Positions 1-64,000 of a DNA stretch of 64,000 nt are shown here, in pieces. The position numbers and the translations under genes were made by a program. Source of the stretch: Tribonema minus. Its lineage: Eukaryota > Sar > Xanthophyceae > Tribonematales > Tribonemataceae. The stretch lies in the NCBI GenBank assembly GCA_017506865.1, contig JAFCMP010000182.1, positions 1 to 64,000 on the forward strand. Direction: 5' to 3'. The stretch's first letter is position 1; each line of letters opens with the position of its first letter. The notes below the pieces were generated by a model that was not told the DNA's origin, did not search any database, and was given only the letters and a program-made list of their open reading frames with translations.

Positions 1-8
1 TCAACGCT

Positions 9-566
9 ATGCTCCATCGCAGGCACTTACTGCGGGCCAATGGTCTGTGGTGGCTCAAGGTGCCACCAGGCATCACACAGTCAACACTGGCGAAGGGCAG
101 TGGTCAGATACTGCTTGCCCCAGTGATGTCATTCATCATTCGCACTCTGCGTACAGAGCCGGTGCTGTTCGACTTGCAGCGCCAGCAGGCACCCATACCG
201 CCTCGCATGATCGAGGATGGTTTGTTTGTGCAGACCTTGGGTCCCTATGACCTCCCTGACGACCACCCACAGGAGGCACCTCAGTGGGGCCTGTCCTCGT
301 ATCAAACACCTGCAAGGCATGCCTTTCCTGCGCAAGTTGAAGTACAAGCAGGGCTTCGCGATGGGGGCGGCGAACCACAACCGGGAGCCAGGCCGCAGCC
401 CTCCACAGCAGACCACGCCAAGAAGACCGCCTGCGAGACCAGCGCGCAAGCATCAGCCAGCAACTCCACGAGCGAAGGTGACGAGACAAGCACCGACAGC
501 GGCGAAGCCGGAGGTGATGACGAGGATGGCCATCGTAGCGGCGGGGCGCGCACGCCAGTAAGCTGA
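9..566 (+). CDS. Upstream frame of the gypsy element, possibly gag remnant
   Basis: A 185-codon frame ends three bases before the pol start and is in a different frame from it. The N-terminal two thirds has no recognisable motif. The C-terminal third is Pro/Ser/Glu-rich and low in complexity, with runs of Asp, Glu and Ser. I see no zinc knuckle (CCHC), so Gag identity rests only on position upstream of pol. It may continue left of the window. It could equally be non-coding. Confidence 0.3.
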   Translation: MLHRRHLLRANGLWWLKVPPGITQSTLAKGSGQILLAPVMSFIIRTLRTEPVLFDLQRQQAPIPPRMIEDGLFVQTLGPYDLPDDHPQEAPQWGLSSYQTPARHAFPAQVEVQAGLRDGGGEPQPGARPQPSTADHAKKTACETSAQASASNSTSEGDETSTDSGEAGGDDEDGHRSGGARTPVS

Positions 567-568
567 CA

Positions 569-3500
569 ATGATGGAAGCATACACCATAGCGATGGACCA
601 TGCAGATGAGCGCTTTGGCAAGAATCAAGTGTCAGACAACCCTGAGTTGGCCGCTGCCGCCGAAACAGAACTACCAGGATGGGACAACATTGTGTTGGTT
701 GCAGAGCAAGGGGCTGCTTTGCAAAAACAAGCTACTGTCTATATAGCCAAGAAGTACCCCGTCACAGAAGCTACAGCGGATGGAATTGCAGTTGTGGTGA
801 CTTGGACCGGTGACGCACCACCGGGGAACTATGTGCTCGAAGGGGCAATTGACCCACGGGGGCATTGGGCTGTGCGGCGGCAGCGAGTGTTGGTAGAGGA
901 GGGTATGCACACCAGCACTATAAATCTCACTATTGTCAAGCGTACCGGTAAGCTGAAACCGGGCGTCAAGCTTGGGCACTTGCACTTGCTAGATGAGCAT
1001 TTGTGGAAGCGACAATCACACAGATGTGAAGTGGAAACCACACGGAGCTTAATAGCACTGACTTCAGTACAGGAGAAAGACGAGAAACAGCAGTTGCTAG
1101 AAAAGCGCTTGACGGCGATCAAAGCGAGGATAGCACAGATAGAGCGCAATGATCGTCTAGCCACGGTTTGCTTCATGGTTGCTGCTGGTTATGTGACACC
1201 AGCTGAGGCGCAAGCGGAGGCGCCAAATGTCATTTCGGGAACGGCAGCGGAGGCTCTGTTTGCTGAGAGCTGCGACGTAGGTTGGGGGTGTGGAGCACAG
1301 GTGAACCCTACTTCAACGTCAACTACTTCAACTAGCAGCATGGCAGACAAAGTCAATTCGGCTAAGTTAAACCCAGTCTCTGATTCACGAGCGCAAACAT
1401 TGAGTGTAGAGGAGCCCCACGCAGACAAGATAGTGCACAAGGCGCGGCCCCCCGCAGAACCGCCGCCGCCAAATGCTCCTTGCACTGCCGTCCCTGAAAC
1501 TCACAATAAACCAAAAAAGGAAGCGAAGGTTGATGTAGAATCGCAACCTGGTGTTGGTGCTGACTCATCTGCAGCTCAAGAGTGTACGGACGATGAAGCA
1601 GTGCAACGGGCACGGGAGCTGGAATGGCTTGCCGCGTTCCGTGTTGGGGAATTGGAACACTTGACGGAAGTTCAACGAATGCAGTTGACAGATTTGCTTC
1701 GCAAAATGGCACGTAAGGGGATCTTCTCACATGATGGTAGGCCAGGAAAAGTGTCGTTGGTCCGCCACCATATTGATGTTGGAGATGCTAGGCCTGTGCG
1801 TTCCAGATTGCGAAAGTATAGTCTGAAAGAACTTGAAGTTTTATGGAAGGAAATTGACTTCTTGTTGAAGAAGGGCGTGATTGAGCCGTCAAATTCACCC
1901 TGGAACTCTCCTCTCATGATAATACCAAAGCCAGACGGTGGTATGAGAGTTGTGCAGGATTTGAGGGCGGTTAATCAAGCAGTGAAAGAGCGTGGTGGCG
2001 GTCAGGATGGGTTTCCGCTGCCGCGCATAGATGAGGTGCACTCAGTGTTGAATGGCTCTGAGTGGTTTAGCTCTATGGACGCGGTTGCTGGATTTTGGCA
2101 TGTTGAATTGGACAGAGAATCCAGACCAATAACGGCTTTTCAAACCAAATGGGGGTGCTATCAATGGAAGGTGGGACCTATGGGGCTTATGAACATGCCA
2201 TCTACTTTTCAGCGTCTAATGCAGCTTGCTATGGGGCATGATGCGCTGTGGGTGTACGCCCTGGTGTACATTGACGATATTCTGGTTTTCAGCAAAACCT
2301 TCAAAGAGCACATGAAGCACTTGGAGATAGTGTTGAGCCGACTGCTCTCAGTAGGCATAAAGCTGAAGCCGTCCAAGTGTCACTTCGCCATGCGGGAGGT
2401 CAAATTTCTGGGTCATGTCGTAGATGCCCAGGGCAAGCGCGTTGATCCATCAACAGTAGAGGCAATTGAGAAGATACCTTTGCCCTCTGACCTTCATGAT
2501 GTGCGTTCCTTTTTGTGTATGGCAGCGTACTACAGGCAGTATATCTCCCATTTTTCAACAATCACGGAGCCCCTGGTCAACCTTACTCGCAAAGGTGTAC
2601 CGTTTGAGCTCTCGGATGATTGCATTGCTGCGTGGCAGGTGCTCAAGGAGGCCTTGAAGACATCCCCTGTTTTAGCACATCCCGATTTGAAAGGCATCCT
2701 CAATGGCTCAGTCAAGTTGGTTTTGCAGACTGATGCTTCTGACTATGGACTGGGAGCGGTGTTAACGCAGATATGCCCCACCAACGGAGAGCACCCGATA
2801 GGATACTATAGTCGTACTTTGAAAAGTGCTGAACGCAATTATGGTACTTATGATAGGGAAGCGCTAGCAGCAATGGAAGGAGTTCACTACTTCAGACAGT
2901 TTTTGCACAATGGTAACACGTTCATCCTACAAACTGACCACTCTGCATTGGCGCACTTGATGGGTGGCTCAGAACCGCGCACCAAGCGGCAGGAACGTTA
3001 CATATCAGAACTGCAAGAATACAACATGGACATTGTGCACAGGCCTGGTAGAGAGAATGGTAATGCTGACGCCCTCTCGCGTATCAGGGATGGCACTTTC
3101 GTCACAGTGTCTGCAGGTGTGGCCTTTTCTAATGATGCAGCGACGACCTCGCAGCATGGGGGGATACAGCGGCCAGCACCTGTTATACAGCGGCCAGCAC
3201 CTGTTCCGGGAAATTTTTCGTCTGTTGTTTTGCCTGCCGCTTGTGAATGTGACGATGCAGCTGGAGTGAAGATAGTGTCAATCAACATCACAGCAAGCAG
3301 GGTGGCTCAGCTGTTCCCAGAAGATGGCGACGAGAACATGGACCTTGAGGCTGAATTGGAGGATGGCCATGAAGACATCAACAACAAGGATACAGGTGGC
3401 AAAGTAGATGGTAATAGGCAACGACATCGCGCCGTGTTTGAAGCGGGCGACTTGGTATCTTCGCTGAGCAAGGATGCGGTATTGGGGAAAGTAGCGAAGT

Positions 3501-4618
3501 ACTTGACTACTAGTCTAAGAGCAGGTGGTCCCCCACATGGCCTCTCACCTAGAGAAGTTGAGGATGCTCGCGCATTTGAGCGCGCTGGCTACTACATGCG
3601 CAATGGGAGAATGCATTTTGCTGCTGGTGGCAGGTCCCACAAGACAGGCACAGACTTGCTAGTGGTACCGAAGTCACTAAGAGAGCGCGTGTTTGAGGAA
3701 TGTCATGATGGTGCGATTGGTGGAGGTCACAGTGGCTTTGCTCGCACATATGACAAAGTGAGGCGCAGGTACTTCTGGCCTGGCATGTATTCTGATGTTT
3801 TCAAGTGGGTGCTGACTTGCCTGGCATGCCAAAAGCGCAAGTCCAAGCGCGATATGCGTGTGCGTGTGCATGGATTTGGAGATGTAGATCTACAGCATGC
3901 GTTTCAATTGGTAGGCTTCGATATTGTGGGACCGCTGCCCAAGACTGCCAGGGGCAACACTTTCATTTTGGTCTTCACGGATTACCTGACTAGGTGGCCG
4001 GAGGCCTTTGCGATACCTGACAAATCAGCAGTCACTGTTGCGCGTGTCATAGTCAGTGAGATCATACCAAGGCACGGGTGCCCTCAAATGTTCCTCTGTG
4101 ACAATGCTAAGGAGTTCAGGGGGTTGCTGATGAAAGAGCTAACTAGGTTAGTGGGCATTGAGCAGCGCTTCACATCCCCTTACCACCCTGCATGCAATGG
4201 TCTCACTGAGCGCACCAACGGCACGCTTGTCAACCTTCTGGCAATGATGGTAGAAGACAATCGGAAGAATTGGGACTCAGTCTTACCCATGGCTCTTTTC
4301 AACCACAGAGCTTGCACAAACACGACGTATGGCATGTCACCGTTTCGCATGTTATATGGGCGTGAGCCCCTGCTGCCGTTCGAGGCAATGTTGGGAGATC
4401 TTCGTGCACCTGAGCTGTCGCGCAGGTGGAAGTCAGCAGCTGAGCACCTGCACGTAATTCATGAGCTCATCAAGGAAGGACACAGGCTGGTACAGGTGTC
4501 ACTACAAGAGCAGGAGGAGAGGCTACGGGCGGCGGCAGCGCAGGAGAAAGGGTTTGCTCGTCGCTTTGAACCTGGAGATCATGTTCTTGTACACTATCCG
4601 CCCGTTCGTAAGGGCTGA
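569..4618 (+). CDS. pol: Ty3/gypsy Pol polyprotein: RT, RNase H, integrase
   Basis: A 1,349-codon frame encodes the enzymes that copy and integrate the element. The reverse transcriptase carries the catalytic YIDD at about residues 566-569, with a PLPRID segment and an SPWNSP segment upstream. RNase H follows (LQTDASDYGLGAVL near residue 721). Integrase has an HHCC zinc region (GGGHSG to CLACQ, about residues 1044-1088) and a DDE core: Asp in GFDIVGPLP (about 1117), Asp in LCDNAKEF (about 1177) and Glu in LTERTNG (about 1213). The first 400 residues are not recognised and lack an obvious protease. The frame stops inside the linker to the GPY/F module, which continues in the next frame after 4627, so one base appears to be missing near 4612. 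The catalytic domains themselves look intact. Confidence 0.93.
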   Translation: MMEAYTIAMDHADERFGKNQVSDNPELAAAAETELPGWDNIVLVAEQGAALQKQATVYIAKKYPVTEATADGIAVVVTWTGDAPPGNYVLEGAIDPRGHWAVRRQRVLVEEGMHTSTINLTIVKRTGKLKPGVKLGHLHLLDEHLWKRQSHRCEVETTRSLIALTSVQEKDEKQQLLEKRLTAIKARIAQIERNDRLATVCFMVAAGYVTPAEAQAEAPNVISGTAAEALFAESCDVGWGCGAQVNPTSTSTTSTSSMADKVNSAKLNPVSDSRAQTLSVEEPHADKIVHKARPPAEPPPPNAPCTAVPETHNKPKKEAKVDVESQPGVGADSSAAQECTDDEAVQRARELEWLAAFRVGELEHLTEVQRMQLTDLLRKMARKGIFSHDGRPGKVSLVRHHIDVGDARPVRSRLRKYSLKELEVLWKEIDFLLKKGVIEPSNSPWNSPLMIIPKPDGGMRVVQDLRAVNQAVKERGGGQDGFPLPRIDEVHSVLNGSEWFSSMDAVAGFWHVELDRESRPITAFQTKWGCYQWKVGPMGLMNMPSTFQRLMQLAMGHDALWVYALVYIDDILVFSKTFKEHMKHLEIVLSRLLSVGIKLKPSKCHFAMREVKFLGHVVDAQGKRVDPSTVEAIEKIPLPSDLHDVRSFLCMAAYYRQYISHFSTITEPLVNLTRKGVPFELSDDCIAAWQVLKEALKTSPVLAHPDLKGILNGSVKLVLQTDASDYGLGAVLTQICPTNGEHPIGYYSRTLKSAERNYGTYDREALAAMEGVHYFRQFLHNGNTFILQTDHSALAHLMGGSEPRTKRQERYISELQEYNMDIVHRPGRENGNADALSRIRDGTFVTVSAGVAFSNDAATTSQHGGIQRPAPVIQRPAPVPGNFSSVVLPAACECDDAAGVKIVSINITASRVAQLFPEDGDENMDLEAELEDGHEDINNKDTGGKVDGNRQRHRAVFEAGDLVSSLSKDAVLGKVAKYLTTSLRAGGPPHGLSPREVEDARAFERAGYYMRNGRMHFAAGGRSHKTGTDLLVVPKSLRERVFEECHDGAIGGGHSGFARTYDKVRRRYFWPGMYSDVFKWVLTCLACQKRKSKRDMRVRVHGFGDVDLQHAFQLVGFDIVGPLPKTARGNTFILVFTDYLTRWPEAFAIPDKSAVTVARVIVSEIIPRHGCPQMFLCDNAKEFRGLLMKELTRLVGIEQRFTSPYHPACNGLTERTNGTLVNLLAMMVEDNRKNWDSVLPMALFNHRACTNTTYGMSPFRMLYGREPLLPFEAMLGDLRAPELSRRWKSAAEHLHVIHELIKEGHRLVQVSLQEQEERLRAAAAQEKGFARRFEPGDHVLVHYPPVRKG

Positions 4619-4626
4619 GTAAGAAA

Positions 4627-5238
4627 TTGAAAGCAGAACGCTGGTTGGGTCCATTTGTAGTAGAAAGGCGAATACCTGGGCTAGACACATATGTTTTGCG
4701 GGCGACGCATGCAGGGCAAGTCATGTTGAAGTACATCCACTGTAGTAGGCTGAAGCTGGCTACTGAGCGACAACTTGAAGTAGCGGTGCCGCCTCCACCA
4801 GATGTACACTTGCCTACGCGTGATCAACAGCATGTGCCCCGTGACCCGGCTGACAGGCCATCAGCGGCTGCAGCACCAGCACCACGTGAAAAATGCCCAT
4901 ATGCTAAAGGTGACATCATAAGAGTTTCATTGGCTGCATGGGTAGATGGCTCTGATGATAGTTGTGATGGCTATGTGGTACACATTGCTTCCAATGGCAC
5001 GCTGGAATTCATATGCCCGATTGATGCAGCAGAGCCGGATGAGTTGACGGCTCAGCTGCCCTCATTTGCAAACCGCTATAAAGGTCATGCGACTAAAGGC
5101 GACAAGCATCTGGCACGTCTCATCTATACACTGCATCATTCGTCACCGTTCCTTGGCGAGCGCACTGGCAGTTTCTGGCAGCCCCTTGCAACAGCACCAG
5201 CGGTTCGGTTCTGCAATACCATAGTATATGTCAATTAG
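4627..5238 (+). CDS. Frameshifted C-terminal part of gypsy Pol (GPY/F-like module and tail)
   Basis: This frame begins ERWLGPFVVERRIPG, the typical GPY/F segment that follows the integrase core in Ty3/gypsy elements, and so is the continuation of the pol frame. One extra G in the run at 4611-4614 would join the two frames. The remaining 140 residues are a Pro/Ala-rich linker and a globular tail without a motif I recognise. Alternatives are a programmed frameshift or a sequencing error in the G run. No methionine codon starts it, which argues against a separate gene. Confidence 0.6.
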   Translation: MKAERWLGPFVVERRIPGLDTYVLRATHAGQVMLKYIHCSRLKLATERQLEVAVPPPPDVHLPTRDQQHVPRDPADRPSAAAAPAPREKCPYAKGDIIRVSLAAWVDGSDDSCDGYVVHIASNGTLEFICPIDAAEPDELTAQLPSFANRYKGHATKGDKHLARLIYTLHHSSPFLGERTGSFWQPLATAPAVRFCNTIVYVN

Positions 5239-5331
5239 AAGTATCCAAGTCTTGTTGTTTGGCAGCGTTCCCTACCCCGCGCCTTGCGTGCCGCATGTTT
5301 CAGGAGGAGTGTCATATGAGGTGAAGACGGA

Positions 5332-5457
5332 GTCTTGGCGCGCAGCGGCGGGCGTTCTACATGCGCATCTACCGGTGACGAGATATTCAACTCCGTCTTG
5401 GCGCGCAGCGGCGGGCGTTCTACATGCGCATCTACCGGTGACGAGATTTTCAAGCGA
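5332..5457 (+). repeat. Tandem repeat, 2 copies of 63 bp
   Basis: The segment beginning gtcttggcgcgcagcggcgg occurs at 5332 and again at 5395, nearly identical over 53 bp with a 10-bp spacer. It lies just downstream of the gypsy tail frame and could be part of the untranslated 3' end or LTR. The overlapping reading frames in both strands are products of this repeat. Confidence 0.8.
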
Positions 5458-7105
5458 AGCACCTTTCAACTTCAACCGCCAGCTCAACTTCAGCAAGGGC
5501 GCTTCAACTTCAGCTATTGGCCTAGCGCAAGTGTGAGTGAGTTACCACACGGCGCAGTGCGTGCTCCAGCGAGTTGCTGAGCACTGCCAAGGCAAGGGCA
5601 GCCTCAATCAGTCGCTGAGCGCTGCCCCAGGCCCGGAGGCGGATTGGGGATTAAGCTATTTGGGACGCACTCATGCGAGCTGCTGAGCGCTGTCAACTTA
5701 ACGGGCCTGGGCGGACTGGCGTTGCATAGTATGGCCTAGCTACGTCGTGCAAAGCAAGTTGCTGAGCAGTGCCAAGCGCTTGGGGGCGTACTGTGGGAGT
5801 CAGGACGGGCGCGCATGCGAGCTGCTGCGCCGCGCGGAGTGTGCGGTGCTCCTCACGTTGCTGAGCACTGCTACGGCTTGGAACAGGGGACGTGGCCATC
5901 GTAGCCGCCGACTGGGGGGGGGGACGTCATGGGGGGGATTGGTCGTCAGCCTGGTTGGTAGCGCGCGGGAACTCGGGCCGTATGCCATGAGACTGACCGC
6001 AGCCGAACTTCCAGCCTCTTTCCTGTAACGTTCAAGGAAACGCGGGGAGAGTAGGCGCCAGGTGTATCGTTTTCTCCAGCAGGTGCATAGTCGCGTCTAC
6101 CAGCGCGCACCTTAAGGCACCGCCTACGTTATGGTGACTTTTTAGGGGTTGGGGAGGGGTTATATCCCTATACAGGGCGTGCATGACACGGGGTGTAGTG
6201 GGGGGTTGCGCGAGTGCCTCAAGCGGGAGCACAGTAGTGTGGGGGTTGCGTGAGTGCCTCAAGCGGGGGCGCAGTAGTATGGAGTGCTGGTTTGCATCGC
6301 AAGTTGTGCGTTTGTTTGCTAGTGTAGGCAATTACCGGGGCGTATGTAAGTGGTGCAGCCTCTTTGACGGGTGCAGCATTAGAGGCATATAGCCACACAC
6401 TGGCAGTACTCCCCTCTGTTATTTCAGTACCATGACGTCAACATATGGTGCTGCTCTGCCGCTGCCGGTGTCGCCGCCACCGTGTAGCCGCAGCCGCCGC
6501 CTAGAGGGGTAGTATCTGCTTGTGATGCGCAATCAGGTGTTGCAATCGCATCGACAACACTTGGCGCGCAGTAAAGTGGTGCCAGGCGTGCTGTATCTGC
6601 TGAGGATTTGCATTGCTTATTTGCGGTAGGCCGGGCTTGCAGTAGCTCCTTGCACGCTTCACTGTTATTTGATCCAGACGGTCGATGACGTCATGGATGG
6701 GGGCGTATGTCGTGAAGCGGCCGCCATTAGCGTGCATTAGGATGATAGATGTGTGTTGGCAGCACGTAGCACGCCTTGAGGTGGCCAGGGCTCAATTGGA
6801 GAGTTGTGCCCGTATTTGTCAACAGTCACCTCAAGTTGAATGGCAGCAGCGCTCAGCTGCATTTGTGCTTGTGTTCGCCTAATGATCAGAAACCGATCTA
6901 CATGCTTTAAGGAAGGCTTTTGTCTGCTTTTGCACCGCCACGTTTACCGGCGCCATGGCACTTGGTATCTGGAGAGAGTAGTTGCAAGCGCCGCTGCTTT
7001 CTCAAGGCAACATTCGCAGGCTTTAGGCTGTAACTGGAGCAATGGAGCAGTTCCTCACTCCTGAAGAGTCAACACTGTGAGCTGGGACACCACCCAGTCA
7101 CCACA
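5458..7105. other. No gene seen; possible gypsy 3' LTR or flank
   Basis: Only short, mutually overlapping frames occur here, with no family resemblance. The segment includes a 2 x 40-bp tandem repeat at 6201-6280 (gggggttgcg, then agtgcctcaagcggg). The retrotransposon 3' LTR would be expected in this interval, but without the 5' copy its ends cannot be set. The boundary with the 46-kb inverted-repeat unit is at 7105/7106. Confidence 0.5.
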
Positions 7106-8060
7106 CTGACTGCTGGATCTGTACCATGCAGCCTGGGGCTAACGCTGCATGTACTTACACAGGCACAACATTGTGTTGCCCTTGCACCTTGCAGGCTGGC
7201 TGCTGAATGCCTTCTTCACCATGCAGGGCTGATGCTGCATGAATTCCCGCATTCACAACAGTTTGTAGCAAGCGCACGACACGGCTGGCAGGAGCTCGTT
7301 CCAAACGCTGCGCTGGGCAACACAGCACAACTACTGGCCTGCTGCTCATTCTTTCGTCTACTGGTGCTCTACCTTGCACAGGCCAAGTGACTTGACGGGC
7401 TCTGTAGGACCAGAACAGCACATCAGGGCACTGCTTACAGGTGAGCTGGTTGATGATGGGTGTTGGCTTTCATATACACAGCGAGAGCAGCGTGCTACTA
7501 CCGTACATGACTGCGCCAAAGCATTCTGCACATGGCAGCAACGGCATTATGATCACAGGTCAATCTTATCAAGCGTGTCACCTGCTGTCAGTGCACATTG
7601 TGGCACCAGAGGACGCACACTGTCAGTAACATTTGCAGGGGTGTAGCTGGCAAAGGCCATGCTGCAAACTTCAACACAATCACGAAATTGGGGCACATGC
7701 ACACTGTAGGTCTAGTGCTGCACTTCCTGCAGATGTCATGCTGCAAACTTCAACACAGTCACGATAATTGGGGCACTTGCACACTCAGTCTGCAGGTCTA
7801 GTGCTGCACATCTTGCAAAGGCCATGCTGCAAACTTCAACACAGTCACAACAGTAGAGGCACTTGCACCTTGCAGCGCTAGTGCTGCACATCTTGCAAAG
7901 GCCATGCTGTAAATTTTAACACAACCACAAATATTGTGGCTTTGCACCTTGCAGGGCTAATGCTGCACATCTTGCGGGGTCATGCTGCAGACGTCAACAC
8001 AGTCGCAACTGATGTGGGACTTGCACCTTGAAGAGCGAAGTGCTGTACATTTTAAGGGCT
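7106..8060 (+). repeat. Left terminal inverted repeat (955 bp)
   Basis: This is the left arm of the long inverted repeat; its partner is 52506-53467. The outer half is unique-looking. The inner half (about 7640-8060) is built from diverged units of roughly 65-75 bp containing gctgcaaacttcaacacagt and a segment ending tagtgctgcac. The two arms differ by a few substitutions and small indels, for example near 7395 and 7680. The short frames in this arm recur antisense in the other arm and are not supported as genes. Confidence 0.92.
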
Positions 8061-8188
8061 ATGCTGCAAACTTCAACACAGTCACAACATGTTTTGCCAT
8101 TCATATCTTGCAGGTCTAGTGCTGGTATCATACAAGAGCTGCTGTTGACACTGCACATGCCATTGCATTTTCATCACTCTCAGGCACC

Positions 8189-11100
8189 ATGTTGAGCGAC
8201 ATCGTGGGCAAAAACCTGGCGGCTCGTGCCAGCAAGCACCTGTACGGGAGAGCCAAGACGCACTTCAGCACTCTTGTTCCCATCTGTAGTCCTGAGAATG
8301 TGGAGATTGGCATGAAAGAAGAGGCGAGGATAAAGGCGCTGGCGGTACCATCACGTCCGGTTGGCGAGACCTTCGACTTTGAAGAGTCCACAATTGAAAG
8401 CGAGGTGAGCTCAGTTCGGCAACACCTCATTTGCATTTGCATGCCATAGTGCATCTTCCCAACACACTCAGCATTGCACATTGAACTGGTAACACATCTG
8501 CAGTGCTAGAAGCTTGGGTCCAGCGTGCAACTACCACATAGCACTTGCTGGTATGTATACTACATCTGTACTCAAGTTTGTGCCTGACCATACACCTGTA
8601 TCGCTGCTGTACTGTGCAGGTCTCCTGGGTGAGAACAACCAAGTTTTCATCAAAGCTGATCCTGACAAACGTGGTCGACCCTGCCACGGGCAAGAACAAG
8701 GCCCTCTACTGCACCCCCCGTCCCACGCCATCATCACAGCAGGAGATCATCTTCAACTACACCCGCTGGGCAGACATCACCTCATACGGGCTAGTGCCTG
8801 GCAAGACCGTCCTCAACGACGGCGGCGTACTTGTTGACACCAACGGGCAACACTTTGTGGTGCGTTATGGAGATGGTGCTCGGCGCACCCTTTCTGCTCG
8901 GGCGGCTGTACCGCCGCCCCTGCCTCCACCTCTGGCGCCGGCCCCAGCACCGCTACCACCACCGCCACCAGCTCCTTCTGCGCCCAGATACAACCTCGTC
9001 ACTCAGATGCCGGACCCAACGGACTTCACCAACAACTTCTCCGGGTACAGGATCTTCTTTGCCAAAGATGATCGCTGGCACATCGGCGACATCAAGAGCT
9101 GCACCATCAGCACAGGGCGGACTCCTGCTTTCCAGGTTGAGGTGTCATTCAACATGAAGCAGATAGCCTCAACCACTACGATGGCTTTGCTGGAGGAGCC
9201 CGAAATGTTCAGCTTCAGAGTCCTGCACAGCCAGTACCTTGGCAGCGGCGAGCTCAAACACCGCGCCAGCGGCAATTGGTTCTTGAAGGAGGTACTGTCA
9301 AGGTGAGATCGTCACTTGAACCTTTGTGCACGCTTGAAGTTCCTGAGGCTGGGCCTGTCGAAAAAAAGTATTTCTCAGAGGCTGACCCTAAACGGGCCTG
9401 GTACGACGCTCGCTAGATTTTTGTAACCTGCAAATAAATAGGGCTGCTGATCAGAAGTGTAGGTGAGATTAGTGTAAGAGAGCTTCAAGCGTCCCCAGCA
9501 TTAGCAGAGGCCATACTAAGGCTTAGAGCAGAAAGTTGAACTTGTGTAGATATTGAAGTTCTTGAGGCTGGGCCTGTCGAGAAAAGGGTTCACAAAGTGT
9601 GAATAATTGTGGCTCATGATCGAAAGTGAGGGGGAGGTCAGGCTAAGAGAGGATCAATCTATCCCTACATCAGCAGTCACCATACTCAGCCTTACAGCAC
9701 ACACTTGAACTTGAGTTAAAACTTGAAGTTCCTGATGCTGGGCCTGTCGAGAAAAGGGTTTATAAAGTGTAAATAATTGTGGCTCATGATTGAAAGTGAG
9801 GGGGAAGTCAGGCTGAGAGAGGCTCAACCTATCCCTACATGAGCAGTCACCATACTTAGCCTTACAGCACACACTTGAACTTTGGCACACACTTGAAGTT
9901 CCAGAGGCTGGGCCTGTCGAAAAAAGTATTTCTCAGAGGCTGACCCTAAACGGGCCTGGTACGACGCTCGCTAGATTTTCGTAACCTGCAAATAAATAGG
10001 GCTGCTGATCAGAAGTGTAGGTGAGATCAGTGTGAGAGAGCTTCAAGCGTCCCCAGCATTAGCAGAGGCCATACTTAGGCTAGAGCACAAGGTTGAACTT
10101 GTGTAGAAATTGAAGTTCTTGAGGCTGGACCTGTCGAGAAAAGGGTTTATCAAGTGTAAATAATTGTGGCTCATGATCGAAAGTGAGGGGGAGGTCAGGC
10201 TGAGAGAGGTTCAATCTATCCCTACATCAGCAGTCACCATACTCAGCCTTGCAGCAGCACACACTTGAAAGTGTGAATAATTGTGGCTCATGATTGAAAG
10301 TGAGGGGGAAGTCAGGCTGAGAGAGGCTCAACCTATCCCTACATGAGCAGTCACCATACTTAGCCTTACAGCACCCACTTGAACTTTGGCACACACTTGA
10401 AGTTCCAGAGGCTGGGCCTGTCGAAAAAAGTATTTCTCAGAGGCTGACCCTAAACGGGCCTGGTACGACGCTCGCTAGATTTTCGTAACCTGCAAATAAA
10501 TAGGGCTGCTGATCAGAAGTGTAGGTGAGATCAGTGTGAGAGAGCTTCAAGCGTCCCCAGCATTAGCAGAGGCCATACTTAGGCTAGAGCACGAGGTTGA
10601 ACTTGTGTAGAAATTGAAGTTCTTGAGGCTGGACCTGTCGAGAAAAGGGTTCATCAAGTGTAAATAATTGTGGCTCATGATCGAAAGTGAGGGGGAGGTC
10701 AGGCTGAGAGAGGTTCAATCTATCCCTACATCAGCAGTCACCATACTCAACCTTGCAGCAGCACACACTTAAAAGTGTAAATAATTGTGGCTCATGATTG
10801 AAAGTGAGGGGGAGGTCAGGCTGAGAGAGGTTCAATCTACCCCTACATGAGCAGTCACCATACTTAGCCTTACAGCACACACTTGAACTTTGGCACACAC
10901 TTGAAGTTCCAGAGGCTGGGCCTGTCGAAAAAAGTATTTCTCAGAGGCTGACCCTAAACGGGCCTGGTACGACGCTCGCTAGATTTTCGTAACCTGCAAA
11001 TAAATAGGGCTGCTGATCAGAAGTGTAGGTGAGATTAGTGTAAGAGAGCTTCAAGCGTCCCCAGCATTAGCAGAGGCCATACTAAGGCTTAGAGCACAAA

Positions 11101-14100
11101 GTTGAAATTGTGTAGAAATTGAAGTTGTTGAGGCTGGACCTGTCGAGAAAAGGGTTCATCAAGTGTAAATCATTGTGGCTCATGATCGAAAGTGAGGGGG
11201 AGGTCAGGCTGAGAGAGGTTCAATCTATCCCTACATCAGCAGTCACCATACTCAACCTTGCAGCAGCACACACTCAAAAGTGTAAATAATTGTGGCTCAT
11301 GATCGAAAGTGAGGGGGAGGTCAGGCTGAGAGAGGTTCAATCTACCCCTACATGAGCAGTCACCATACTTAGCCTTACAGCACACACTTGAACTTTGGCA
11401 CACACTTGAAGTTCCAGAGGCTGGGCCTGTCGAAAAAAGTATTTCTCAGAGGCTGACCCTAAACGGGCCTGGTACGACGCTCGCTAGATTTTCGTAACCT
11501 GCAAATAAACAGGGCTGCTGATCAGAAGTGTAGGTGAGATTAGTGTAAGAGAGCTTCAAGCGTCCCCAGCATTAGCAGAGGCCATACTAAGGCTTAGAGC
11601 AGAAAGTTGAAATTGTGTAGAAATTGAAGTTCTTGAGGCTGGACCTGTCGAGAAAAGGGTTCATCAAGTGTAAATAATTGTGGCTCATGATCGAAAGTGA
11701 GGGGGAGGTCAGGCTGAGAGAGGTTCAATCTATCCCTACATCAGCAGTCACCATACTCAACCTTGCAGCAGCACACACTTAAAAGTGTAAATAATTGTGG
11801 CTCATGATCGAAAGTGAAGGGGAGGTCAGGCTGAGAGAGGTTCAATCTACCCCTACATGAGCAGTCACCATACTTAGCCTTACAGCACACACTTGAACTT
11901 TGGCACACACTTGAAGTTCCAGAGGCTGGGCCTGTCGAGAAAAGTATTTCTCAGAGGCTGACCTAAACGGGCCTGGTACGACGCTCGCTAGATTTTCGTA
12001 ACCTGCAAATAAATAGGGCTGCTGATCAGAAGTGTAGGTGAGATCAGTGTAAGAGAGCTTCAAGCGTCCCCAGCATAGCAGAGGCCATACTAAGGCTTAG
12101 AGCACAAAGTTGAACTTGTGTAGAAATTGAAGTTCTTGAGGCTGGACCTGTCGAGAAAAGGGTTCATCAAGTTTAAATAATTGTGGCTCATGATCGAAAG
12201 CGAGGGGGAGGTCAGGCTAAGTGAGGTTCAATCTATCCCTACATCAGCAGTCACCATACTCAGCCTTACAGCACACACTTGAACTTGAGTTAAAACTTGA
12301 AGTTCCTGATGCTGGGCCTGTCGAGAAAAGGGTTCATAACGTGTAATCAATTGTGGCTCATGATTAAAAGTGAGGGGGAAGTCAGGCTGAGAGAGGTTCA
12401 ATCTATCGCTACATCAGCAGTCACCATACTGAGCCTTACATCACACACTTGAACTTTGGCACACACTTGAAGTTCCAGAAGCTGGGCCTGTCGAGAAAAG
12501 GATTCATCAAGTGTAAATAATTGTGGCTCATGATCGAAAGTGTAGCTCAGAGAGGTTACAGCTTTCCCTACATGAGAGCTCGCCATACTAATTAATGACA
12601 CAAAGTTGAGCTTGTGCTTAAACTTGATGTCACCGAGGCTGGGCCTGTCGAGAAAAGTATTCATAAACTGCAAATTAATTAGGGCTCAAGATCGAAAGTG
12701 TAGGTGAGGTCAGGCTAAGCAAGGTATTTCCCTACATCAGCAGTTATCATACTAAACCTTACAGCACACACTTGACGTTATACACCACAACTGCAAAGTC
12801 TTGATACCTTCTCCATCAATTGTCACTTCCACATCTTGGCAGGCATGCACCTCCAGCCGCGCCAGCCGCCACGCCAGCCGCCCCTCCAGCCGCCCCTCCA
12901 GCCACCCCTCCAGCCGCGCCAGCCGCCACGCCAGCCGCCCCTCCAGCCATCCCTCCAGCCGCCTCCCCTGCGCATCCAGCCGTACCTTCAGGGATGGAAG
13001 AGTATGGGCTGTCGCACATTCTCTCCGAGGCTCGTCCCGGCCAGGGCGTCACCTCCCTTGAGGATGCTTGGCGCACATTCCTGCTGCAGCGCGCCGTCAT
13101 CATGTTCAACGGAGTCCTCATCTTCCACGACTACACGACGGATCCAAGCAGAGTCAAGAAAACTGGCAAGCGCATCGACACCATCAACTACAAGAAGAAT
13201 GGCATCATGAAGCTGAGGCGATACAACAGTCACTGTGGAGGGCAGAACGGGGAGGAGGTGCAGGAGGAGAGCGTGGGGGACGAGGAGGGTGGGGCAGACG
13301 AGGAGGATGACATAATGTGGAGGATGAGGGGGACAGCGAGGACAGCGACGATAGCGATGGTGAGGACGAGGGGGATGAGGAGAGCGGGGACGGTGCGGAG
13401 AGTGGGGGGGAGGAGGACTGGGCGGAGGCTGGGCGCGGTGACATCGGAGGCGGATACGTCAGCATAGCACCGGGCGCACGCACAGGCGGCATTATGCAGG
13501 CCATCGTGGACTCGGTGACCGCCCGTCAGCTGCTGCCCCCCTCCGGCCTCTGCCTCTACAGCAACGCGGTGCTCGACACGGAATACGGGCAACTAGCCTG
13601 GCCGTCGTTGTCATGTGATGTAGTCAACAGCTGCCGCCTCATGAGATCCCCAGAACTCACCATCGGCAACGCGTCAGACATCCCTGTCAACAACTGCATC
13701 AAGATCCTCAGCTTAGCGGCCGTCATCGGCCGCGCTCCGACGTGCACAGCCGGCTGCACGCTGCTCACGCCCGCGGAGGTTCAACTCGTGTTGAAGCGGT
13801 GCAAGGGCGCCGCTCGCGTCGACGACCCCGAACACGCTCGTACCCCCAAGCCTCCCATCACCCTCAAGGGCGCCCTGCCAGCGTCGCTGGCGCACCTCGT
13901 CTGGGACTACGATCTCAAGACTCGCCGTGAGGTGGTGGACAGCTGGACGCTGGTGAGAGCGGAGATAGCCTGCAAGGCGGCGGACGTCGGCGTACGGGAG
14001 GATCAGTATACCGCCACCAGCATCAACAACATCAACTGCGCCGCCCGCTACCTGTTTCACACCGCCAAGTACTTCAACACCACAGCAGAAGCGGGAGAGC

Positions 14101-16430
14101 AGCTGTCCAACTACTTCACTGTGCTGGACAAGCAGCAGGTGAGCTACCAACTGTTCTGGCGCAACCAGCTGGCGGCCGAGCACTCCGCCAACATCACCGG
14201 CGACATCAAGCTGCGCAAGGGGCGCCTCGTCGACACTGCCACCTGGGAGTACGTTAACGACCGCATGATCGGCGTGATGCTGGAGGGGACGTGGGGGCCG
14301 TTCCAGGGCGCCATCGGCAAGTGGCTCAAGGACAACGGCAAGTCCTGGGCGGATCTGGACGCCCTCGGCAACATCCTCGTCAACGGCAGCAAGAGCGACA
14401 ACTTCGGCACCAACAGGGGGAAGAAGCCCGATGCCTCCCATCTTACTGGTGTCGACTGGGTGCAGGAGCTGGCAGCGTACCTGCGGGAGACAGTCAAGGT
14501 CAACCTCTACGACTGCTGCAACTTGGAGCTGCTCACCCACCTTCTTGCCTACATGGAGAAGCCGGTGCGCCAGCAGGACGTCTGGCACAATCGAGCATCG
14601 CTCGTCTTCGCCAAGATCATCAACGGAGAGACACGCCTTTTCCTGGTGAGTGATGTAGCCATCAAACTGCCTGATAGGCTGGATGTGTTTGACTGCTGCG
14701 GGCGCCACTAAGTTTTGTTATGCATAATACATGCGATGAGGTCATGCATGCTCCGCGTGTTTGCTCTAGTATATGTACTTCAATAGTTCATAAGACTTGC
14801 ATCAAACTGCTTTCAAGTGTGCTAAGTAGGTACGGCATTTGGGGCAAAGTCCTCCACCACTGCATACTCCCATTTTCAACTCATATGTTGTTGTTGTAAC
14901 GTTTCAAGGTTGACACATCAGTGATGTGTACTGAGCACAAAGCGAAGTATGTTGCAATAGTTGTGGAATGTGCAACGCCATGGCTTAGCTGTCTGAGCTC
15001 GTGATGTACTGATGTCTGCAAGGCTTTGCATGGCGATGTGCACTGATGCTATGATTGTTGCATGTGTGCCTCTCCCAAACCATTGAATTATTGTGCAAAA
15101 CGCGTGCAACTGAATGAGGGCAAGAATGATCTGCGCGCTATGGCTTTGTTGTCTGAGCTCGTTGTGTACATATCGTGTCTGCAAAGCTTTGCGTCACGAC
15201 GTACACTGACAAATGCTGCTGTTTCTTATCGTGCGCCTCTCCCAGACCATCGATTCACCCACCAACAAGAAGTCCATGGGGAAGGGCAAAGGGAAGGCCG
15301 GCAACCTCAACGGCCCCCTCCCCACTTCCATTCCGCTGCCGAAGGAGCTGACCCGCATGTTCCTCGTCAGCCTCTTCGTGTGCCGTACCATGCGGCTGCA
15401 AGTCCAGCAGAGCGAGTCCACCAAAGCCGCTGACCGAGCAAAGCCTGTGCCCGACTTCGTCATTGGCCTCTGCGGCAACAGCAACAGGAGGATGGGGAAG
15501 AAGACCTTCACCAACATCCTCACCAAGCTGGGCATGTGTCACTTTGCGATACCCAGGTGGGGTCCCTACTCCATCCGCAATCAGTGGGTATCGGACATGT
15601 TTCTTCAGGCGCACAACATTGAGGTGACAAAAGGGATGGCTAAGGCGCAGGAGTACCTGGCGAACGCGATGCACGACATCCACAGCAGCTTAGATGCGGC
15701 AATCACCAACTACAACCAGACGCTCAACATACAGTACGCCAGCTGCCTGCGCCCGTCCAAGTACCAGCGGGTCAACGACGGGTATGGGACGGAGGCAACT
15801 GCTAGTGCCAGCGAGAGCGTCAGCAGCGGCGGCGGCTCCAGCGGTGGCGGCATCAGCAGCTGGGGGGCAGACACATACGGTGGGGGGGCGCACGCCATGC
15901 CTCTTGGCAAAGACATGTTGATCTTGCAGCAGCGGCAGACTGCTGCTATGGAGCAGATGGCAGCAGCCACAGCTGCGGCGCAGGCCACATCGGCTGCGAC
16001 GCAAGCCACACTGGCCGCTGTGCTGGCTCATATACAGGGTAAGCAAGATGCATCGTCGCCACCCCCCACTGCCGCAGCTGCAGCACCCTCCGTCAGCGCA
16101 GCACCCTTCAGCGCCGCATCACCTTTCACAAAGGCTGCAGAACCAATGATGCCCCCCCAGCAGTACATGCATGCGCCGCCCTTCCCACAGTACATGCAGA
16201 TGCCGCCCACCCAGCAGTACATGCAGATGATGCTACATCAGCAGTACATGCAGATGGCGCTCTGGCAGCAGGCTGTAATGCCCCAAGTGCACCAGCTTGC
16301 ACAAGCGCAGCCCATGCGCCGTACTATCAGCGTGTCCCCGCATGCTCTTCCACGCAGTGTTCAGAATGGCCCTCCCGGCTTCTACTACACAGGCCCTGCG
16401 CACACGGGCTACGACACCAACAGGCCTTGA
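8189..16430 (+). CDS. Four-exon gene of about 1,295 codons, function unknown
   Basis: Exons are 8189-8404, 8620-9302, 12843-14645 and 15246-16430. Donors (GAG|GTGAGC, AAG|GTGAGA, CTG|GTGAGT) and acceptors (TGCAG, TGGCAG, CCCAG) are canonical, and the phases agree across all three introns (0, 2, 0). Exon 2 has a Pro/Ala-rich linker (about residues 160-190). Exon 3 opens with an Ala/Pro repeat and has a long acidic Asp/Glu/Ser stretch. Exon 4 has a Gly/Ser segment, an Ala-rich segment and a C-terminal Gln/Met/Pro repeat (QQYMQM motif). A one-base frame change is needed near 13308-13317 inside the acidic GA-rich tract, either a sequencing error or a real lesion. The gene sits just inside the left inverted repeat, where a mobility protein would be expected, but I see no DDE, tyrosine-recombinase or helicase signature. 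The start ATG follows an acceptor-like CTCTCAG, so a 5' untranslated exon is possible. Confidence 0.7.
9345..12790 (+). repeat. Tandem array of about 505-560-bp units inside an intron
   Basis: Six higher-order units begin with gaggctgggcctgtcg followed by a poly-A/tatttctcag segment, at about 9345, 9904, 10407, 10911, 11417 and 11922. Each contains two or three related subunits, including cctgtcgagaaaagggtt and a ggctcatgat block. The core TCAGAGGCTGACCCTAAA, followed by tacgacgctcgctagatttt, occurs once per unit. The array fills the second intron of the four-exon gene. It is the same family as the array at 26.1-28.2 kb, in the opposite orientation. The short minus-strand frames here are by-products of the repeat. 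Confidence 0.9.
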
Positions 16431-18144
16431 TGGGTTCAGGGCATTGTTGAGGGCACTGTGTCGTGTGCCGTGCTTGTAACATTAGCCATACGATAAGTTG
16501 GCTAGGACGCAGCGGCGTGCATGCCCCGTGTGCCTGTGGAACTAACCAGAGTGAAAGTGTTCCTGAGGCACATTTGCTTTATGCTGTGTGTGACATAATT
16601 TAAGACAACTTCAACGGTCCCCACATACATTGAAATGGTGACGATGTTCTGCCTTCTGTTGCCATTGTTTGGGCAATGTGATTGTCTTGTCTGTCACCGT
16701 CTACATGTCGCATGCAACTGCTCACATGGTGCAAGAGCAATGATGCGCAGCACCCCTTGTCAACACGCTCCTCGCTTTAGAGGATTGTTGTCATGTCAAC
16801 ATCGAGTTCAGTGTTGAGAGGACTGAACACTCTACATATACTTGCATGCGCCCCCCCCCTGTCGGCATCATCAGTCACCATACGCAGCGCTATGCTACTA
16901 GTAAAACCTTCATATACTTGGAAACTCTCATGGGTCAAACATCCCCCTGAGATCAGTAGGTCTAATGCAGGTCGAAGCATGTTACGCACTGTGCTCATCC
17001 TCACAGTACCAGAAGGCTGTCTTTCTGAGACTAACGTACTTCTCAAGTTCTTGTGCCAGCTTGTAGCCAATAGGGATGATGCATGTTCAGGCTTCCACTA
17101 CATGGTCACCATGTGCAGCCTCGCACAGGCCATAGTGCGCAAAGCAGTCTCCAAATTCACCACCAAGCAACGAGCTGCCAGGTTTCTCCAGACTGAGTCA
17201 AGGAAGAAATTAGTTTTTTTTGCGAAAAATGTAACAGATGGAAAGCATAGGCCAGCACAAGACGCTCAGAGCAACTCACAAGGAATGCATCTGCAAGAGA
17301 GTGGACACATGCGTGTCAACATGCCACAGGAATTTGTAAGATTGAAGTCACGAGTGCAAAGACTTCTGTCGTGGCTCACGGGTGTGGCTCGCGTGTGTGT
17401 GCAATATCATCAACAGTCAACTTGCCGTCATGTACTGCACGCAATGTGATGCATGCTCCGACAGTGGCATGCCACTAGTGGGTCTGGAAACTTGTTCTTT
17501 GAAATCAAAAGTTGTAGTGCGGAGTACAACCATAAGAACTGCAGATGCAGCAAAGCGACAAAAGTGTTTTGATGCTGACAATCGTCGACAAGCTTCAAGA
17601 CATGCAACAGACGTTTGGTGTGCACACCAGATCAATGGCCAGGAAGTTGCGTCAACGTCGCAAAAGAAGTACAAAACAAGCTGATGAGCTGTGTAGGATC
17701 AATACTTTCATTACATCGCGCTGAGCTGCAAAGCACAGAAAAGTACAAGCAGCTATGCAACTATCTCCTGCCCTACATCCTCACCAGCAGCAACAACAAA
17801 TCATCAAGTGTCCATATGGCACAATTGAATCGACGAAAAGATTGCAACACCGACTAGTTAAAAGCAGCAGCATGACTTTACAGTTTTTCAGGGAGAAACT
17901 CCTACATTGCACGTGGGCAGATCACGGCCCCTCATGGACCCCAGGGGGGTCACGTGTGAGCTTACATCCCCAACCTGCTGTTATCTACTACAATTTTGCA
18001 TCCGGATGAGCACCAGCGGACCGTAGAAGAAACTGTGCATGTGCTGCTGCCGCCTCTCTCAAAGCAACGTAAGGCAGAGCAGACACTGGTCCTCATTGCC
18101 TGCCTGACATCACCACTCCATGAAAACAGCTGCTGCTGCGTAAT
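16431..18144. other. Intergenic, no convincing gene
   Basis: This is the 3' flank of the four-exon gene. A 218-codon frame at 16793-17449 has no recognisable motif and no splice partners, and I do not call it. The first 330 bases belong to a dispersed repeat that recurs after the beta-trefoil gene (see 16498-16760). Confidence 0.5.
16498..16760 (+). repeat. Dispersed 3'-flanking repeat, copy 1
   Basis: The segment gttggctaggacgc, then gtgcctgtggaactaac and agagtgaaagtgttcctgag, lies just after the end of the four-exon gene. It recurs at 24908-25010 just after the beta-trefoil gene. The next part (gttctgccttctgttgccat, attgtcttgtctg) recurs at about 25070-25130. A diverged portion is also at about 21900-22020. 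Shared 3' ends could carry a common RNA-processing signal, or could show that these genes descend from duplicated cassettes. Confidence 0.75.
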
Positions 18145-19481
18145 CTACTTGTCCTTTGTGCCCTCATCACCGTCCTTCTTGCCTTCGGGCTTGGCACTGA
18201 CCACAGCAGTGATGATTGTCTCCGGTGCCGGAACAGTTGCTCCTGGACCAGCAGGGGCCAGTAAGGCTGCTGTCGCATTTGTTTGAGGTGTCGCAGTGGG
18301 TACGTCAGTACCTGCTTTATAGTAGCCGTTGATTATCTCCATCATTCCTGCCCCCGAAACTGGATCGCCCAGCATGCTCTGGGCCTTGCCGCCTTCAAAT
18401 GCACCTGGCAGTAACACCAAGGCATACCCAAATGGCACGATCTCCTGCGTCCAGTACCTATGCGCCTTGCCTGCTTGAAATGACAATCAATGAATATGTT
18501 GTACACGTCAGATCATCAAGCAGATGAAGCTGCATTGTGACATATCCTTTTGTGACCAAATTGTATCGCACAATGATACTGCTTGCTATTAAGACTATGA
18601 TCCAAGCTGTTCTCTGTACACCTCCTTCCTGCACTACGGGCATATCAACAAGGCACTACAACATAAGGCGTGGATGCACTGATGCCACTGGTGCATGATG
18701 CAGTGTGCCACTTGAGAGGCACCTACGTTGAGGGATTTGTTGTCAACATGAAAGGGACAGTGCCTTCAGTGATGCTATCGGTAACATACAAAACAACATA
18801 TCGACATTACACTGCGTGTACTCATCAGACTACAAATGCTGCACTCTCACCTTTCTTGCTAACGGTAAGCAGCATGACGCACATGTCACCCTCGGAGGCA
18901 CTTGCAAATCTCTCTGTGTACGGAGGCATTGCCGTCAGGTGCTGGCTGATGTCGTCGAAGAGTGTCAGCTGCTTCGCGTCAGAGAACACTCGGTCGTTTG
19001 TACTGTTCATCGCCTGCAGCTTAGTGGAGGCATGCTGCCATGCTGGCAAGGTTGCTTTCTTGACGGACTGAGGACGTATTTCTCGCAGATGGTCGTAAGA
19101 AGCTGAGGATGATTGGGCAAGGCGACCAGCTACGCCTATACCCCCTTTACCGCCACCGCCGTCCACGTTCGCGCCAATCGCGACCGCGCCGGACTCATCC
19201 TTCATCGCCGCCACAGAGACTTGGTTGAAGAGAGGAAACATGTACACTGTGACTTCTGCAGATGTCCCGTTCACAAGCAGGGCGACCTTTGCTGTAATGT
19301 CTTTCTGCTCGGGGACTCTGTGTAGCAAAGTAGGCCTCCCACGTCGCATGGCCAGTTCATACTGGTTCTTGGTGAGCAAGAAATGGCCGAAATGAATGCC
19401 CTGGTCTCCAAGCCTTAGGCTACTCGTGGATGAGCCCATTGGCGATAAAGCAGCAGTTCCGATGTGCGACAGAGCCTGCAT
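18145..19481 (-). CDS. Two-exon gene, 318 aa, function unknown
   Basis: Exon 1 is 19481-18851 and exon 2 is 18470-18145 on the minus strand. The donor AAAG|GTGAGAG and acceptor AAGCAG|GCAAGG are canonical, and joining in phase 1 gives an uninterrupted protein. The ATG at 19481 lies in CGCATGCAGG, which could also be an acceptor, so an upstream exon is possible. The N-terminal 250 residues look globular, with a Gly-rich turn region (ANVDGGGGKGG). Exon 2 has a hydrophobic segment (VPFGYALVLLPGAF) and ends in a low-complexity Thr/Ala/Pro then Lys/Asp/Glu tail. No family is recognised. It lies convergent to the four-exon gene within the 46-kb unit. Confidence 0.65.
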
Positions 19482-21047
19482 GCGACGGAGAAAGATGGTT
19501 TGCAAAACGCAGATGAGACATCGCCATGCGTCCCACTGATCTCAGGGGATGGTATTTCAATTGACATATAATGTCACGCGCAGGCACCAATGCTGCTGCT
19601 TGTTCGTGCTGTATTCGACGCGTGCTGCTACTACCTAGACGATCAGCAGAGCTGCACGTCACAACATGGTCCATTCAGGAAGATTGACCAGGGATGTGTA
19701 AACTTATCAGAACTGGTGAGCGAGCTTATCGGGTGAGTGCACGGCCCATGTCAGCAGTCGCTTGCCGTGGCCGTCTTTAACGCCATCGCGCCGCTAAGGT
19801 CATGCGGCAACGCTCGAGGCCAACCATATTGATTAGATAGATCTCCACCAGGCCACAGCATCAAATTACTAGCGCTAAACAATGAGGAGTGATTTCACGG
19901 CTCACCTCAACAGCCTCCCACCCTCCCTGGCAACCGCAGCGAGCAGCGCCGCTGCTAGCTTGAGTTCTGCTCTTCAAGTTGCAGTCTACGTTGGCAAATA
20001 TCTATGACCCCAACGTCATGCGGCCAGCGGCCTCGCGCCAACCTCGCGCCAATCTCAGATCTGCCGAGCGATGACATGTCCCAACGGATATATACTGCAA
20101 GTTGACGCATACAACCTTGCGCCAGAAAGCGTCCTTGAGAGCGTACATTCGAGTCTCCACTGGCACTGCACCAACGTGGATGCATGCACTCGCTGCACAC
20201 ATGCTCATAGGGTGCAATGCTTGCGTGCCTCCACCAGCCCCACAATTGTCTGCCCCGGTGACGCTCCCGGCATGCGATTCATGTTGTGCAATATTGATCC
20301 TCCCCCGCCCCCATACTCATATCGCTCGTCAATGTTGAGGAATTGACACTCTGCACATATTGCATGTGGTCATCAAATCAGCCAAGCAACAGGGGTTTCT
20401 CAGGGGGTAGATAGTTTGCTGATGTGCATCAATCTCATTATGTCGTCAGATGTGCCAACTGTCTGCGAAGTCTGCAGACTTGCATCAACCTCATCATGTC
20501 TTCAGGTGAGCCAACTGCTTGTGCAGTCTCAGTACTACCGATGCTCAGGGGCAGGTACATCTGCAGACTTTTGCATCAGCCACATGATGTCTTCAGGTGA
20601 GCCAACTGTTTACACTGTCTCAGTATATAAGCACTTGAGCGCAAGTTTCGCAGGCTAGAACAGTTTTGTGTGCATACACATACAAACACATCATGACAAA
20701 TGTCGGCGTTTGCAAACTGTGTAGCGTGACGAAATGCGAACAGGTCATGCAAATCAAACAAGCAGCGGAGATGGCAACGCACAAAAACGCAGAATGCAAA
20801 TCGAAATTGGGCGTTAGCTTTTTCAACCACATGTAGCGTGACGCACACAATTCATGAAAATCGAACATCAGTGATGGTCACAACACGTGCAGATGCCGCA
20901 CACAAATCGAAACCGAGGCTTCGGCATTTGCGATCATGTGCAGCATGACAAAATGCGCACAAGTCATGCAAAGTCAGGCAGTGGAAGCAGCCAGATGCCA
21001 AAATGCAACACACACGTCGAAACCGAGGCATAGTGTGGCATTGAACA
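19482..21047. other. No convincing gene; short tandem repeats
   Basis: Short overlapping frames around 20.0-20.2 kb could hide an exon but have no clear splice partners. At 20430-20640 there are about three diverged copies of a unit containing catcatgtcttcaggtgagcc and a ctgcagactt segment; the same family recurs at 25590-25900. At about 20716-21030 there are three diverged copies of a unit of roughly 110 bp beginning gtagcgtgacgaaatgcg. Confidence 0.5.
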
Positions 21048-21838
21048 TCATCTTCTGGCGCGGGGCATGCGCTCCTGCAACCTTGCGCGATGGTCTAGCT
21101 GGTCGTCATACGTGGCGCGCAGCTGGTGGTTCTCCTTTTGTAGCTGCTGTAGCCGACCGCGAATATGGTCATTGTGCTGAGCCATATCGAATAGTGCATC
21201 ACTCTCACTGCTGTGTTTCCCGATAAATATGCCCCTCGCTCTACACATGCTAGTGACCTCAGCCCAGAGCTCATACCTCTGATTGGCCAAGGCATCACGT
21301 GCAACTTTTAGCGCTGCGACCTCCTGCCTCAGCCGCCGTTCATCCTCCATCAGCGACCGACTCTCCTCTACATGCTCCGCTGTCATGTCCTCCAGCCGTG
21401 TAAGCCAACGGCTCTGCGTAACCTGCAGCTCCTCCGCCGCTGCCTCCGCCGCTTCTACGCTGGCGCGCAGGCGCTGTGTGTCCTCCTCTGCTACCTCGCG
21501 TGCACGCCTGTCTAGCACCTTCTGCAGCACGTCCGTGCCATGCTGTGTGTAGATGTGCTGCATCGTCGCCAGCGCCTGCTGTGGGGCGCCAGAGGCGAGC
21601 GTGCTGACAATCTGGCGCACCTCCTGCTCACCACCGTGTGTTATCACGTGTGCGACATGCGTCGCAGCTGCCTCCATGATGTGGCTCAGCATGGCACTGT
21701 TGTTATGGCCAAAGCCCCGTTGAACGATGTGACCGGGCAGCTCTATGTCTGACACAGCGCACGCACCCCCGCATTGCTTGTTACTATAGTCCACCGATCG
21801 GTGTACACGTCGCCAAGGTGGTCCTTCGGCAGGCTCAT
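21048..21838 (-). CDS. Coiled-coil protein, probably frameshifted
   Basis: The frame ending at 21048 encodes an Ala/Glu/Arg/Gln-rich protein whose last 180 residues have heptad character (RLRASVEAAEAAAEELQVTQ and similar), predicting a long coiled coil. The natural start seems to be the ATG at 21838 (MSLPKDHLGDVYTDRW), which is in a neighbouring frame. One extra base in the C5 run at 21766-21770 would join the two. Function is unknown. It could be a structural or scaffold protein of the element. Confidence is moderate for the coiled-coil frame and lower for the start. Confidence 0.55.
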
Positions 21839-22034
21839 GCGGTACCCGGTGGAAGCGCGAGGCAGAGATGTGTGGAAGTGCCGCACGGCAAAAGACCCAA
21901 CCTTGTAATTGTCTTGTCTGCACTTTTTATTGTCACTTCGCGGAAGGAGTGGCGAAGGCGCTGGTGCTTGTGTCGTTGCACATTGGCCACAAACAACTGC
22001 ACCGACTTTAAGTATCAAACCTTTGTGTCCAACG

Positions 22035-22300
22035 AGACTTATTAACGAAGCGGCCAGCACTTGTGTACGGGGAGCTGAGGCCACAGTCCCCTACGTCAAC
22101 TTCAGGTATCCAATTATTGTATTCTGCAAGGATTTGAAGTGACCAGTACTCGTGTAGGGGAAGATGAGCAAGGCTTCTTGATTATGAAGTGACCAGTACT
22201 CGTATAGGGGAAGCTGAGGTCACAGACACCTGCATCGTCAGCAAGGCTGCCCAATTTGAAGTGGATGGCACGTGTGTAGGGCGAGTTGGAGCCTCCCTCA
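22035..22300 (+). repeat. Short tandem repeat of about 60-75 bp
   Basis: Three to four diverged copies of gaagtgaccagtactcgtgt, each followed by a ggggaagctgaggtcacag-like segment, lie upstream of the beta-trefoil gene. The stretch 22300-23080 that follows holds only short frames and no recognised feature. Confidence 0.6.
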
Positions 22301-23080
22301 GGCAGATCTACTCATTCAATTGAGCACTATACTCATGTGCTACCCCACTCAGATGCTGCCAGCTGCACATGATCATGCAAATCGGCCATGGCAAACCTGT
22401 TCAGAGGCTGCCAGCTACACGTCTTCCGGCGCACGTCCAGCACAGCCATCCTGCGTCCTATTATCAGACGTGCGCACAGAGCCAGCTTGAGCAGTCCCCT
22501 CCCAGCGCTCTTCCAATGTGACTACATCTTTCATTTGCTGTCACAAGGCACTGTGGTATGCGATTATATGAATGCAATGCATTTGGGACTTGCAGTTACT
22601 TGCCCCAAGCGTGCGGGCGTACGTGGGATGTAGGCAAGCGACGCAATCCTCATGAGCCTCATTCACTTGACCATGGCTTCATCTGCTTGCAAAATTGTAT
22701 TAGCATCCAATTGATTGTTGGTCCACCTGTTGACTCACAGATCTGCTGCCCGCTGCACTTGCTAAATATCAATGTTTACCCCTGAGCTATCTAACTCTCC
22801 TCTTCTGATGCACACAGGTTCAATACGCGCAGAAGAGGAGGACTGGTTCTGACAAGCCTGACTGCGTACGGTCTGTGTCTGCAGCACTACTGACAGGCCG
22901 CATTTCCCCCCATCCCCAGCCCCATAAGACGCCTTGCACCAATCAGAGAGCATAACCACGGGGGACAAAAAATACCCGATAGCAAGTGCTCAGCACGAAC
23001 AGTCCAGGATGCTTCCTCACAAGACCTCAGCCAGCTTACACACAACAACGTAAACAACACACCACACCACAACAGCAGGC

Positions 23081-24613
23081 ATGGTCTTCGATACTCCGTT
23101 TGGTGGCGGGCGGCACCACCGAGATCCGCCCAACGCGTACATGAAAATCCGGAACGACACCAGGGAGACATGGGTCATCAAACTCACATTCAGCTTGGAG
23201 GTCACGAATCTGGCGGCACAGGCTGTGGCCTTTGTTTGCACCGCAGGTGTCTCAGCGGCAGGGTTGCCTGCTGTCTACGCTCTTGGATCAGCAGCTTTCG
23301 GAAGCTGGTGCGCCAACACGGCAGCCGGAGCACTTGCTGATGTGCACGTGCTGAATCCAGGTAAAGCATGGCAAGGTGATTCACAGTCGCGTTTCTAAAA
23401 GCACCACCTTGCTTGTCACTCCGGAGCACGGGCGCGTCTGTCCCAGGCCTTTGCTATCAGCGGAAGCTGATCACGCTTATCGCTTGGATTGCCTAAAATC
23501 TGCAGCTGGGGTCGTGAAGCTGATCACGCGTATCGCTTGGATTGCGTAAACTCAGCAGCTGGGAATCTGAGCATTGAATGATGCTAGTTCTTGCATGGTG
23601 ATAAACCTATACCGATGCCTCAACCTTGAGCATTAGCAGCCGCTGGCACCGCAACCACCACGTCGTCAATCACCGCTAGCATACAGTCACCATCAGCGAG
23701 CACGTCGGAGATGGGCCCCTCTTTCATGAGGCGAACCTATGATGCAGGAATGCTCCGCAAGATGTCGCAAATTAGCGACATGCTGAATGGCTGGATGGAT
23801 GTGAATCCATGCTGCTCGCTACCGCAGTGATTTCCGACTTTTGGTGTTTACAGCCATGTACGCAGCTGCGGAACCTCAATATATCTAACCAATCACGTGT
23901 GTGAACTGCTGCTGCTATCTGTTTCAGGAGAGGAAGTTGTGTGGGCCAAGGGCGCAGGGGTGGGTGCTATTACCATCCCATACGCCTGTCACTGCGCCTA
24001 CTTCGAGAGGGACGGCCGTCACATCGTTGCTTGGGAATTGAAGATGAGCCCTATCTGCTGCAGCAAAGAGCGTGTCGGGTCCAGCGGCTGGCACTGCATT
24101 AATTGGTGGTATGAAAGGGATGGAGCGTCGCCAAAGAGGAAGCCTCTTCCTGCGCTTCCAGAGCCAGCACCTGCGCGTTCGGTACCAGCACCAGTACATC
24201 GGATCTCATCACAGCGCTGCACCGTGCGTTCTTTCCATGGTACGTACTTGCGCACCAATGACTCCTGGGTGGACGTGTCCCCTGTGACCGGTCCCTGGGA
24301 GCAGTGGTTCCTGCAGACCATGTCAGATGGCAGCAAGCGACTCAGGAACACACGGACTAAACGCTACTTGTGCGGTGATGCCCGCCGCGAGCACATGGCG
24401 GTGTCGACGCAGACCCCCGCTCAGGATTGGGAGTTGTGGGACGTGATCCAGGCCAAACGCGGCCGCCATGTATACCATATCCAACGCCGCGGAACTAACT
24501 GTCGCATGCGTGCGTGGCCCCGCACAGACTTTCGTAATCGGCTCTCCGGCGGCCGCGTAGACCTTACCACCAACAGAGATGACTGGGAGGAGTGGACATT
24601 CCAATTTCTCTAG
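23081..24613 (+). CDS. Two-exon protein with beta-trefoil (fascin-like) domain, 321 aa
   Basis: Exon 1 is 23081-23360 (ends CCAG|GTAAAG) and exon 2 is 23928-24613 (acceptor TTTCAG). The join is in phase 1 and gives 321 residues. The last 130 residues form three repeats of about 40 residues. Each repeat opens with a motif like FHGTYLRT or TKRYLCG and closes with WExW (GPWEQW, DWELW, DWEEW), the pattern of a beta-trefoil such as fascin-type actin-binding or lectin-like domains. The N-terminal 150 residues are hydrophobic and Ala/Gly-rich in the middle, with no recognised family. The intron holds a 2 x 60-bp repeat (gaagctgatcacgc then tatcgcttggattgc, 23466-23570). A sugar- or actin-binding role is inference from fold only. 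Confidence 0.75.
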
Positions 24614-26110
24614 CGTCGTGCTGGGTTTTCTCAGAGAGTCAATATGCAGTTGCAAAAGAGCCGCAACAGTGCGGTGCAGCAGCAGGGTTCTCTTTGTATA
24701 TTTGTTGTACAAACTGCTCTGCGTGAAGCACATGTACAGTGCATTACCAGTCTGTGGCATTCAAAGTCTCAAAGTCTGCGTTGGAGCTGGTGTCGCATCG
24801 CCAAGGTCAGGCGGCAGGCAAAGCTTGTGAATGCCCCTTCACCAGCGAAGTTTAGCATGTTTGTGTATGAGATAATATGCAGAAGGGAAAACGCGTCAGC
24901 TCAATGAGTTGGCTAGGACGCTGTGGCGTGCATGCCCGGGGTGCCTGTGGAACTAACTAGAGTGAAAGTGTTCCTGAGGTACATTTGCTTCATGCTGTGT
25001 GTGGTCGGAAGGTCTTAATGCACTTTGAAGATGTCTTTTCCATGCTCTGAAGAGGTGGTGGTGGTCTGGTGTTCTGCCTTCTGTTGCCATTGTGCATTGT
25101 GATTGTCTTGTCTGATACACTCTGTATTGTCACTTCGAGGAGGGAGTGGCAAAGACGCCTGGTGCTTGCTTCGTTGTCATCTTGTCCATGCACATGGGCC
25201 ACATACACCTGCACCGGTCTCAAGTATTACCAAGAACACTTTGGGCGCTTTACCAGCCCCGTAGTCATTCCACACTGCCAACGTAGATGCAACAGCAGCA
25301 TGCGACCGCTCATATGGCGCAGTAGCAATGATGCACAATGCCCCCACCCCCTTAGCATAGTCATCGGCTCGCTGAATGCATTGGTTTCACATACTCGATC
25401 TCATTCTCTTGAGGCTTTGAAGTTTACTTGCCCATGCACTTCCTGAATGTCCTTGTTGTCATGCCAACATCGGCTTCTGTGTCTGTGTTGATAGGATAAC
25501 ATGTCTGCGCTCATCAGTCAGACAGACATGTGCATAACAGCAATGCCAGGTTAATCACGCCACTTATGCATGATGAGGTTACTCAGGTAAATCTGCAGAC
25601 TTGCGCCTGCGTCATCATGTTGTCAGATATGCCACTGTGTGTGAAGTCCCAGGACTAACAATGGTATGAGGGCGGACAACCTGCAGACTTGAATCAGCCG
25701 TCTCATGTCCTCAGATGTGCCAACTCTAAGGTCTCAGCATCCAAGTATGCTCAGGGGTCGGGTAAATCTGCAGACTTGTATCAGCCTTCTCAGATGTGCC
25801 AACTGTTTGTAAAGTCTCAGCATCCAAGTATGCTCAGGTGTTGGGTAAATCTGCAGACTGGCATCTGCCTTACCATGTCGTCAGATATGCCCAACTGTCT
25901 GTGAAGTCTCATTGCTATGGTTCCCCGGGTTGTAGGTGAAGTCTGCAGCCCCCTCATGCTAGAGCCCATGCTGCTGCTGCCTGATGGTGTTGAAAAGTGT
26001 TTGAAGTTAGGCGTGCCACCTCAGAAGGCTTGGTAGACCAGGACAGTGAGCTCCAGTGTTGCTGTACACCAGGGTTCCGGTGAGCTGTGCCACCAGCAGC
26101 GCTGGTTATA
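24614..26110. other. Repeat-rich intergenic region
   Basis: It contains the second copy of the 3'-flanking repeat (24908-25010 and 25070-25350). It also holds four diverged copies of the ctgcagactt / tcagatgtgccaactg repeat at 25590-25900, the family also present at 20430-20640. No gene was seen. Confidence 0.6.
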
Positions 26111-26119
26111 GCAGCAGCA

Positions 26120-28200
26120 CACGTGTGCCAAAGTTCAACTTTGTGCTCTAAGGCTTAGTATGGCCTCTGCTCATGTAGGGATAGATTGAACCTCTCTTAG
26201 CCTGACCTCCCCCTCACTTTCGATCATGAGCCACGATTATTTACAGTGTGTGACGACAGGCCCGGCCTCAAGGACTTCAATTTCAACACAAGTTCAACTT
26301 TGTGCTCTAAGCCTTGGCATGGCCTCTGCTAATACTGGGGACGCTTGAAGCTCTCTTGCACTGATCTCACTTCTGATCAAGTGTGTGCCAAAGTTCCACT
26401 TTGTGCTCTGAGGCTTAGTATGGCCTCTGCTCATGTAGGGATAGATTGAAGCTCTCTTAGCCTGACTTCCCCTCACTTGCGATCATGAGCCACAATTATT
26501 TACAGTTTGTGACGACAGGCGCAGCGTCAAGAACTTCAATTTCAACACAAGTTCAACTTTGTGCTCTAAGCCTTAGTATGGCCTCTGATAATGCTGGGGA
26601 CGCTGGAACGTCTCTTACACTGATCTCACCTACACTTCTGATCAGCAGCCCTATTTATTAGCAGGTTACAAAAATCTAGCGAGCGTCGTACCAACCCCAT
26701 TTAGGGTCAGCCTCTGAGAAATACTATTTTTCGACAGGCCCAGCCTCAGGAACTTCAAGTGTGTGCCAGAGTTCAAGTTTGTGCTGTAAGGCTGAGTATG
26801 GCGACTGCTCATGCAGGGATAGATTGAATCTCACTTAGCCTGACCTCCCCCTCACTTTCGATCATGAGCCACAATTATTCACACTCTATGAATGCTTTTC
26901 TCGACGGGCGCACTTCAAGTGTCAGCACAAGTTCAACTTTGTGCTCTAAGGCTTGGTATGGCCTCTGCTCATGTAGGGATAGAGTGAACCTCTCTTAGCC
27001 TGACCTCCCCCTCACTTGCGATCATGAGCCACAATTATTTACAGTTTGTGACGACAGGCCCAGCGTCAAGAACTTCAATTTCAACACAAGTTCAGATTTG
27101 TGCTCTAAGCCTTAGTATGGCCTCTGATAATGCTGGGGACGCTGGAACGTCTCTTACACTGATCTCACCTACACTTCTGATCAGCAGCCCTATTTATTAG
27201 CAGGTTACAAAAATCTAGCGAGCGTCGTACCAACCCCATTTAGGGTCAGCCTCTGAGAAATACTATTTTTCGACAGGCCCAGCCTCAGGAACTTCAAGTG
27301 TGTGCCAGAGTTCAAGTTTGTGCTGTAAGGCTGAGTATGGCGACTGCTCATGCAGGGATAGATTGAATCTCACTTAGCCTGACCTCCCCCTCACTTTCGA
27401 TCATGAGCCACAATTATTCACACTCTATGAATGCTTTTCTCGACGGGCGCACTTCAAGTGTCAGCACAAGTTCAACTTTGTGCTCTAAGGCTTGGTATGG
27501 CCTCTGCTCATGTAGGGATAGAGTGAACCTCTCTTAGCCTGACCTCCCCCTCACATTCGATCATGAGCCACAAATATTTACAGTTTGTGACGACAGGCCC
27601 AGCGTCAAGACCTTCAATTTTAACACAAGTTCAACTTTGTGCTCTAAGCCCTAGTATGGCCTCTGCTCATGTAGGGATAGATTGAATCTCTCTTAGCCTG
27701 ACCTCCCCCTCGCTTTCGATCATGAGCCACATTTATTTACACTCTATGAACCCTTTCCTCGACGGGCGCACTTCAAGTCTCAGCACAAGTTCAACTGTGT
27801 GCTCTAAGGCTTTGTATGGCCTCTGCTCATGTAGGGATAGATTGAACCTCTCTTAGCCTGACCTCCCCCTCACTTTCGATCATGAGCCACAATTATCTAC
27901 ACTTTGTGACGACAGGCCCAACCTCAAGCTTCAATTTCAACATAAGTTCAACTTTGTGCTATAAGCCTTAGTATGGCCTCTGCTCATGCTGGGGACGCTT
28001 GAACCTCTCTTACACTGATCTCACCTACACTTTCGATCAGTGACCATATTTTTTTGCAGGTTACGAAAATCTAGCGAGCGTCGTACCGACCCCATTTAGG
28101 GTCTGCCTCTAAGGAATACTTTTTTGAAGACAGGCCCAGCCTCAGGAACTTCAAGTGTGCTCAAAAGTTCAAGTGTGTGCTGTAAGGCTGAGTGTGGTAA
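26120..28200 (-). repeat. Tandem array, inverse-orientation copy of the 9.3-12.8 kb family
   Basis: These units are the reverse complement of those in the intron array of the four-exon gene. For example, the block atcagcagccctatttatt followed by ctagcgagcgtcgtacc matches the complement of the 9.4-kb unit. Two nearly identical units of about 539 bp cover 26.5-27.6 kb, flanked by more diverged ones up to 28.2 kb. Here the core reads TTTAGGGTCAGCCTCTGA on the + strand. No exon pair bracketing this array was found, so it seems intergenic. Confidence 0.9.
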
Positions 28201-28412
28201 CTAGTAACGTACGGAGTTTTTTTACTCTCTGCTGTTACTGCGCACAGCCGTATAAGTAAATGACCAGCAGCAAAGATTAGCATTTGCTCTTGCAAGCATG
28301 TCTGCCCAGTACTGGTGGTGCAGGTCGATAATGAATGCAATGAGCACCTGTGACGGCGACTGTGATCACATAAAAGAAGCGTGTATTGGAACTGTGTGTA
28401 GACCCCCAGGCC

Positions 28413-29078
28413 TTATGCTACGCACGATTTCTCGAGCGCCTTCAGCATGCATGTGTACATGTCATGTGGCTTTGCTGCCTCTTCAGCATCAGCATCTGCC
28501 GCAATCTGTTGGCGAGTCTTGCCTGTATTTCTACGGCGCTGATCCCGCCTATCCTCAAAAGCACTGCGGTGATCTGCAAACTGCAGGCCTGTGTGGTATC
28601 TCACATCGATGTCATCATACTGGCACCGAAACACCTCGTTGAAAGGGCCGCTGAGCTGATCGAAGATATCTTGACACGAAGTCACTAAGGCAGGGTCTGT
28701 GCGCAGCTGTTCGATCAAGGACTGAAGAGCGGTCACTTCCGCTTGAGGCAGAGAGTGAGCTGTGCCTGCGAACTGTGCCACTTTTGCGCCCAAAACCAAT
28801 AAGGCCTGCACCTCGTCCTTGCCTAAAAAGCACAAGTCAATCTCAGAAAGATCGTCCGGCATTGGACGCATCAGTGTTTTACCTTGTCGGTACAACTTGA
28901 TGTTGTGCAATGCGTTCGGGACGCCCCGAACAAGAACATCGCGAACGCCGGCACAAGAAACTTCAAGCGCGCTCAACTCTGTTGGGAACAGGGACAACAC
29001 TAGTGGTCGCGCTGCAATCAGTGCTTTCTCGGCTGCTTCAACTTCATGGGTATCAAACTCACTGATACGTGTAGGCAT
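28413..29078 (-). CDS. Hypothetical protein, about 221 aa
   Basis: The frame is well behaved in amino-acid composition and ends in a Lys/Arg/Asp/Glu/Ala-rich, probably helical, tail. No family is recognised. Two starts are possible: ATG at 29114 or ATG at 29078 (MPTRISEFDTHEVEAAEKAL). The start region overlaps the end of the upstream frame by about 20 bases. Either the two are overlapping neighbours, or a one-base indel near 29075 has split a single protein of about 430 residues. Confidence 0.55.
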   Translation of the reverse strand: MPTRISEFDTHEVEAAEKALIAARPLVLSLFPTELSALEVSCAGVRDVLVRGVPNALHNIKLYRQGKTLMRPMPDDLSEIDLCFLGKDEVQALLVLGAKVAQFAGTAHSLPQAEVTALQSLIEQLRTDPALVTSCQDIFDQLSGPFNEVFRCQYDDIDVRYHTGLQFADHRSAFEDRRDQRRRNTGKTRQQIAADADAEEAAKPHDMYTCMLKALEKSCVA

Positions 29079-29685
29079 CGCGCCTGCCTGAGTCCCAGTT
29101 ATCACCGGCCCCATTATCCTCCGCTCCCGCCGCAGCCATCACACCCGCCTTGGAGTTCTTATTGAGCATGTGTTTGTCCCACTGTGTGCCGCCGTTCGGG
29201 AACACGTCGTCGTAGGGAGGCTTGCGACCTGAGGGAGGCGATGGGTCCTGGAACTTGAAGTCCACCAAGGTCTTTATCTGCAAAAGCAGCTTGACTACTG
29301 TCGCCAAAGCAACGCCCTGGTCGTGGATGTGAGGATTGATCCACACCTTAGTAAAAGCTGAGGGGCTGGAGCTGCTGCTATCGTCGATGCTGAGTGACAG
29401 CGGTCGGTCGACAGCCAGGCTGCCCACTCCTGCTGTAGGAAGTTTCCGCTGCAGGCACTCTCTGATGATGCTGTTGCCGTAGCAAGCGTCACCCATCGAT
29501 CCTGGCCGCAGCAGCTCCGTTTCGCCCTCCACCGGTTTCCAGCCACATAGCAGGATGAACCACTTTTTAAGGACCTTACAGGCTTCCTTGCCAGGTGGCA
29601 GCAGACCCACATCGCGGAGCTGCTGCAGCACAGCGTCATACCTCCTCTCAACTTGCAGCTGCTGCCACACTTCATCTCCTTCCAT
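29059..29685 (-). CDS. Hypothetical protein, about 208 aa
   Basis: ATG at 29685 (MEGDEVWQQLQVERRYDAVL) is the best start; codons further upstream run into the 29.8-kb repeat array and use a TTG start. The protein has a central Ser-rich patch and a segment HIHDQGVALATVVKLLLQIK, with no family recognised. Its C-terminus overlaps the next frame (28413-29078), and the two may be halves of one frameshifted gene. The array immediately upstream would contain any promoter. Confidence 0.55.
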   Translation of the reverse strand: MEGDEVWQQLQVERRYDAVLQQLRDVGLLPPGKEACKVLKKWFILLCGWKPVEGETELLRPGSMGDACYGNSIIRECLQRKLPTAGVGSLAVDRPLSLSIDDSSSSSPSAFTKVWINPHIHDQGVALATVVKLLLQIKTLVDFKFQDPSPPSGRKPPYDDVFPNGGTQWDKHMLNKNSKAGVMAAAGAEDNGAGDNWDSGRRDAYTYQ

Positions 29686-29795
29686 TGTCTTGGTGTGAAA
29701 GTGAGGTGGGCTCAGGAAGCAAAACGGCGGTCGTTCGTTTCGGTTTCGACGAGTACGCATCATCAGTGACAAGAACGCGTCATACGGGTGTAGTC

Positions 29796-30473
29796 AAAAA
29801 CCGAAAACCGAAAACCGAATACCGGAAACAGCATTTAGGGTCAGCCTCTGAGAAGTACTTTTTCGGACGGAGGCGCTCGCGGTTGCGCTCGCGTCTTGTG
29901 AAGGTCTTGAGGTCACTTTGATGCACTGCTCTCCTTGGCGGACGGAGCCCAACCAAAAACCGAAAACCGAAAACCGGAAACAGCACTTCGGGTCAGCCTC
30001 TGAGAAATACTTTTTCGGACGGAGCCCACCAAAAACCGAAAACCGAAAACCGGAAACAGCATTTAGGGTCAGCCTCTGAGAAATACTTTTTCGGACGGAG
30101 CCCACCAAAAACCGAAAACCGGAAACAGCATTTAGGGTCAGCCTCTGAAAAACACTTTTTCGGACGGAGGCGCTCGCGGTCGCGCTCGCGTCTTGCGGAT
30201 GAAGGTCTTGAGGTCACAATCATGCACTGCTCTCCTTGGCGGACGGAGTCCAACCAAAAACCGAAAACCGAATACCGGAAACAGCATTTAGGGTCAGTCT
30301 CTGAGAAATACTTTTTCGGACGGAGCCCACCAAAAACCGAAAACCGAAAACCGGAAACAGCATTCAGGGTCAGCCTCTGAGGAATACTTTTTCGAACGGA
30401 GGCGCTCGCGGTTGAGCTCGCGGCTTGCGGATGAAGGTCTTGAGGTCACAATCATGCACTGCTCTCCTTGGCA
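29796..30473 (+). repeat. Tandem array with AAAACCG tracts and shared core
   Basis: Six units carry ccaaaaaccgaaaaccgaaa, then ggaaacagc, then the core TTTAGGGTCAGCCTCTGA and ctttttcggacgg. Short units of about 72 bp alternate with longer ones of about 155 bp that add gaggcgctcgcggt and a ttgaggtcac / cactgctctccttgg segment. The array separates the 29.7-kb gene from the kelch gene. Frames read through it on the minus strand are repeat artefacts. Confidence 0.9.
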
Positions 30474-30681
30474 GGCTCACTAACAACACAGTCGTGCCTT
30501 CACCGCAAGCTCACAATCCCGCAAGCCCCGTGGGTGTCTGCAACCCTCTCTGCTTGAAGGCGCACACAGGCATAGATTTGCTCCAACTTCCACATGCTGT
30601 CACTGAGCATAGGCGTTTCAGTGATTGACCAGCAGCAAAGAACAACAGGACAAGGAGGGGGCAGCACCACTTTGTCAGCAC

Positions 30682-31791
30682 TTAGGTGCATGCAGGCGCA
30701 CTATTGGGCTTGCGTGTAAGGCGTACAGACTCTATGAGTGATTGCATCTCATCAGGTATAGCTGGTCGGCATGCAGAATGCGGCAGCCTTAGAAATGCGT
30801 GTGCTGCTAGCATCTGCAAGCTGGGAGGAGTGCTGCGTATCCGATACTGCCACACGTCATTGAACTTTCTCTTGCCATTGGCACCGAGCATCAGAAATAA
30901 CGACCCTTGGCTGTAAATCATTGAATGAAACGCACGAGAGGGTGGACTGCATACACTGGCGACATTCTCCCATTTTCTCGACTGCATGTCATAGCTTTGA
31001 AAAGCTTGTAAGCGAGTGTTATCAGCATCAAAGCCACCAAACACCCACACTTTCAATGTCTCCGGATCTGCGCAGCAGCTAAATGCTGTTCTCGCAACAG
31101 ACGTGTCACCGTCAACATGTAACTGCTTCCATTCCAGTGACCTTAGGTTAAGCCGACTAATGAACATGCAGCCTTCTGTAGGTGCAAAGCAGCCACCACC
31201 AAAGACGTACATGTTATCATTCAAAATGAAACTTTCATGCTTGTATCGTCTCGAAGGGCATATCCCTGTTGTGCTGACCTTAACAACACTGGAAGCAAGT
31301 GAGTTGAACGCATATAAATGGTTACAGTATTCTAGCCCTGTAGTACCTGCGTACATGAGTAGAATTCTACCATACCAGCAGATCGAAACACCATATAACG
31401 CCTTGGGCGACTCAAACAGTTTTGTCCATGTGCGGTGCCTAGTGTTGAACGACCATACGTCAGAATAAGCACTCATGAATTGCGTATTGCTACCGCATGC
31501 AATCGTAAAGTCCTCATCACCAGGCCCCACACACATGCCGAACGCAGCACGAGGTGTTGGCCCCCCCTCTGAATGGACCACACGCCACTCATGTGTGACT
31601 GTATCGAAACAATGCAGGTCATTGTAGACCACAACACCGTCGCAGCCACCAAACACATAGATTTTGTCCCCAACTAGTACTGCGGACTGGCCACTTCTTG
31701 CACACGGACGGTCTTTTGTACAGATTGCCGACACCTGTGACGGCTGCTCCACTATGCATGTTCGTCTGCAATTTTGGCAGCCAAGGTATAA
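30682..31791 (-). CDS. Kelch-repeat protein
   Basis: At least five kelch blades are visible, each with a hydrophobic-GG turn and downstream Y/W positions: KIYVFGG, ILLMYAG, NMYVFGGG, KVWVFGG and LFLMLGANG with FNDVWQY. They are preceded by PCARSGQSAVLVG, the usual entry to a first blade. This predicts a beta-propeller for protein binding. The C-terminus (SLQMLAAHAFLRL then IPDEMQSLIES) is loosely like a SOCS/BC box, the part that would recruit an E3 ubiquitin ligase, but the key Cys is absent, so this is weak. The frame stays open upstream into the antisense of the lipase gene (to 32094). No ATG lies between the lipase start and the first blade, so the true 5' end is unresolved. It stops with TAA at 30682. 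Confidence 0.8.
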   Translation of the reverse strand, partial: LYLGCQNCRRTCIVEQPSQVSAICTKDRPCARSGQSAVLVGDKIYVFGGCDGVVVYNDLHCFDTVTHEWRVVHSEGGPTPRAAFGMCVGPGDEDFTIACGSNTQFMSAYSDVWSFNTRHRTWTKLFESPKALYGVSICWYGRILLMYAGTTGLEYCNHLYAFNSLASSVVKVSTTGICPSRRYKHESFILNDNMYVFGGGCFAPTEGCMFISRLNLRSLEWKQLHVDGDTSVARTAFSCCADPETLKVWVFGGFDADNTRLQAFQSYDMQSRKWENVASVCSPPSRAFHSMIYSQGSLFLMLGANGKRKFNDVWQYRIRSTPPSLQMLAAHAFLRLPHSACRPAIPDEMQSLIESVRLTRKPNSAPACT

Positions 31792-31794
31792 ATG
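31786..31794 (+). promoter_or_regulatory. TATAAATG at the lipase start
   Basis: The lipase ATG is embedded in GGTATAAATGTGG. The string TAAATG at a start codon is the known late-promoter signature of poxviruses and some other large DNA viruses. Here it is a single instance and may be chance. Confidence 0.3.
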
Positions 31795-32520
31795 TGGCTG
31801 CCGCTTGCCAAGTTGCTGCAAGCCGTAAACTTTGCTAGTTGTGTGTACCGTGCACCTGCTGAAGTTCTCGCGGCACAGCTCGTACAATCTGGGCCAGCAT
31901 TTGAAGAGCTCAGCGGCGTTACCCACCCCCCTGCTTTCTATACGGACCGGCGCACCGGCGCGCATGCAATGCTGATGCAATTGAGTGACGCTGAACATGT
32001 CTTTTGCGTCCGAGGCACTGATGGCCTGAAAGACCTCGTACTTGATGCACACGCTTCTCTCACCCCTACATTGTATGGCCCAGGTAGAGCACATGCTGGC
32101 TTTTATCTCCAGCAGCGCCGTCTAGTGCGCCTCTGTGAACCTGACTTACACAAGATATTTTCATCACATGCTTCCATAACTTGCATCGGGCATTCTGCAG
32201 GCGCTGCACTGGCTGCACTGACTGCTTACCAGTTCGCTCAGCACTATGATGGCGCTGTTTCGATGATCGGTTTTGGCATGCCTCGCGTGGGCGATGCAGA
32301 ATTCGTTGAAGGCGTCTTGCAGAAGCCCGGGGACAGGCTGCTGCTAGTCAAGAATGGTAATGACGCTGTAGTTGGCCTGCCACCCTTTCGTGCTTATGCG
32401 TCATTTCCACAGGTTATTGCAATTGGCACACCTACCAAAGGCGGGCTACTGGCTCGGCTCGCTGACCATCGCATTTCACTGTACAAACAGAGTGTAAAGG
32501 ATCTTGTAGATGGTGGATGA
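31792..32520 (+). CDS. Class 3 lipase (alpha/beta hydrolase), 242 aa
   Basis: This predicted triacylglycerol or phospholipid lipase of the Lipase_3 family contains the nucleophile elbow GHSAG (residues 133-137, Ser135). The oxyanion-side strand is FCVRGTDGLKD (71-81). The strand GFGMPRVGDAEF (160-171) precedes the acid, Asp191 in GNDAVVGLPP, and the catalytic base is probably His226 in ADHRISLY, so the triad is complete. There is no clear signal peptide. Length is near the minimal size for the family. It is head-to-head with the kelch gene and convergent with the methyltransferase gene (47-bp gap). Lipases of this class are known cargo in virophages and polinton-like viruses, which fits the viral character of the block, although the family is also common in eukaryotes. 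Confidence 0.88.
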   Translation: MWLPLAKLLQAVNFASCVYRAPAEVLAAQLVQSGPAFEELSGVTHPPAFYTDRRTGAHAMLMQLSDAEHVFCVRGTDGLKDLVLDAHASLTPTLYGPGRAHAGFYLQQRRLVRLCEPDLHKIFSSHASITCIGHSAGAALAALTAYQFAQHYDGAVSMIGFGMPRVGDAEFVEGVLQKPGDRLLLVKNGNDAVVGLPPFRAYASFPQVIAIGTPTKGGLLARLADHRISLYKQSVKDLVDGG

Positions 32521-32567
32521 TTGCAATTTCTTAAGTCTGGGCAACATGCCGTGTGTTCTGCCTACAC

Positions 32568-33419
32568 TTACATTCGACCTACTATTTCTACAATCACAAC
32601 TGTCCACACATATGCAACCACAATCTGCAGTGCAAAAGTGGCAAGCAGCATGGCGCTTTCGGTCATATTCTGCTTACTTTTCCTCCTGAACTTTTCAGGC
32701 ACAGTCAAATAGCTTACTTTCACAGGATCTGTAATGCTGCGCCAAGCTGACACTGACATGTGACTCTGCAGATCATTGTACTCAAACACACATGCAGCAA
32801 AGCCAGCGTGCGTCAGAATACTCTGCAGCTGTGTCACTGCGAAGGCATAATCTGCATGCGCATGCTCAACGTAAGGAATGCGGTCATACACGCTGAGGAC
32901 TCCACCAAGCCGTAGTATGCGTGCACACTCTAGCACTACCGACATGGTGTCTTGCAGTGAGGAGCGTGAGAGTTGGTAGGCTGCAACAATCCTGTCAAAT
33001 GTGGCATCGCCGAAGGGCATGCTCTGCGCATTGGCGTGTATGTACTCGACGTTGGGCAGGTTTGGTGCGAGGGCCAGCTTGTATGCGTTGTCATCCAGGC
33101 CTACAATGTCTGCATCCTCGTGCAACTTGTGCAGCGTCAGCATTACCTGCCCTGTGCCGCAGCCGATGTCAAGCACTGTTTCGACAGCACGATCCTTGTT
33201 CATATTTTGCCAATATGCGCCAAACTTTGAGTGGTCAACATGTCGAGGCGTGATGTCCTTCGAGCGCTGCGCTGCCTTCCAAGCATCAGGCGGCTCCTGC
33301 ACATTGGCATTGCGCAAGTCGCCATAGGCGGCTGCTACTACAGGAGGAATATTGCCATTGACAAAACCAGCAGCAGAATGTGCACAACATATGCAAAGTG
33401 CTAGCAGTAGACTACGCAT
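32568..33419 (-). CDS. Class I SAM-dependent methyltransferase with signal/anchor segments, 283 aa
   Basis: The SAM-binding motif I is VLDIGCGTGQ (residues 82-91), followed by the acidic motif II region (DIVGLDD) and a PFGDATFDRIV segment typical of the Methyltransf_11/25 group. An N-terminal hydrophobic stretch (residues 2-19) looks like a signal peptide or anchor. A C-terminal stretch (about 256-281, MLLATFALQIVVAYVWTVV) is a probable membrane helix, so the enzyme is likely membrane-bound. The substrate is unknown. An AT-rich ATTATAAT lies about 20 nt upstream of the ATG. It stops with TAA, followed closely by an in-frame TAG. Confidence 0.85.
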   Translation of the reverse strand: MRSLLLALCICCAHSAAGFVNGNIPPVVAAAYGDLRNANVQEPPDAWKAAQRSKDITPRHVDHSKFGAYWQNMNKDRAVETVLDIGCGTGQVMLTLHKLHEDADIVGLDDNAYKLALAPNLPNVEYIHANAQSMPFGDATFDRIVAAYQLSRSSLQDTMSVVLECARILRLGGVLSVYDRIPYVEHAHADYAFAVTQLQSILTHAGFAACVFEYNDLQSHMSVSAWRSITDPVKVSYLTVPEKFRRKSKQNMTESAMLLATFALQIVVAYVWTVVIVEIVGRM

Positions 33420-33468
33420 TTACTGGTGAGAACTGATTATAATCGGCAATGTCTGTCCACAGACAAGG

Positions 33469-33720
33469 TCACGCTGACCGCAGTGGTGTGACGTCTACAA
33501 TGAAGCCCAGACAAACAGCAACAATTATGCCGAGCAGCATGAGTATGTCATCTTCTTTAGAATCTGTTCGCCTCGCCTCTACCACGGTGGCAAACAGAAA
33601 CGCAGCATTGCAAACACCAAGCACATAAGGCATGAGCCGCGGATATCCAATCCAGTGCCTTTCAATTTTTCTGAACGCCTCTGACAGCATCTTGAAGATA
33701 TATACAAAATGGGCACACAT
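33469..33720 (-). CDS. Small membrane protein, 83 aa (or 73 aa)
   Basis: Two hydrophobic segments (MPYVLGVCNAAFLFATVV and DILMLLGIIVAVCLGFIVDV) separated by a short charged loop predict a two-helix membrane protein. ATGs exist at 33720 and at 33690. A TATA-like TTGTATATATC lies between them, so the shorter form is plausible. No family is recognised. It lies 49 bp upstream of the methyltransferase on the same strand. Confidence 0.6.
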   Translation of the reverse strand: MCAHFVYIFKMLSEAFRKIERHWIGYPRLMPYVLGVCNAAFLFATVVEARRTDSKEDDILMLLGIIVAVCLGFIVDVTPLRSA

Positions 33721-33772
33721 AAGTTTCCTGGAAAAAGGCGCATGTGCTGTTGTTATTTTGGTAGTGGTGGCC

Positions 33773-35815
33773 CTACTCGGTCATGTCGATGATTTGCTGG
33801 CGCAGCTCCTTCTTCCGCACCGCCTTGGCCTTGTCTGTGTCCCCACTGGCCTCAATCTCAATCAGACCTTTGAGATAAGCGATGCACCTCCCCTTGTACG
33901 GTGAAAGCTGGTATGTATGCGACTTTGTGGACCGAGTCCGGTCATCGTGCACGCATGAGTATTCACGCTCCGACATGTTGCAGGACGTGCAGACGAGCCT
34001 CGTGTTACCAAGGTAGCCGAGGACGTTGGAGATGCAATCCGGAGACGCACGTGTAGGCATATGAGAGAGCGTCATGCAGGATCCGCTCCGCTCATCCGCG
34101 ACCCTGAAAGCCAAGAAGCAACCGAGGCGCTTGTCCAGTAGTAAAGTCTCCAAGACAGAACTGGTATTGAAGTTGGGTTATGGCATGCTGTAGCCCTATG
34201 TCAGGGGCATCTGCCGACTACTCGCTTGTTGAAGTTGATATTGATCCTGATGTGGTATTGAACTTCAACGGTGATATTCAAACTTCAACTTCATGCTAAC
34301 TTCAAGTGTCATATCACTGCTCAACGTGCAATAGCATGGCTCCACCAATCTCAGCTTCAACAACCAAGAGCTCTTCTGGTGCGTCTGAGTGAAGCCAACA
34401 ACCTTCTATTATCTAACTTCAACAGTTTGAGGGTCTTGACTGACCTCACTATAGCATAAGTGCTCGGTTGCTTTTCGGGTTTCAGGGTCGCGGATGGGCG
34501 GAGCGGATCCTATGCGGTCGTTGTCGCCATTATCACCATAGGCGAGCTTCTTGTGGCACTTCTCGTTCGAACAGTGTGTAGTTGTATCGCGCAGGCTGAC
34601 AAGCATCCTGCGAATGCTGGCGCTGGAATGGTACCTGTCGTCGGCATCAAAGGCAGCGATTACGGCCATGTCCTCTGCTGGAGCATCCAGCTTGCGCGCC
34701 TTACACTGTGCGCGCAGCTGCTCCATCCTCTTTTCATGCGCATAACGCTGTAGCTCTGCTACTTCCACCTCGTTCTTGCTCTTTTTGTTGACAAGCCTTT
34801 TTGAGCGGTCCCTGTAACTCCCGAGAGTGTGGCCTGTTGTGACCACCAGCCAGCTCGTGGGCTGAGCGCGCACTGTGGGCACCGCATCGCTCTTAATGTG
34901 CGTGTTGTGGCGCTTGTCGGAAAGCTGCAGAACCTGCAATCGGTCGCCGTACCCGAGCTCATCAAATTTGCGGTCCGGCGAAATGCCGGAGATACCATTG
35001 AGAGTGAGTATGGAGTCACAGCTCTCTCTGCATGCGCAAGCGCAATCTGTGCCGTGGAACGCCGCCAGAAGTTTGCCCAGAACGTCTAGGAGTACGAAGG
35101 CATGATTGCGATGTGCGGAGTTGCCTTTCATGTTCCCAATGATTTTGTCCAGGGTGTGTAAGACGATGTGCTGGCTGCGCCACCTGCCTTCATTGAAGAA
35201 ATTGATGTAGCTGGGTGGGGGTACGGGCTCCACTGGGAAGGTGCAATCACGCTTGTGCGCGAGTTGCCATGTGATATCTGCAATCAGCTGTTTCAAGGCA
35301 ATGTCCTTAGGCGCAGTGGCGACTATGCCAAGGGAGCTGAATGTGGTCTTGCGGGCAGTGACACTCTGGGACTTGCTGTAATGTACGAGGATATAGGTGC
35401 CATACATGCCGACAAAGTGTATCGTATCGTCCGACTCAAATATGTCCTGGACCAAGTCCTCCGTGCACGGGGAAAGGAGTAAGCTCCGCGACATGTCTCC
35501 CTTGACCTCCTCTAGGTTTTTAAACCGCTCCAGGTGAGGCAGTGCCTCTCCGTCTCCATCGATTGCAGAAGCAGAATTGGTAGCCACTGACGCCACAGAC
35601 TCTTTCCGCACCTTTGTGGCACGCTGACCCTTTGTGGCAGTTCCCGGACGCTTAGTGGCGGTGCGCTCGTCCTCATCGCGGCGCTTTGCCCTCGCCGCCT
35701 CCATGTCGGCCATGTTTGCCAAGGCCGGTATACCGTCGATGTCGACGTCCTCAACGCGCACGAGGCTTGGCTTTGTGGACAACACACATGTCGTGGCGGC
35801 GGGCGTGATGGCCAT
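33773..35815 (-). pseudogene. HNH / endonuclease VII-like gene split by a 434-bp insertion
   Basis: Two frames (35815-34409 and 34153-33773) are pieces of one gene. Removing the 434-bp inverted-repeat element at 34078-34511 plus one ATGC copy joins them in the same frame, giving about 534 residues. The N-terminal 400 residues are charged and unrecognised, with a Lys/Arg-rich patch early on. The C-terminal domain has a Cys pair (CSNEKC) before the insertion and then PDCISNVLGYLGNTRLVCTSCN after it. This is the pattern of zinc-containing HNH nucleases related to phage endonuclease VII, with the second Cys pair in LVCTSC. The insertion falls between the two Cys pairs, so the present copy should lack a complete zinc site. 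The gene ends with TAG at 33773. Confidence 0.8.
34078..34511. mobile_element. 434-bp MITE-like insertion with inverted repeats and ATGC target duplication
   Basis: The ends are imperfect inverted repeats of about 55 bp starting AGGATCCGCTCCG and ending with the complement (GCGGAGCGGATCCT). The 4-bp sequence ATGC flanks it on both sides (34074-34077 and 34512-34515). The interior has no coding capacity and is rich in ttcaac/gttgaa motifs. It interrupts the HNH gene. A DNA transposon that makes 4-bp duplications must have supplied the transposase in trans. Confidence 0.85.
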
Positions 35816-36014
35816 TGCCGCGACATCAGCAGTCTTGTGAGCCGCTACAGTTATGATGCAAGTGACTGACGGTGAGAGAGGTTGTGAAGTGATGGCTGCT
35901 CATGAGGCAATATTTATTTTTGATGCGCACCCTGACATGAATATTGTTCATTGAATCTGTATTGATTGTTGAGCATTCTGACGTGCACCAAATAGCGCGC
36001 CACCTCACTTCGAA

Positions 36015-39000
36015 TCAAGGGAATATTTGCATCATCTTTGCCCACTCTGCAGGATGCAACTCTTGTAACAGTTTCTCTTCTGCTTGTATCTCTTGACATA
36101 ATGCCCCGAAAGCCTCAGAGTCCTGTACGATAGACATCCAGTTATCTTCGTGCAAGCGAAGGTACTGTGCGAGTGCTCCTCTGCTCACTTGCTTGTGCAC
36201 CCGTAACGCGTCTAAAACTGCAATAGGGTTGGAGAGGTCAAGGCTTACACAGAATCTCAATCGCTCCCATCGCATGAAATACTGGTCCAGGAATAGCTTA
36301 TCCTGCTGTTCAAGCACGTTGCGCCTCCTCTGCAACTCAGTGATACCCTCTTCTGCTACGGCCCCTGCCACGACGCCTGCCACACCACCTGCAGCCGCAG
36401 ACGTACCCGCCAACAGAGCATTGCCGCCAGTCGCGCATAGTGGGCCCATAGCAAACCCCATGCCTGTCGCATACACCAACTGCTCATAGATGCCAATGTT
36501 ATCTGCAGCTTCCTGGGCCATGGCTGTGCACGTGTCAAACTCCCCGCTGGCTATTACAGCAGCTGCTGCCGCCACAGCTGCCCCGATTGCCAGCTTTCGA
36601 AGCGTTGAATCACTGCAGTATCTGAGCGTTGTCAGGATGACACGAGCTTGTAATGATGTCAGCTTGGCATTGAGATTGTCAGCATTGTGCATCGCTGCTA
36701 CCTCCTGTAGTGTCATCCCGAGTTGCTCATAAGGTGTTTCTAAGAATGGTTCAACTTCTGCCAGTAGCTTCGCCTCGCTCTCGGTGCCAAGAGCTAGCGA
36801 TTTGACTACGCGTAGGAAATCCTGTTCTGATCCAGATAGCTTTGCAAGAACTTCAAATGTCGTACCTCTCTTGCTTTTCACACGCCTCTCATATTGAGTG
36901 CGTTTCTCAATCACCCGGCTTGCATGCTTTGCCGGCCTTGCACGGGCAGGTTTTGTGCTTTGATTTGCTATAGTCGTTGGCTTCGCACGAGTGTCCTTCT
37001 TCATCAGGTCGTACAGCTCTCTACCATCTGCACTTGCGCCCAGCTGCATTTGCTTCGACAGATGAGGGTGTCTCAAACTGCCCACTACTGACGTGCCGTC
37101 GATGATGGCTTGATTATCCTTTAGCTCGTCCACACTCATGTTTGCATCTCGTATAGCGCGCTCTCCCCTCACCGCGCTCATAGTTGCCATCGGTGATATG
37201 AGCTCCAAGGCTTCTTCAGTGCTGAACTCGCCTTTTTTCAGTCCTTCAAGCACCCTGGACAGAAGCCTTGATGGCCTCTCATTCACAGCGACTTCATCTG
37301 CGGCCTCAGCAGCAGTTGTGGCCATTGCCTTGACGTCAGGCGTTTTCACAACATCTGCTTCAGGTTTCTCCCCCACTCCGCTCGCTTCCACAACAGCGGG
37401 TGATGGGCCTACGTCTTCCTGCACTGCAACAGCAGCGTCGTCAGCCTGTACAGCGACTTCATCCGCAGCCTCACCACTCACTGCCTTGGCATCAGGTGTT
37501 CCGACAACGTCTGCTGCTTCAGGTTGCCCCCCCACTCCGCTCGCTTCCACAACAGCGGGTGATGGGGGTGCCTCTGCATCAGTAGTATCATCAGCCTGTG
37601 CAGGCGTCATCTGCTGCACGAGAGTACTGATGACATCTCGGGCGTTTTGCAAAGCCCCCAGATGAGTGTTGCTCTGCATGGACCCCTCTTTCATCTTGTA
37701 AATGCCCAGAAGACTCTCACTGATAGCGTCGTCCCCGACAACTTGGCCCAGTTGCTGGGCGACTGCATCTGGTGTGGTGATGGCATGTAGGGCAGCAAGG
37801 TTGGATAAACTAATACTTGTGGCGTCAAAAACTGTCCCTGCAAGCCCCGATGAGTACTCGTTTACCACCGCATCTCCCGTTAAGTCCTCTACCTGTTTGA
37901 AAAAGGCACGCAGGTCCTTAATGTCTTCAATATCACTGACGTTTGCAATTGTGCTTTCTGCATAGACATCAAGAACACCCGCCATCAGTGGTGCTTGTGC
38001 GCAATCTTTTGACAAGGCACACGCAGCAACCAGTGCAAGGTCTTGAGGTTGTAGCTGGCGGTGAGGTGATTTTACAATACTTTTCACGATCTGCTCTATA
38101 CGTGAACACTGCCCCCGCAACCACTCCTGCCACTCTTCGTTGTCCACTGTGTCGCGTATGGTTCTGATGATATCAGCCCCTTGCAGTTTGAGTATGTTAC
38201 CTGCATCAGGTAGTGTTGCTTAGCTTGCAAGCCCGGTCAGCCGCATCCACTCACCCAAACTATATGATATGGCCGACACTTGGCTCTGCACGTCAGGGGC
38301 AGTGGTAATGCCTGCAACAGCAGCACTCAGCTGTGCAGATGCACCATCGGCCAATATAGCGTCCAGAGGCTCCAGTGTATGCCCAAACAATTTGGCGGCA
38401 GCTAAAGCGCCATTGAAGTTGGTGTCAACATTGACACCATTTGTTGCTTCCTTGACTGCCTGCTGCAGATGTACAAACTGGTTGAAAAAGACCGCAGCAT
38501 CCCTGTTCACCGTCAATGCAGACTTCAAAGCAGTCCCGGCCGCTGGGTCCAGCTGATTTGACAATACACCAGCCTCTTCAGCATTTTTGAGTGCGATCTT
38601 CGATCTGCTTGAAAGTGTATACATGTCGACGCGTGATGGTGTGGAGGCATTGATGAGTCCAAGCGCAGACCTGCCAATCTGCTCACCCTGGCTCGCAGCG
38701 TTTTCGATAGCGTATGTGATCAATGCGGAAAACTCACTTTTCGCCGCATCGCGTACAGAATCCGAGTTGGCATTCGAATACAGGGACTGCAGCTGCTGCA
38801 ACGCGCTTGAGTAAGTTTCGATGGTGTTTCCACTTGCGTCCAAATTGAATCCATGATTCACTTTAGCGGCAGCTTGCACTGCAGGCGCCGTTGAGTTGAT
38901 AGCTTCAATGGCGCTCATTGCCGTAACGTCACTGCGCAATTCACTAATCAGTTCATTGGTCTCCTCACTCTTCACTCGTGCTGGCAGTTTGGTGTACATG

Positions 39001-40583
39001 TCAATAACATCCTCTGGACCTGTACTCCACGCTCCAGCGACCAGCGACTTCACAACACTGACCCCGGCCTTTTGCAGTGGAGTATCAAAATCAACGCCCA
39101 AGTAAGCTGTACCAGTTGCTGCGACCGCTTCACTGGCCTTCAACAATGCATCCACACCCTGGTCCGCCTCGTGTAGGGCACTTATTTATGAACTGGCACT
39201 GTCCTTGATTGCTTCCGACTCATCACTTATAGCCTGCAGCGGCAACTCTTGATAGGCGTTCTGAAGGCCTTGTAAGTCCAAGTTTGAAACAGCCTTCGTA
39301 GCCATACGCTCAGTGGCCACCACTCCAGCCTCCTCAAATGATGGTGGTAGTTTACTAATTCCTGCATCTTTCAGTCCTTGAGCGGCGCTCTGCAAATTAG
39401 ACACATCATCTGGTCCCCCCTGGCTAACTTGTACGAGGTATCTTGCCACGTCGGACCTTGGGCTCTGTGTAAGGTTTGGCGCCCTGTCTGCTATAAGTTG
39501 ACCGAGTTGTTTCAATGGAGCTTCCATGAGTTGCTCGTCTGCCAATCTTGTTTGAGCAGCCAAGTGTGCACCCTTCAGCTCATCTGCCCCATCTGTTTGT
39601 GCAATGACTTGATGTAGCAGTTCATAGGTGACTGCGTCATCTTGCAGCATCTGAACCATCTTGTCGTTCGCCTTCTTAAGGGCTGTTGATGCCATAGTCG
39701 CCATATCTTTGTCCAGGTAGAGCAGCGTGCTGCAGCAAGCAACTCCGTCTAATTCTGTAGGTCCAGCTATGCAGCTGCCATCGCCACATATCGGGGCTCC
39801 GTGCATGTACGTGTTTACAATCACATTGACCTTGTGCACATTCGCTATTGCGGTTGGAAGATCAGAGCCTCCATCAATGTGAGCCAGAGTGTCCATACTG
39901 TCGTGGTAGCGTGTTTCAGCTTCAGTTGCCATTGTGGCAAATCTGATAGTGTTGACCGGGATGTTTGGTCCGAGTTCTCTGATGTCTTTCGAAATCTGGC
40001 GCAACTGCATAATGTCTAGTGACTGTGACATTGCTGCCTGCACTCTTTGCAGCTTGAGAGTTTCTATCTGATCACTTATATCAACAGGCGTGTGCATGCT
40101 GGCTGCTGGCGCCTTAGGGATCGCCACCTGCGTTACAAATTGGGGCTTGAGTGCTTGTACCTGATCAATGAAATCAGCTGATGGCTGTGTCGGCATGTTA
40201 CCCCACCCATTAAAGCTGCTAAGAGCTGCAGCACCACTAGCTGCCTGAGCTGCTGCCATTTTCACAAGGTTTCCAGCTCCAGACTGCGTGTTATTAACAA
40301 GCGACCTAGCAGCTGGCCCAGCGGCGGCTAACTTTGAGTGCATGAACTGCGCACCATGGCTAACACTATCCCTGCCGCTTTCATATAAAGCAGGATGGGC
40401 CCAGTGTACAAGTGCAACACATACAGTGCTGGCGGCCAATATGCCCAGTACCACTTTGCCAAGAGACCTTGACGACACGCCACTCTTTTGCTTGACCTTC
40501 TTCAGCTCCATTTCTACAGTTGCTTCGAGTGTCTGCTCAAAGTTCGATCGCAAGTCAGGGGCGGCAGAGCCTACAGCCACCAT
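36015..40583 (-). CDS. 1,523-codon reading frame with two in-frame TAA codons; structural-like protein
   Basis: The frame runs from ATG 40583 to TGA 36015 with only two interruptions, TAA at 39188-39186 and TAA at 38222-38220. All three segments share one frame. Neither downstream segment has an ATG near its start, and the codons between each TAA and the next segment are open and protein-like, so this was probably one protein of about 1,522 residues. A membrane helix lies near residues 46-64 (VVLGILAASTVCVALVHWA). The middle is helical and Ala/Ser-rich, with repeated GPDDV/GPEDV motifs. The last segment has a Pro/Ala/Val/Glu-rich linker, a Lys/Arg patch and a Gly/Ala-rich hydrophobic region (LLAGTSAAAGGVAGVVAGAV). 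No family is recognised; a virion or scaffold protein is inference. The frame is open for 34 codons upstream of the ATG, overlapping the end of the preceding gene. Confidence 0.7.
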
Positions 40584-40599
40584 CTGTTGTCTGTACTGC

Positions 40600-42297
40600 T
40601 CAAAAGCCTCTTGAACGGCTACAAGTCCTGTGCTTGCAATCAGCAAATGTTGCGGACCATTGAATGAATTTCTTGTTCTGTTCAATCTTACCTGCCTTCT
40701 TCAACTTGTCCATATACGTAATCATGGTTGCAAAAAATGGTGTGTCTGCTGAGACAGAGCCATTTTGACACATGTGCCTCATGCAGTCGCGCTTGCTTGT
40801 ATGCGCAATCACCCACAGTTCAAGCGCCCCCTGCTTTGACTTCCTCACACTCTCGCTATCACTGCTGCGGTATAGAATGGTGTCGGCAGCTTCAGGAATA
40901 CGATAGTTGGAGTCAAGGAAGGTGTTGCAAGTTCCTGCACGGCTGTTTGTCGTTGAGTGGAGCTCCAACGGAGGAATTGGAGGGGAAGTACTACTACCCG
41001 TCTGCTGTGGGGGAGGTGGGAGATCAGCATCATGAAAGCTGTCTTCGGCGTCTTCGATGGGCTGAATGTCCTCAGGTGGTGGGGGTGGCTTTGTGGTGGT
41101 GAAGTGTGGAGATGCCGGTGGAGGTGGCAGTGCATCTGTTGCACGCTCAGCTGCATCTATGATGGCTCTTGCCTGCTTGGCTGCAGCTTCGGCCGCTGCA
41201 CGTTCAGTTGCCGCTTCTACATCAACTCTGACCTGCTCGGCTGCAGTTTGTTTAGCTGCCGCTTCTGCATCGGTTCTGGCCTGCTCGGCTGCTGCGCGTT
41301 TAGCTGCCGCAGCCCTGTCAGCCACTGCACGTTCAGCTGCCGCTGCAGCATTGACCCTGGCCTGCTCGGCTGCTGCGCGTTTAGCTGCCGCAGCTCTGTC
41401 AGCCGCTACACGTTCAGCTGCCGCTGCTGCATCAGCTCTGGTCTTCGCAGCAGCTGCTTGCACGGTTGCTGCAGCTCTGTCAGTCGCTGCACGTTCAGCT
41501 GCCGCTGTCCGCTCTGCTGCTGCTGCATCAGCCATGGCCCTTTCCTGCTCATCTGCTGCGCGTTCAGCTCCAGTGGCCGTCACCGTCTCTGAGTCACCAG
41601 CAGTACGGGCCACTTCTTTTTGTGTTTCAAGCTGCAACACTGCACTATGGAATCTCTGAACAAGGCTGCAAACCGCTGAGAGTTGAGGGGCGAAGTCCTT
41701 GTGATTCGTGGCGTTGATACCACCATGCCCTAAGCAGATCATAGCCTCATAGGCCGTCCGCACAGCGGATTCTGCCGCGGCAATGCCATCGTGACTTGCT
41801 ATGCCGGCAGTTGCACTTGCAATTGTAGAATCGCTGGCAGTGAGCACACTGTTGCAAGCACTTGCAGGTTTGGGGTACTTCATCATGGCTTCTGCCAGAA
41901 GTGATGGTTTTGCAAGGCTCAATAGCTCATCCACCAGCTGGTTCATGTCGAAAACCAATTGCAAAGCTGGGAGCCTCACCTCAGAGTCTGCGGGCTTCGC
42001 ATGTGTGCTCATAGCTACATGGGTGATGTGGACACGGTCAGCAGCATTGGCGTCACTCACCATAATGTCCACCAAGTCTCTTGGCTCCACGTCAGCCTTT
42101 TCTACTACAATCCTGTAGAGGAGTGATGTCAGATCTGGAGTAACATGCCCGAGATGCAAGTCAGCGACAAGATCGGCTACAAAATTTGCAAATGCAGGGT
42201 CGCTGGGTGAAGCTGCGTGCTCAACTGGGCTTTCATACGAGTCCTGCTTCAGCATTTGAATGGCAACTGTTGCAACATGAACAAGATCGGCAGACAT
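40600..42297 (-). CDS. Alanine-rich coiled-coil protein, 565 aa
   Basis: The ATG at 42297 (MSADLVHVATVAIQMLKQ) is preferred over the GTG-initiated longer frame, because the 11-mer AAATATATTGT lies about 30 nt upstream. Residues of roughly 240-380 are a run of Ala/Glu/Arg/Lys heptads (AAAERAAADRAAAAKRAAAE type), predicting a long rigid helix or coiled coil. It is followed by a Pro-rich linker (PPPPASPHF, PPPPQQTG) and a C-terminal globular domain of about 120 residues. It ends with TGA 17 bases before the ATG of the next gene. No family is recognised; the architecture suggests a structural role. Confidence 0.75.
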   Translation of the reverse strand: MSADLVHVATVAIQMLKQDSYESPVEHAASPSDPAFANFVADLVADLHLGHVTPDLTSLLYRIVVEKADVEPRDLVDIMVSDANAADRVHITHVAMSTHAKPADSEVRLPALQLVFDMNQLVDELLSLAKPSLLAEAMMKYPKPASACNSVLTASDSTIASATAGIASHDGIAAAESAVRTAYEAMICLGHGGINATNHKDFAPQLSAVCSLVQRFHSAVLQLETQKEVARTAGDSETVTATGAERAADEQERAMADAAAAERTAAAERAATDRAAATVQAAAAKTRADAAAAAERVAADRAAAAKRAAAEQARVNAAAAAERAVADRAAAAKRAAAEQARTDAEAAAKQTAAEQVRVDVEAATERAAAEAAAKQARAIIDAAERATDALPPPPASPHFTTTKPPPPPEDIQPIEDAEDSFHDADLPPPPQQTGSSTSPPIPPLELHSTTNSRAGTCNTFLDSNYRIPEAADTILYRSSDSESVRKSKQGALELWVIAHTSKRDCMRHMCQNGSVSADTPFFATMITYMDKLKKAGKIEQNKKFIQWSATFADCKHRTCSRSRGF

Positions 42298-42327
42298 GGT
42301 GCAAGTGTATTGCTTGAAACAAAGCAC

Positions 42328-42338
42328 ACAATATATTT
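42328..42338 (-). promoter_or_regulatory. AAATATATTGT promoter-like element of the coiled-coil gene
   Basis: An exact 11-base match to the element upstream of the + strand gene at 43152. It lies 30 nt upstream of the ATG at 42297. The shared sequence and similar spacing suggest a promoter used by genes of this block. Confidence 0.5.
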
Positions 42339-42356
42339 GCGGTATTCCACGCTACG

Positions 42357-43031
42357 TCAAAATTTTGGGGTCTCACGGCACTCCATAAGCTTGGAAAAGG
42401 CGTCATCCAGCTTCTCAGAGTTTTGAGACACGAGCATTGCGTCCCCAGCATTCAGCGCATGTTCATTACCCATGCTGCTGTAGGCATCAGCGATGCTAGT
42501 GCCCAAGGCTTTCTTATCACTCAAGGAACTGAATGGCTGAGGCTCGGGTGGCATTCCATTTGCACTCGGCCCGCTGGACGGCCTAGTGGCTGGCCCAGCA
42601 GCATCGCTACCGCTCTGACGAACTAACGGTGGTTCAGCAATCTTGGACTGAAGCCAATCGAATGCTGCGTCCCCGCAAAACCCGTCGCCATTCCCGTCCA
42701 GGACTGTACTACTAGTAGGGACTCCCGGCAACCAAGGCGGACTCTGGCAGACATCAATGTCCACCACATGCACATTCAGTCCGTAATGCTTGACTGCCAT
42801 TGCAAATTCAGCACTATATGGACATCTTGCAAGCGAGAGGTACGCCTCACCTTCACGTGCTGGGGGAGGCGGTAGCTTAGTGTCAGGCTGAGGATGAGCA
42901 CTGATCATGTCATTTCTGCCGTCACTGTACTTTGATGGTCCACGTATCAGCATTGTAGGACGAGATGTACATGGCACCATCTTTCGATTCTGCAAGCCTG
43001 AATGCCCGACAGCAGCAGCCTGAGGCCACAT
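42357..43031 (-). CDS. Thioredoxin/glutaredoxin-fold-like protein, 224 aa
   Basis: The middle (about residues 60-130) contains YLSLARCPYSAEFAMAV followed by VHVVDID and W(L)PGVPTSSTVLDGNG. That is a one-Cys CPYS active-site-like motif, then the cis-Pro region (GVPT) and a glycine turn, as in small thioredoxin-fold proteins of large algal DNA viruses and in glutaredoxins. The first 55 and last 90 residues are low-complexity or unrecognised. ATG at 43031 has TATATA about 10 nt upstream; later ATGs are possible. Catalytic activity is uncertain because only the first active-site Cys is present. Confidence 0.6.
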   Translation of the reverse strand: MWPQAAAVGHSGLQNRKMVPCTSRPTMLIRGPSKYSDGRNDMISAHPQPDTKLPPPPAREGEAYLSLARCPYSAEFAMAVKHYGLNVHVVDIDVCQSPPWLPGVPTSSTVLDGNGDGFCGDAAFDWLQSKIAEPPLVRQSGSDAAGPATRPSSGPSANGMPPEPQPFSSLSDKKALGTSIADAYSSMGNEHALNAGDAMLVSQNSEKLDDAFSKLMECRETPKF

Positions 43032-43113
43032 GAGTCTGTATATACGATCATATTACACAAAAAATGCTCAACGTGTACAACGTGTTGATGACGCCATGCG
43101 TACAAAACCGTGA

Positions 43114-43124
43114 AAATATATTGT
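43114..43124 (+). promoter_or_regulatory. AAATATATTGT promoter-like element
   Basis: It is identical to the element before the gene starting at 42297 and ends 27 nt upstream of the ATG at 43152. The GTG-initiated longer version of the downstream frame would put this element inside coding sequence, which supports the ATG at 43152. Confidence 0.5.
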
Positions 43125-43151
43125 TGTTGTGATTTATCAAAGGGCCTGGCA

Positions 43152-44543
43152 ATGAGTGATGTATATGACATGCTAGATAAAGCCAAGGCACCAGTACCAA
43201 CCCTGAAATCGAGCGCAAAGATCATTGATGTCACACCAGCCACTGCTTCACAAAGTTCATCTGACTCTTCTACACCACCGCTCAAGACACGCACGACGCA
43301 CACCAGGCGTGTCATGTCACCTTTGCCAACCCCCCCGCCCTTGGAACGTAAAGCCTACAGGAGCTCATCCACAAGACCCTCTCGGACTGCAGGTCGAGTT
43401 CGAAAGCACAGGCACAAGGTGCCATCGCCACCACCACCCCTGGACACGCTAAACTATTCAGACTCTGATTGGAGTTCAACAACATCGGCGTCTGCGTTCT
43501 CTATAAGTTCACATGCAAAAGTTAAGGTAGCAAGTGCGCGGTCAAAGACGTCAGACGGAAGTGCTGCCACAAGCGCTGCCACGAGCGCTGGAGCTGCAAT
43601 CGCATTAGCAGCAGCATCCACCATTGCTGCACCTGCATCGAAGAATGGTGTGAAACTCATCAAGTCCATTGTTATCACAGGACTTGTGATTGGTACAGTG
43701 TTTGTGATCTTACGACTTTGGAAGCGGATCAAAGCATTACAAAGTGAGCTGGATGGTATGAGGGCTGAACTGGATGTGACCAGTCACCTGACAGAGGAGG
43801 ATGTGGCAACCATTGCACGCGTGAAGCTTGAAGAGATTCTGGAACAACCTGCCACATCGTACCTGCCGCGCACACAAGCACGCATGAGACAGGTACCAGT
43901 CGAAATGGCGCCTTCACAGATGATAGAGCCGCAAGTGTCACTGTCAGCGCCATCAGCAGGTCCTGATGTTGGCACGGCTATTTCACCACCACCGTCAATG
44001 CCCCCCACGCGTGTCACCTTCCTGGACACGACCCATCCTGCCAGCGCGACTGCTTTAAGCCCCCAATTGCTGAATGCAGCATCCAAGTGCGTACCTCATG
44101 TCCGCACACCTGCGATACGAAACATCACGCAGCTTGACACGATTGAAGAGACTTTAGATGAAGGTATCGACGCACCAGTGAATGGTGGCTCCTTCAGACC
44201 ACCGACGCCAGTCGAAGTTGCAGAGGAAACGTTGCTGACAAGGCAACAAGATCAGCAAAGCAATGAGCAGCTCAGCCTGTCGGCAACTGCAATAGAACAG
44301 CCCCGTCCGTCCACCAACACAATAGTATCAACAGAGAGGTTGGAGCAATGTGCAATGATGCAAGTTTCATCCACGAGTGCAGTTGAGGTTGAGACCCCTT
44401 CACAACCGGCAGCAGCAGAGCAGGAACAGCAGAGCGTGAGTTCAACAGCGGTAATGGATGTGAGTACATCAGCAGATGCAGCAACAGCGCCAGTTGCGAA
44501 AAAGCGTGTAAAGGCAAAAAAAGGGACTACAACTGTTCTGTAA
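43152..44543 (+). CDS. Single-pass membrane protein with coiled coil, 463 aa
   Basis: The N-terminal 150 residues are Ser/Thr/Pro-rich and basic. They are followed by an Ala-rich stretch and a strong transmembrane helix (SIVITGLVIGTVFVILRLW, about residues 177-195). A short heptad segment (IKALQSELDGMRAELDVT) comes next. The remaining 260 residues are a low-complexity Ser/Thr/Gln/Pro/Glu tail with a basic end (KKRVKAKKG). No family is recognised; a virion membrane protein is an inference from architecture and neighbours. It is convergent with the next gene (14-bp gap). Confidence 0.75.
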   Translation: MSDVYDMLDKAKAPVPTLKSSAKIIDVTPATASQSSSDSSTPPLKTRTTHTRRVMSPLPTPPPLERKAYRSSSTRPSRTAGRVRKHRHKVPSPPPPLDTLNYSDSDWSSTTSASAFSISSHAKVKVASARSKTSDGSAATSAATSAGAAIALAAASTIAAPASKNGVKLIKSIVITGLVIGTVFVILRLWKRIKALQSELDGMRAELDVTSHLTEEDVATIARVKLEEILEQPATSYLPRTQARMRQVPVEMAPSQMIEPQVSLSAPSAGPDVGTAISPPPSMPPTRVTFLDTTHPASATALSPQLLNAASKCVPHVRTPAIRNITQLDTIEETLDEGIDAPVNGGSFRPPTPVEVAEETLLTRQQDQQSNEQLSLSATAIEQPRPSTNTIVSTERLEQCAMMQVSSTSAVEVETPSQPAAAEQEQQSVSSTAVMDVSTSADAATAPVAKKRVKAKKGTTTVL

Positions 44544-44557
44544 CATCCACAACCATA

Positions 44558-45469
44558 TTACCAGTGTGTGACCTCCAAAAATGTGTCCTCTATGACAATC
44601 TTGCCCAGATGCCTGTTGTTCAGGCACTGCCACAATGCAAACCACAACGTACAATAGTCTAAGGGATTGCTTTCTGAGAAGAAGTCGCCCCGCGAGCCCG
44701 ACAGTGTCTTGATGAAGTCTGTTATATCTTGACCATCCATGCTCGCGTAAAGTACTTCAAGTTGTCGAACATCCATGCCCCTCGCTGTCTGAGTCATGGC
44801 GTGTTCAGGGGGGAAAACCTGTTGCGGCACATCACTACTGTTTGTCAGCGTATAAACAGTGCAGTACTTTTGTGCGCCCACCCTCCGCGTCAGGTTTGCG
44901 TGTCCTCCGTAGTCCACCATCAGCAGATAAGCTGGAGCATTATTTGTAATGCTTTGAAATGTTGCATGATCAAACACGACTTCACCTTCATTGCCACTTT
45001 CAGCCCACATTTGCTGGATTATACCTGTAACATTGTGCACCATGGGCTCCTCTCCTGCGAGCTGCGACATGGAGTGCAAGTGTGGATCACTTTCCTCTGT
45101 CTCTTGCGCAGGTGGGTCAGCGGACCACTGTGCATCCCAGCCCAGCGGACGCTGGGAGCCTAGTTGCAGTGCACGGATAGCCCAATCATCCCTTATTTCA
45201 CAGCACAATGCTCTGTACACAAACACTCGCTCCTTGATGGTGGACGCATGCGTTGCAAAGTGCAACTTCTTATCGAATTTGAAGATGGCATCGAGTATCA
45301 ACCGGTGAAAGCTGCCGTACTTTTCCCTATTTTTGGGGTAATCTTTGTAGGTTCGGAGCCACCATATCTTTGCTTGCTCCGGGAGCAAGTTGTACTTTAC
45401 AAGTTCAAACAATATGACAATGTGCAATAGTACAGTGTACAACACCATGCAAGAAAGCAGCAGCCACAT
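44558..45469 (-). CDS. Membrane-anchored protein of unknown function, about 303 aa
   Basis: ATG at 45469 (MWLLLSCMVLYTVLLHIVILFELV) opens directly with a transmembrane segment. The in-frame ATG at 45526 would leave only 30 bp to the divergent gene, so the shorter form is preferred. The body is globular. The C-terminal segment DFIKTLSGSRGDFF, followed 40 residues later by KIVIEDTFLEVTHW, resembles from memory the ending of some hypothetical proteins of large algal DNA viruses (xGPxGDF, then a D-x-x-G/E-x-x-x-W/F end). This is unverified. It stops with TAA at 44558. Confidence 0.7.
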   Translation of the reverse strand: MWLLLSCMVLYTVLLHIVILFELVKYNLLPEQAKIWWLRTYKDYPKNREKYGSFHRLILDAIFKFDKKLHFATHASTIKERVFVYRALCCEIRDDWAIRALQLGSQRPLGWDAQWSADPPAQETEESDPHLHSMSQLAGEEPMVHNVTGIIQQMWAESGNEGEVVFDHATFQSITNNAPAYLLMVDYGGHANLTRRVGAQKYCTVYTLTNSSDVPQQVFPPEHAMTQTARGMDVRQLEVLYASMDGQDITDFIKTLSGSRGDFFSESNPLDYCTLWFALWQCLNNRHLGKIVIEDTFLEVTHW

Positions 45470-45556
45470 GTTCGAGCACCGTTGATGTTGAAACACATTT
45501 AGATGAAGACGTCTTGTCCACAGCATAAATTATTGCGCATATGAGTACAAGGTGTC

Positions 45557-48471
45557 ATGACAAGTACACGTGAGGTTTCAGATCGAGACCTACTTTCGTT
45601 TGCAGCACTGGTAGCAGCACTGATCTGGCTGACGGCGCGCCCTGTCACACTCCCATGTGTTAATTGCGACACCGGTGGCATGTTCTACAAGTGCATGGAC
45701 GGCAGAGGCGCAGGTTCAGTCACATGTGAAGCGTACAGAGCTGGTAATGCAGCCATTGCTAGTGCGCGCAAAGGTGCGCTCACTGCAGGTGAGTATGCGA
45801 GGGAGCTGACAGTGTTCACAACAAAGCTGCCAGAGTACCCGAGCAAGTTTGCTGCGCTCATCATAAGCAAGCTCATGACTGCTGCTGCTGAAGTGTACGC
45901 ACGGATGATTTCAGTCTCAGCTTACCTGAAAGCCAAGGTGGCAGAGATCGCCAAAGCAACGCTAACACCCATGTACGACATGTGGGCCGCATTCCACGAT
46001 GCAGCCATCAAACCGCTGATAGCAGGAATGATCAAGTACGTCTTGCAACCTGTGACGAAAGCCATGGACGCAATCGTCGCCTTTGTACATCTGGTGATGA
46101 AAGAGGTGGACGTTGTACTCGACGGAGGGGGCGAGATCGTCAGGAAAGCGTATGACGCAGTGTACCAGGCATCGGGAACGCTCTCTAAAACCATAGAAAG
46201 CATGTTGGTAAAAATTGCAGATCTGATTGAAAAGTTGGTGGCAGGTGTGCGAGGAGCCGTCAACACGGCGCTGGACACTGTCGTCAGTGGAGTCGAGACC
46301 TCAGTTAATCAAATAGGGAAGGGTGTTGAGAAGGCTTTGGATGGTGTTGAGAGCGGTATCAATGCTGCAGTGTCTGGAACTGTTGGCAGTGCGACTGCTG
46401 CTGTCAACACATCGACTAAGGCACTTGATGTAGTTGTATCAAGCACTGGAGACAAGCTCAACACAGCATTCACAAAGGTAACAGGTGGTGTGCAAGACAG
46501 CGTCAATGCAGTGGCAGGTGGGGTTCAGGACGCTGTCAACAATGTCGGCTCTAATGTTGTAGGAGGCATCGGCAATGTAATTGATGAAACGGAGCAAGTT
46601 GTTAACAGCTTGAGTGATGGACTCGCCAGCTCCATAAATGCAATGATCGGGGTCATCAACAAGAATGTCAGCAGCAAGATCGAGGCGACTGTAAACAGCT
46701 CTGCTACCGTCATCGAAAAAGCAGTTGACGCAGGTCTCACGCCGATACGATCAATCGCCAAGTCGATCAATAAGATTTCATCATTCGAACTCAAGTTGGG
46801 GGCGCTGGGGTCAATTTATCCATTCATGTTCATTCCATATGTAAGGGAGCCGAATGGCGTGGACCTGCCAACTGTAGACATTCCCGACATTCCGACCATG
46901 ACTATTCCGCATGTGAATATTCCTTCTGTCACATATAAGGTGCCTTCGACCGCGACAAAGAAGCCGCAAGGTGATGCACGGGCTAGGCTGCTGGGCGCCA
47001 TTGAAAGGGCTCAGAAGAACTGGAAAATTGCATCGGACTCGCAAACAGCATTGGGTGATGCGCCATTGCCTGCAGCAGCACCTTCTACTCGCAAGAGCTA
47101 TGCCTTCATGCGCAACAACCAACCCACTCACCCGCACGATTCAGAAGAAGATTTCACCTGGGCGACCACTCTGCTCAGAGAGTCCATTCCATCCACTGAA
47201 CGCAGACCCCTGGGAATTTCAAAGTCAATTTTCAACAAGATCGGAGACGGGATCAAGAAAGCAGCAAATGATGTCGCTGACTTTGCTGAAGATACAGCGC
47301 AAAAAGCGATTGAAGAAGCGAGGGATCTCGCACTAAAGGCAGCCAAGCCGTTGACTGACGCCATCAATAAACAAGCTGTGAAAGACAAGGCGGAGGCAGA
47401 CAAGCGAGCTGCTCTGGACAGTGCGGCAGCAGTAGCCCGTGAGAATGCCGCAAAGAAGTCGCTGGCAAACAATGCGAAAACACAAGCCACTCTCAAGAAA
47501 CAGTTGGCTGATGCAAAAGCGGCATCCGCTGCTGCACTGAAGGCACGCGCCTCTGCCAAAGCTGCAGTTTCAAGTGCAGACAAGGTCATTGATGGTGTCA
47601 CATTACCGCGAGTCAGCCTGACTGCTCCGACTGTCAACTTGCAGCCGCCAGGATTGAAGGTGGACTGGCAAGTGAAACCTTTAGACATCAACACTCCCAC
47701 ACTACAGGTGAAGATGAAGAGACCTCAGGTCAACTTTGAAGTAGGCGACATCAGCGCTGATATACCTCACGTGCCTAACCTGCTCGATGGAGTTGAAACG
47801 GCTATTGGCAAGCTTGGACAACTCCTGTCAGACTTCCTTAAGCCGGTCTGGGAAGCGTTGGGGGTGTTGTTTGCATATATGAACACTGTTGTTGCATCGG
47901 TGCTTTACTTTGTCAGGGAGGAGATCAGCTGGGCAAAAATTAGGGATGGTGTATCCACCATCTTCACAAGTTCTGCAGTGACAGTCAAGGATAAGATGCG
48001 TTGGCTGTGGCATGAAATTGCCGTACCATTAATGAAAGTGGTTGTGATGATAAAGACAAGGTCATTGAGCTCACCAAGGTCTTCATCGAGCTGGTGAAGG
48101 GATTGCTGGCTATTAGTAACTTGAAACAGAAAATCTACTCCCTGGCCGATACACTATGGGTTAAGATAAGGCCGGTGCTCCGTGAGACTGCTGTGATTAC
48201 TGCTGGTGTTGGGACCTTTACATTCGCGTCCGTGGTGGACCGGCTGATCCCGCTGCCCATGTCGCTGACTACAAAAGTGTACGTCACACTACTGTTCACA
48301 GTTCTGGCTCTATAAGGCGCGCAATCGACATTTGTGGTGGACCAGGTTGTCGGTCTTCTCAGGATGTGTCTGGTGCCGGTCATGTACGCTGACGAATGGT
48401 TTGATCAGTTTGCAAAATCAAGCACGTCCTGGATTGCTCGCACAGCCAAGGCAGTGGGAGGCAGCAGCTAG
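45557..48471 (+). pseudogene. Large membrane/structural-like protein, about 970 codons, with frameshift and in-frame TAA
   Basis: ATG at 45557 starts an 846-codon frame. The protein continues in another frame from about 48046 (a 2-base gain or 1-base loss in gtggttgtgatgat). It is then interrupted by TAA at 48313 and continues in that frame to TAG at 48471. An N-terminal membrane segment is followed by CVNCDTGGMFYKC. A long amphipathic helical repeat region follows (VxxGVxxAVN type, about residues 220-400). Next come Pro-spaced beta-like repeats (VDLPTVDIPDIPTMTIPHVNIP), a Lys/Ala/Glu coiled coil (about 560-670), a second Pro-spaced set and hydrophobic C-terminal segments. Such Pro-spaced hydrophobic repeats occur in big structural proteins of algal viruses (from memory). 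The present copy would be truncated. Confidence 0.7.
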
Positions 48472-48479
48472 ACACTGCG

Positions 48480-48725
48480 TTAGCGTTGCACTAGTGCACC
48501 ATGTGTGATGGCCTGTGCAATATCTTGTTGGAGGTAGGAAGCACGGATCGAAATCTGCTGTGACTCTTTGTGCGTCTTCATCAGCAGCAGCCACACAATT
48601 GAGCTCATAATCCAGAAACGGACAGTTACACCATCAAGTGACATCATGTCTTGATTTACTGCAAAGACCAATAGAAAATACTTCTTGAAGTGGCCTTGGT
48701 GATTGTCACTCCTCCCTCTGCTCAA
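48480..48725 (-). CDS. Possible small membrane protein
   Basis: An 81-codon frame convergent with the preceding gene (8-bp gap) contains one hydrophobic stretch (FWIMSSIVWLLLM). The full frame would start at TTG; the first ATGs are at 48647 and 48644, giving 54-55 residues. There is no homology to cite. Tight convergent packing is the main support. Confidence 0.35.
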   Translation of the reverse strand: MSRGRSDNHQGHFKKYFLLVFAVNQDMMSLDGVTVRFWIMSSIVWLLLMKTHKESQQISIRASYLQQDIAQAITHGALVQR

Positions 48726-48889
48726 CTATTGTGTGTCTTAATATCAACTCAGTTTGTCTACACTATGAAGCCAGCATACTGCGCACAAGGGAGACCATGG
48801 TGAGTTTGAGTAATTATGTAGGGCGAGCCTAACACAGCATCAGATTGTATCAACCTTCTGATCACACTTGGTCGACAACTCCTGAGGCT

Positions 48890-51050
48890 GCTGGGTCATG
48901 TAGGGAAAACTTCGGTCCCAAAACCTGAAATATGTCTCGCACTGATCTCAGCCTGCTGTTTCGATGTGTCTGCAACAATTAAATGCAGTTTACGAAAATC
49001 TAGCGAGCGTCGTACTGACCCCACTTAGGGTAAGCCTCTGAAACAAACTTTTCTGGCAGACTCAAAGTCTCAAATTTTAAGCATCGGCGTTAGGTGCTAG
49101 GCGGTTGGTGCAGGCAGGCACCTCGAGCCGCAGACGCCTGCATCATTGAGCAGGCCATCTCGCTCACTGAATGCATCGATCAATCACCCTACTGCGCCTA
49201 GCAATTAGGCGCGCGTTTCGTAGGCATTGAGCCCCCTTAAAAGTGAACCCAGGTGTATCAGCTGCAGTGCCACAGCTGAAGGTTTGATCTAACACCCTAC
49301 TGCGCCTAGCAATCCATGTAAGCTATACAGTGAGGGTGAACATGGTGAGAACATATGTTATGGTGGGGAGCAAGTTCTAAATTAAAATCAGACTGCACTA
49401 CACTGCTGATCACCTGGTCAAGCACTCCTGAGCCTACTTCAGTCTGACACTGGATGGGCACATTGTGCTTGGACATTAATATAAGTGCTGGGTCATGTAG
49501 GGAAAACTTCGGTCCCAAAACCTGAAATATCTCTCAGACTGATCTCAGCCTGCTGTTTCGATGTGTCTGCAACAATTAAATGCAGTTTACGAAAATCTAG
49601 CGAGCGTCGTACGTATGGACTTGTATTTATAAAGGCCCAAGGGAGGCCGGGTTGCCTATGCAATCGAAAAGCTTGCGTCAACGCAGCAGCCTAGTCTGAG
49701 CGTCGTACTGACCCCATTTAGGGTCAGCCTCTGAAAAAAACTTTCCTGGCAGACTCGCAGTCTCAAATTTCAAGCATGGCGTTAGGCGCTAGGCGGCTGG
49801 TGCAGGCAGGCACCTCGAGCCGCAGACGCCTGCATAATTGAGCAGCCCATCTCGCTCACTGAACGCATCGATCAATCACCCTACTGCGCCAAGCAATTAG
49901 GCGCACGTTTCGTAGGCATTGAGCCCCCTTAAGAGTGAATTAAGGTGTATCAGCTGCAGTGCCACAGCTGAAGCTTTGATCTAACACCCTACTGCGCCTA
50001 GCAATCCATGTAAGCTATACAGTGAGGGTGAACATGGTGAGAACATATGTTATGGTGGGGAGCAAGTTCTAAATTAAAATCAGACTGCGCTACACTGCTG
50101 ATCACCTGGTCAAGCACTCCTGAGCCTGCTTCAGTCTGACACTGGATGGGCACATTGTGCTTGGACATTAATATAAGTGCTGGGTCATGTAGGGAAAACT
50201 TGAGCCCCAAAACCTGAAATGTATCTCGCACTGATCTCAGCCTGCTGTTTCGATGTGTCTGCAACAATTACATGCAGTTTACGAAAATCTAGCGAGCGTT
50301 GTACTGACCCCATTTAGGGTCAGCCTCTGAAAAAAACTTTCCTGGCAGACTCGCAGTCTCAAATTTCAAGCATGGCGTTAGGCGCTAGGCGGCTGGTGCA
50401 GGCAGGCACCTCGAGCCGCAGACGCCTGCATAATTGAGCAGCCCATCTCGCTCACTGAACGCATCGATCAATCACCCTACTGCGCCAAGCAATTAGGCGC
50501 ACGTTTCGTAGGCATTGAGCCCCCTTAAAAGTGAATTAAGGTGTATCAGCTGCAGTGCCACAGCTGAAGCTTTGATCTAACACCCTACTGCGCCTAGCAA
50601 TCCATGTAAGCTATACAGTGAGGTTGAACACGGTGAGAACATATGGTGGGGAGCAAGTTCTAAATCAAAATCAGACTGCGCTACACTGCTGATCACCTGG
50701 TCAAGCACTCCTGAGCCTGCTTCAGTCTGACACTGGATGGGCACATTGTGCTTGGACATTAATATAAGTGCTGGGTCATGTAGGGAAAACTTGAGCCCCA
50801 TAACCTGAAATGTATCTCGCACTGATCTCAGCCTGCTGTTTCGATGTGTCTGCAACAATTACATGCAGTTTACGAAAATCTAGCGAGCGTCGTACTGACC
50901 CCATTTAGGGTCAGCCTCTGAAAAAAACTTTTCTGGCAGACTCGCAGTCTCAAATTTCAAGCATGGCGTTAGGCGCTAGGCGGTTGGTGCAGGCAGGCAC
51001 CACGAGCCGCAAACGCCTGCATAATTGAACAGGCCATCTCGCTCACTGAT
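48890..51050 (+). repeat. Tandem array of about 595-bp units with the shared core
   Basis: Units start with gctgggtcatgtagggaaaa at 48890, 49487, 50179 and 50770. Each holds ctagcgagcgtcgtactgac and the core TTTAGGGTCAGCCTCTGA (diverged in the first), then ggcgttaggcgctaggcgg and the caccctactgcgcctagc element. The second unit is longer because of a 96-bp insertion (49613-49708) flanked by the 11-bp direct repeat GAGCGTCGTAC. The core has the same orientation as at 26-30 kb and the opposite orientation to that at 9-12 kb. Conserved minus-strand frames within the units are repeat-borne and lack gene evidence. Confidence 0.9.
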
Positions 51051-51935
51051 TGCATCGATCAATCACCCTACTGCGCCTAGCAGTTAGGCGCGCGTTTCGT
51101 AGGCATTGAGCCCCCTTAAAAGTGAACCCAGGTATATCAGCTGCAGTGCCACAGCTGAAGCTTTGATCCAACACCCTACTGCGCCTAGCAGTTGGGCGCG
51201 CATTTCGTAGGCATTGAGCCCCCTGACAAGTGCATCGAGGTGTATCAGCTGCAGAGACACAGCTGAAGCTTTGATCCAACACCCTACTGCGCCTGGCAAT
51301 CAGGCGCGCGCTTCGCATGCATTGAGCCTCCTTGAATGTGAACCAAGGTGCATCAGCTGCAGTGACGCCGCTGAAGCTTTGATCCAACACCCCACTGCGC
51401 CTAGCAATTAAGCGCGCGCTTCGTATGCGTTGAGCCCCCAGGATTTTGAACCAACACACTGGCAGACAGAGTACATTTTGCGACGCTGTGACGCTGCTGA
51501 AGCTTTGATCCAATATACCCTACTGCGCCTAGCAATTAGGCGCGCGTTTCGTATGCATTGAGCCCCCTTTGAATGTGAACCAAGGTATATCAGCTGCTGC
51601 AGTGACTCTGCTGAAACTTTGATCAAACACCCTACTGCGCCTACCTATTAGGCGCGCGTTTCGTATAAAGTCAGCCCTTTGGACTTCCAACCAAGATAGA
51701 CAGAGTGCATAATGCAAATGCAGTGACGCCGCTGAAGGTTGAGCAAAACACCCTACTGCGCCTAGCAATTAGGCGCGCCTAACGTGTGACCTAAGCCGCC
51801 TTGCTGTACAGCCGAGGTATACTATCTGCCTACTAAGCCTGCAGTGACGCTGCTGAATGTGCATCAAACACCGTACTGCGCCTACCTATTAGGCGCACCT
51901 TTCGTGTGCACGAAGCCCCCATGACTTTGAACCAG
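51050..51935 (+). repeat. Array of about 110-120-bp units with an inverted-repeat element
   Basis: About eight diverged units follow the larger array. Each has GCGCCTAGCAATTAGGCGC or a variant, a 7-bp stem with a 5-base loop, followed by gtttcgtaggcattgagccc and a cagctgcagtgacgc / ctgaagctttgatccaacac segment. This is the monomer that also sits inside each 595-bp unit. The interval 51936-52505 after it holds no recognised gene or repeat. Confidence 0.85.
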
Positions 51936-52505
51936 GTGACGCACCTGAGCCATATCGGACGCCCCGGTGCCTATGGTTTAGGCAGGCTTTCCCTGACTCT
52001 CTTGCCCCCCCTGTCCACCATGAAGAAAATTTAGCAGCCACAGCTTCTCTAGTCTCAGTTCCGATTGCATAGCACGTATCGCCTAGGCGAGGCAGATGAA
52101 GGCCTGGCTCAGTTTCCTAGATTTTCGGCGTGTCTCACTTCTTGCTCGTCTATCGTGACACCTGCACCCAACACGAGTTGACACTCGCTCAACCCCCGTG
52201 ATAGCCCCTTTTAGTCTGGAACAAAAAAGATATGTTCTGATGTTATTTGCTTCCACGCAACCGCAAAGTAGGTGGCACAACAGAGTGGCACAGAGCTGTC
52301 ATGGAGGAGAGTGTGGTGGTGTGCCAACCACAGAGGGTGAAAGTGTGTGTGAGACCCAGTCTCAACCTTGACTTGAAACAGCCGGAAATGCCCACTGCCT
52401 GGTGCCGTGGGAGGTGGACCGGAGCGCCCTCCCCAAGTGCAATATCACCCTGATATGCAAGCGTGGCTAAACAGGTAGAAGCAGAAGAAGCTGTGCCATG
52501 TTGAA

Positions 52506-53467
52506 AGCCCTTAAAATGTACAGCACTTCGCTCTTCAAGGTGCAAGTCCCACATCAGTTGCGACTGTGTTGACGTCTGCAGCATGACCCCGCAAGATGTG
52601 CAGCATTAGCCCTGCAAGGTGCAAAGCCACAATATTTGTGGTTGTGTTAAAATTTACAGCATGGCCTTTGCAAGATGTGCAGCACTAGCGCTGCAAGGTG
52701 CAAGTGCCTCTACTGTTGTGACTGTGTTGAAGTTTGCAGCATGGCCTTTGCAAGATGTGCAGCACTAGACCTGCAGACTGAGTGTGCAAGTGCCCCAATT
52801 ATCGTGACTGTGTTGAAGTTTGCAGCATGACATCTGCAGGAAGTGCAGCACTAGACCTACAGTGTGCATGTGCCCCAATTATTGTGATTGTGTTGAAGTT
52901 TGCAGCATGGCCTTTGCCAGCTACACCCCTGCAAATGTTACTGACAGTGTGCGTCCTCTGGTGCCACAATGTGCACTGACAGCAGGTGACACGCTTGATA
53001 AGACTGACCTGTGATCATAATGCCGTTGCTGCCATGTGCAGAATGCTTTGGCGCAGTCATGTACGGTACTAGCACGCTGCTCTCGCTGTGTATATGAAAG
53101 CCAACACCCATCATCAACCAGCTCACCTGTAAGCAGTGCCCTGATGTGCTGTTCTGGTCCTGCAGAGCCCGTCATTGACAAGTCACTTGGCCTGTGCAAG
53201 GTAGAGCACCAGTAGACGAAAGAATGAGCAGCAGGCCAGTAGTTGTGCTGTGTTGCCCAGCGCAGCGTTTGGAACGAGCTCCTGCCAGCCGTGTCGTGCG
53301 CTTGCTACAAACTGTTGTGAATGCGGGAATTCATGCAGCATCAGCCCTGCATGGTGAAGAAGGCATTCAGCAGCCAGCCTGCAAGGTGCAAGGGCAACAC
53401 AATGTTGTGCCTGTGTAAGTACATGCAGCGTTAGCCCCAGGCTGCATGGTACAGATCCAGCAGTCAG
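52506..53467 (-). repeat. Right terminal inverted repeat (962 bp)
   Basis: It is the reverse complement of 7106-8060 with a few substitutions and small indels. The inner boundary is at agcccttaaaatgtacagca (52506) and the outer boundary is at cagtcag (53461-53467). The sequence outside (ccctcctgcaaagtg) is unrelated to the left flank. Confidence 0.92.
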
Positions 53468-53870
53468 CCCTCCTGCAAAGTGAAATTGCTAGATGGTGTG
53501 AGGAGCAGCAGCAATCAGCCATACACAGCAGCAACACCACCCTCACAGCAACAGTACACCAGCAGCAGCAACAACAGCTGCAAAAAGACCACAGCAGCAG
53601 CACCGCCACAGCTGGCAGGATCAGCATACTATGCTGTGGCAGATGACACACTAAGGCTTGGGAGCGCATAGTCCTGTAGAGCAGCCAAGTTGCTGCAGGG
53701 ACTACAGCGCTGGCTTTGTAAAGCGCAGACAAGAAGCGGTGGATTTGTAGACTGCATCATGTAGTGCGTCCCTGATAGAGCGCAGATGTGTACCAGCTCG
53801 CTTCAAGTGTCAGCACAAGGCGCGCTAGCCTTCAAGATTGTAAATAATCCGCTGCCGCTTGGCCGTGTAA
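53468..53870. other. Flanking DNA, CAG-rich, no gene seen
   Basis: A stretch rich in cagcag/caacaa triplets (about 53500-53610) is followed by unremarkable sequence. No gene or duplicated target site was recognised. Confidence 0.4.
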
Positions 53871-53874
53871 GTGC

Positions 53875-54178
53875 CGTGGTAAGCAGCCAGTACGTTGAAG
53901 CCTGTAGTTAAGACCAATGCTACCGCTAGGAAAGAGCCATGATAAGCAGCCTGTGCGTTGAAGACTGCAGATAAGACCAACGCTACAGCTAGGAAAGAGC
54001 CATGGTAAGCAGTCCGCGCGTTGCAGAGTGCAGATAAGACCAGCACCACAGCTAGGAAAGAGCCATGACACGCTGTCTTTGCGTGGTAGACTGCAGATAC
54101 CGCCAACGCCCAAGCTAGGAAAGAGCCACGGTAAGCAATCCGTGCGTCGAAGACTGCAGATCAGACCAAGGCTACGTC
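53875..54178 (-). repeat. 60-bp minisatellite, 5 copies
   Basis: Five units of 60 bp contain gctaggaaagagccatg and agactgcagataagaccaa. Because 60 is divisible by three, the minus strand reads as a 20-residue hydrophobic repeat (AAYHGSFLAVALVLSA type). This may be a coding repeat of a membrane protein or only a consequence of the period. No gene start or splice context supports coding. Confidence 0.8.
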
Positions 54179-54460
54179 GACAGTAGTCCTGGAGCAAGCA
54201 AGCTCACGCACCTAATATTTTGGCACTTACCGCAGGCCTTGCGGTCGATGTCTTGGGTCTTGCACGCAGGCCTTGATGCCGCAGGACTATGCCGCCGGGG
54301 CCGTGGTGTTAGAGCACACACTTCACGCCGCGGCGGGTAAGTGCGTGGATGTGGAAGTGTGATGGACGCAGTAGTCCACGCGCTTTCCGTTGAGTTGACC
54401 AGTAGTGCGTGCATTATATTGCAGCGGGTGTGCAAGTTACCGCACTAGTGTCATGCCACT

Positions 54461-55897
54461 TTGGATATCCCAACACTGACCCGCGAAAACCCTTCAAAAT
54501 CTGGAACTATTTGCGCCATCCCCCGATGTGCCCAAACTATGCACACGTCATGGACCGGACAGTCCCAAAACTTCTCAACTTTGACAAAAGATCTGCACAT
54601 CGAGGTGAAGCGTTTACAGGAAAATCTAAAGATCGCTGAAGAGGCGATTGGCGAGGCGTTACAGCGCAGAGCTGAGCGCATCCAGACTCGCAACGACCAG
54701 ATCATGCGCACTTTGCATCTTGCCGTCGGCGACTACGTGTGGATCAAGAAGCCGCCATCGTGCGGACGTGCAAGTGCCATCGAGGAGCATTTCACTGGCC
54801 CCTGGAAACTAGTGGCTTCTAAAGGTGACTCAGGGCTCTCTTGCCAGTGTCAACTCATGGGCACGCGCATTCGCGAGACAGACGCGCATGTTGAGAACAT
54901 GAAGCCCTATCACCCCAGGCCCGCAAGACTTGAAACTGAGGGCGTGCATGCCCTCCTTAAGTTAACCCCGCGCATGCAAGAACTGGACCCAGACCAGAAG
55001 CTGTGTCAGTTGCTTGACCGCAGAGCAGAAGAAGACGGCAGCTGGTCATACAAGTGGCTAGCGCGCGACGGTACCTTGTCAGACTGGGTGCCCGAGAAGG
55101 AGCTCGTGGAATTGTTGCTCACACCACCATGGGTGTTGGACTCTTTTCACGCATTGTTTGAGCTCAAGCACCAGGGCCACAGTCCTCCGTACGCGAAACG
55201 TCACAGCCCCCACGAAGATCACACGCTGTCCAAGGATGCTGCTCTGCTGAAATACCCTTGTGGCACTCAAGTAGTACGGCAAGTTACGGACACGCCTGGC
55301 ACTACTGACTACTTGTGGGGCCAAATTCGTGACTTCACACAGTCTCGTTGGCGAGTGCACTGCTCAGACGGGACGTGGGAAGATCTGATCTCCTCGCAGG
55401 TGCGCGCCGGCAAGCTCATGGCGGAAGGCGTGCGCGACAGGCTGCGCAGACTGGCGCGTCAGCGCGGCGAGCCGGAACCCGTGTTCAACATGAGCTCAAA
55501 CGCTGACCTGCCCCCTAACGTACGAGTGACCGTGTCTCCAAGCATACCAACTGACTTTGGACCACTCTACGTTGGCCAGGTGCTCCGCTATCGATCTCCT
55601 TCAGGATGGAGTCGCGGCGTTCTGCTCAGATTCATTTCTGCCAAGCGCGATCACGGTGAATTCACGTTTGACGTAGAATTCCCCAATACGCGTGGAAAAA
55701 AGCCAATTGAGAAACGCCTTAAGCTCAGAGTTGAGTACTACCATGATGATTTCCATGCAGAACAGTCATCGTTGAATCTGTTGTTGGCGCGCGAGCTTGC
55801 CGAGGAGCCGCCGGCCGCTGACACAGGAAACGACGCTCAGCCCGCAGATCCAGGGGCTGCAGCCGTCAGACCCGTTAAACGCCCACGGAAGCGTTAA
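54461..55897 (+). CDS. C-terminal fragment of a chromovirus Pol with chromodomain-like and Tudor-like parts
   Basis: The frame starts in the linker after an integrase core (EEAIGEALQRRAERIQTRND then VGDYVWIKKP). It contains the GPY/F-type module (HFTGPWKLVASKG to HVENMKPYHPRP). A chromodomain-like segment follows (KLCQLLDRRAEEDGSWSYKW then WVPEKELVELL). Near residue 285 there is a Tudor-like segment (WGQIRDFTQSRWRVHCSDGT). The rest is a basic/Pro-rich tail ending KRPRKR. No reverse transcriptase or integrase core precedes it, so this is a 5'-truncated retroelement or a domesticated piece. The open 478-codon frame is long for a dead fragment. It differs from the gypsy element at the left edge. 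Confidence 0.7.
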   Translation: MDIPTLTRENPSKSGTICAIPRCAQTMHTSWTGQSQNFSTLTKDLHIEVKRLQENLKIAEEAIGEALQRRAERIQTRNDQIMRTLHLAVGDYVWIKKPPSCGRASAIEEHFTGPWKLVASKGDSGLSCQCQLMGTRIRETDAHVENMKPYHPRPARLETEGVHALLKLTPRMQELDPDQKLCQLLDRRAEEDGSWSYKWLARDGTLSDWVPEKELVELLLTPPWVLDSFHALFELKHQGHSPPYAKRHSPHEDHTLSKDAALLKYPCGTQVVRQVTDTPGTTDYLWGQIRDFTQSRWRVHCSDGTWEDLISSQVRAGKLMAEGVRDRLRRLARQRGEPEPVFNMSSNADLPPNVRVTVSPSIPTDFGPLYVGQVLRYRSPSGWSRGVLLRFISAKRDHGEFTFDVEFPNTRGKKPIEKRLKLRVEYYHDDFHAEQSSLNLLLARELAEEPPAADTGNDAQPADPGAAAVRPVKRPRKR

Positions 55898-57663
55898 GCC
55901 ACGTTGAACTCGCACACATGGTAGCGAAGGAGTGACTGAACGCTGATGCGCTCTGAAGCCATGCTGAACTTGCGTACATGACACAGGGGAATGGCAGATG
56001 ATGCCCAGACCGGTCGTTCAAGGACCACCACCATGAAAACTCTGGCTGTGATGCGACAGAACTGAAGGCTCTGCTGAGATACTTGAAAGTGTCATGCCTA
56101 CAGACGGCCCGCCCGAACGCTGCCCTTTTCCAAGAAGAGGGATGATACAAACTCCCTGTTTCTGTGCACTTTTGGCATGGAACACCCGGGCTCGGGGGAT
56201 AGACGGTTCCGAGACCGTTCTTCAACTTCAACCCCGAACCTTGGTCAGCCCCCAAAAGTGGCCATTTCTTCACTTGTTCTAGAGTCCTAGGACAGGCTAC
56301 AGCCACTTAGCTGAGGGACAGCAGGCTAATCTGGAGCTGAGCCATTCTTTGGCTACTCATACTCTATCCTCAACATGTCCAGCGAGGTATGTCCCTCCGG
56401 CCTGTTTTGTTAGTGCTTGTCTCTGCAAGTTGGCTTGAACTTGGTCCTACCAGCGGCATTTCAGCTCCTTAAGCATGTTCATACGGAGGCCAGGCTGTTT
56501 TGCTGTATCACCATGGTTGTGTGTGATGCAGTGCATAACATTGCAGCACAAACAAACTGATTGCATGCCAAATTGAAATCGAGTGCACCAGCACCAGTCA
56601 AAGAAGAAAATACCGCCACTGCACTTCCAGTTGTGAAACCCAATCAGTGTGTATTGAATTTACCCACTCGAACCAGCAAAACATCGTTCGCGCTGACACT
56701 GCGCATTATGTGACTGCAACTGCATATCGCTCCAACCAACAGCCACCAGCAGTGTAGTGTGCAACACCGACCAACACTTGCTACACCGCGGCTGGCCCAG
56801 CGGGGGTAAGTACAGCGTCGCTAACTTACACGTCGAATTCTGCACGCCCGATGCCCCCTGTCTTTCCGCAGCCTGTCCTGCAGTGCAGCCTCCATAGTCG
56901 CGCTGAAGGACGCATCATCTTGAGCAAGCTTGTCATCAGCTGCGACTGTAGCGTCGTTCACTTGTGTGGCGTCGTATGCAACAATGTGTGGCGACGCCAC
57001 CAGTGTCAAGCATGCGTGGTGAGCATGTAGATGCCAGCACATGCCGCAAGCATGGATACATTGAGTCTGAGGACATATGCTCATGATGCACTAGGTGAGA
57101 GGCTCAGTAGTTGCATGTTTTTTTGTGTAGAAGTTCACAGTGATGCGCCCAGCGCCTAAATGTTTGAGCTCAAGCACTTGTGGCTGGGCTCGAGGACCGC
57201 GGCGGCCTTGCCAGGGCGCTTGAACGGGGTGAGCTTGGAGCTGGAGGGTTATCATGGTGTGCTACTGGTAGTTGCAGTTGCATTAAGATTTTAATTTAAG
57301 CGTCATGCGGTTGACGTTGGTAGGCGCGACGTCGGACTGGGGTGAGCTCAAAGTACTTCTGGCTGGGGATGAGGACCGCCTGCACTTGCAAGTAGGGGTG
57401 GGGATTTCAGGATTATCAAAGCATTAGAGTTGCATGTAAATGACAGGGATGATGAGTGTGCACGGCATTGAACTGCTTGAGCTTATTATTCCCACTGACA
57501 CAGGCTGGGGACGAGCACCGCCTGTTCTGCACACAACGAAGCCATTGTGTGAGTATGTTCGCATGGTTGAGCCTTACAAAATTCACATCCACTAGGCTCG
57601 ACCAACAGCATACGAATGCCACGGTACCCCGATCATACCCCTGCTGACGCCGATCAGCACCAT
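55898..57663. other. Mostly non-coding; one possible exon at 56821-57084 (-)
   Basis: A minus-strand frame at 56821-57084 has plausible composition and ends at a good donor (CGACGT|GTAAGTTAG near 56830), but no partner exon was identified. Nothing else stands out in this interval. Confidence 0.35.
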
Positions 57664-57873
57664 TCAATGAGGACAGGCATATGACAGGAAGTTGGGTTGC
57701 CCGCAGTTCCTGAAACGCTCGCGCACCTCTGCCTTATGCGCTCCGCCCCCATACCGTTGACGCACCAGCTGCATAGGCAGAAATTCGGCCCTCCCTGCTG
57801 CTGGGAACTCCACCTCCTTGCGGAAAGTTGTATGAAGAACTCCATGTTTGTGCGTATCTTGCAGACGCAGCTG
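57664..57873 (-). CDS. Possible terminal exon of a host-like gene
   Basis: After an acceptor-like GTTGCCAG, the minus strand is open for about 70 codons to TGA at 57664. Its sequence looks protein-like (TTFRKEVEFPAAGRAEFLPM, RERFRNCGQPNF). It is not recognised, and the upstream exons were not found. Confidence 0.35.
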   Translation of the reverse strand, partial: QLRLQDTHKHGVLHTTFRKEVEFPAAGRAEFLPMQLVRQRYGGGAHKAEVRERFRNCGQPNFLSYACPH

Positions 57874-58391
57874 GCAACCTGGTGATCATGAGAAGGTTGA
57901 GCGCGGGCATGAAGATGAGTCAATGTAATTGTGCGTTCCTTGCATGTCGATGCTTAGAGTAGTTAGTTGTGGTCGTCAAGAAAGGCCAGCGCTTGCCATG
58001 TGCTAGTACTTGACCAGTGCACCACGTGCCTTAGAACTCTCTCATTGCAGTTTGTGGCACAATGATAATGCATGCAGCGCAGTCCGAATTTCTCATGCAA
58101 CAAAAACATCAGCATTAACTACACGACGCGTCGCTGCCAGCATTACACGTATTGCGCACATCGTTCCCATGCAAGCTAGACGGCACAAAGCAAGCATGCA
58201 CACTTATAAAGCAGAGCAGGTTAAGTGAGAGTCTCCACACCAAATAAGCACTGTAACAAAGTTGCCTTATTGATGCGTTACGGTAGTATTTCATGTGCAT
58301 TTGTGTACTCGCTGACTTCAAGTACTCTGCGCCGTTCAGCCCGTGATAGCGGCATCACATCTACTGCTGACACTACAACTTTAGTACTTAC

Positions 58392-59644
58392 CTGGCCAAT
58401 GCACCAGTACGTGTGTAGCTGAAGCACAATGTAAGACACTTCCCTCCCGCCTCTCCACCCCTCCGCCTTCCTAGCAGCCTGATAGTCTGATGACTTCAGG
58501 AATAAGCCGTACACCTCTGCAGCGGTGCGGATCTCACCTGTGCAGGATGCTGGGCTGCATCCCGGTTCTTGCTGGCCTTCTTGACGTCGCTGGTGTTTCC
58601 GTTCCTGCGGCTGACCTCCGCGCTGTGCCAAACCTCTATGATGACCGCAACCATCGCCTCGCTAAGCATGTTGGATCTAGTCTGCTGCTGCAAAAAGAGG
58701 AACTGGTCAGCTTCTACTGCACCCTTCGCCGAGATGCCATCTGCACGCGCAGCTAGAGCAGCTGTTCGCCGCTCCTGCGCATCTGCGACAGCCGTGCTGT
58801 TGTCGCCAATGTGGCGCGCGCACCACGCATTGGGCACGTTCAACTTGCTCGCCTCCCCTGCATCCTCCAACACAGCGGCCATCACTGTCACAAGCACGTG
58901 CCATCCAAGCTCTGAGTCCTTCTCCGCCTTCAGCATTGGCATTGTTCCAGTGACATTGCCAAGCACGCTGACTGCCGTCTCGACCAGCTCTGCCAGCTGC
59001 AAGCCCAGTTCGGCACGCCAGTCGTCGTCGGCGAGGCAGCTTTTTTTTTGCATCGCTTCCCGTGGCACCTGCACCAAAAAGCCAGGCAATAGTTGTGCCA
59101 ACGCAGATGCATACGTACTGGCGATGGTACTGTGGCAAGCAATGCGAAGCGATAAAACGCCAGACATAGCAACGCACCGCAAGCCAAGACTGATAATAGC
59201 AACAGTGATGGCATCGTAGAGATCAACTTGCTGGTACGGAGACCGGGCACTTGCCAGGTGAAGCTGCAAGGCCAGTTTTTCTTACTTGGCACCCGCCAAC
59301 GTTAACCATAGGGATCACACTAGCTGCCGGCGGCGGTGTCGCGCTGCTCCGTAGCGTGGGAAGCTGGCTGCCTTCCAAGAAAGTGGCTTGGAGCAGCACG
59401 TCATCGAAGCGCCGGCCTCCCTCAGGCCTGTCGCGGCGTTTCCGGCTCGCGAACTGCTGCTGGCAAATCACATCCCGCCGGGAAGAGTCTATTGCGTCGT
59501 GAGTGCCGTCGACGGTCCTTGAAGAAGGATGGCCGTTCGTGCCGTCCGTGCCGATGAAGTGCCACTTGACGCACACCTCGGCGCTGCTGCGCTTCTGGAA
59601 CTCGATGCGTTGTACCGCAGGGAGATTATCCTCAAGGTAGGGCG
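58392..59644 (-). CDS. Multi-exon host-like gene with a 27-nt microexon, partial
   Basis: Three exons on the minus strand join in phase 0: about 59644-59286, 59230-58538, then the 27-nt exon 58418-58392. Donors are CCAA|GTAAGA, CACAG|GTGAGA and GGCCAG|GTAAGT. The introns are 55 nt and 119 nt. The first exon includes EVCVKWHFIGTDGTNGHPSS and an Arg-rich patch. The second has an N-terminal hydrophobic helix (ITVAIISLGLRCVAMSGVL) and a helical Ala-rich body. 5' and 3' ends are unresolved; another open exon-like stretch lies at 59691-59854 (-). No family is recognised. Confidence 0.6.
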
Positions 59645-59854
59645 CTCGGCCGGCAGCCCAGGCCTACGCTGCTACTGCCATGCTGATTACAAAGTGAGGA
59701 AGAGCGCCTTGCCTGCAGTGAGCGACAGTAACTCCAGATGTGAAGGAAAGGTGCTTGTTATGAACCCTCCAATATCGATCACGAATCCAGGCTGTAGTTC
59801 ACCTGAGACGTGTTGCCTGCCTTTCAGGACCGCCACCACTCAAAACTCATGATC

Positions 59855-60901
59855 CGACACCCTCAACTCCACACACACACTTTTTATTATTATGTGTAGG
59901 TCCACAACCCCTTAGCCTGACCAGACAACTACGATTGCAAAATATGCAATGTCTAATGAAACACACACACAGAGTTCAAAAGCTCAACTCAAACTTCACA
60001 CCTCTGGGCAACGCACAACTACTTCAGAGACAGCGGCGGCACAGCAGCACAGGTATCGTAGCATCAAGAGCAGGGCTGGACCAACGCACCAGCAGGTAAT
60101 TCATCCGCATAGCTGGTGCTGCGCTGGTCGCGATCCAGCATCTAGGAAGCCGAAGTTCGTTCTGGAGCAGCATTCGGACACGCTCAGCGGTGAGGTTGAC
60201 ATGAAGTGCCTGCTGCTCCCTGACTGTCGGAGGCCATCTGATCCGCTGCCATCAGCGTCAAAGTGTAGCCGCTGTTGCTGGTCATAATCAGAAAACATCT
60301 AACAGAGCTCTTCCACACCACCGCCCCGCAACCTCCTGCACTTTTGCCAGGTTGACAGCAGGGCCCACGTCCCAGCGGCTCAGGTCAGAGCTGGTCGAAG
60401 CTGCCTATTGAAAGGGCTGGCCGACTTGAGCGACGGCAGGTCAGGTGCTTCACAAGCATCAAAGCTGCGCAGCACGCAGACGGTGAGAGCGAAGCGAGTT
60501 TTGTTGCTTTGCGTATAAACCTGTATCGCTTCAGCGACTCTTGCAGCAGTGCGCGGGTCAGGCATGCTTTCAACATCACCGCTTGTACTCCGCCTTTGTG
60601 GTAGCACCAGAAGGCGGCTGTGCCAGTGTGCGGCACATCGGGGATGAGGGGCGTAGCTTTTGGGGCGGGGTTGACAGCACATTGGTCTGACACCAAGAGT
60701 CTCATTTAGGGCTCAATCACATGTATTGAAAACGAGGAGCTGAGGTCAATGTGATGCCCTGTCCTGCCGAAACTTCGTTGCCACTCTCTTTTGCCTGCGC
60801 CATGTACAGTTGTTGTTTGCTGTTGCACAAATTGTTTATTAGCGGTGCTGCTCCAGCTGAGTTGAGCGTCGTCTTTCTTTCTGCTGATTTGCGCAGGCGT
60901 C
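59855..60901. other. No convincing gene
   Basis: Short overlapping frames on both strands without motifs or clear splice pairs. Confidence 0.4.
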
Positions 60902-61715
60902 ATGGCTACCCCCAGCCCGCACATCATGGTCCATGATTATGACCGGCCTGATGTTGGCGAACTCATAGAAGGTGGCTCCTATGCCACTTTTGAGGAGCTG
61001 CGCACGCGAGCCCTGGACGTCCACCGCCGGCAGGCGGCGGAGTGCGATCTGACGTGCGAATTGGCAGGGGGCTTTGTTGTCTTGGGCAACAACAGGCAGT
61101 TTCTGTTTGCGTGCGAAAGAGCCAGAGGACAGGATGCGCTGCGACTTTTTTTGAAGCCCAAACCAGGTAGGCACCTCTGACACTGGTGTGCCCTCGAGTC
61201 TAGGAAGCCGCATCACTGCTGCACATGGTGATGATTAGGGTTGCCACCATGTCTGCAGCTTTGAGTGTTGTTGAATATTTGTTATCTGGGGTCCTTTTTG
61301 ATTTTGTAACCTTGTGTATTTCGGAATGACTGGTCGAAACACTAGATTTGTTATAGCAGACATGGCATGGGGGGCTGTGGCAGTGCTGATGAAGCGTGTG
61401 AAAAATGTGCAGGGTAGGTCAATCGGCTTACAGGTGAGTAGTGCGTTTCGCACCATTCACTTGTCGCCCTTAATGTTGTCGTCTGCGAACAAGCAAAGTA
61501 AGGGTAATGGGCTATTGGATGCAGCTAACACGCGCTTGGGTTCAGAAGCTGTGGAGCTGCTGTCCAGTGAGACTGTGCAGAGTGCCCTGATTGCCAGAGT
61601 CCTGTATCACCTCAAGGCCGTTCAGCGCTTGACGTTTGACCAGGTAGTCAATGCGGGCTTCATGCAGAGTGTGGCGGGTGCTCTCAAGACCTGGTTCCCC
61701 GATGCAGGCACATGA
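60902..61715 (+). CDS. Two-exon host-like gene, about 206 aa
   Basis: Exon 1 is 60902-61166 (donor CCAG|GTAGGC) and exon 2 is 61360-61715 (acceptor TATAGCAG), joined in phase 1. The ATG follows TTTGCGCAG, so an untranslated 5' exon is possible. The protein has an acidic N-terminus (DYDRPDVGELIEGG) and a helical C-terminal half (LIARVLYHLKAVQRLTFDQV). No family is recognised. An alternative donor TTACAG|GTGAGT lies inside exon 2. Confidence 0.5.
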
Positions 61716-64000
61716 GATATTATAGCTGTCAGGTGCAGTGTAATCTACGCACTATATACTGCTTTCATGTTCTAATGTTCATCCTTCCATGTGAAGGCAA
61801 CCCTCCACGTCAAGGCAACGTATCTGCGGCTGTTGCAAACAATCAATGTACTCTTTCCGGAGTCATCGTAGCATTGGTGCATGTACTGCTGCATGTGGCC
61901 TGCTGCACGATAGTGCGTGTACCAAGGCTGCTTATGCTGGTCACGACGTACCCGCATGCTTGTCACACATGCAGGCGCACACCTTGATTCTATGGTAATG
62001 GCTCACCTTGTGTGATGCGCTGTCTGCGCATTTGACGTACACATGTGATAACGCTCTTAGGGAGTTTGCAGAATACGTGTACGTCACATTATCATCACAA
62101 GAAAGTTGAATGTTTGGGCTGCCCATGCTGACCATCGTTATTTGGTGTAAAGTCAAAGGACTTGTGTGACCCATGCATGTCAGCTTGTCTCTCATGTTGA
62201 GGCAATGGCACTACAGGCCTGCTCACATCAACTTTGTTCACATTAGATTCCGAATAATATAATGTTCACATGAGATGAGTGGGTCAGGTGTCATTTTCTT
62301 TAGCTGCAAGTATGAAAGGAACGTCATGGTAGCATAATGTGCAAGCGTTGCAGAACAGGCAACAACACAGACAACGGAATTAAACACAAATGCGCAGTTT
62401 CAGTTGCAGGATGGGGGCCTGCCATGTGGCAGCTGCTCAGCAGTAGCAGCAGCAGCTACATGTATGTGTCAGTCACTTGTCACCATCAGCTGGTCTGCTG
62501 ATATCTGTTGCGAAAGAGAACCTGAACCCAAAGGCCACCATACTGGGTAGTATACAGCTGCACTATGAGGTGGAGAACGCGTCAAAAACCTGAGTGCAGC
62601 ATGAGTCAAAATGCATAGAGTTCATAAGCTTTGTACCTATAAGCGTATACATAATGAATGCCGAATCGCAACGCTTATATACCTTATACTCTCGGCACAA
62701 CCCTAGCTGTGCTAACATGATGTCATAACTCTTGGGTGGCTCATGCGATTTGGTCATTGCTGTGCACTAGATTTCGGCGTGCATAAGCTAGCGCTGGTCA
62801 CTGCCTTGATTTGCTGCATGCTGCCAAGTTGTTGTCAACTGTCCAGGTCCCTACCTCATGTGCACCTGGTCACCACAATGTTGCATCATTTGCTGCTGTC
62901 GTGTGAGCGCGTTTGAACCTTGTTTCTGAGCTTGTGTGTTGCGTAGCATCATGTGGCTGCTGGCACATTGGGGCCTGCTTTTCTGCTGCTGCTGGCTTGC
63001 ACCTTCCATTACAGCTCTCCTCTGCAAATGCCTTGGGCTTTGAGTGTTGGTGTATGTTTCTTGTTTTAAGCAGAATCATCAAGGTTTGTTGTGCTGTTGC
63101 TTGCAAGCTCTTGTTGCACATACACACCATGCCCATAAACTGCTTATCCATGCCCTGCCTGCTCCTTTCGCCTCTTGCCTTGTCCGTCTTCTCAGGTGCT
63201 GCGCAAGCCGGAGTTGGCGCTGGCAGTGGCGCTGGCGGTGCCTCGGCTGCAGGTGAGATGGTTGTTGTATGCATTGCATATGTTCTTGTTTTTCTCTGCA
63301 CAGGTAGCATTATGGCGCAGTGACCGTCACCTGTACCCTGGAGGTCTTGTTTTGTGGGCAGCGCAATTTCACTTTGGCGCAGCATAGTGCCGTCTGGGAA
63401 ATGTATACTTTGCGCTGTCTCGCCATCACTGTGCTGAGTGTTGGGTGAATGTGTGCAGCGCTTGCCGTAGTGCATATCTGGTGAGGGCGTACCAGGTTCA
63501 CAAAGCGACTTTACGACATGTTCATATCTGGAGACAGGTCTCCTCTCAAATGCGCCTCATAGTGGTTGTGATTGGTCGGCAATGGCTGCTAGCACTCAAC
63601 TGTGCGTAGTTCCTCACACATGTACTAGCTCAACGCACACCCGCATCTTAGATGGCGTTGTTTAGACCACGGCATTCCGCTACCCCTATTCCGACGGCGT
63701 TGTGCAGACAACAGAGTTGCGAGACATAGTGTCGAGGGAGTCGTGCAGACGATGACATTTTGGCGCACATGCATCGATGGAGTTGTATAGACGACAGCAT
63801 ATCTGCTTGCGAGCGCAACGAAGTTGTCGCAGCAGGCGATGGTGTGCAGACGGTGTTCAACCTCGCCTGAAGTAATCTTCCTGGTATCAAGCATGCCAAA
63901 GTATATGCAATACTGCTGGCCATGCCATGTACATAACGCAGAGTGTACTTCCTCTCGTTGTACGCACGCAGTCACACAGTCACGGTGCACAAACTGCACT
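61716..64000. other. No convincing gene
   Basis: Only short frames occur. Pieces near 62.9-63.5 kb have low complexity on both strands. No repeats or RNA genes were recognised. Confidence 0.4.

What the first reader, a model, noticed from the sequence alone, without database searches (positions are those of the whole stretch)
7106..53467. A 46.4-kb unit bounded by near-identical 0.96-kb inverted repeats
The two arms (7106-8060, 52506-53467) match in reverse complement almost base for base and stop abruptly. They enclose intron-containing genes, a compact virus-like block and large repeat arrays. Such size and arm length are far above ordinary DNA transposons and resemble giant transposons or integrated virus genomes. 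No known transposase or integrase was recognised, so the mobility mechanism could be new.
Basis: partly seen in the sequence, partly recalled or inferred. Interest (0 to 1): 0.9.

Follow-up and report, generated by a model that had tools for sequence, protein, structure and literature searches.

The report
Shrunken giant-virus insertion in an alga
The 46-kb unit between two mirror-image repeats looks like the left end of a much larger giant-virus genome that was inserted into the DNA of a yellow-green alga and later shortened, and it shows where such insertions may begin.

Summary
The inverted repeat is real (951 of 962 arm columns identical), but its left edge is not an element end: 7105 is the 3' end of a Ty3/Gypsy LTR. 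Contig C39 carries the matching 5' LTR (398/398), the same CTGA duplication and the missing 1.13 kb of repeat (1124/1130). The true repeat is about 2.1 kb, the element about 48.6 kb, ending in TCAACTTTGACAAAA plus GATC on both sides. The host is almost certainly Tribonema minus. The interior is colinear with C90, C179 and C33. C90 and C179 continue past window 52311 into an open 669-aa ORF and carry PolB and NCLDV capsid genes, 440-449 kb from this end to the capsid gene. Best reading: a deletion derivative of an endogenous, xanthovirus-like giant virus. A gene at 8.5-16.4 kb, found inward of 16 of 39 other loci of the outer repeat, resembles a tyrosine recombinase; no profile or fold confirms this. 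Only two loci seen (this one, C126) have the repeat at both ends, so the origin of the right repeat is unsettled.

The parts
1..7105 (+). 3' part of a Ty3/Gypsy retrotransposon (pol ORF 569-4618: RT, RNase H, integrase; 3' LTR 6708-7105, 398 bp, TG...CA) inserted into the left inverted repeat; not part of the element
   Evidence: RVT_1, RNase H, rve; 58 match rows for 5239-7105; 5' LTR on C39:421998-422395, 398/398 identical, CTGA on both sides
7106..8060 (+). left inverted-repeat arm, inner part; the outer 1130 bp are on contig C39:420868-421997
8542..9303 (+). 5' exon region of the candidate recombinase gene (inferred)
   Evidence: its relative on C519 overlaps the first 57 residues of gene model P0007 (JKP88DRAFT_278984), whose later part matches 12997 onward
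9313..12775 (.). tandem array (units about 117/170 bp), inferred to lie in an intron of the recombinase gene; inverted relative of 26123-28215
   Evidence: intron inferred
12997..14708 (+). middle exon of the candidate tyrosine recombinase (PVRxQ box); the match to P0007 changes frame between 13311 and 13422
15210..16427 (+). 3' exon of the candidate tyrosine recombinase (KK, YSxR, IH...Y); 80 match rows in the genome, about 65 distinct spots
20900..21926 (-). coding-like segment shared with C109, C33, C112, C507, C64 and C532
26123..28215 (.). second tandem array, inverted relative to 9313-12775
30682..32094 (-). Kelch-repeat protein
31792..32520 (+). class 3 lipase-like ORF (one of 46 ORFs gave the Lipase_3 hit; assigned to this one by its GHSAGA motif), overlapping the Kelch gene on the other strand
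32568..33419 (-). SAM-dependent methyltransferase
34409..35815 (-). HNH-like protein (type read by eye, no Pfam hit), relatives P0001-P0005; C-terminal part missing, next to a dispersed 434-bp repeat at 34078-34511
36015..43031 (-). compact block of five ORFs (710, 311, 499, 575, 224 aa) without Pfam family, conserved on C179 and C90, partly on C33 and C293
   Evidence: 97.9% of 36015-48097 is ORF
43110..44543 (+). 477-aa ORF of the compact block
44558..45526 (-). 322-aa protein; relatives on C179, C90, C293, C514, C35, C274, C112, C223; 46% identical metagenome protein P0006, which has a sub-threshold DUF5772 match (E 0.096)
45557..48097 (+). 846-aa coiled-coil-like ORF
48889..52311 (.). repeat-rich end of the region colinear with C90 and C179; homology stops at 52311, where those copies continue into an open 669-aa ORF
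52312..52505 (+). 194-bp dispersed repeat at the deletion junction
52506..54593 (-). right inverted repeat, true extent about 2.09 kb; terminus TCAACTTTGACAAAA + GATC (54590-54593)

Best explanation
The unit is a shortened relic of an endogenous giant virus (Nucleocytoviricota, xanthovirus-like) in Tribonema minus. The parent element begins with a conserved left end: terminus TCAACTTTGACAAAA abutting a 4-bp GRYC core, a 2.1-kb repeat, then a divergent tyrosine-recombinase-like gene, then about 35 kb of cargo. It continues for more than 400 kb to PolB and the major capsid gene. Here everything beyond window 52311 has been replaced by a 194-bp repeat and an inverted copy of the left end, leaving a 48.6-kb unit with inverted-repeat ends. 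A Ty3/Gypsy element later landed in the left repeat. Shown: repeat extent, shared terminus, Gypsy insertion, colinearity with C90, C179 and C33, PolB and MCP on C90 and C179, and the association of end and gene. Inferred: that end, PolB and MCP on those contigs are one virus; that the gene is a tyrosine recombinase that joins element ends to GRYC targets, probably through a circle; that the right repeat arose by internal deletion or terminal inverted duplication.
For: Terminus: in 9 ends laid side by side and on C179 the repeat stops at the same word, with small variants; the 19-letter word has 14 exact places, and 33 at up to 2 mismatches against 5 for the reversed control. Core: GATC at both ends here; GGCC at both ends of C126. 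Recombinase-like exon inward, on the expected strand, within 30 kb of 16 of 39 F loci (about 0.006 expected each under uniform placement; 1 of 39 has it nearby only in another position; one of the 39, C39, is this element's own left end). With 65 of the 80 exon rows: 8 of 14 exact termini, 1 of 2 with one mismatch, 2 of 17 with two. Colinear order on C90 from F (654.5k) to window 52311 (702.3k), 47.8 kb. PolB at C179:209.9k and C90:821.2k, MCP at C179:470.0k and C90:1095.0k. The 322-aa protein has relatives with open frames at 96, 94, 59, 33 and 27% identity.
Against: No hallmark virus gene in the window itself. No second terminus within 2 mismatches on C179, and none at all on C90, so inverted-repeat ends are not shown for the full-length virus. 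C179 and C90 could share spacing because they are duplicated chromosome segments: the 669-aa ORF is 660 of 669 identical between them, although the HNH-like proteins P0001 and P0002 are only 71% identical. Some relatives of the 322-aa protein carry stops (C293, C35, C274). The recombinase assignment has no support from Pfam, PDB sequence or fold searches, and the C516 copy lacks the H and has C for Y before SxR. The two flanks do not look like one target cut in two.
Confidence: 0.66

Rival explanations
1. A self-contained giant transposon family with inverted-repeat ends (48-59 kb), which carries the recombinase-like gene and cargo; the links to PolB and MCP on C179 and C90 come from insertion of such units next to or into viral DNA.
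For: Two units have the repeats in inverted orientation: 48.6 kb (C39/C182) and 58.7 kb (C126:15813-74528, repeats 90-95% alike in the longest pieces). C126 has the recombinase-like exon and no PolB or MCP match. No second terminus on C179 or C90.
Against: Window homology to C90 and C179 ends at a dispersed repeat inside an ORF that is open there, so the window copy is the derived form. PolB and MCP lie at similar distances from the block on both contigs.
Confidence: 0.2
2. A chance arrangement: two truncated copies of a one-ended repeat (F-arm-interior) in opposite orientation, brought together by rearrangement at the 194-bp repeat, so that the arms are only their overlap.
For: In six other copies fetched the arm occurs between F and left interior, at one end only. 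The 194-bp repeat sits at the junction.
Against: The two repeats here are each other's closest copies (F pair 1124 of 1130; next best 95-96%). C126 shows a second inverted pair.
Confidence: 0.2
3. A misassembly or a polinton-like element.
For: The left contig edge falls inside a Gypsy repeat and the right junction inside repeats. Compact ORFs with inverted repeats resemble polintons.
Against: C39 explains the left edge. No polinton integrase, PolB, capsid or ATPase profile hit in the 118 of 203 interior ORFs scanned (85 nested shorter ones left out).
Confidence: 0.06

Closest known systems
Xanthoviruses (Nucleocytoviricota in xanthophyte genomes) and phaeovirus EVEs of Ectocarpus (PMC13236599, PMC12993054; passages seen)
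   Same: Same host group; PolB and MCP on the contigs with the longer relatives; a recombinase candidate near the end; a short core at the junction
   Different: Phaeovirus EVEs join at CC (or GC/CG) dinucleotides, have left and right ends that differ from each other, and carry a recognised tyrosine recombinase. Here the core is GRYC, one end type stands at both ends of the derivative, and the candidate gene is not matched by PF00589
Punuiviruses of Chlamydomonas (only as described in PMC13236599 and PMC12993054)
   Same: Endogenous giant viruses with large terminal inverted repeats and target-site duplications
   Different: They are thought to use a retroviral-like DDE integrase; no rve hit in the interior ORFs scanned
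Polintons and polinton-like viruses (14-40 kb; search listing only)
   Same: Inverted repeats, compact virus-like genes in protist genomes
   Different: Larger; no polinton hallmark profile hit
Sola2 DNA transposons (GRHC preference recalled; the search did not return it)
   Same: A GRHC target preference would include GATC, GGTC and GGCC
   Different: No transposase profile hit; far larger than I recall for Sola2

Membership tests
Endogenous Nucleocytoviricota (xanthovirus) | NCLDV major capsid protein in the element | tested here: inconclusive
   None in the window; PF04451 hits at C179:469997 and C90:1094952, contigs whose left part is colinear with the window. The 14 control genomes gave none
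Endogenous Nucleocytoviricota (xanthovirus) | Family B DNA polymerase in the element | tested here: inconclusive
   None in the window; C179:209901-211333 and C90:821161-822596 (controls 5 of 14)
Endogenous Nucleocytoviricota (xanthovirus) | Phylogenetic placement of PolB/MCP beside phaeoviruses | not tested
   No tree made here; a paper roots phaeovirus trees with Tribonema minus PolB and MCP (PMC13236599, passage)
Tyrosine recombinase | Conserved catalytic R, K, HxxR, H/W and Y | tested here: inconclusive
   K, R, H and Y are among 30 invariant columns of six 3'-exon rows and an R in PVRxQ is kept by eye; but YxxR instead of HxxR, a wider R-to-H gap, and that Y and the H lost in the C516 copy. 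The motif reading is mine
Tyrosine recombinase | PF00589 profile match | tested here: not met
   0 matches in the genome at E <= 0.001, 13 candidates scored, controls 14 of 14; no integrase family in 9 members
Tyrosine recombinase | Catalytic domain fold | tested here: inconclusive
   mean pLDDT 41 and 44; no useful Foldseek match for the second model
TIR transposon / integrated element | Same precise terminus in many copies | tested here: met
TIR transposon / integrated element | Target-site duplication and empty site | tested here: inconclusive
   GATC/GATC here and GGCC/GGCC at C126; palindromic, so not decisive. On C126 the repeats stop matching about ten bases before GGCC. No empty site sought by search
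Polinton / polinton-like virus | rve integrase, PolB, capsid, packaging ATPase | tested here: not met
   No profile hit in 118 of 203 interior ORFs; capsid fold not tested

The most novel reading that the evidence does not exclude
A giant-virus lineage of yellow-green algae integrates through a new, intron-containing family of tyrosine-recombinase-like enzymes. They act on inverted-repeat ends around a palindromic GRYC core, and the virus sheds 50-60-kb derivatives with the same end at both sides that persist as transposon-like units and may be moved in trans.
Probability: 0.3. Interest if true: 0.82.

Novelty: new variant of a known kind. Interest (0 to 1): 0.6.

Why it matters
[quoted passage not shown] This locus gives one candidate end, its core and a candidate recombinase family (80 match rows, about 65 spots). 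Whether these viruses integrate and are inherited like phaeoviruses, and by which enzyme, becomes directly testable. It also shows how a retrotransposon can create a false element edge in an assembly.

Tried and rejected
Reading 7106 and 53467 as element ends: rejected. A staggered-break inversion of 46 kb: considered, dropped once C39 and C126 were seen. Solo-LTR reading of 52312-52505: dropped because the fetched copies run to 52505. A second end at C516:367628: no repeat similarity behind the word, taken as chance. Viral-contig scans with four queries found no relatives. PHROGs hits to tape-measure families were taken as coiled-coil similarity. Rfam: no match. Structures of the recombinase candidate: low confidence. 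The Gypsy query ended at 7105, so reaching 7105 alone does not show that copies stop there; the proof rests on C39. Rows dropped before counts: 13 of the 55 non-window rows lie in loci already listed and were left out, the other 42 merged into 39 loci, 15 of the 80 exon rows (repeats of listed spots) were left out. On checking I lowered the best explanation from 0.68 to 0.66 because the 669-aa ORF is 660 of 669 identical between C179 and C90, which makes a duplicated segment somewhat likelier.
Full report
OBSERVATION. The inverted repeat is there. The repeat finder gives 7106-8060 against 52506-53467 in three near-perfect pieces, and an alignment gives 951 of 962 columns identical. The window is the start of contig C182 (107,583 bp) of a 158-Mb genome in 554 contigs. 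The host is almost certainly Tribonema minus: the best relatives of two window proteins are T. minus records, and the contig lengths given for P0001 and P0002 (1,195,936 and 1,361,928) equal those of C179 and C90.

THE LEFT EDGE IS A RETROTRANSPOSON. The sequence before 7106 is a Ty3/Gypsy element whose 3' end, 5239-7105, has 58 match rows in the genome. A search with the outer flank of the right arm (53468-54620) found a 99% copy on C39 that starts exactly at 53468. On C39 this copy is followed by CTGA and a 398-bp LTR identical in 398 of 398 columns to window 6708-7105. Beyond that LTR C39 does not continue into the arm; I take what follows as Gypsy internal sequence. In the window the LTR is followed by CTGA and the arm. 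C39 and C182 are therefore read as two pieces of one locus split at the Gypsy element. The left repeat is 1130 bp (C39:420868-421997; 1124 of 1130 identical to the right side) plus the arm.

THE TRUE END. In 9 ends laid side by side (window, C39, C109, C64, C507, C178, two on C516, C532) similarity stops at the same place, TCAACTTTGACAAAA followed by GATC, GGTC or GGCC, with small variants; C179 has it too. A pattern search gives 33 places at up to 2 mismatches, 14 of them exact, against 5 for the reversed pattern. In the window the word is 54575-54593. The element is thus about 48.6 kb without the Gypsy insertion. A second locus, C126, has repeats in inverted orientation 58.7 kb apart, 90-95% alike in the longest pieces, with GGCC at both ends. 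There the repeats stop matching about ten bases before GGCC, and C126 is not among the 33 places, so its core is less certain. In the six other copies fetched with F, arm and interior the end occurs once.

THE GENE AT THE END. Exons at about 8.5-9.3, 13.0-14.7 and 15.2-16.4 kb are read as one gene: gene model P0007 joins parts like the first and second, and joining the third is my inference. The 9.3-12.8 kb tandem array would then sit in an intron. The 3' exon has 80 match rows in the genome, about 65 spots. Of 39 F loci outside the window, 16 have it inward on the expected strand within 30 kb, mostly 6.5-15 kb away, against about 0.006 expected per locus; one has it nearby only in another position. 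Of 14 exact termini, 8 do; of 2 with one mismatch, 1; of 17 with two, 2. Six 3'-exon rows (29-92% identical to the first) share 30 invariant columns, among them KK, the R of YSxR, and an H ten residues before a Y; an R in a PVRxQ box is kept in the middle exon by eye. I read this as a divergent tyrosine recombinase. Against it: no Pfam, PDB-sequence or fold support, no PF00589 match in the genome, YxxR rather than HxxR, and loss of that Y and of the H in the C516 copy. In the window's own copy the match to P0007 changes frame in the middle exon.

THE CARGO. Pfam names a Kelch protein, a methyltransferase and a class 3 lipase. The HNH-like protein at 34409-35815 lacks the C-terminal part of its relatives and ends beside a dispersed 434-bp repeat. 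From 36015 to 48097, 97.9% of the DNA is ORF, with no family assigned above its cut-off. The 322-aa protein 44561-45526 has relatives with open frames at 96, 94, 59, 33 and 27% identity, and others with stops on C293, C35 and C274. One 46% relative, P0006, lies on a 14.5-kb metagenome contig and gives a sub-threshold DUF5772 match (E 0.096).

THE PARENT. The interior is colinear, with insertions, with C90 (F 654.5k, recombinase 665.6k, Kelch to methyltransferase 681.4-684.9k, block 687.8-702.3k), with C179 (20.8k, 32.8k, 53.5-70.7k, 72.1-87.9k) and, reversed, with C33 up to part of the block. On C90 and C179 it continues past window 52311 into an open 669-aa ORF, 660 of 669 identical between the two. 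Further on lie PolB (C179:209.9k, C90:821.2k) and the NCLDV capsid gene (C179:470.0k, C90:1095.0k), both on the plus strand: 449 and 440 kb from F to the capsid gene. PF04451 has 10 match rows and PF00136 26 in the genome; the other places were not examined. In the window 52311 abuts a 194-bp dispersed repeat and then the right inverted repeat. I conclude that the window holds a deletion derivative of an endogenous giant virus. That C179 and C90 each hold one continuous virus is inferred from order, strand and spacing; the DNA between was not read, and a shared duplicated segment is not excluded.

MECHANISM. Most likely the recombinase-like enzyme joins element ends at short GRYC sites, perhaps from a circle in which two ends meet around the palindrome. 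This is inferred. The right repeat could come from a linear viral genome with inverted ends that lost its middle, from a terminal inverted duplication, or from joining to another copy. That the two repeats are each other's closest copies favours the first two.

KNOWN CONTEXT. Passages of PMC13236599 and PMC12993054 say that xanthovirus genes are known from xanthophytes, that phaeovirus-like tyrosine recombinases occur in Tribonema and others, that boundaries and attachment sites remain to be defined, and that punuiviruses have large inverted repeats with target duplications. In the listings I saw no paper describing these ends; most subscription papers are not held.

Noticed in passing
34078-34511: A 434-bp dispersed repeat (two places on C109, one on C516, matching in both orientations) lies at the end of the HNH-like gene, which is truncated there.
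   Followed up: partly
9313-12775, 26123-28215, 48889-51190: Large tandem arrays of related units, in both orientations, also on many other contigs.
   Followed up: partly
window 28308-29546 and C182:73029-74299: A coding-like stretch of the unit recurs at 81% identity outside it on the same contig.
   Followed up: no
C223 (own genome): Two PolB places and two capsid places with weak relatives of the 322-aa protein, possibly two diverged insertions.
   Followed up: no
C39 below 420868, C109 above 42181, window 54594-55897: The C39 and C109 ends abut sequence that matches the window's Gypsy pol (35 and 34%) and reads outward; the window's right end abuts an outward ORF that matches only C507 and that I read by eye as Gypsy-like. 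Possible target preference.
   Followed up: partly
own genome, PF00589 search: The profile finds no match at E <= 0.001 although a paper reports phaeovirus-like tyrosine recombinases in Tribonema.
   Followed up: no
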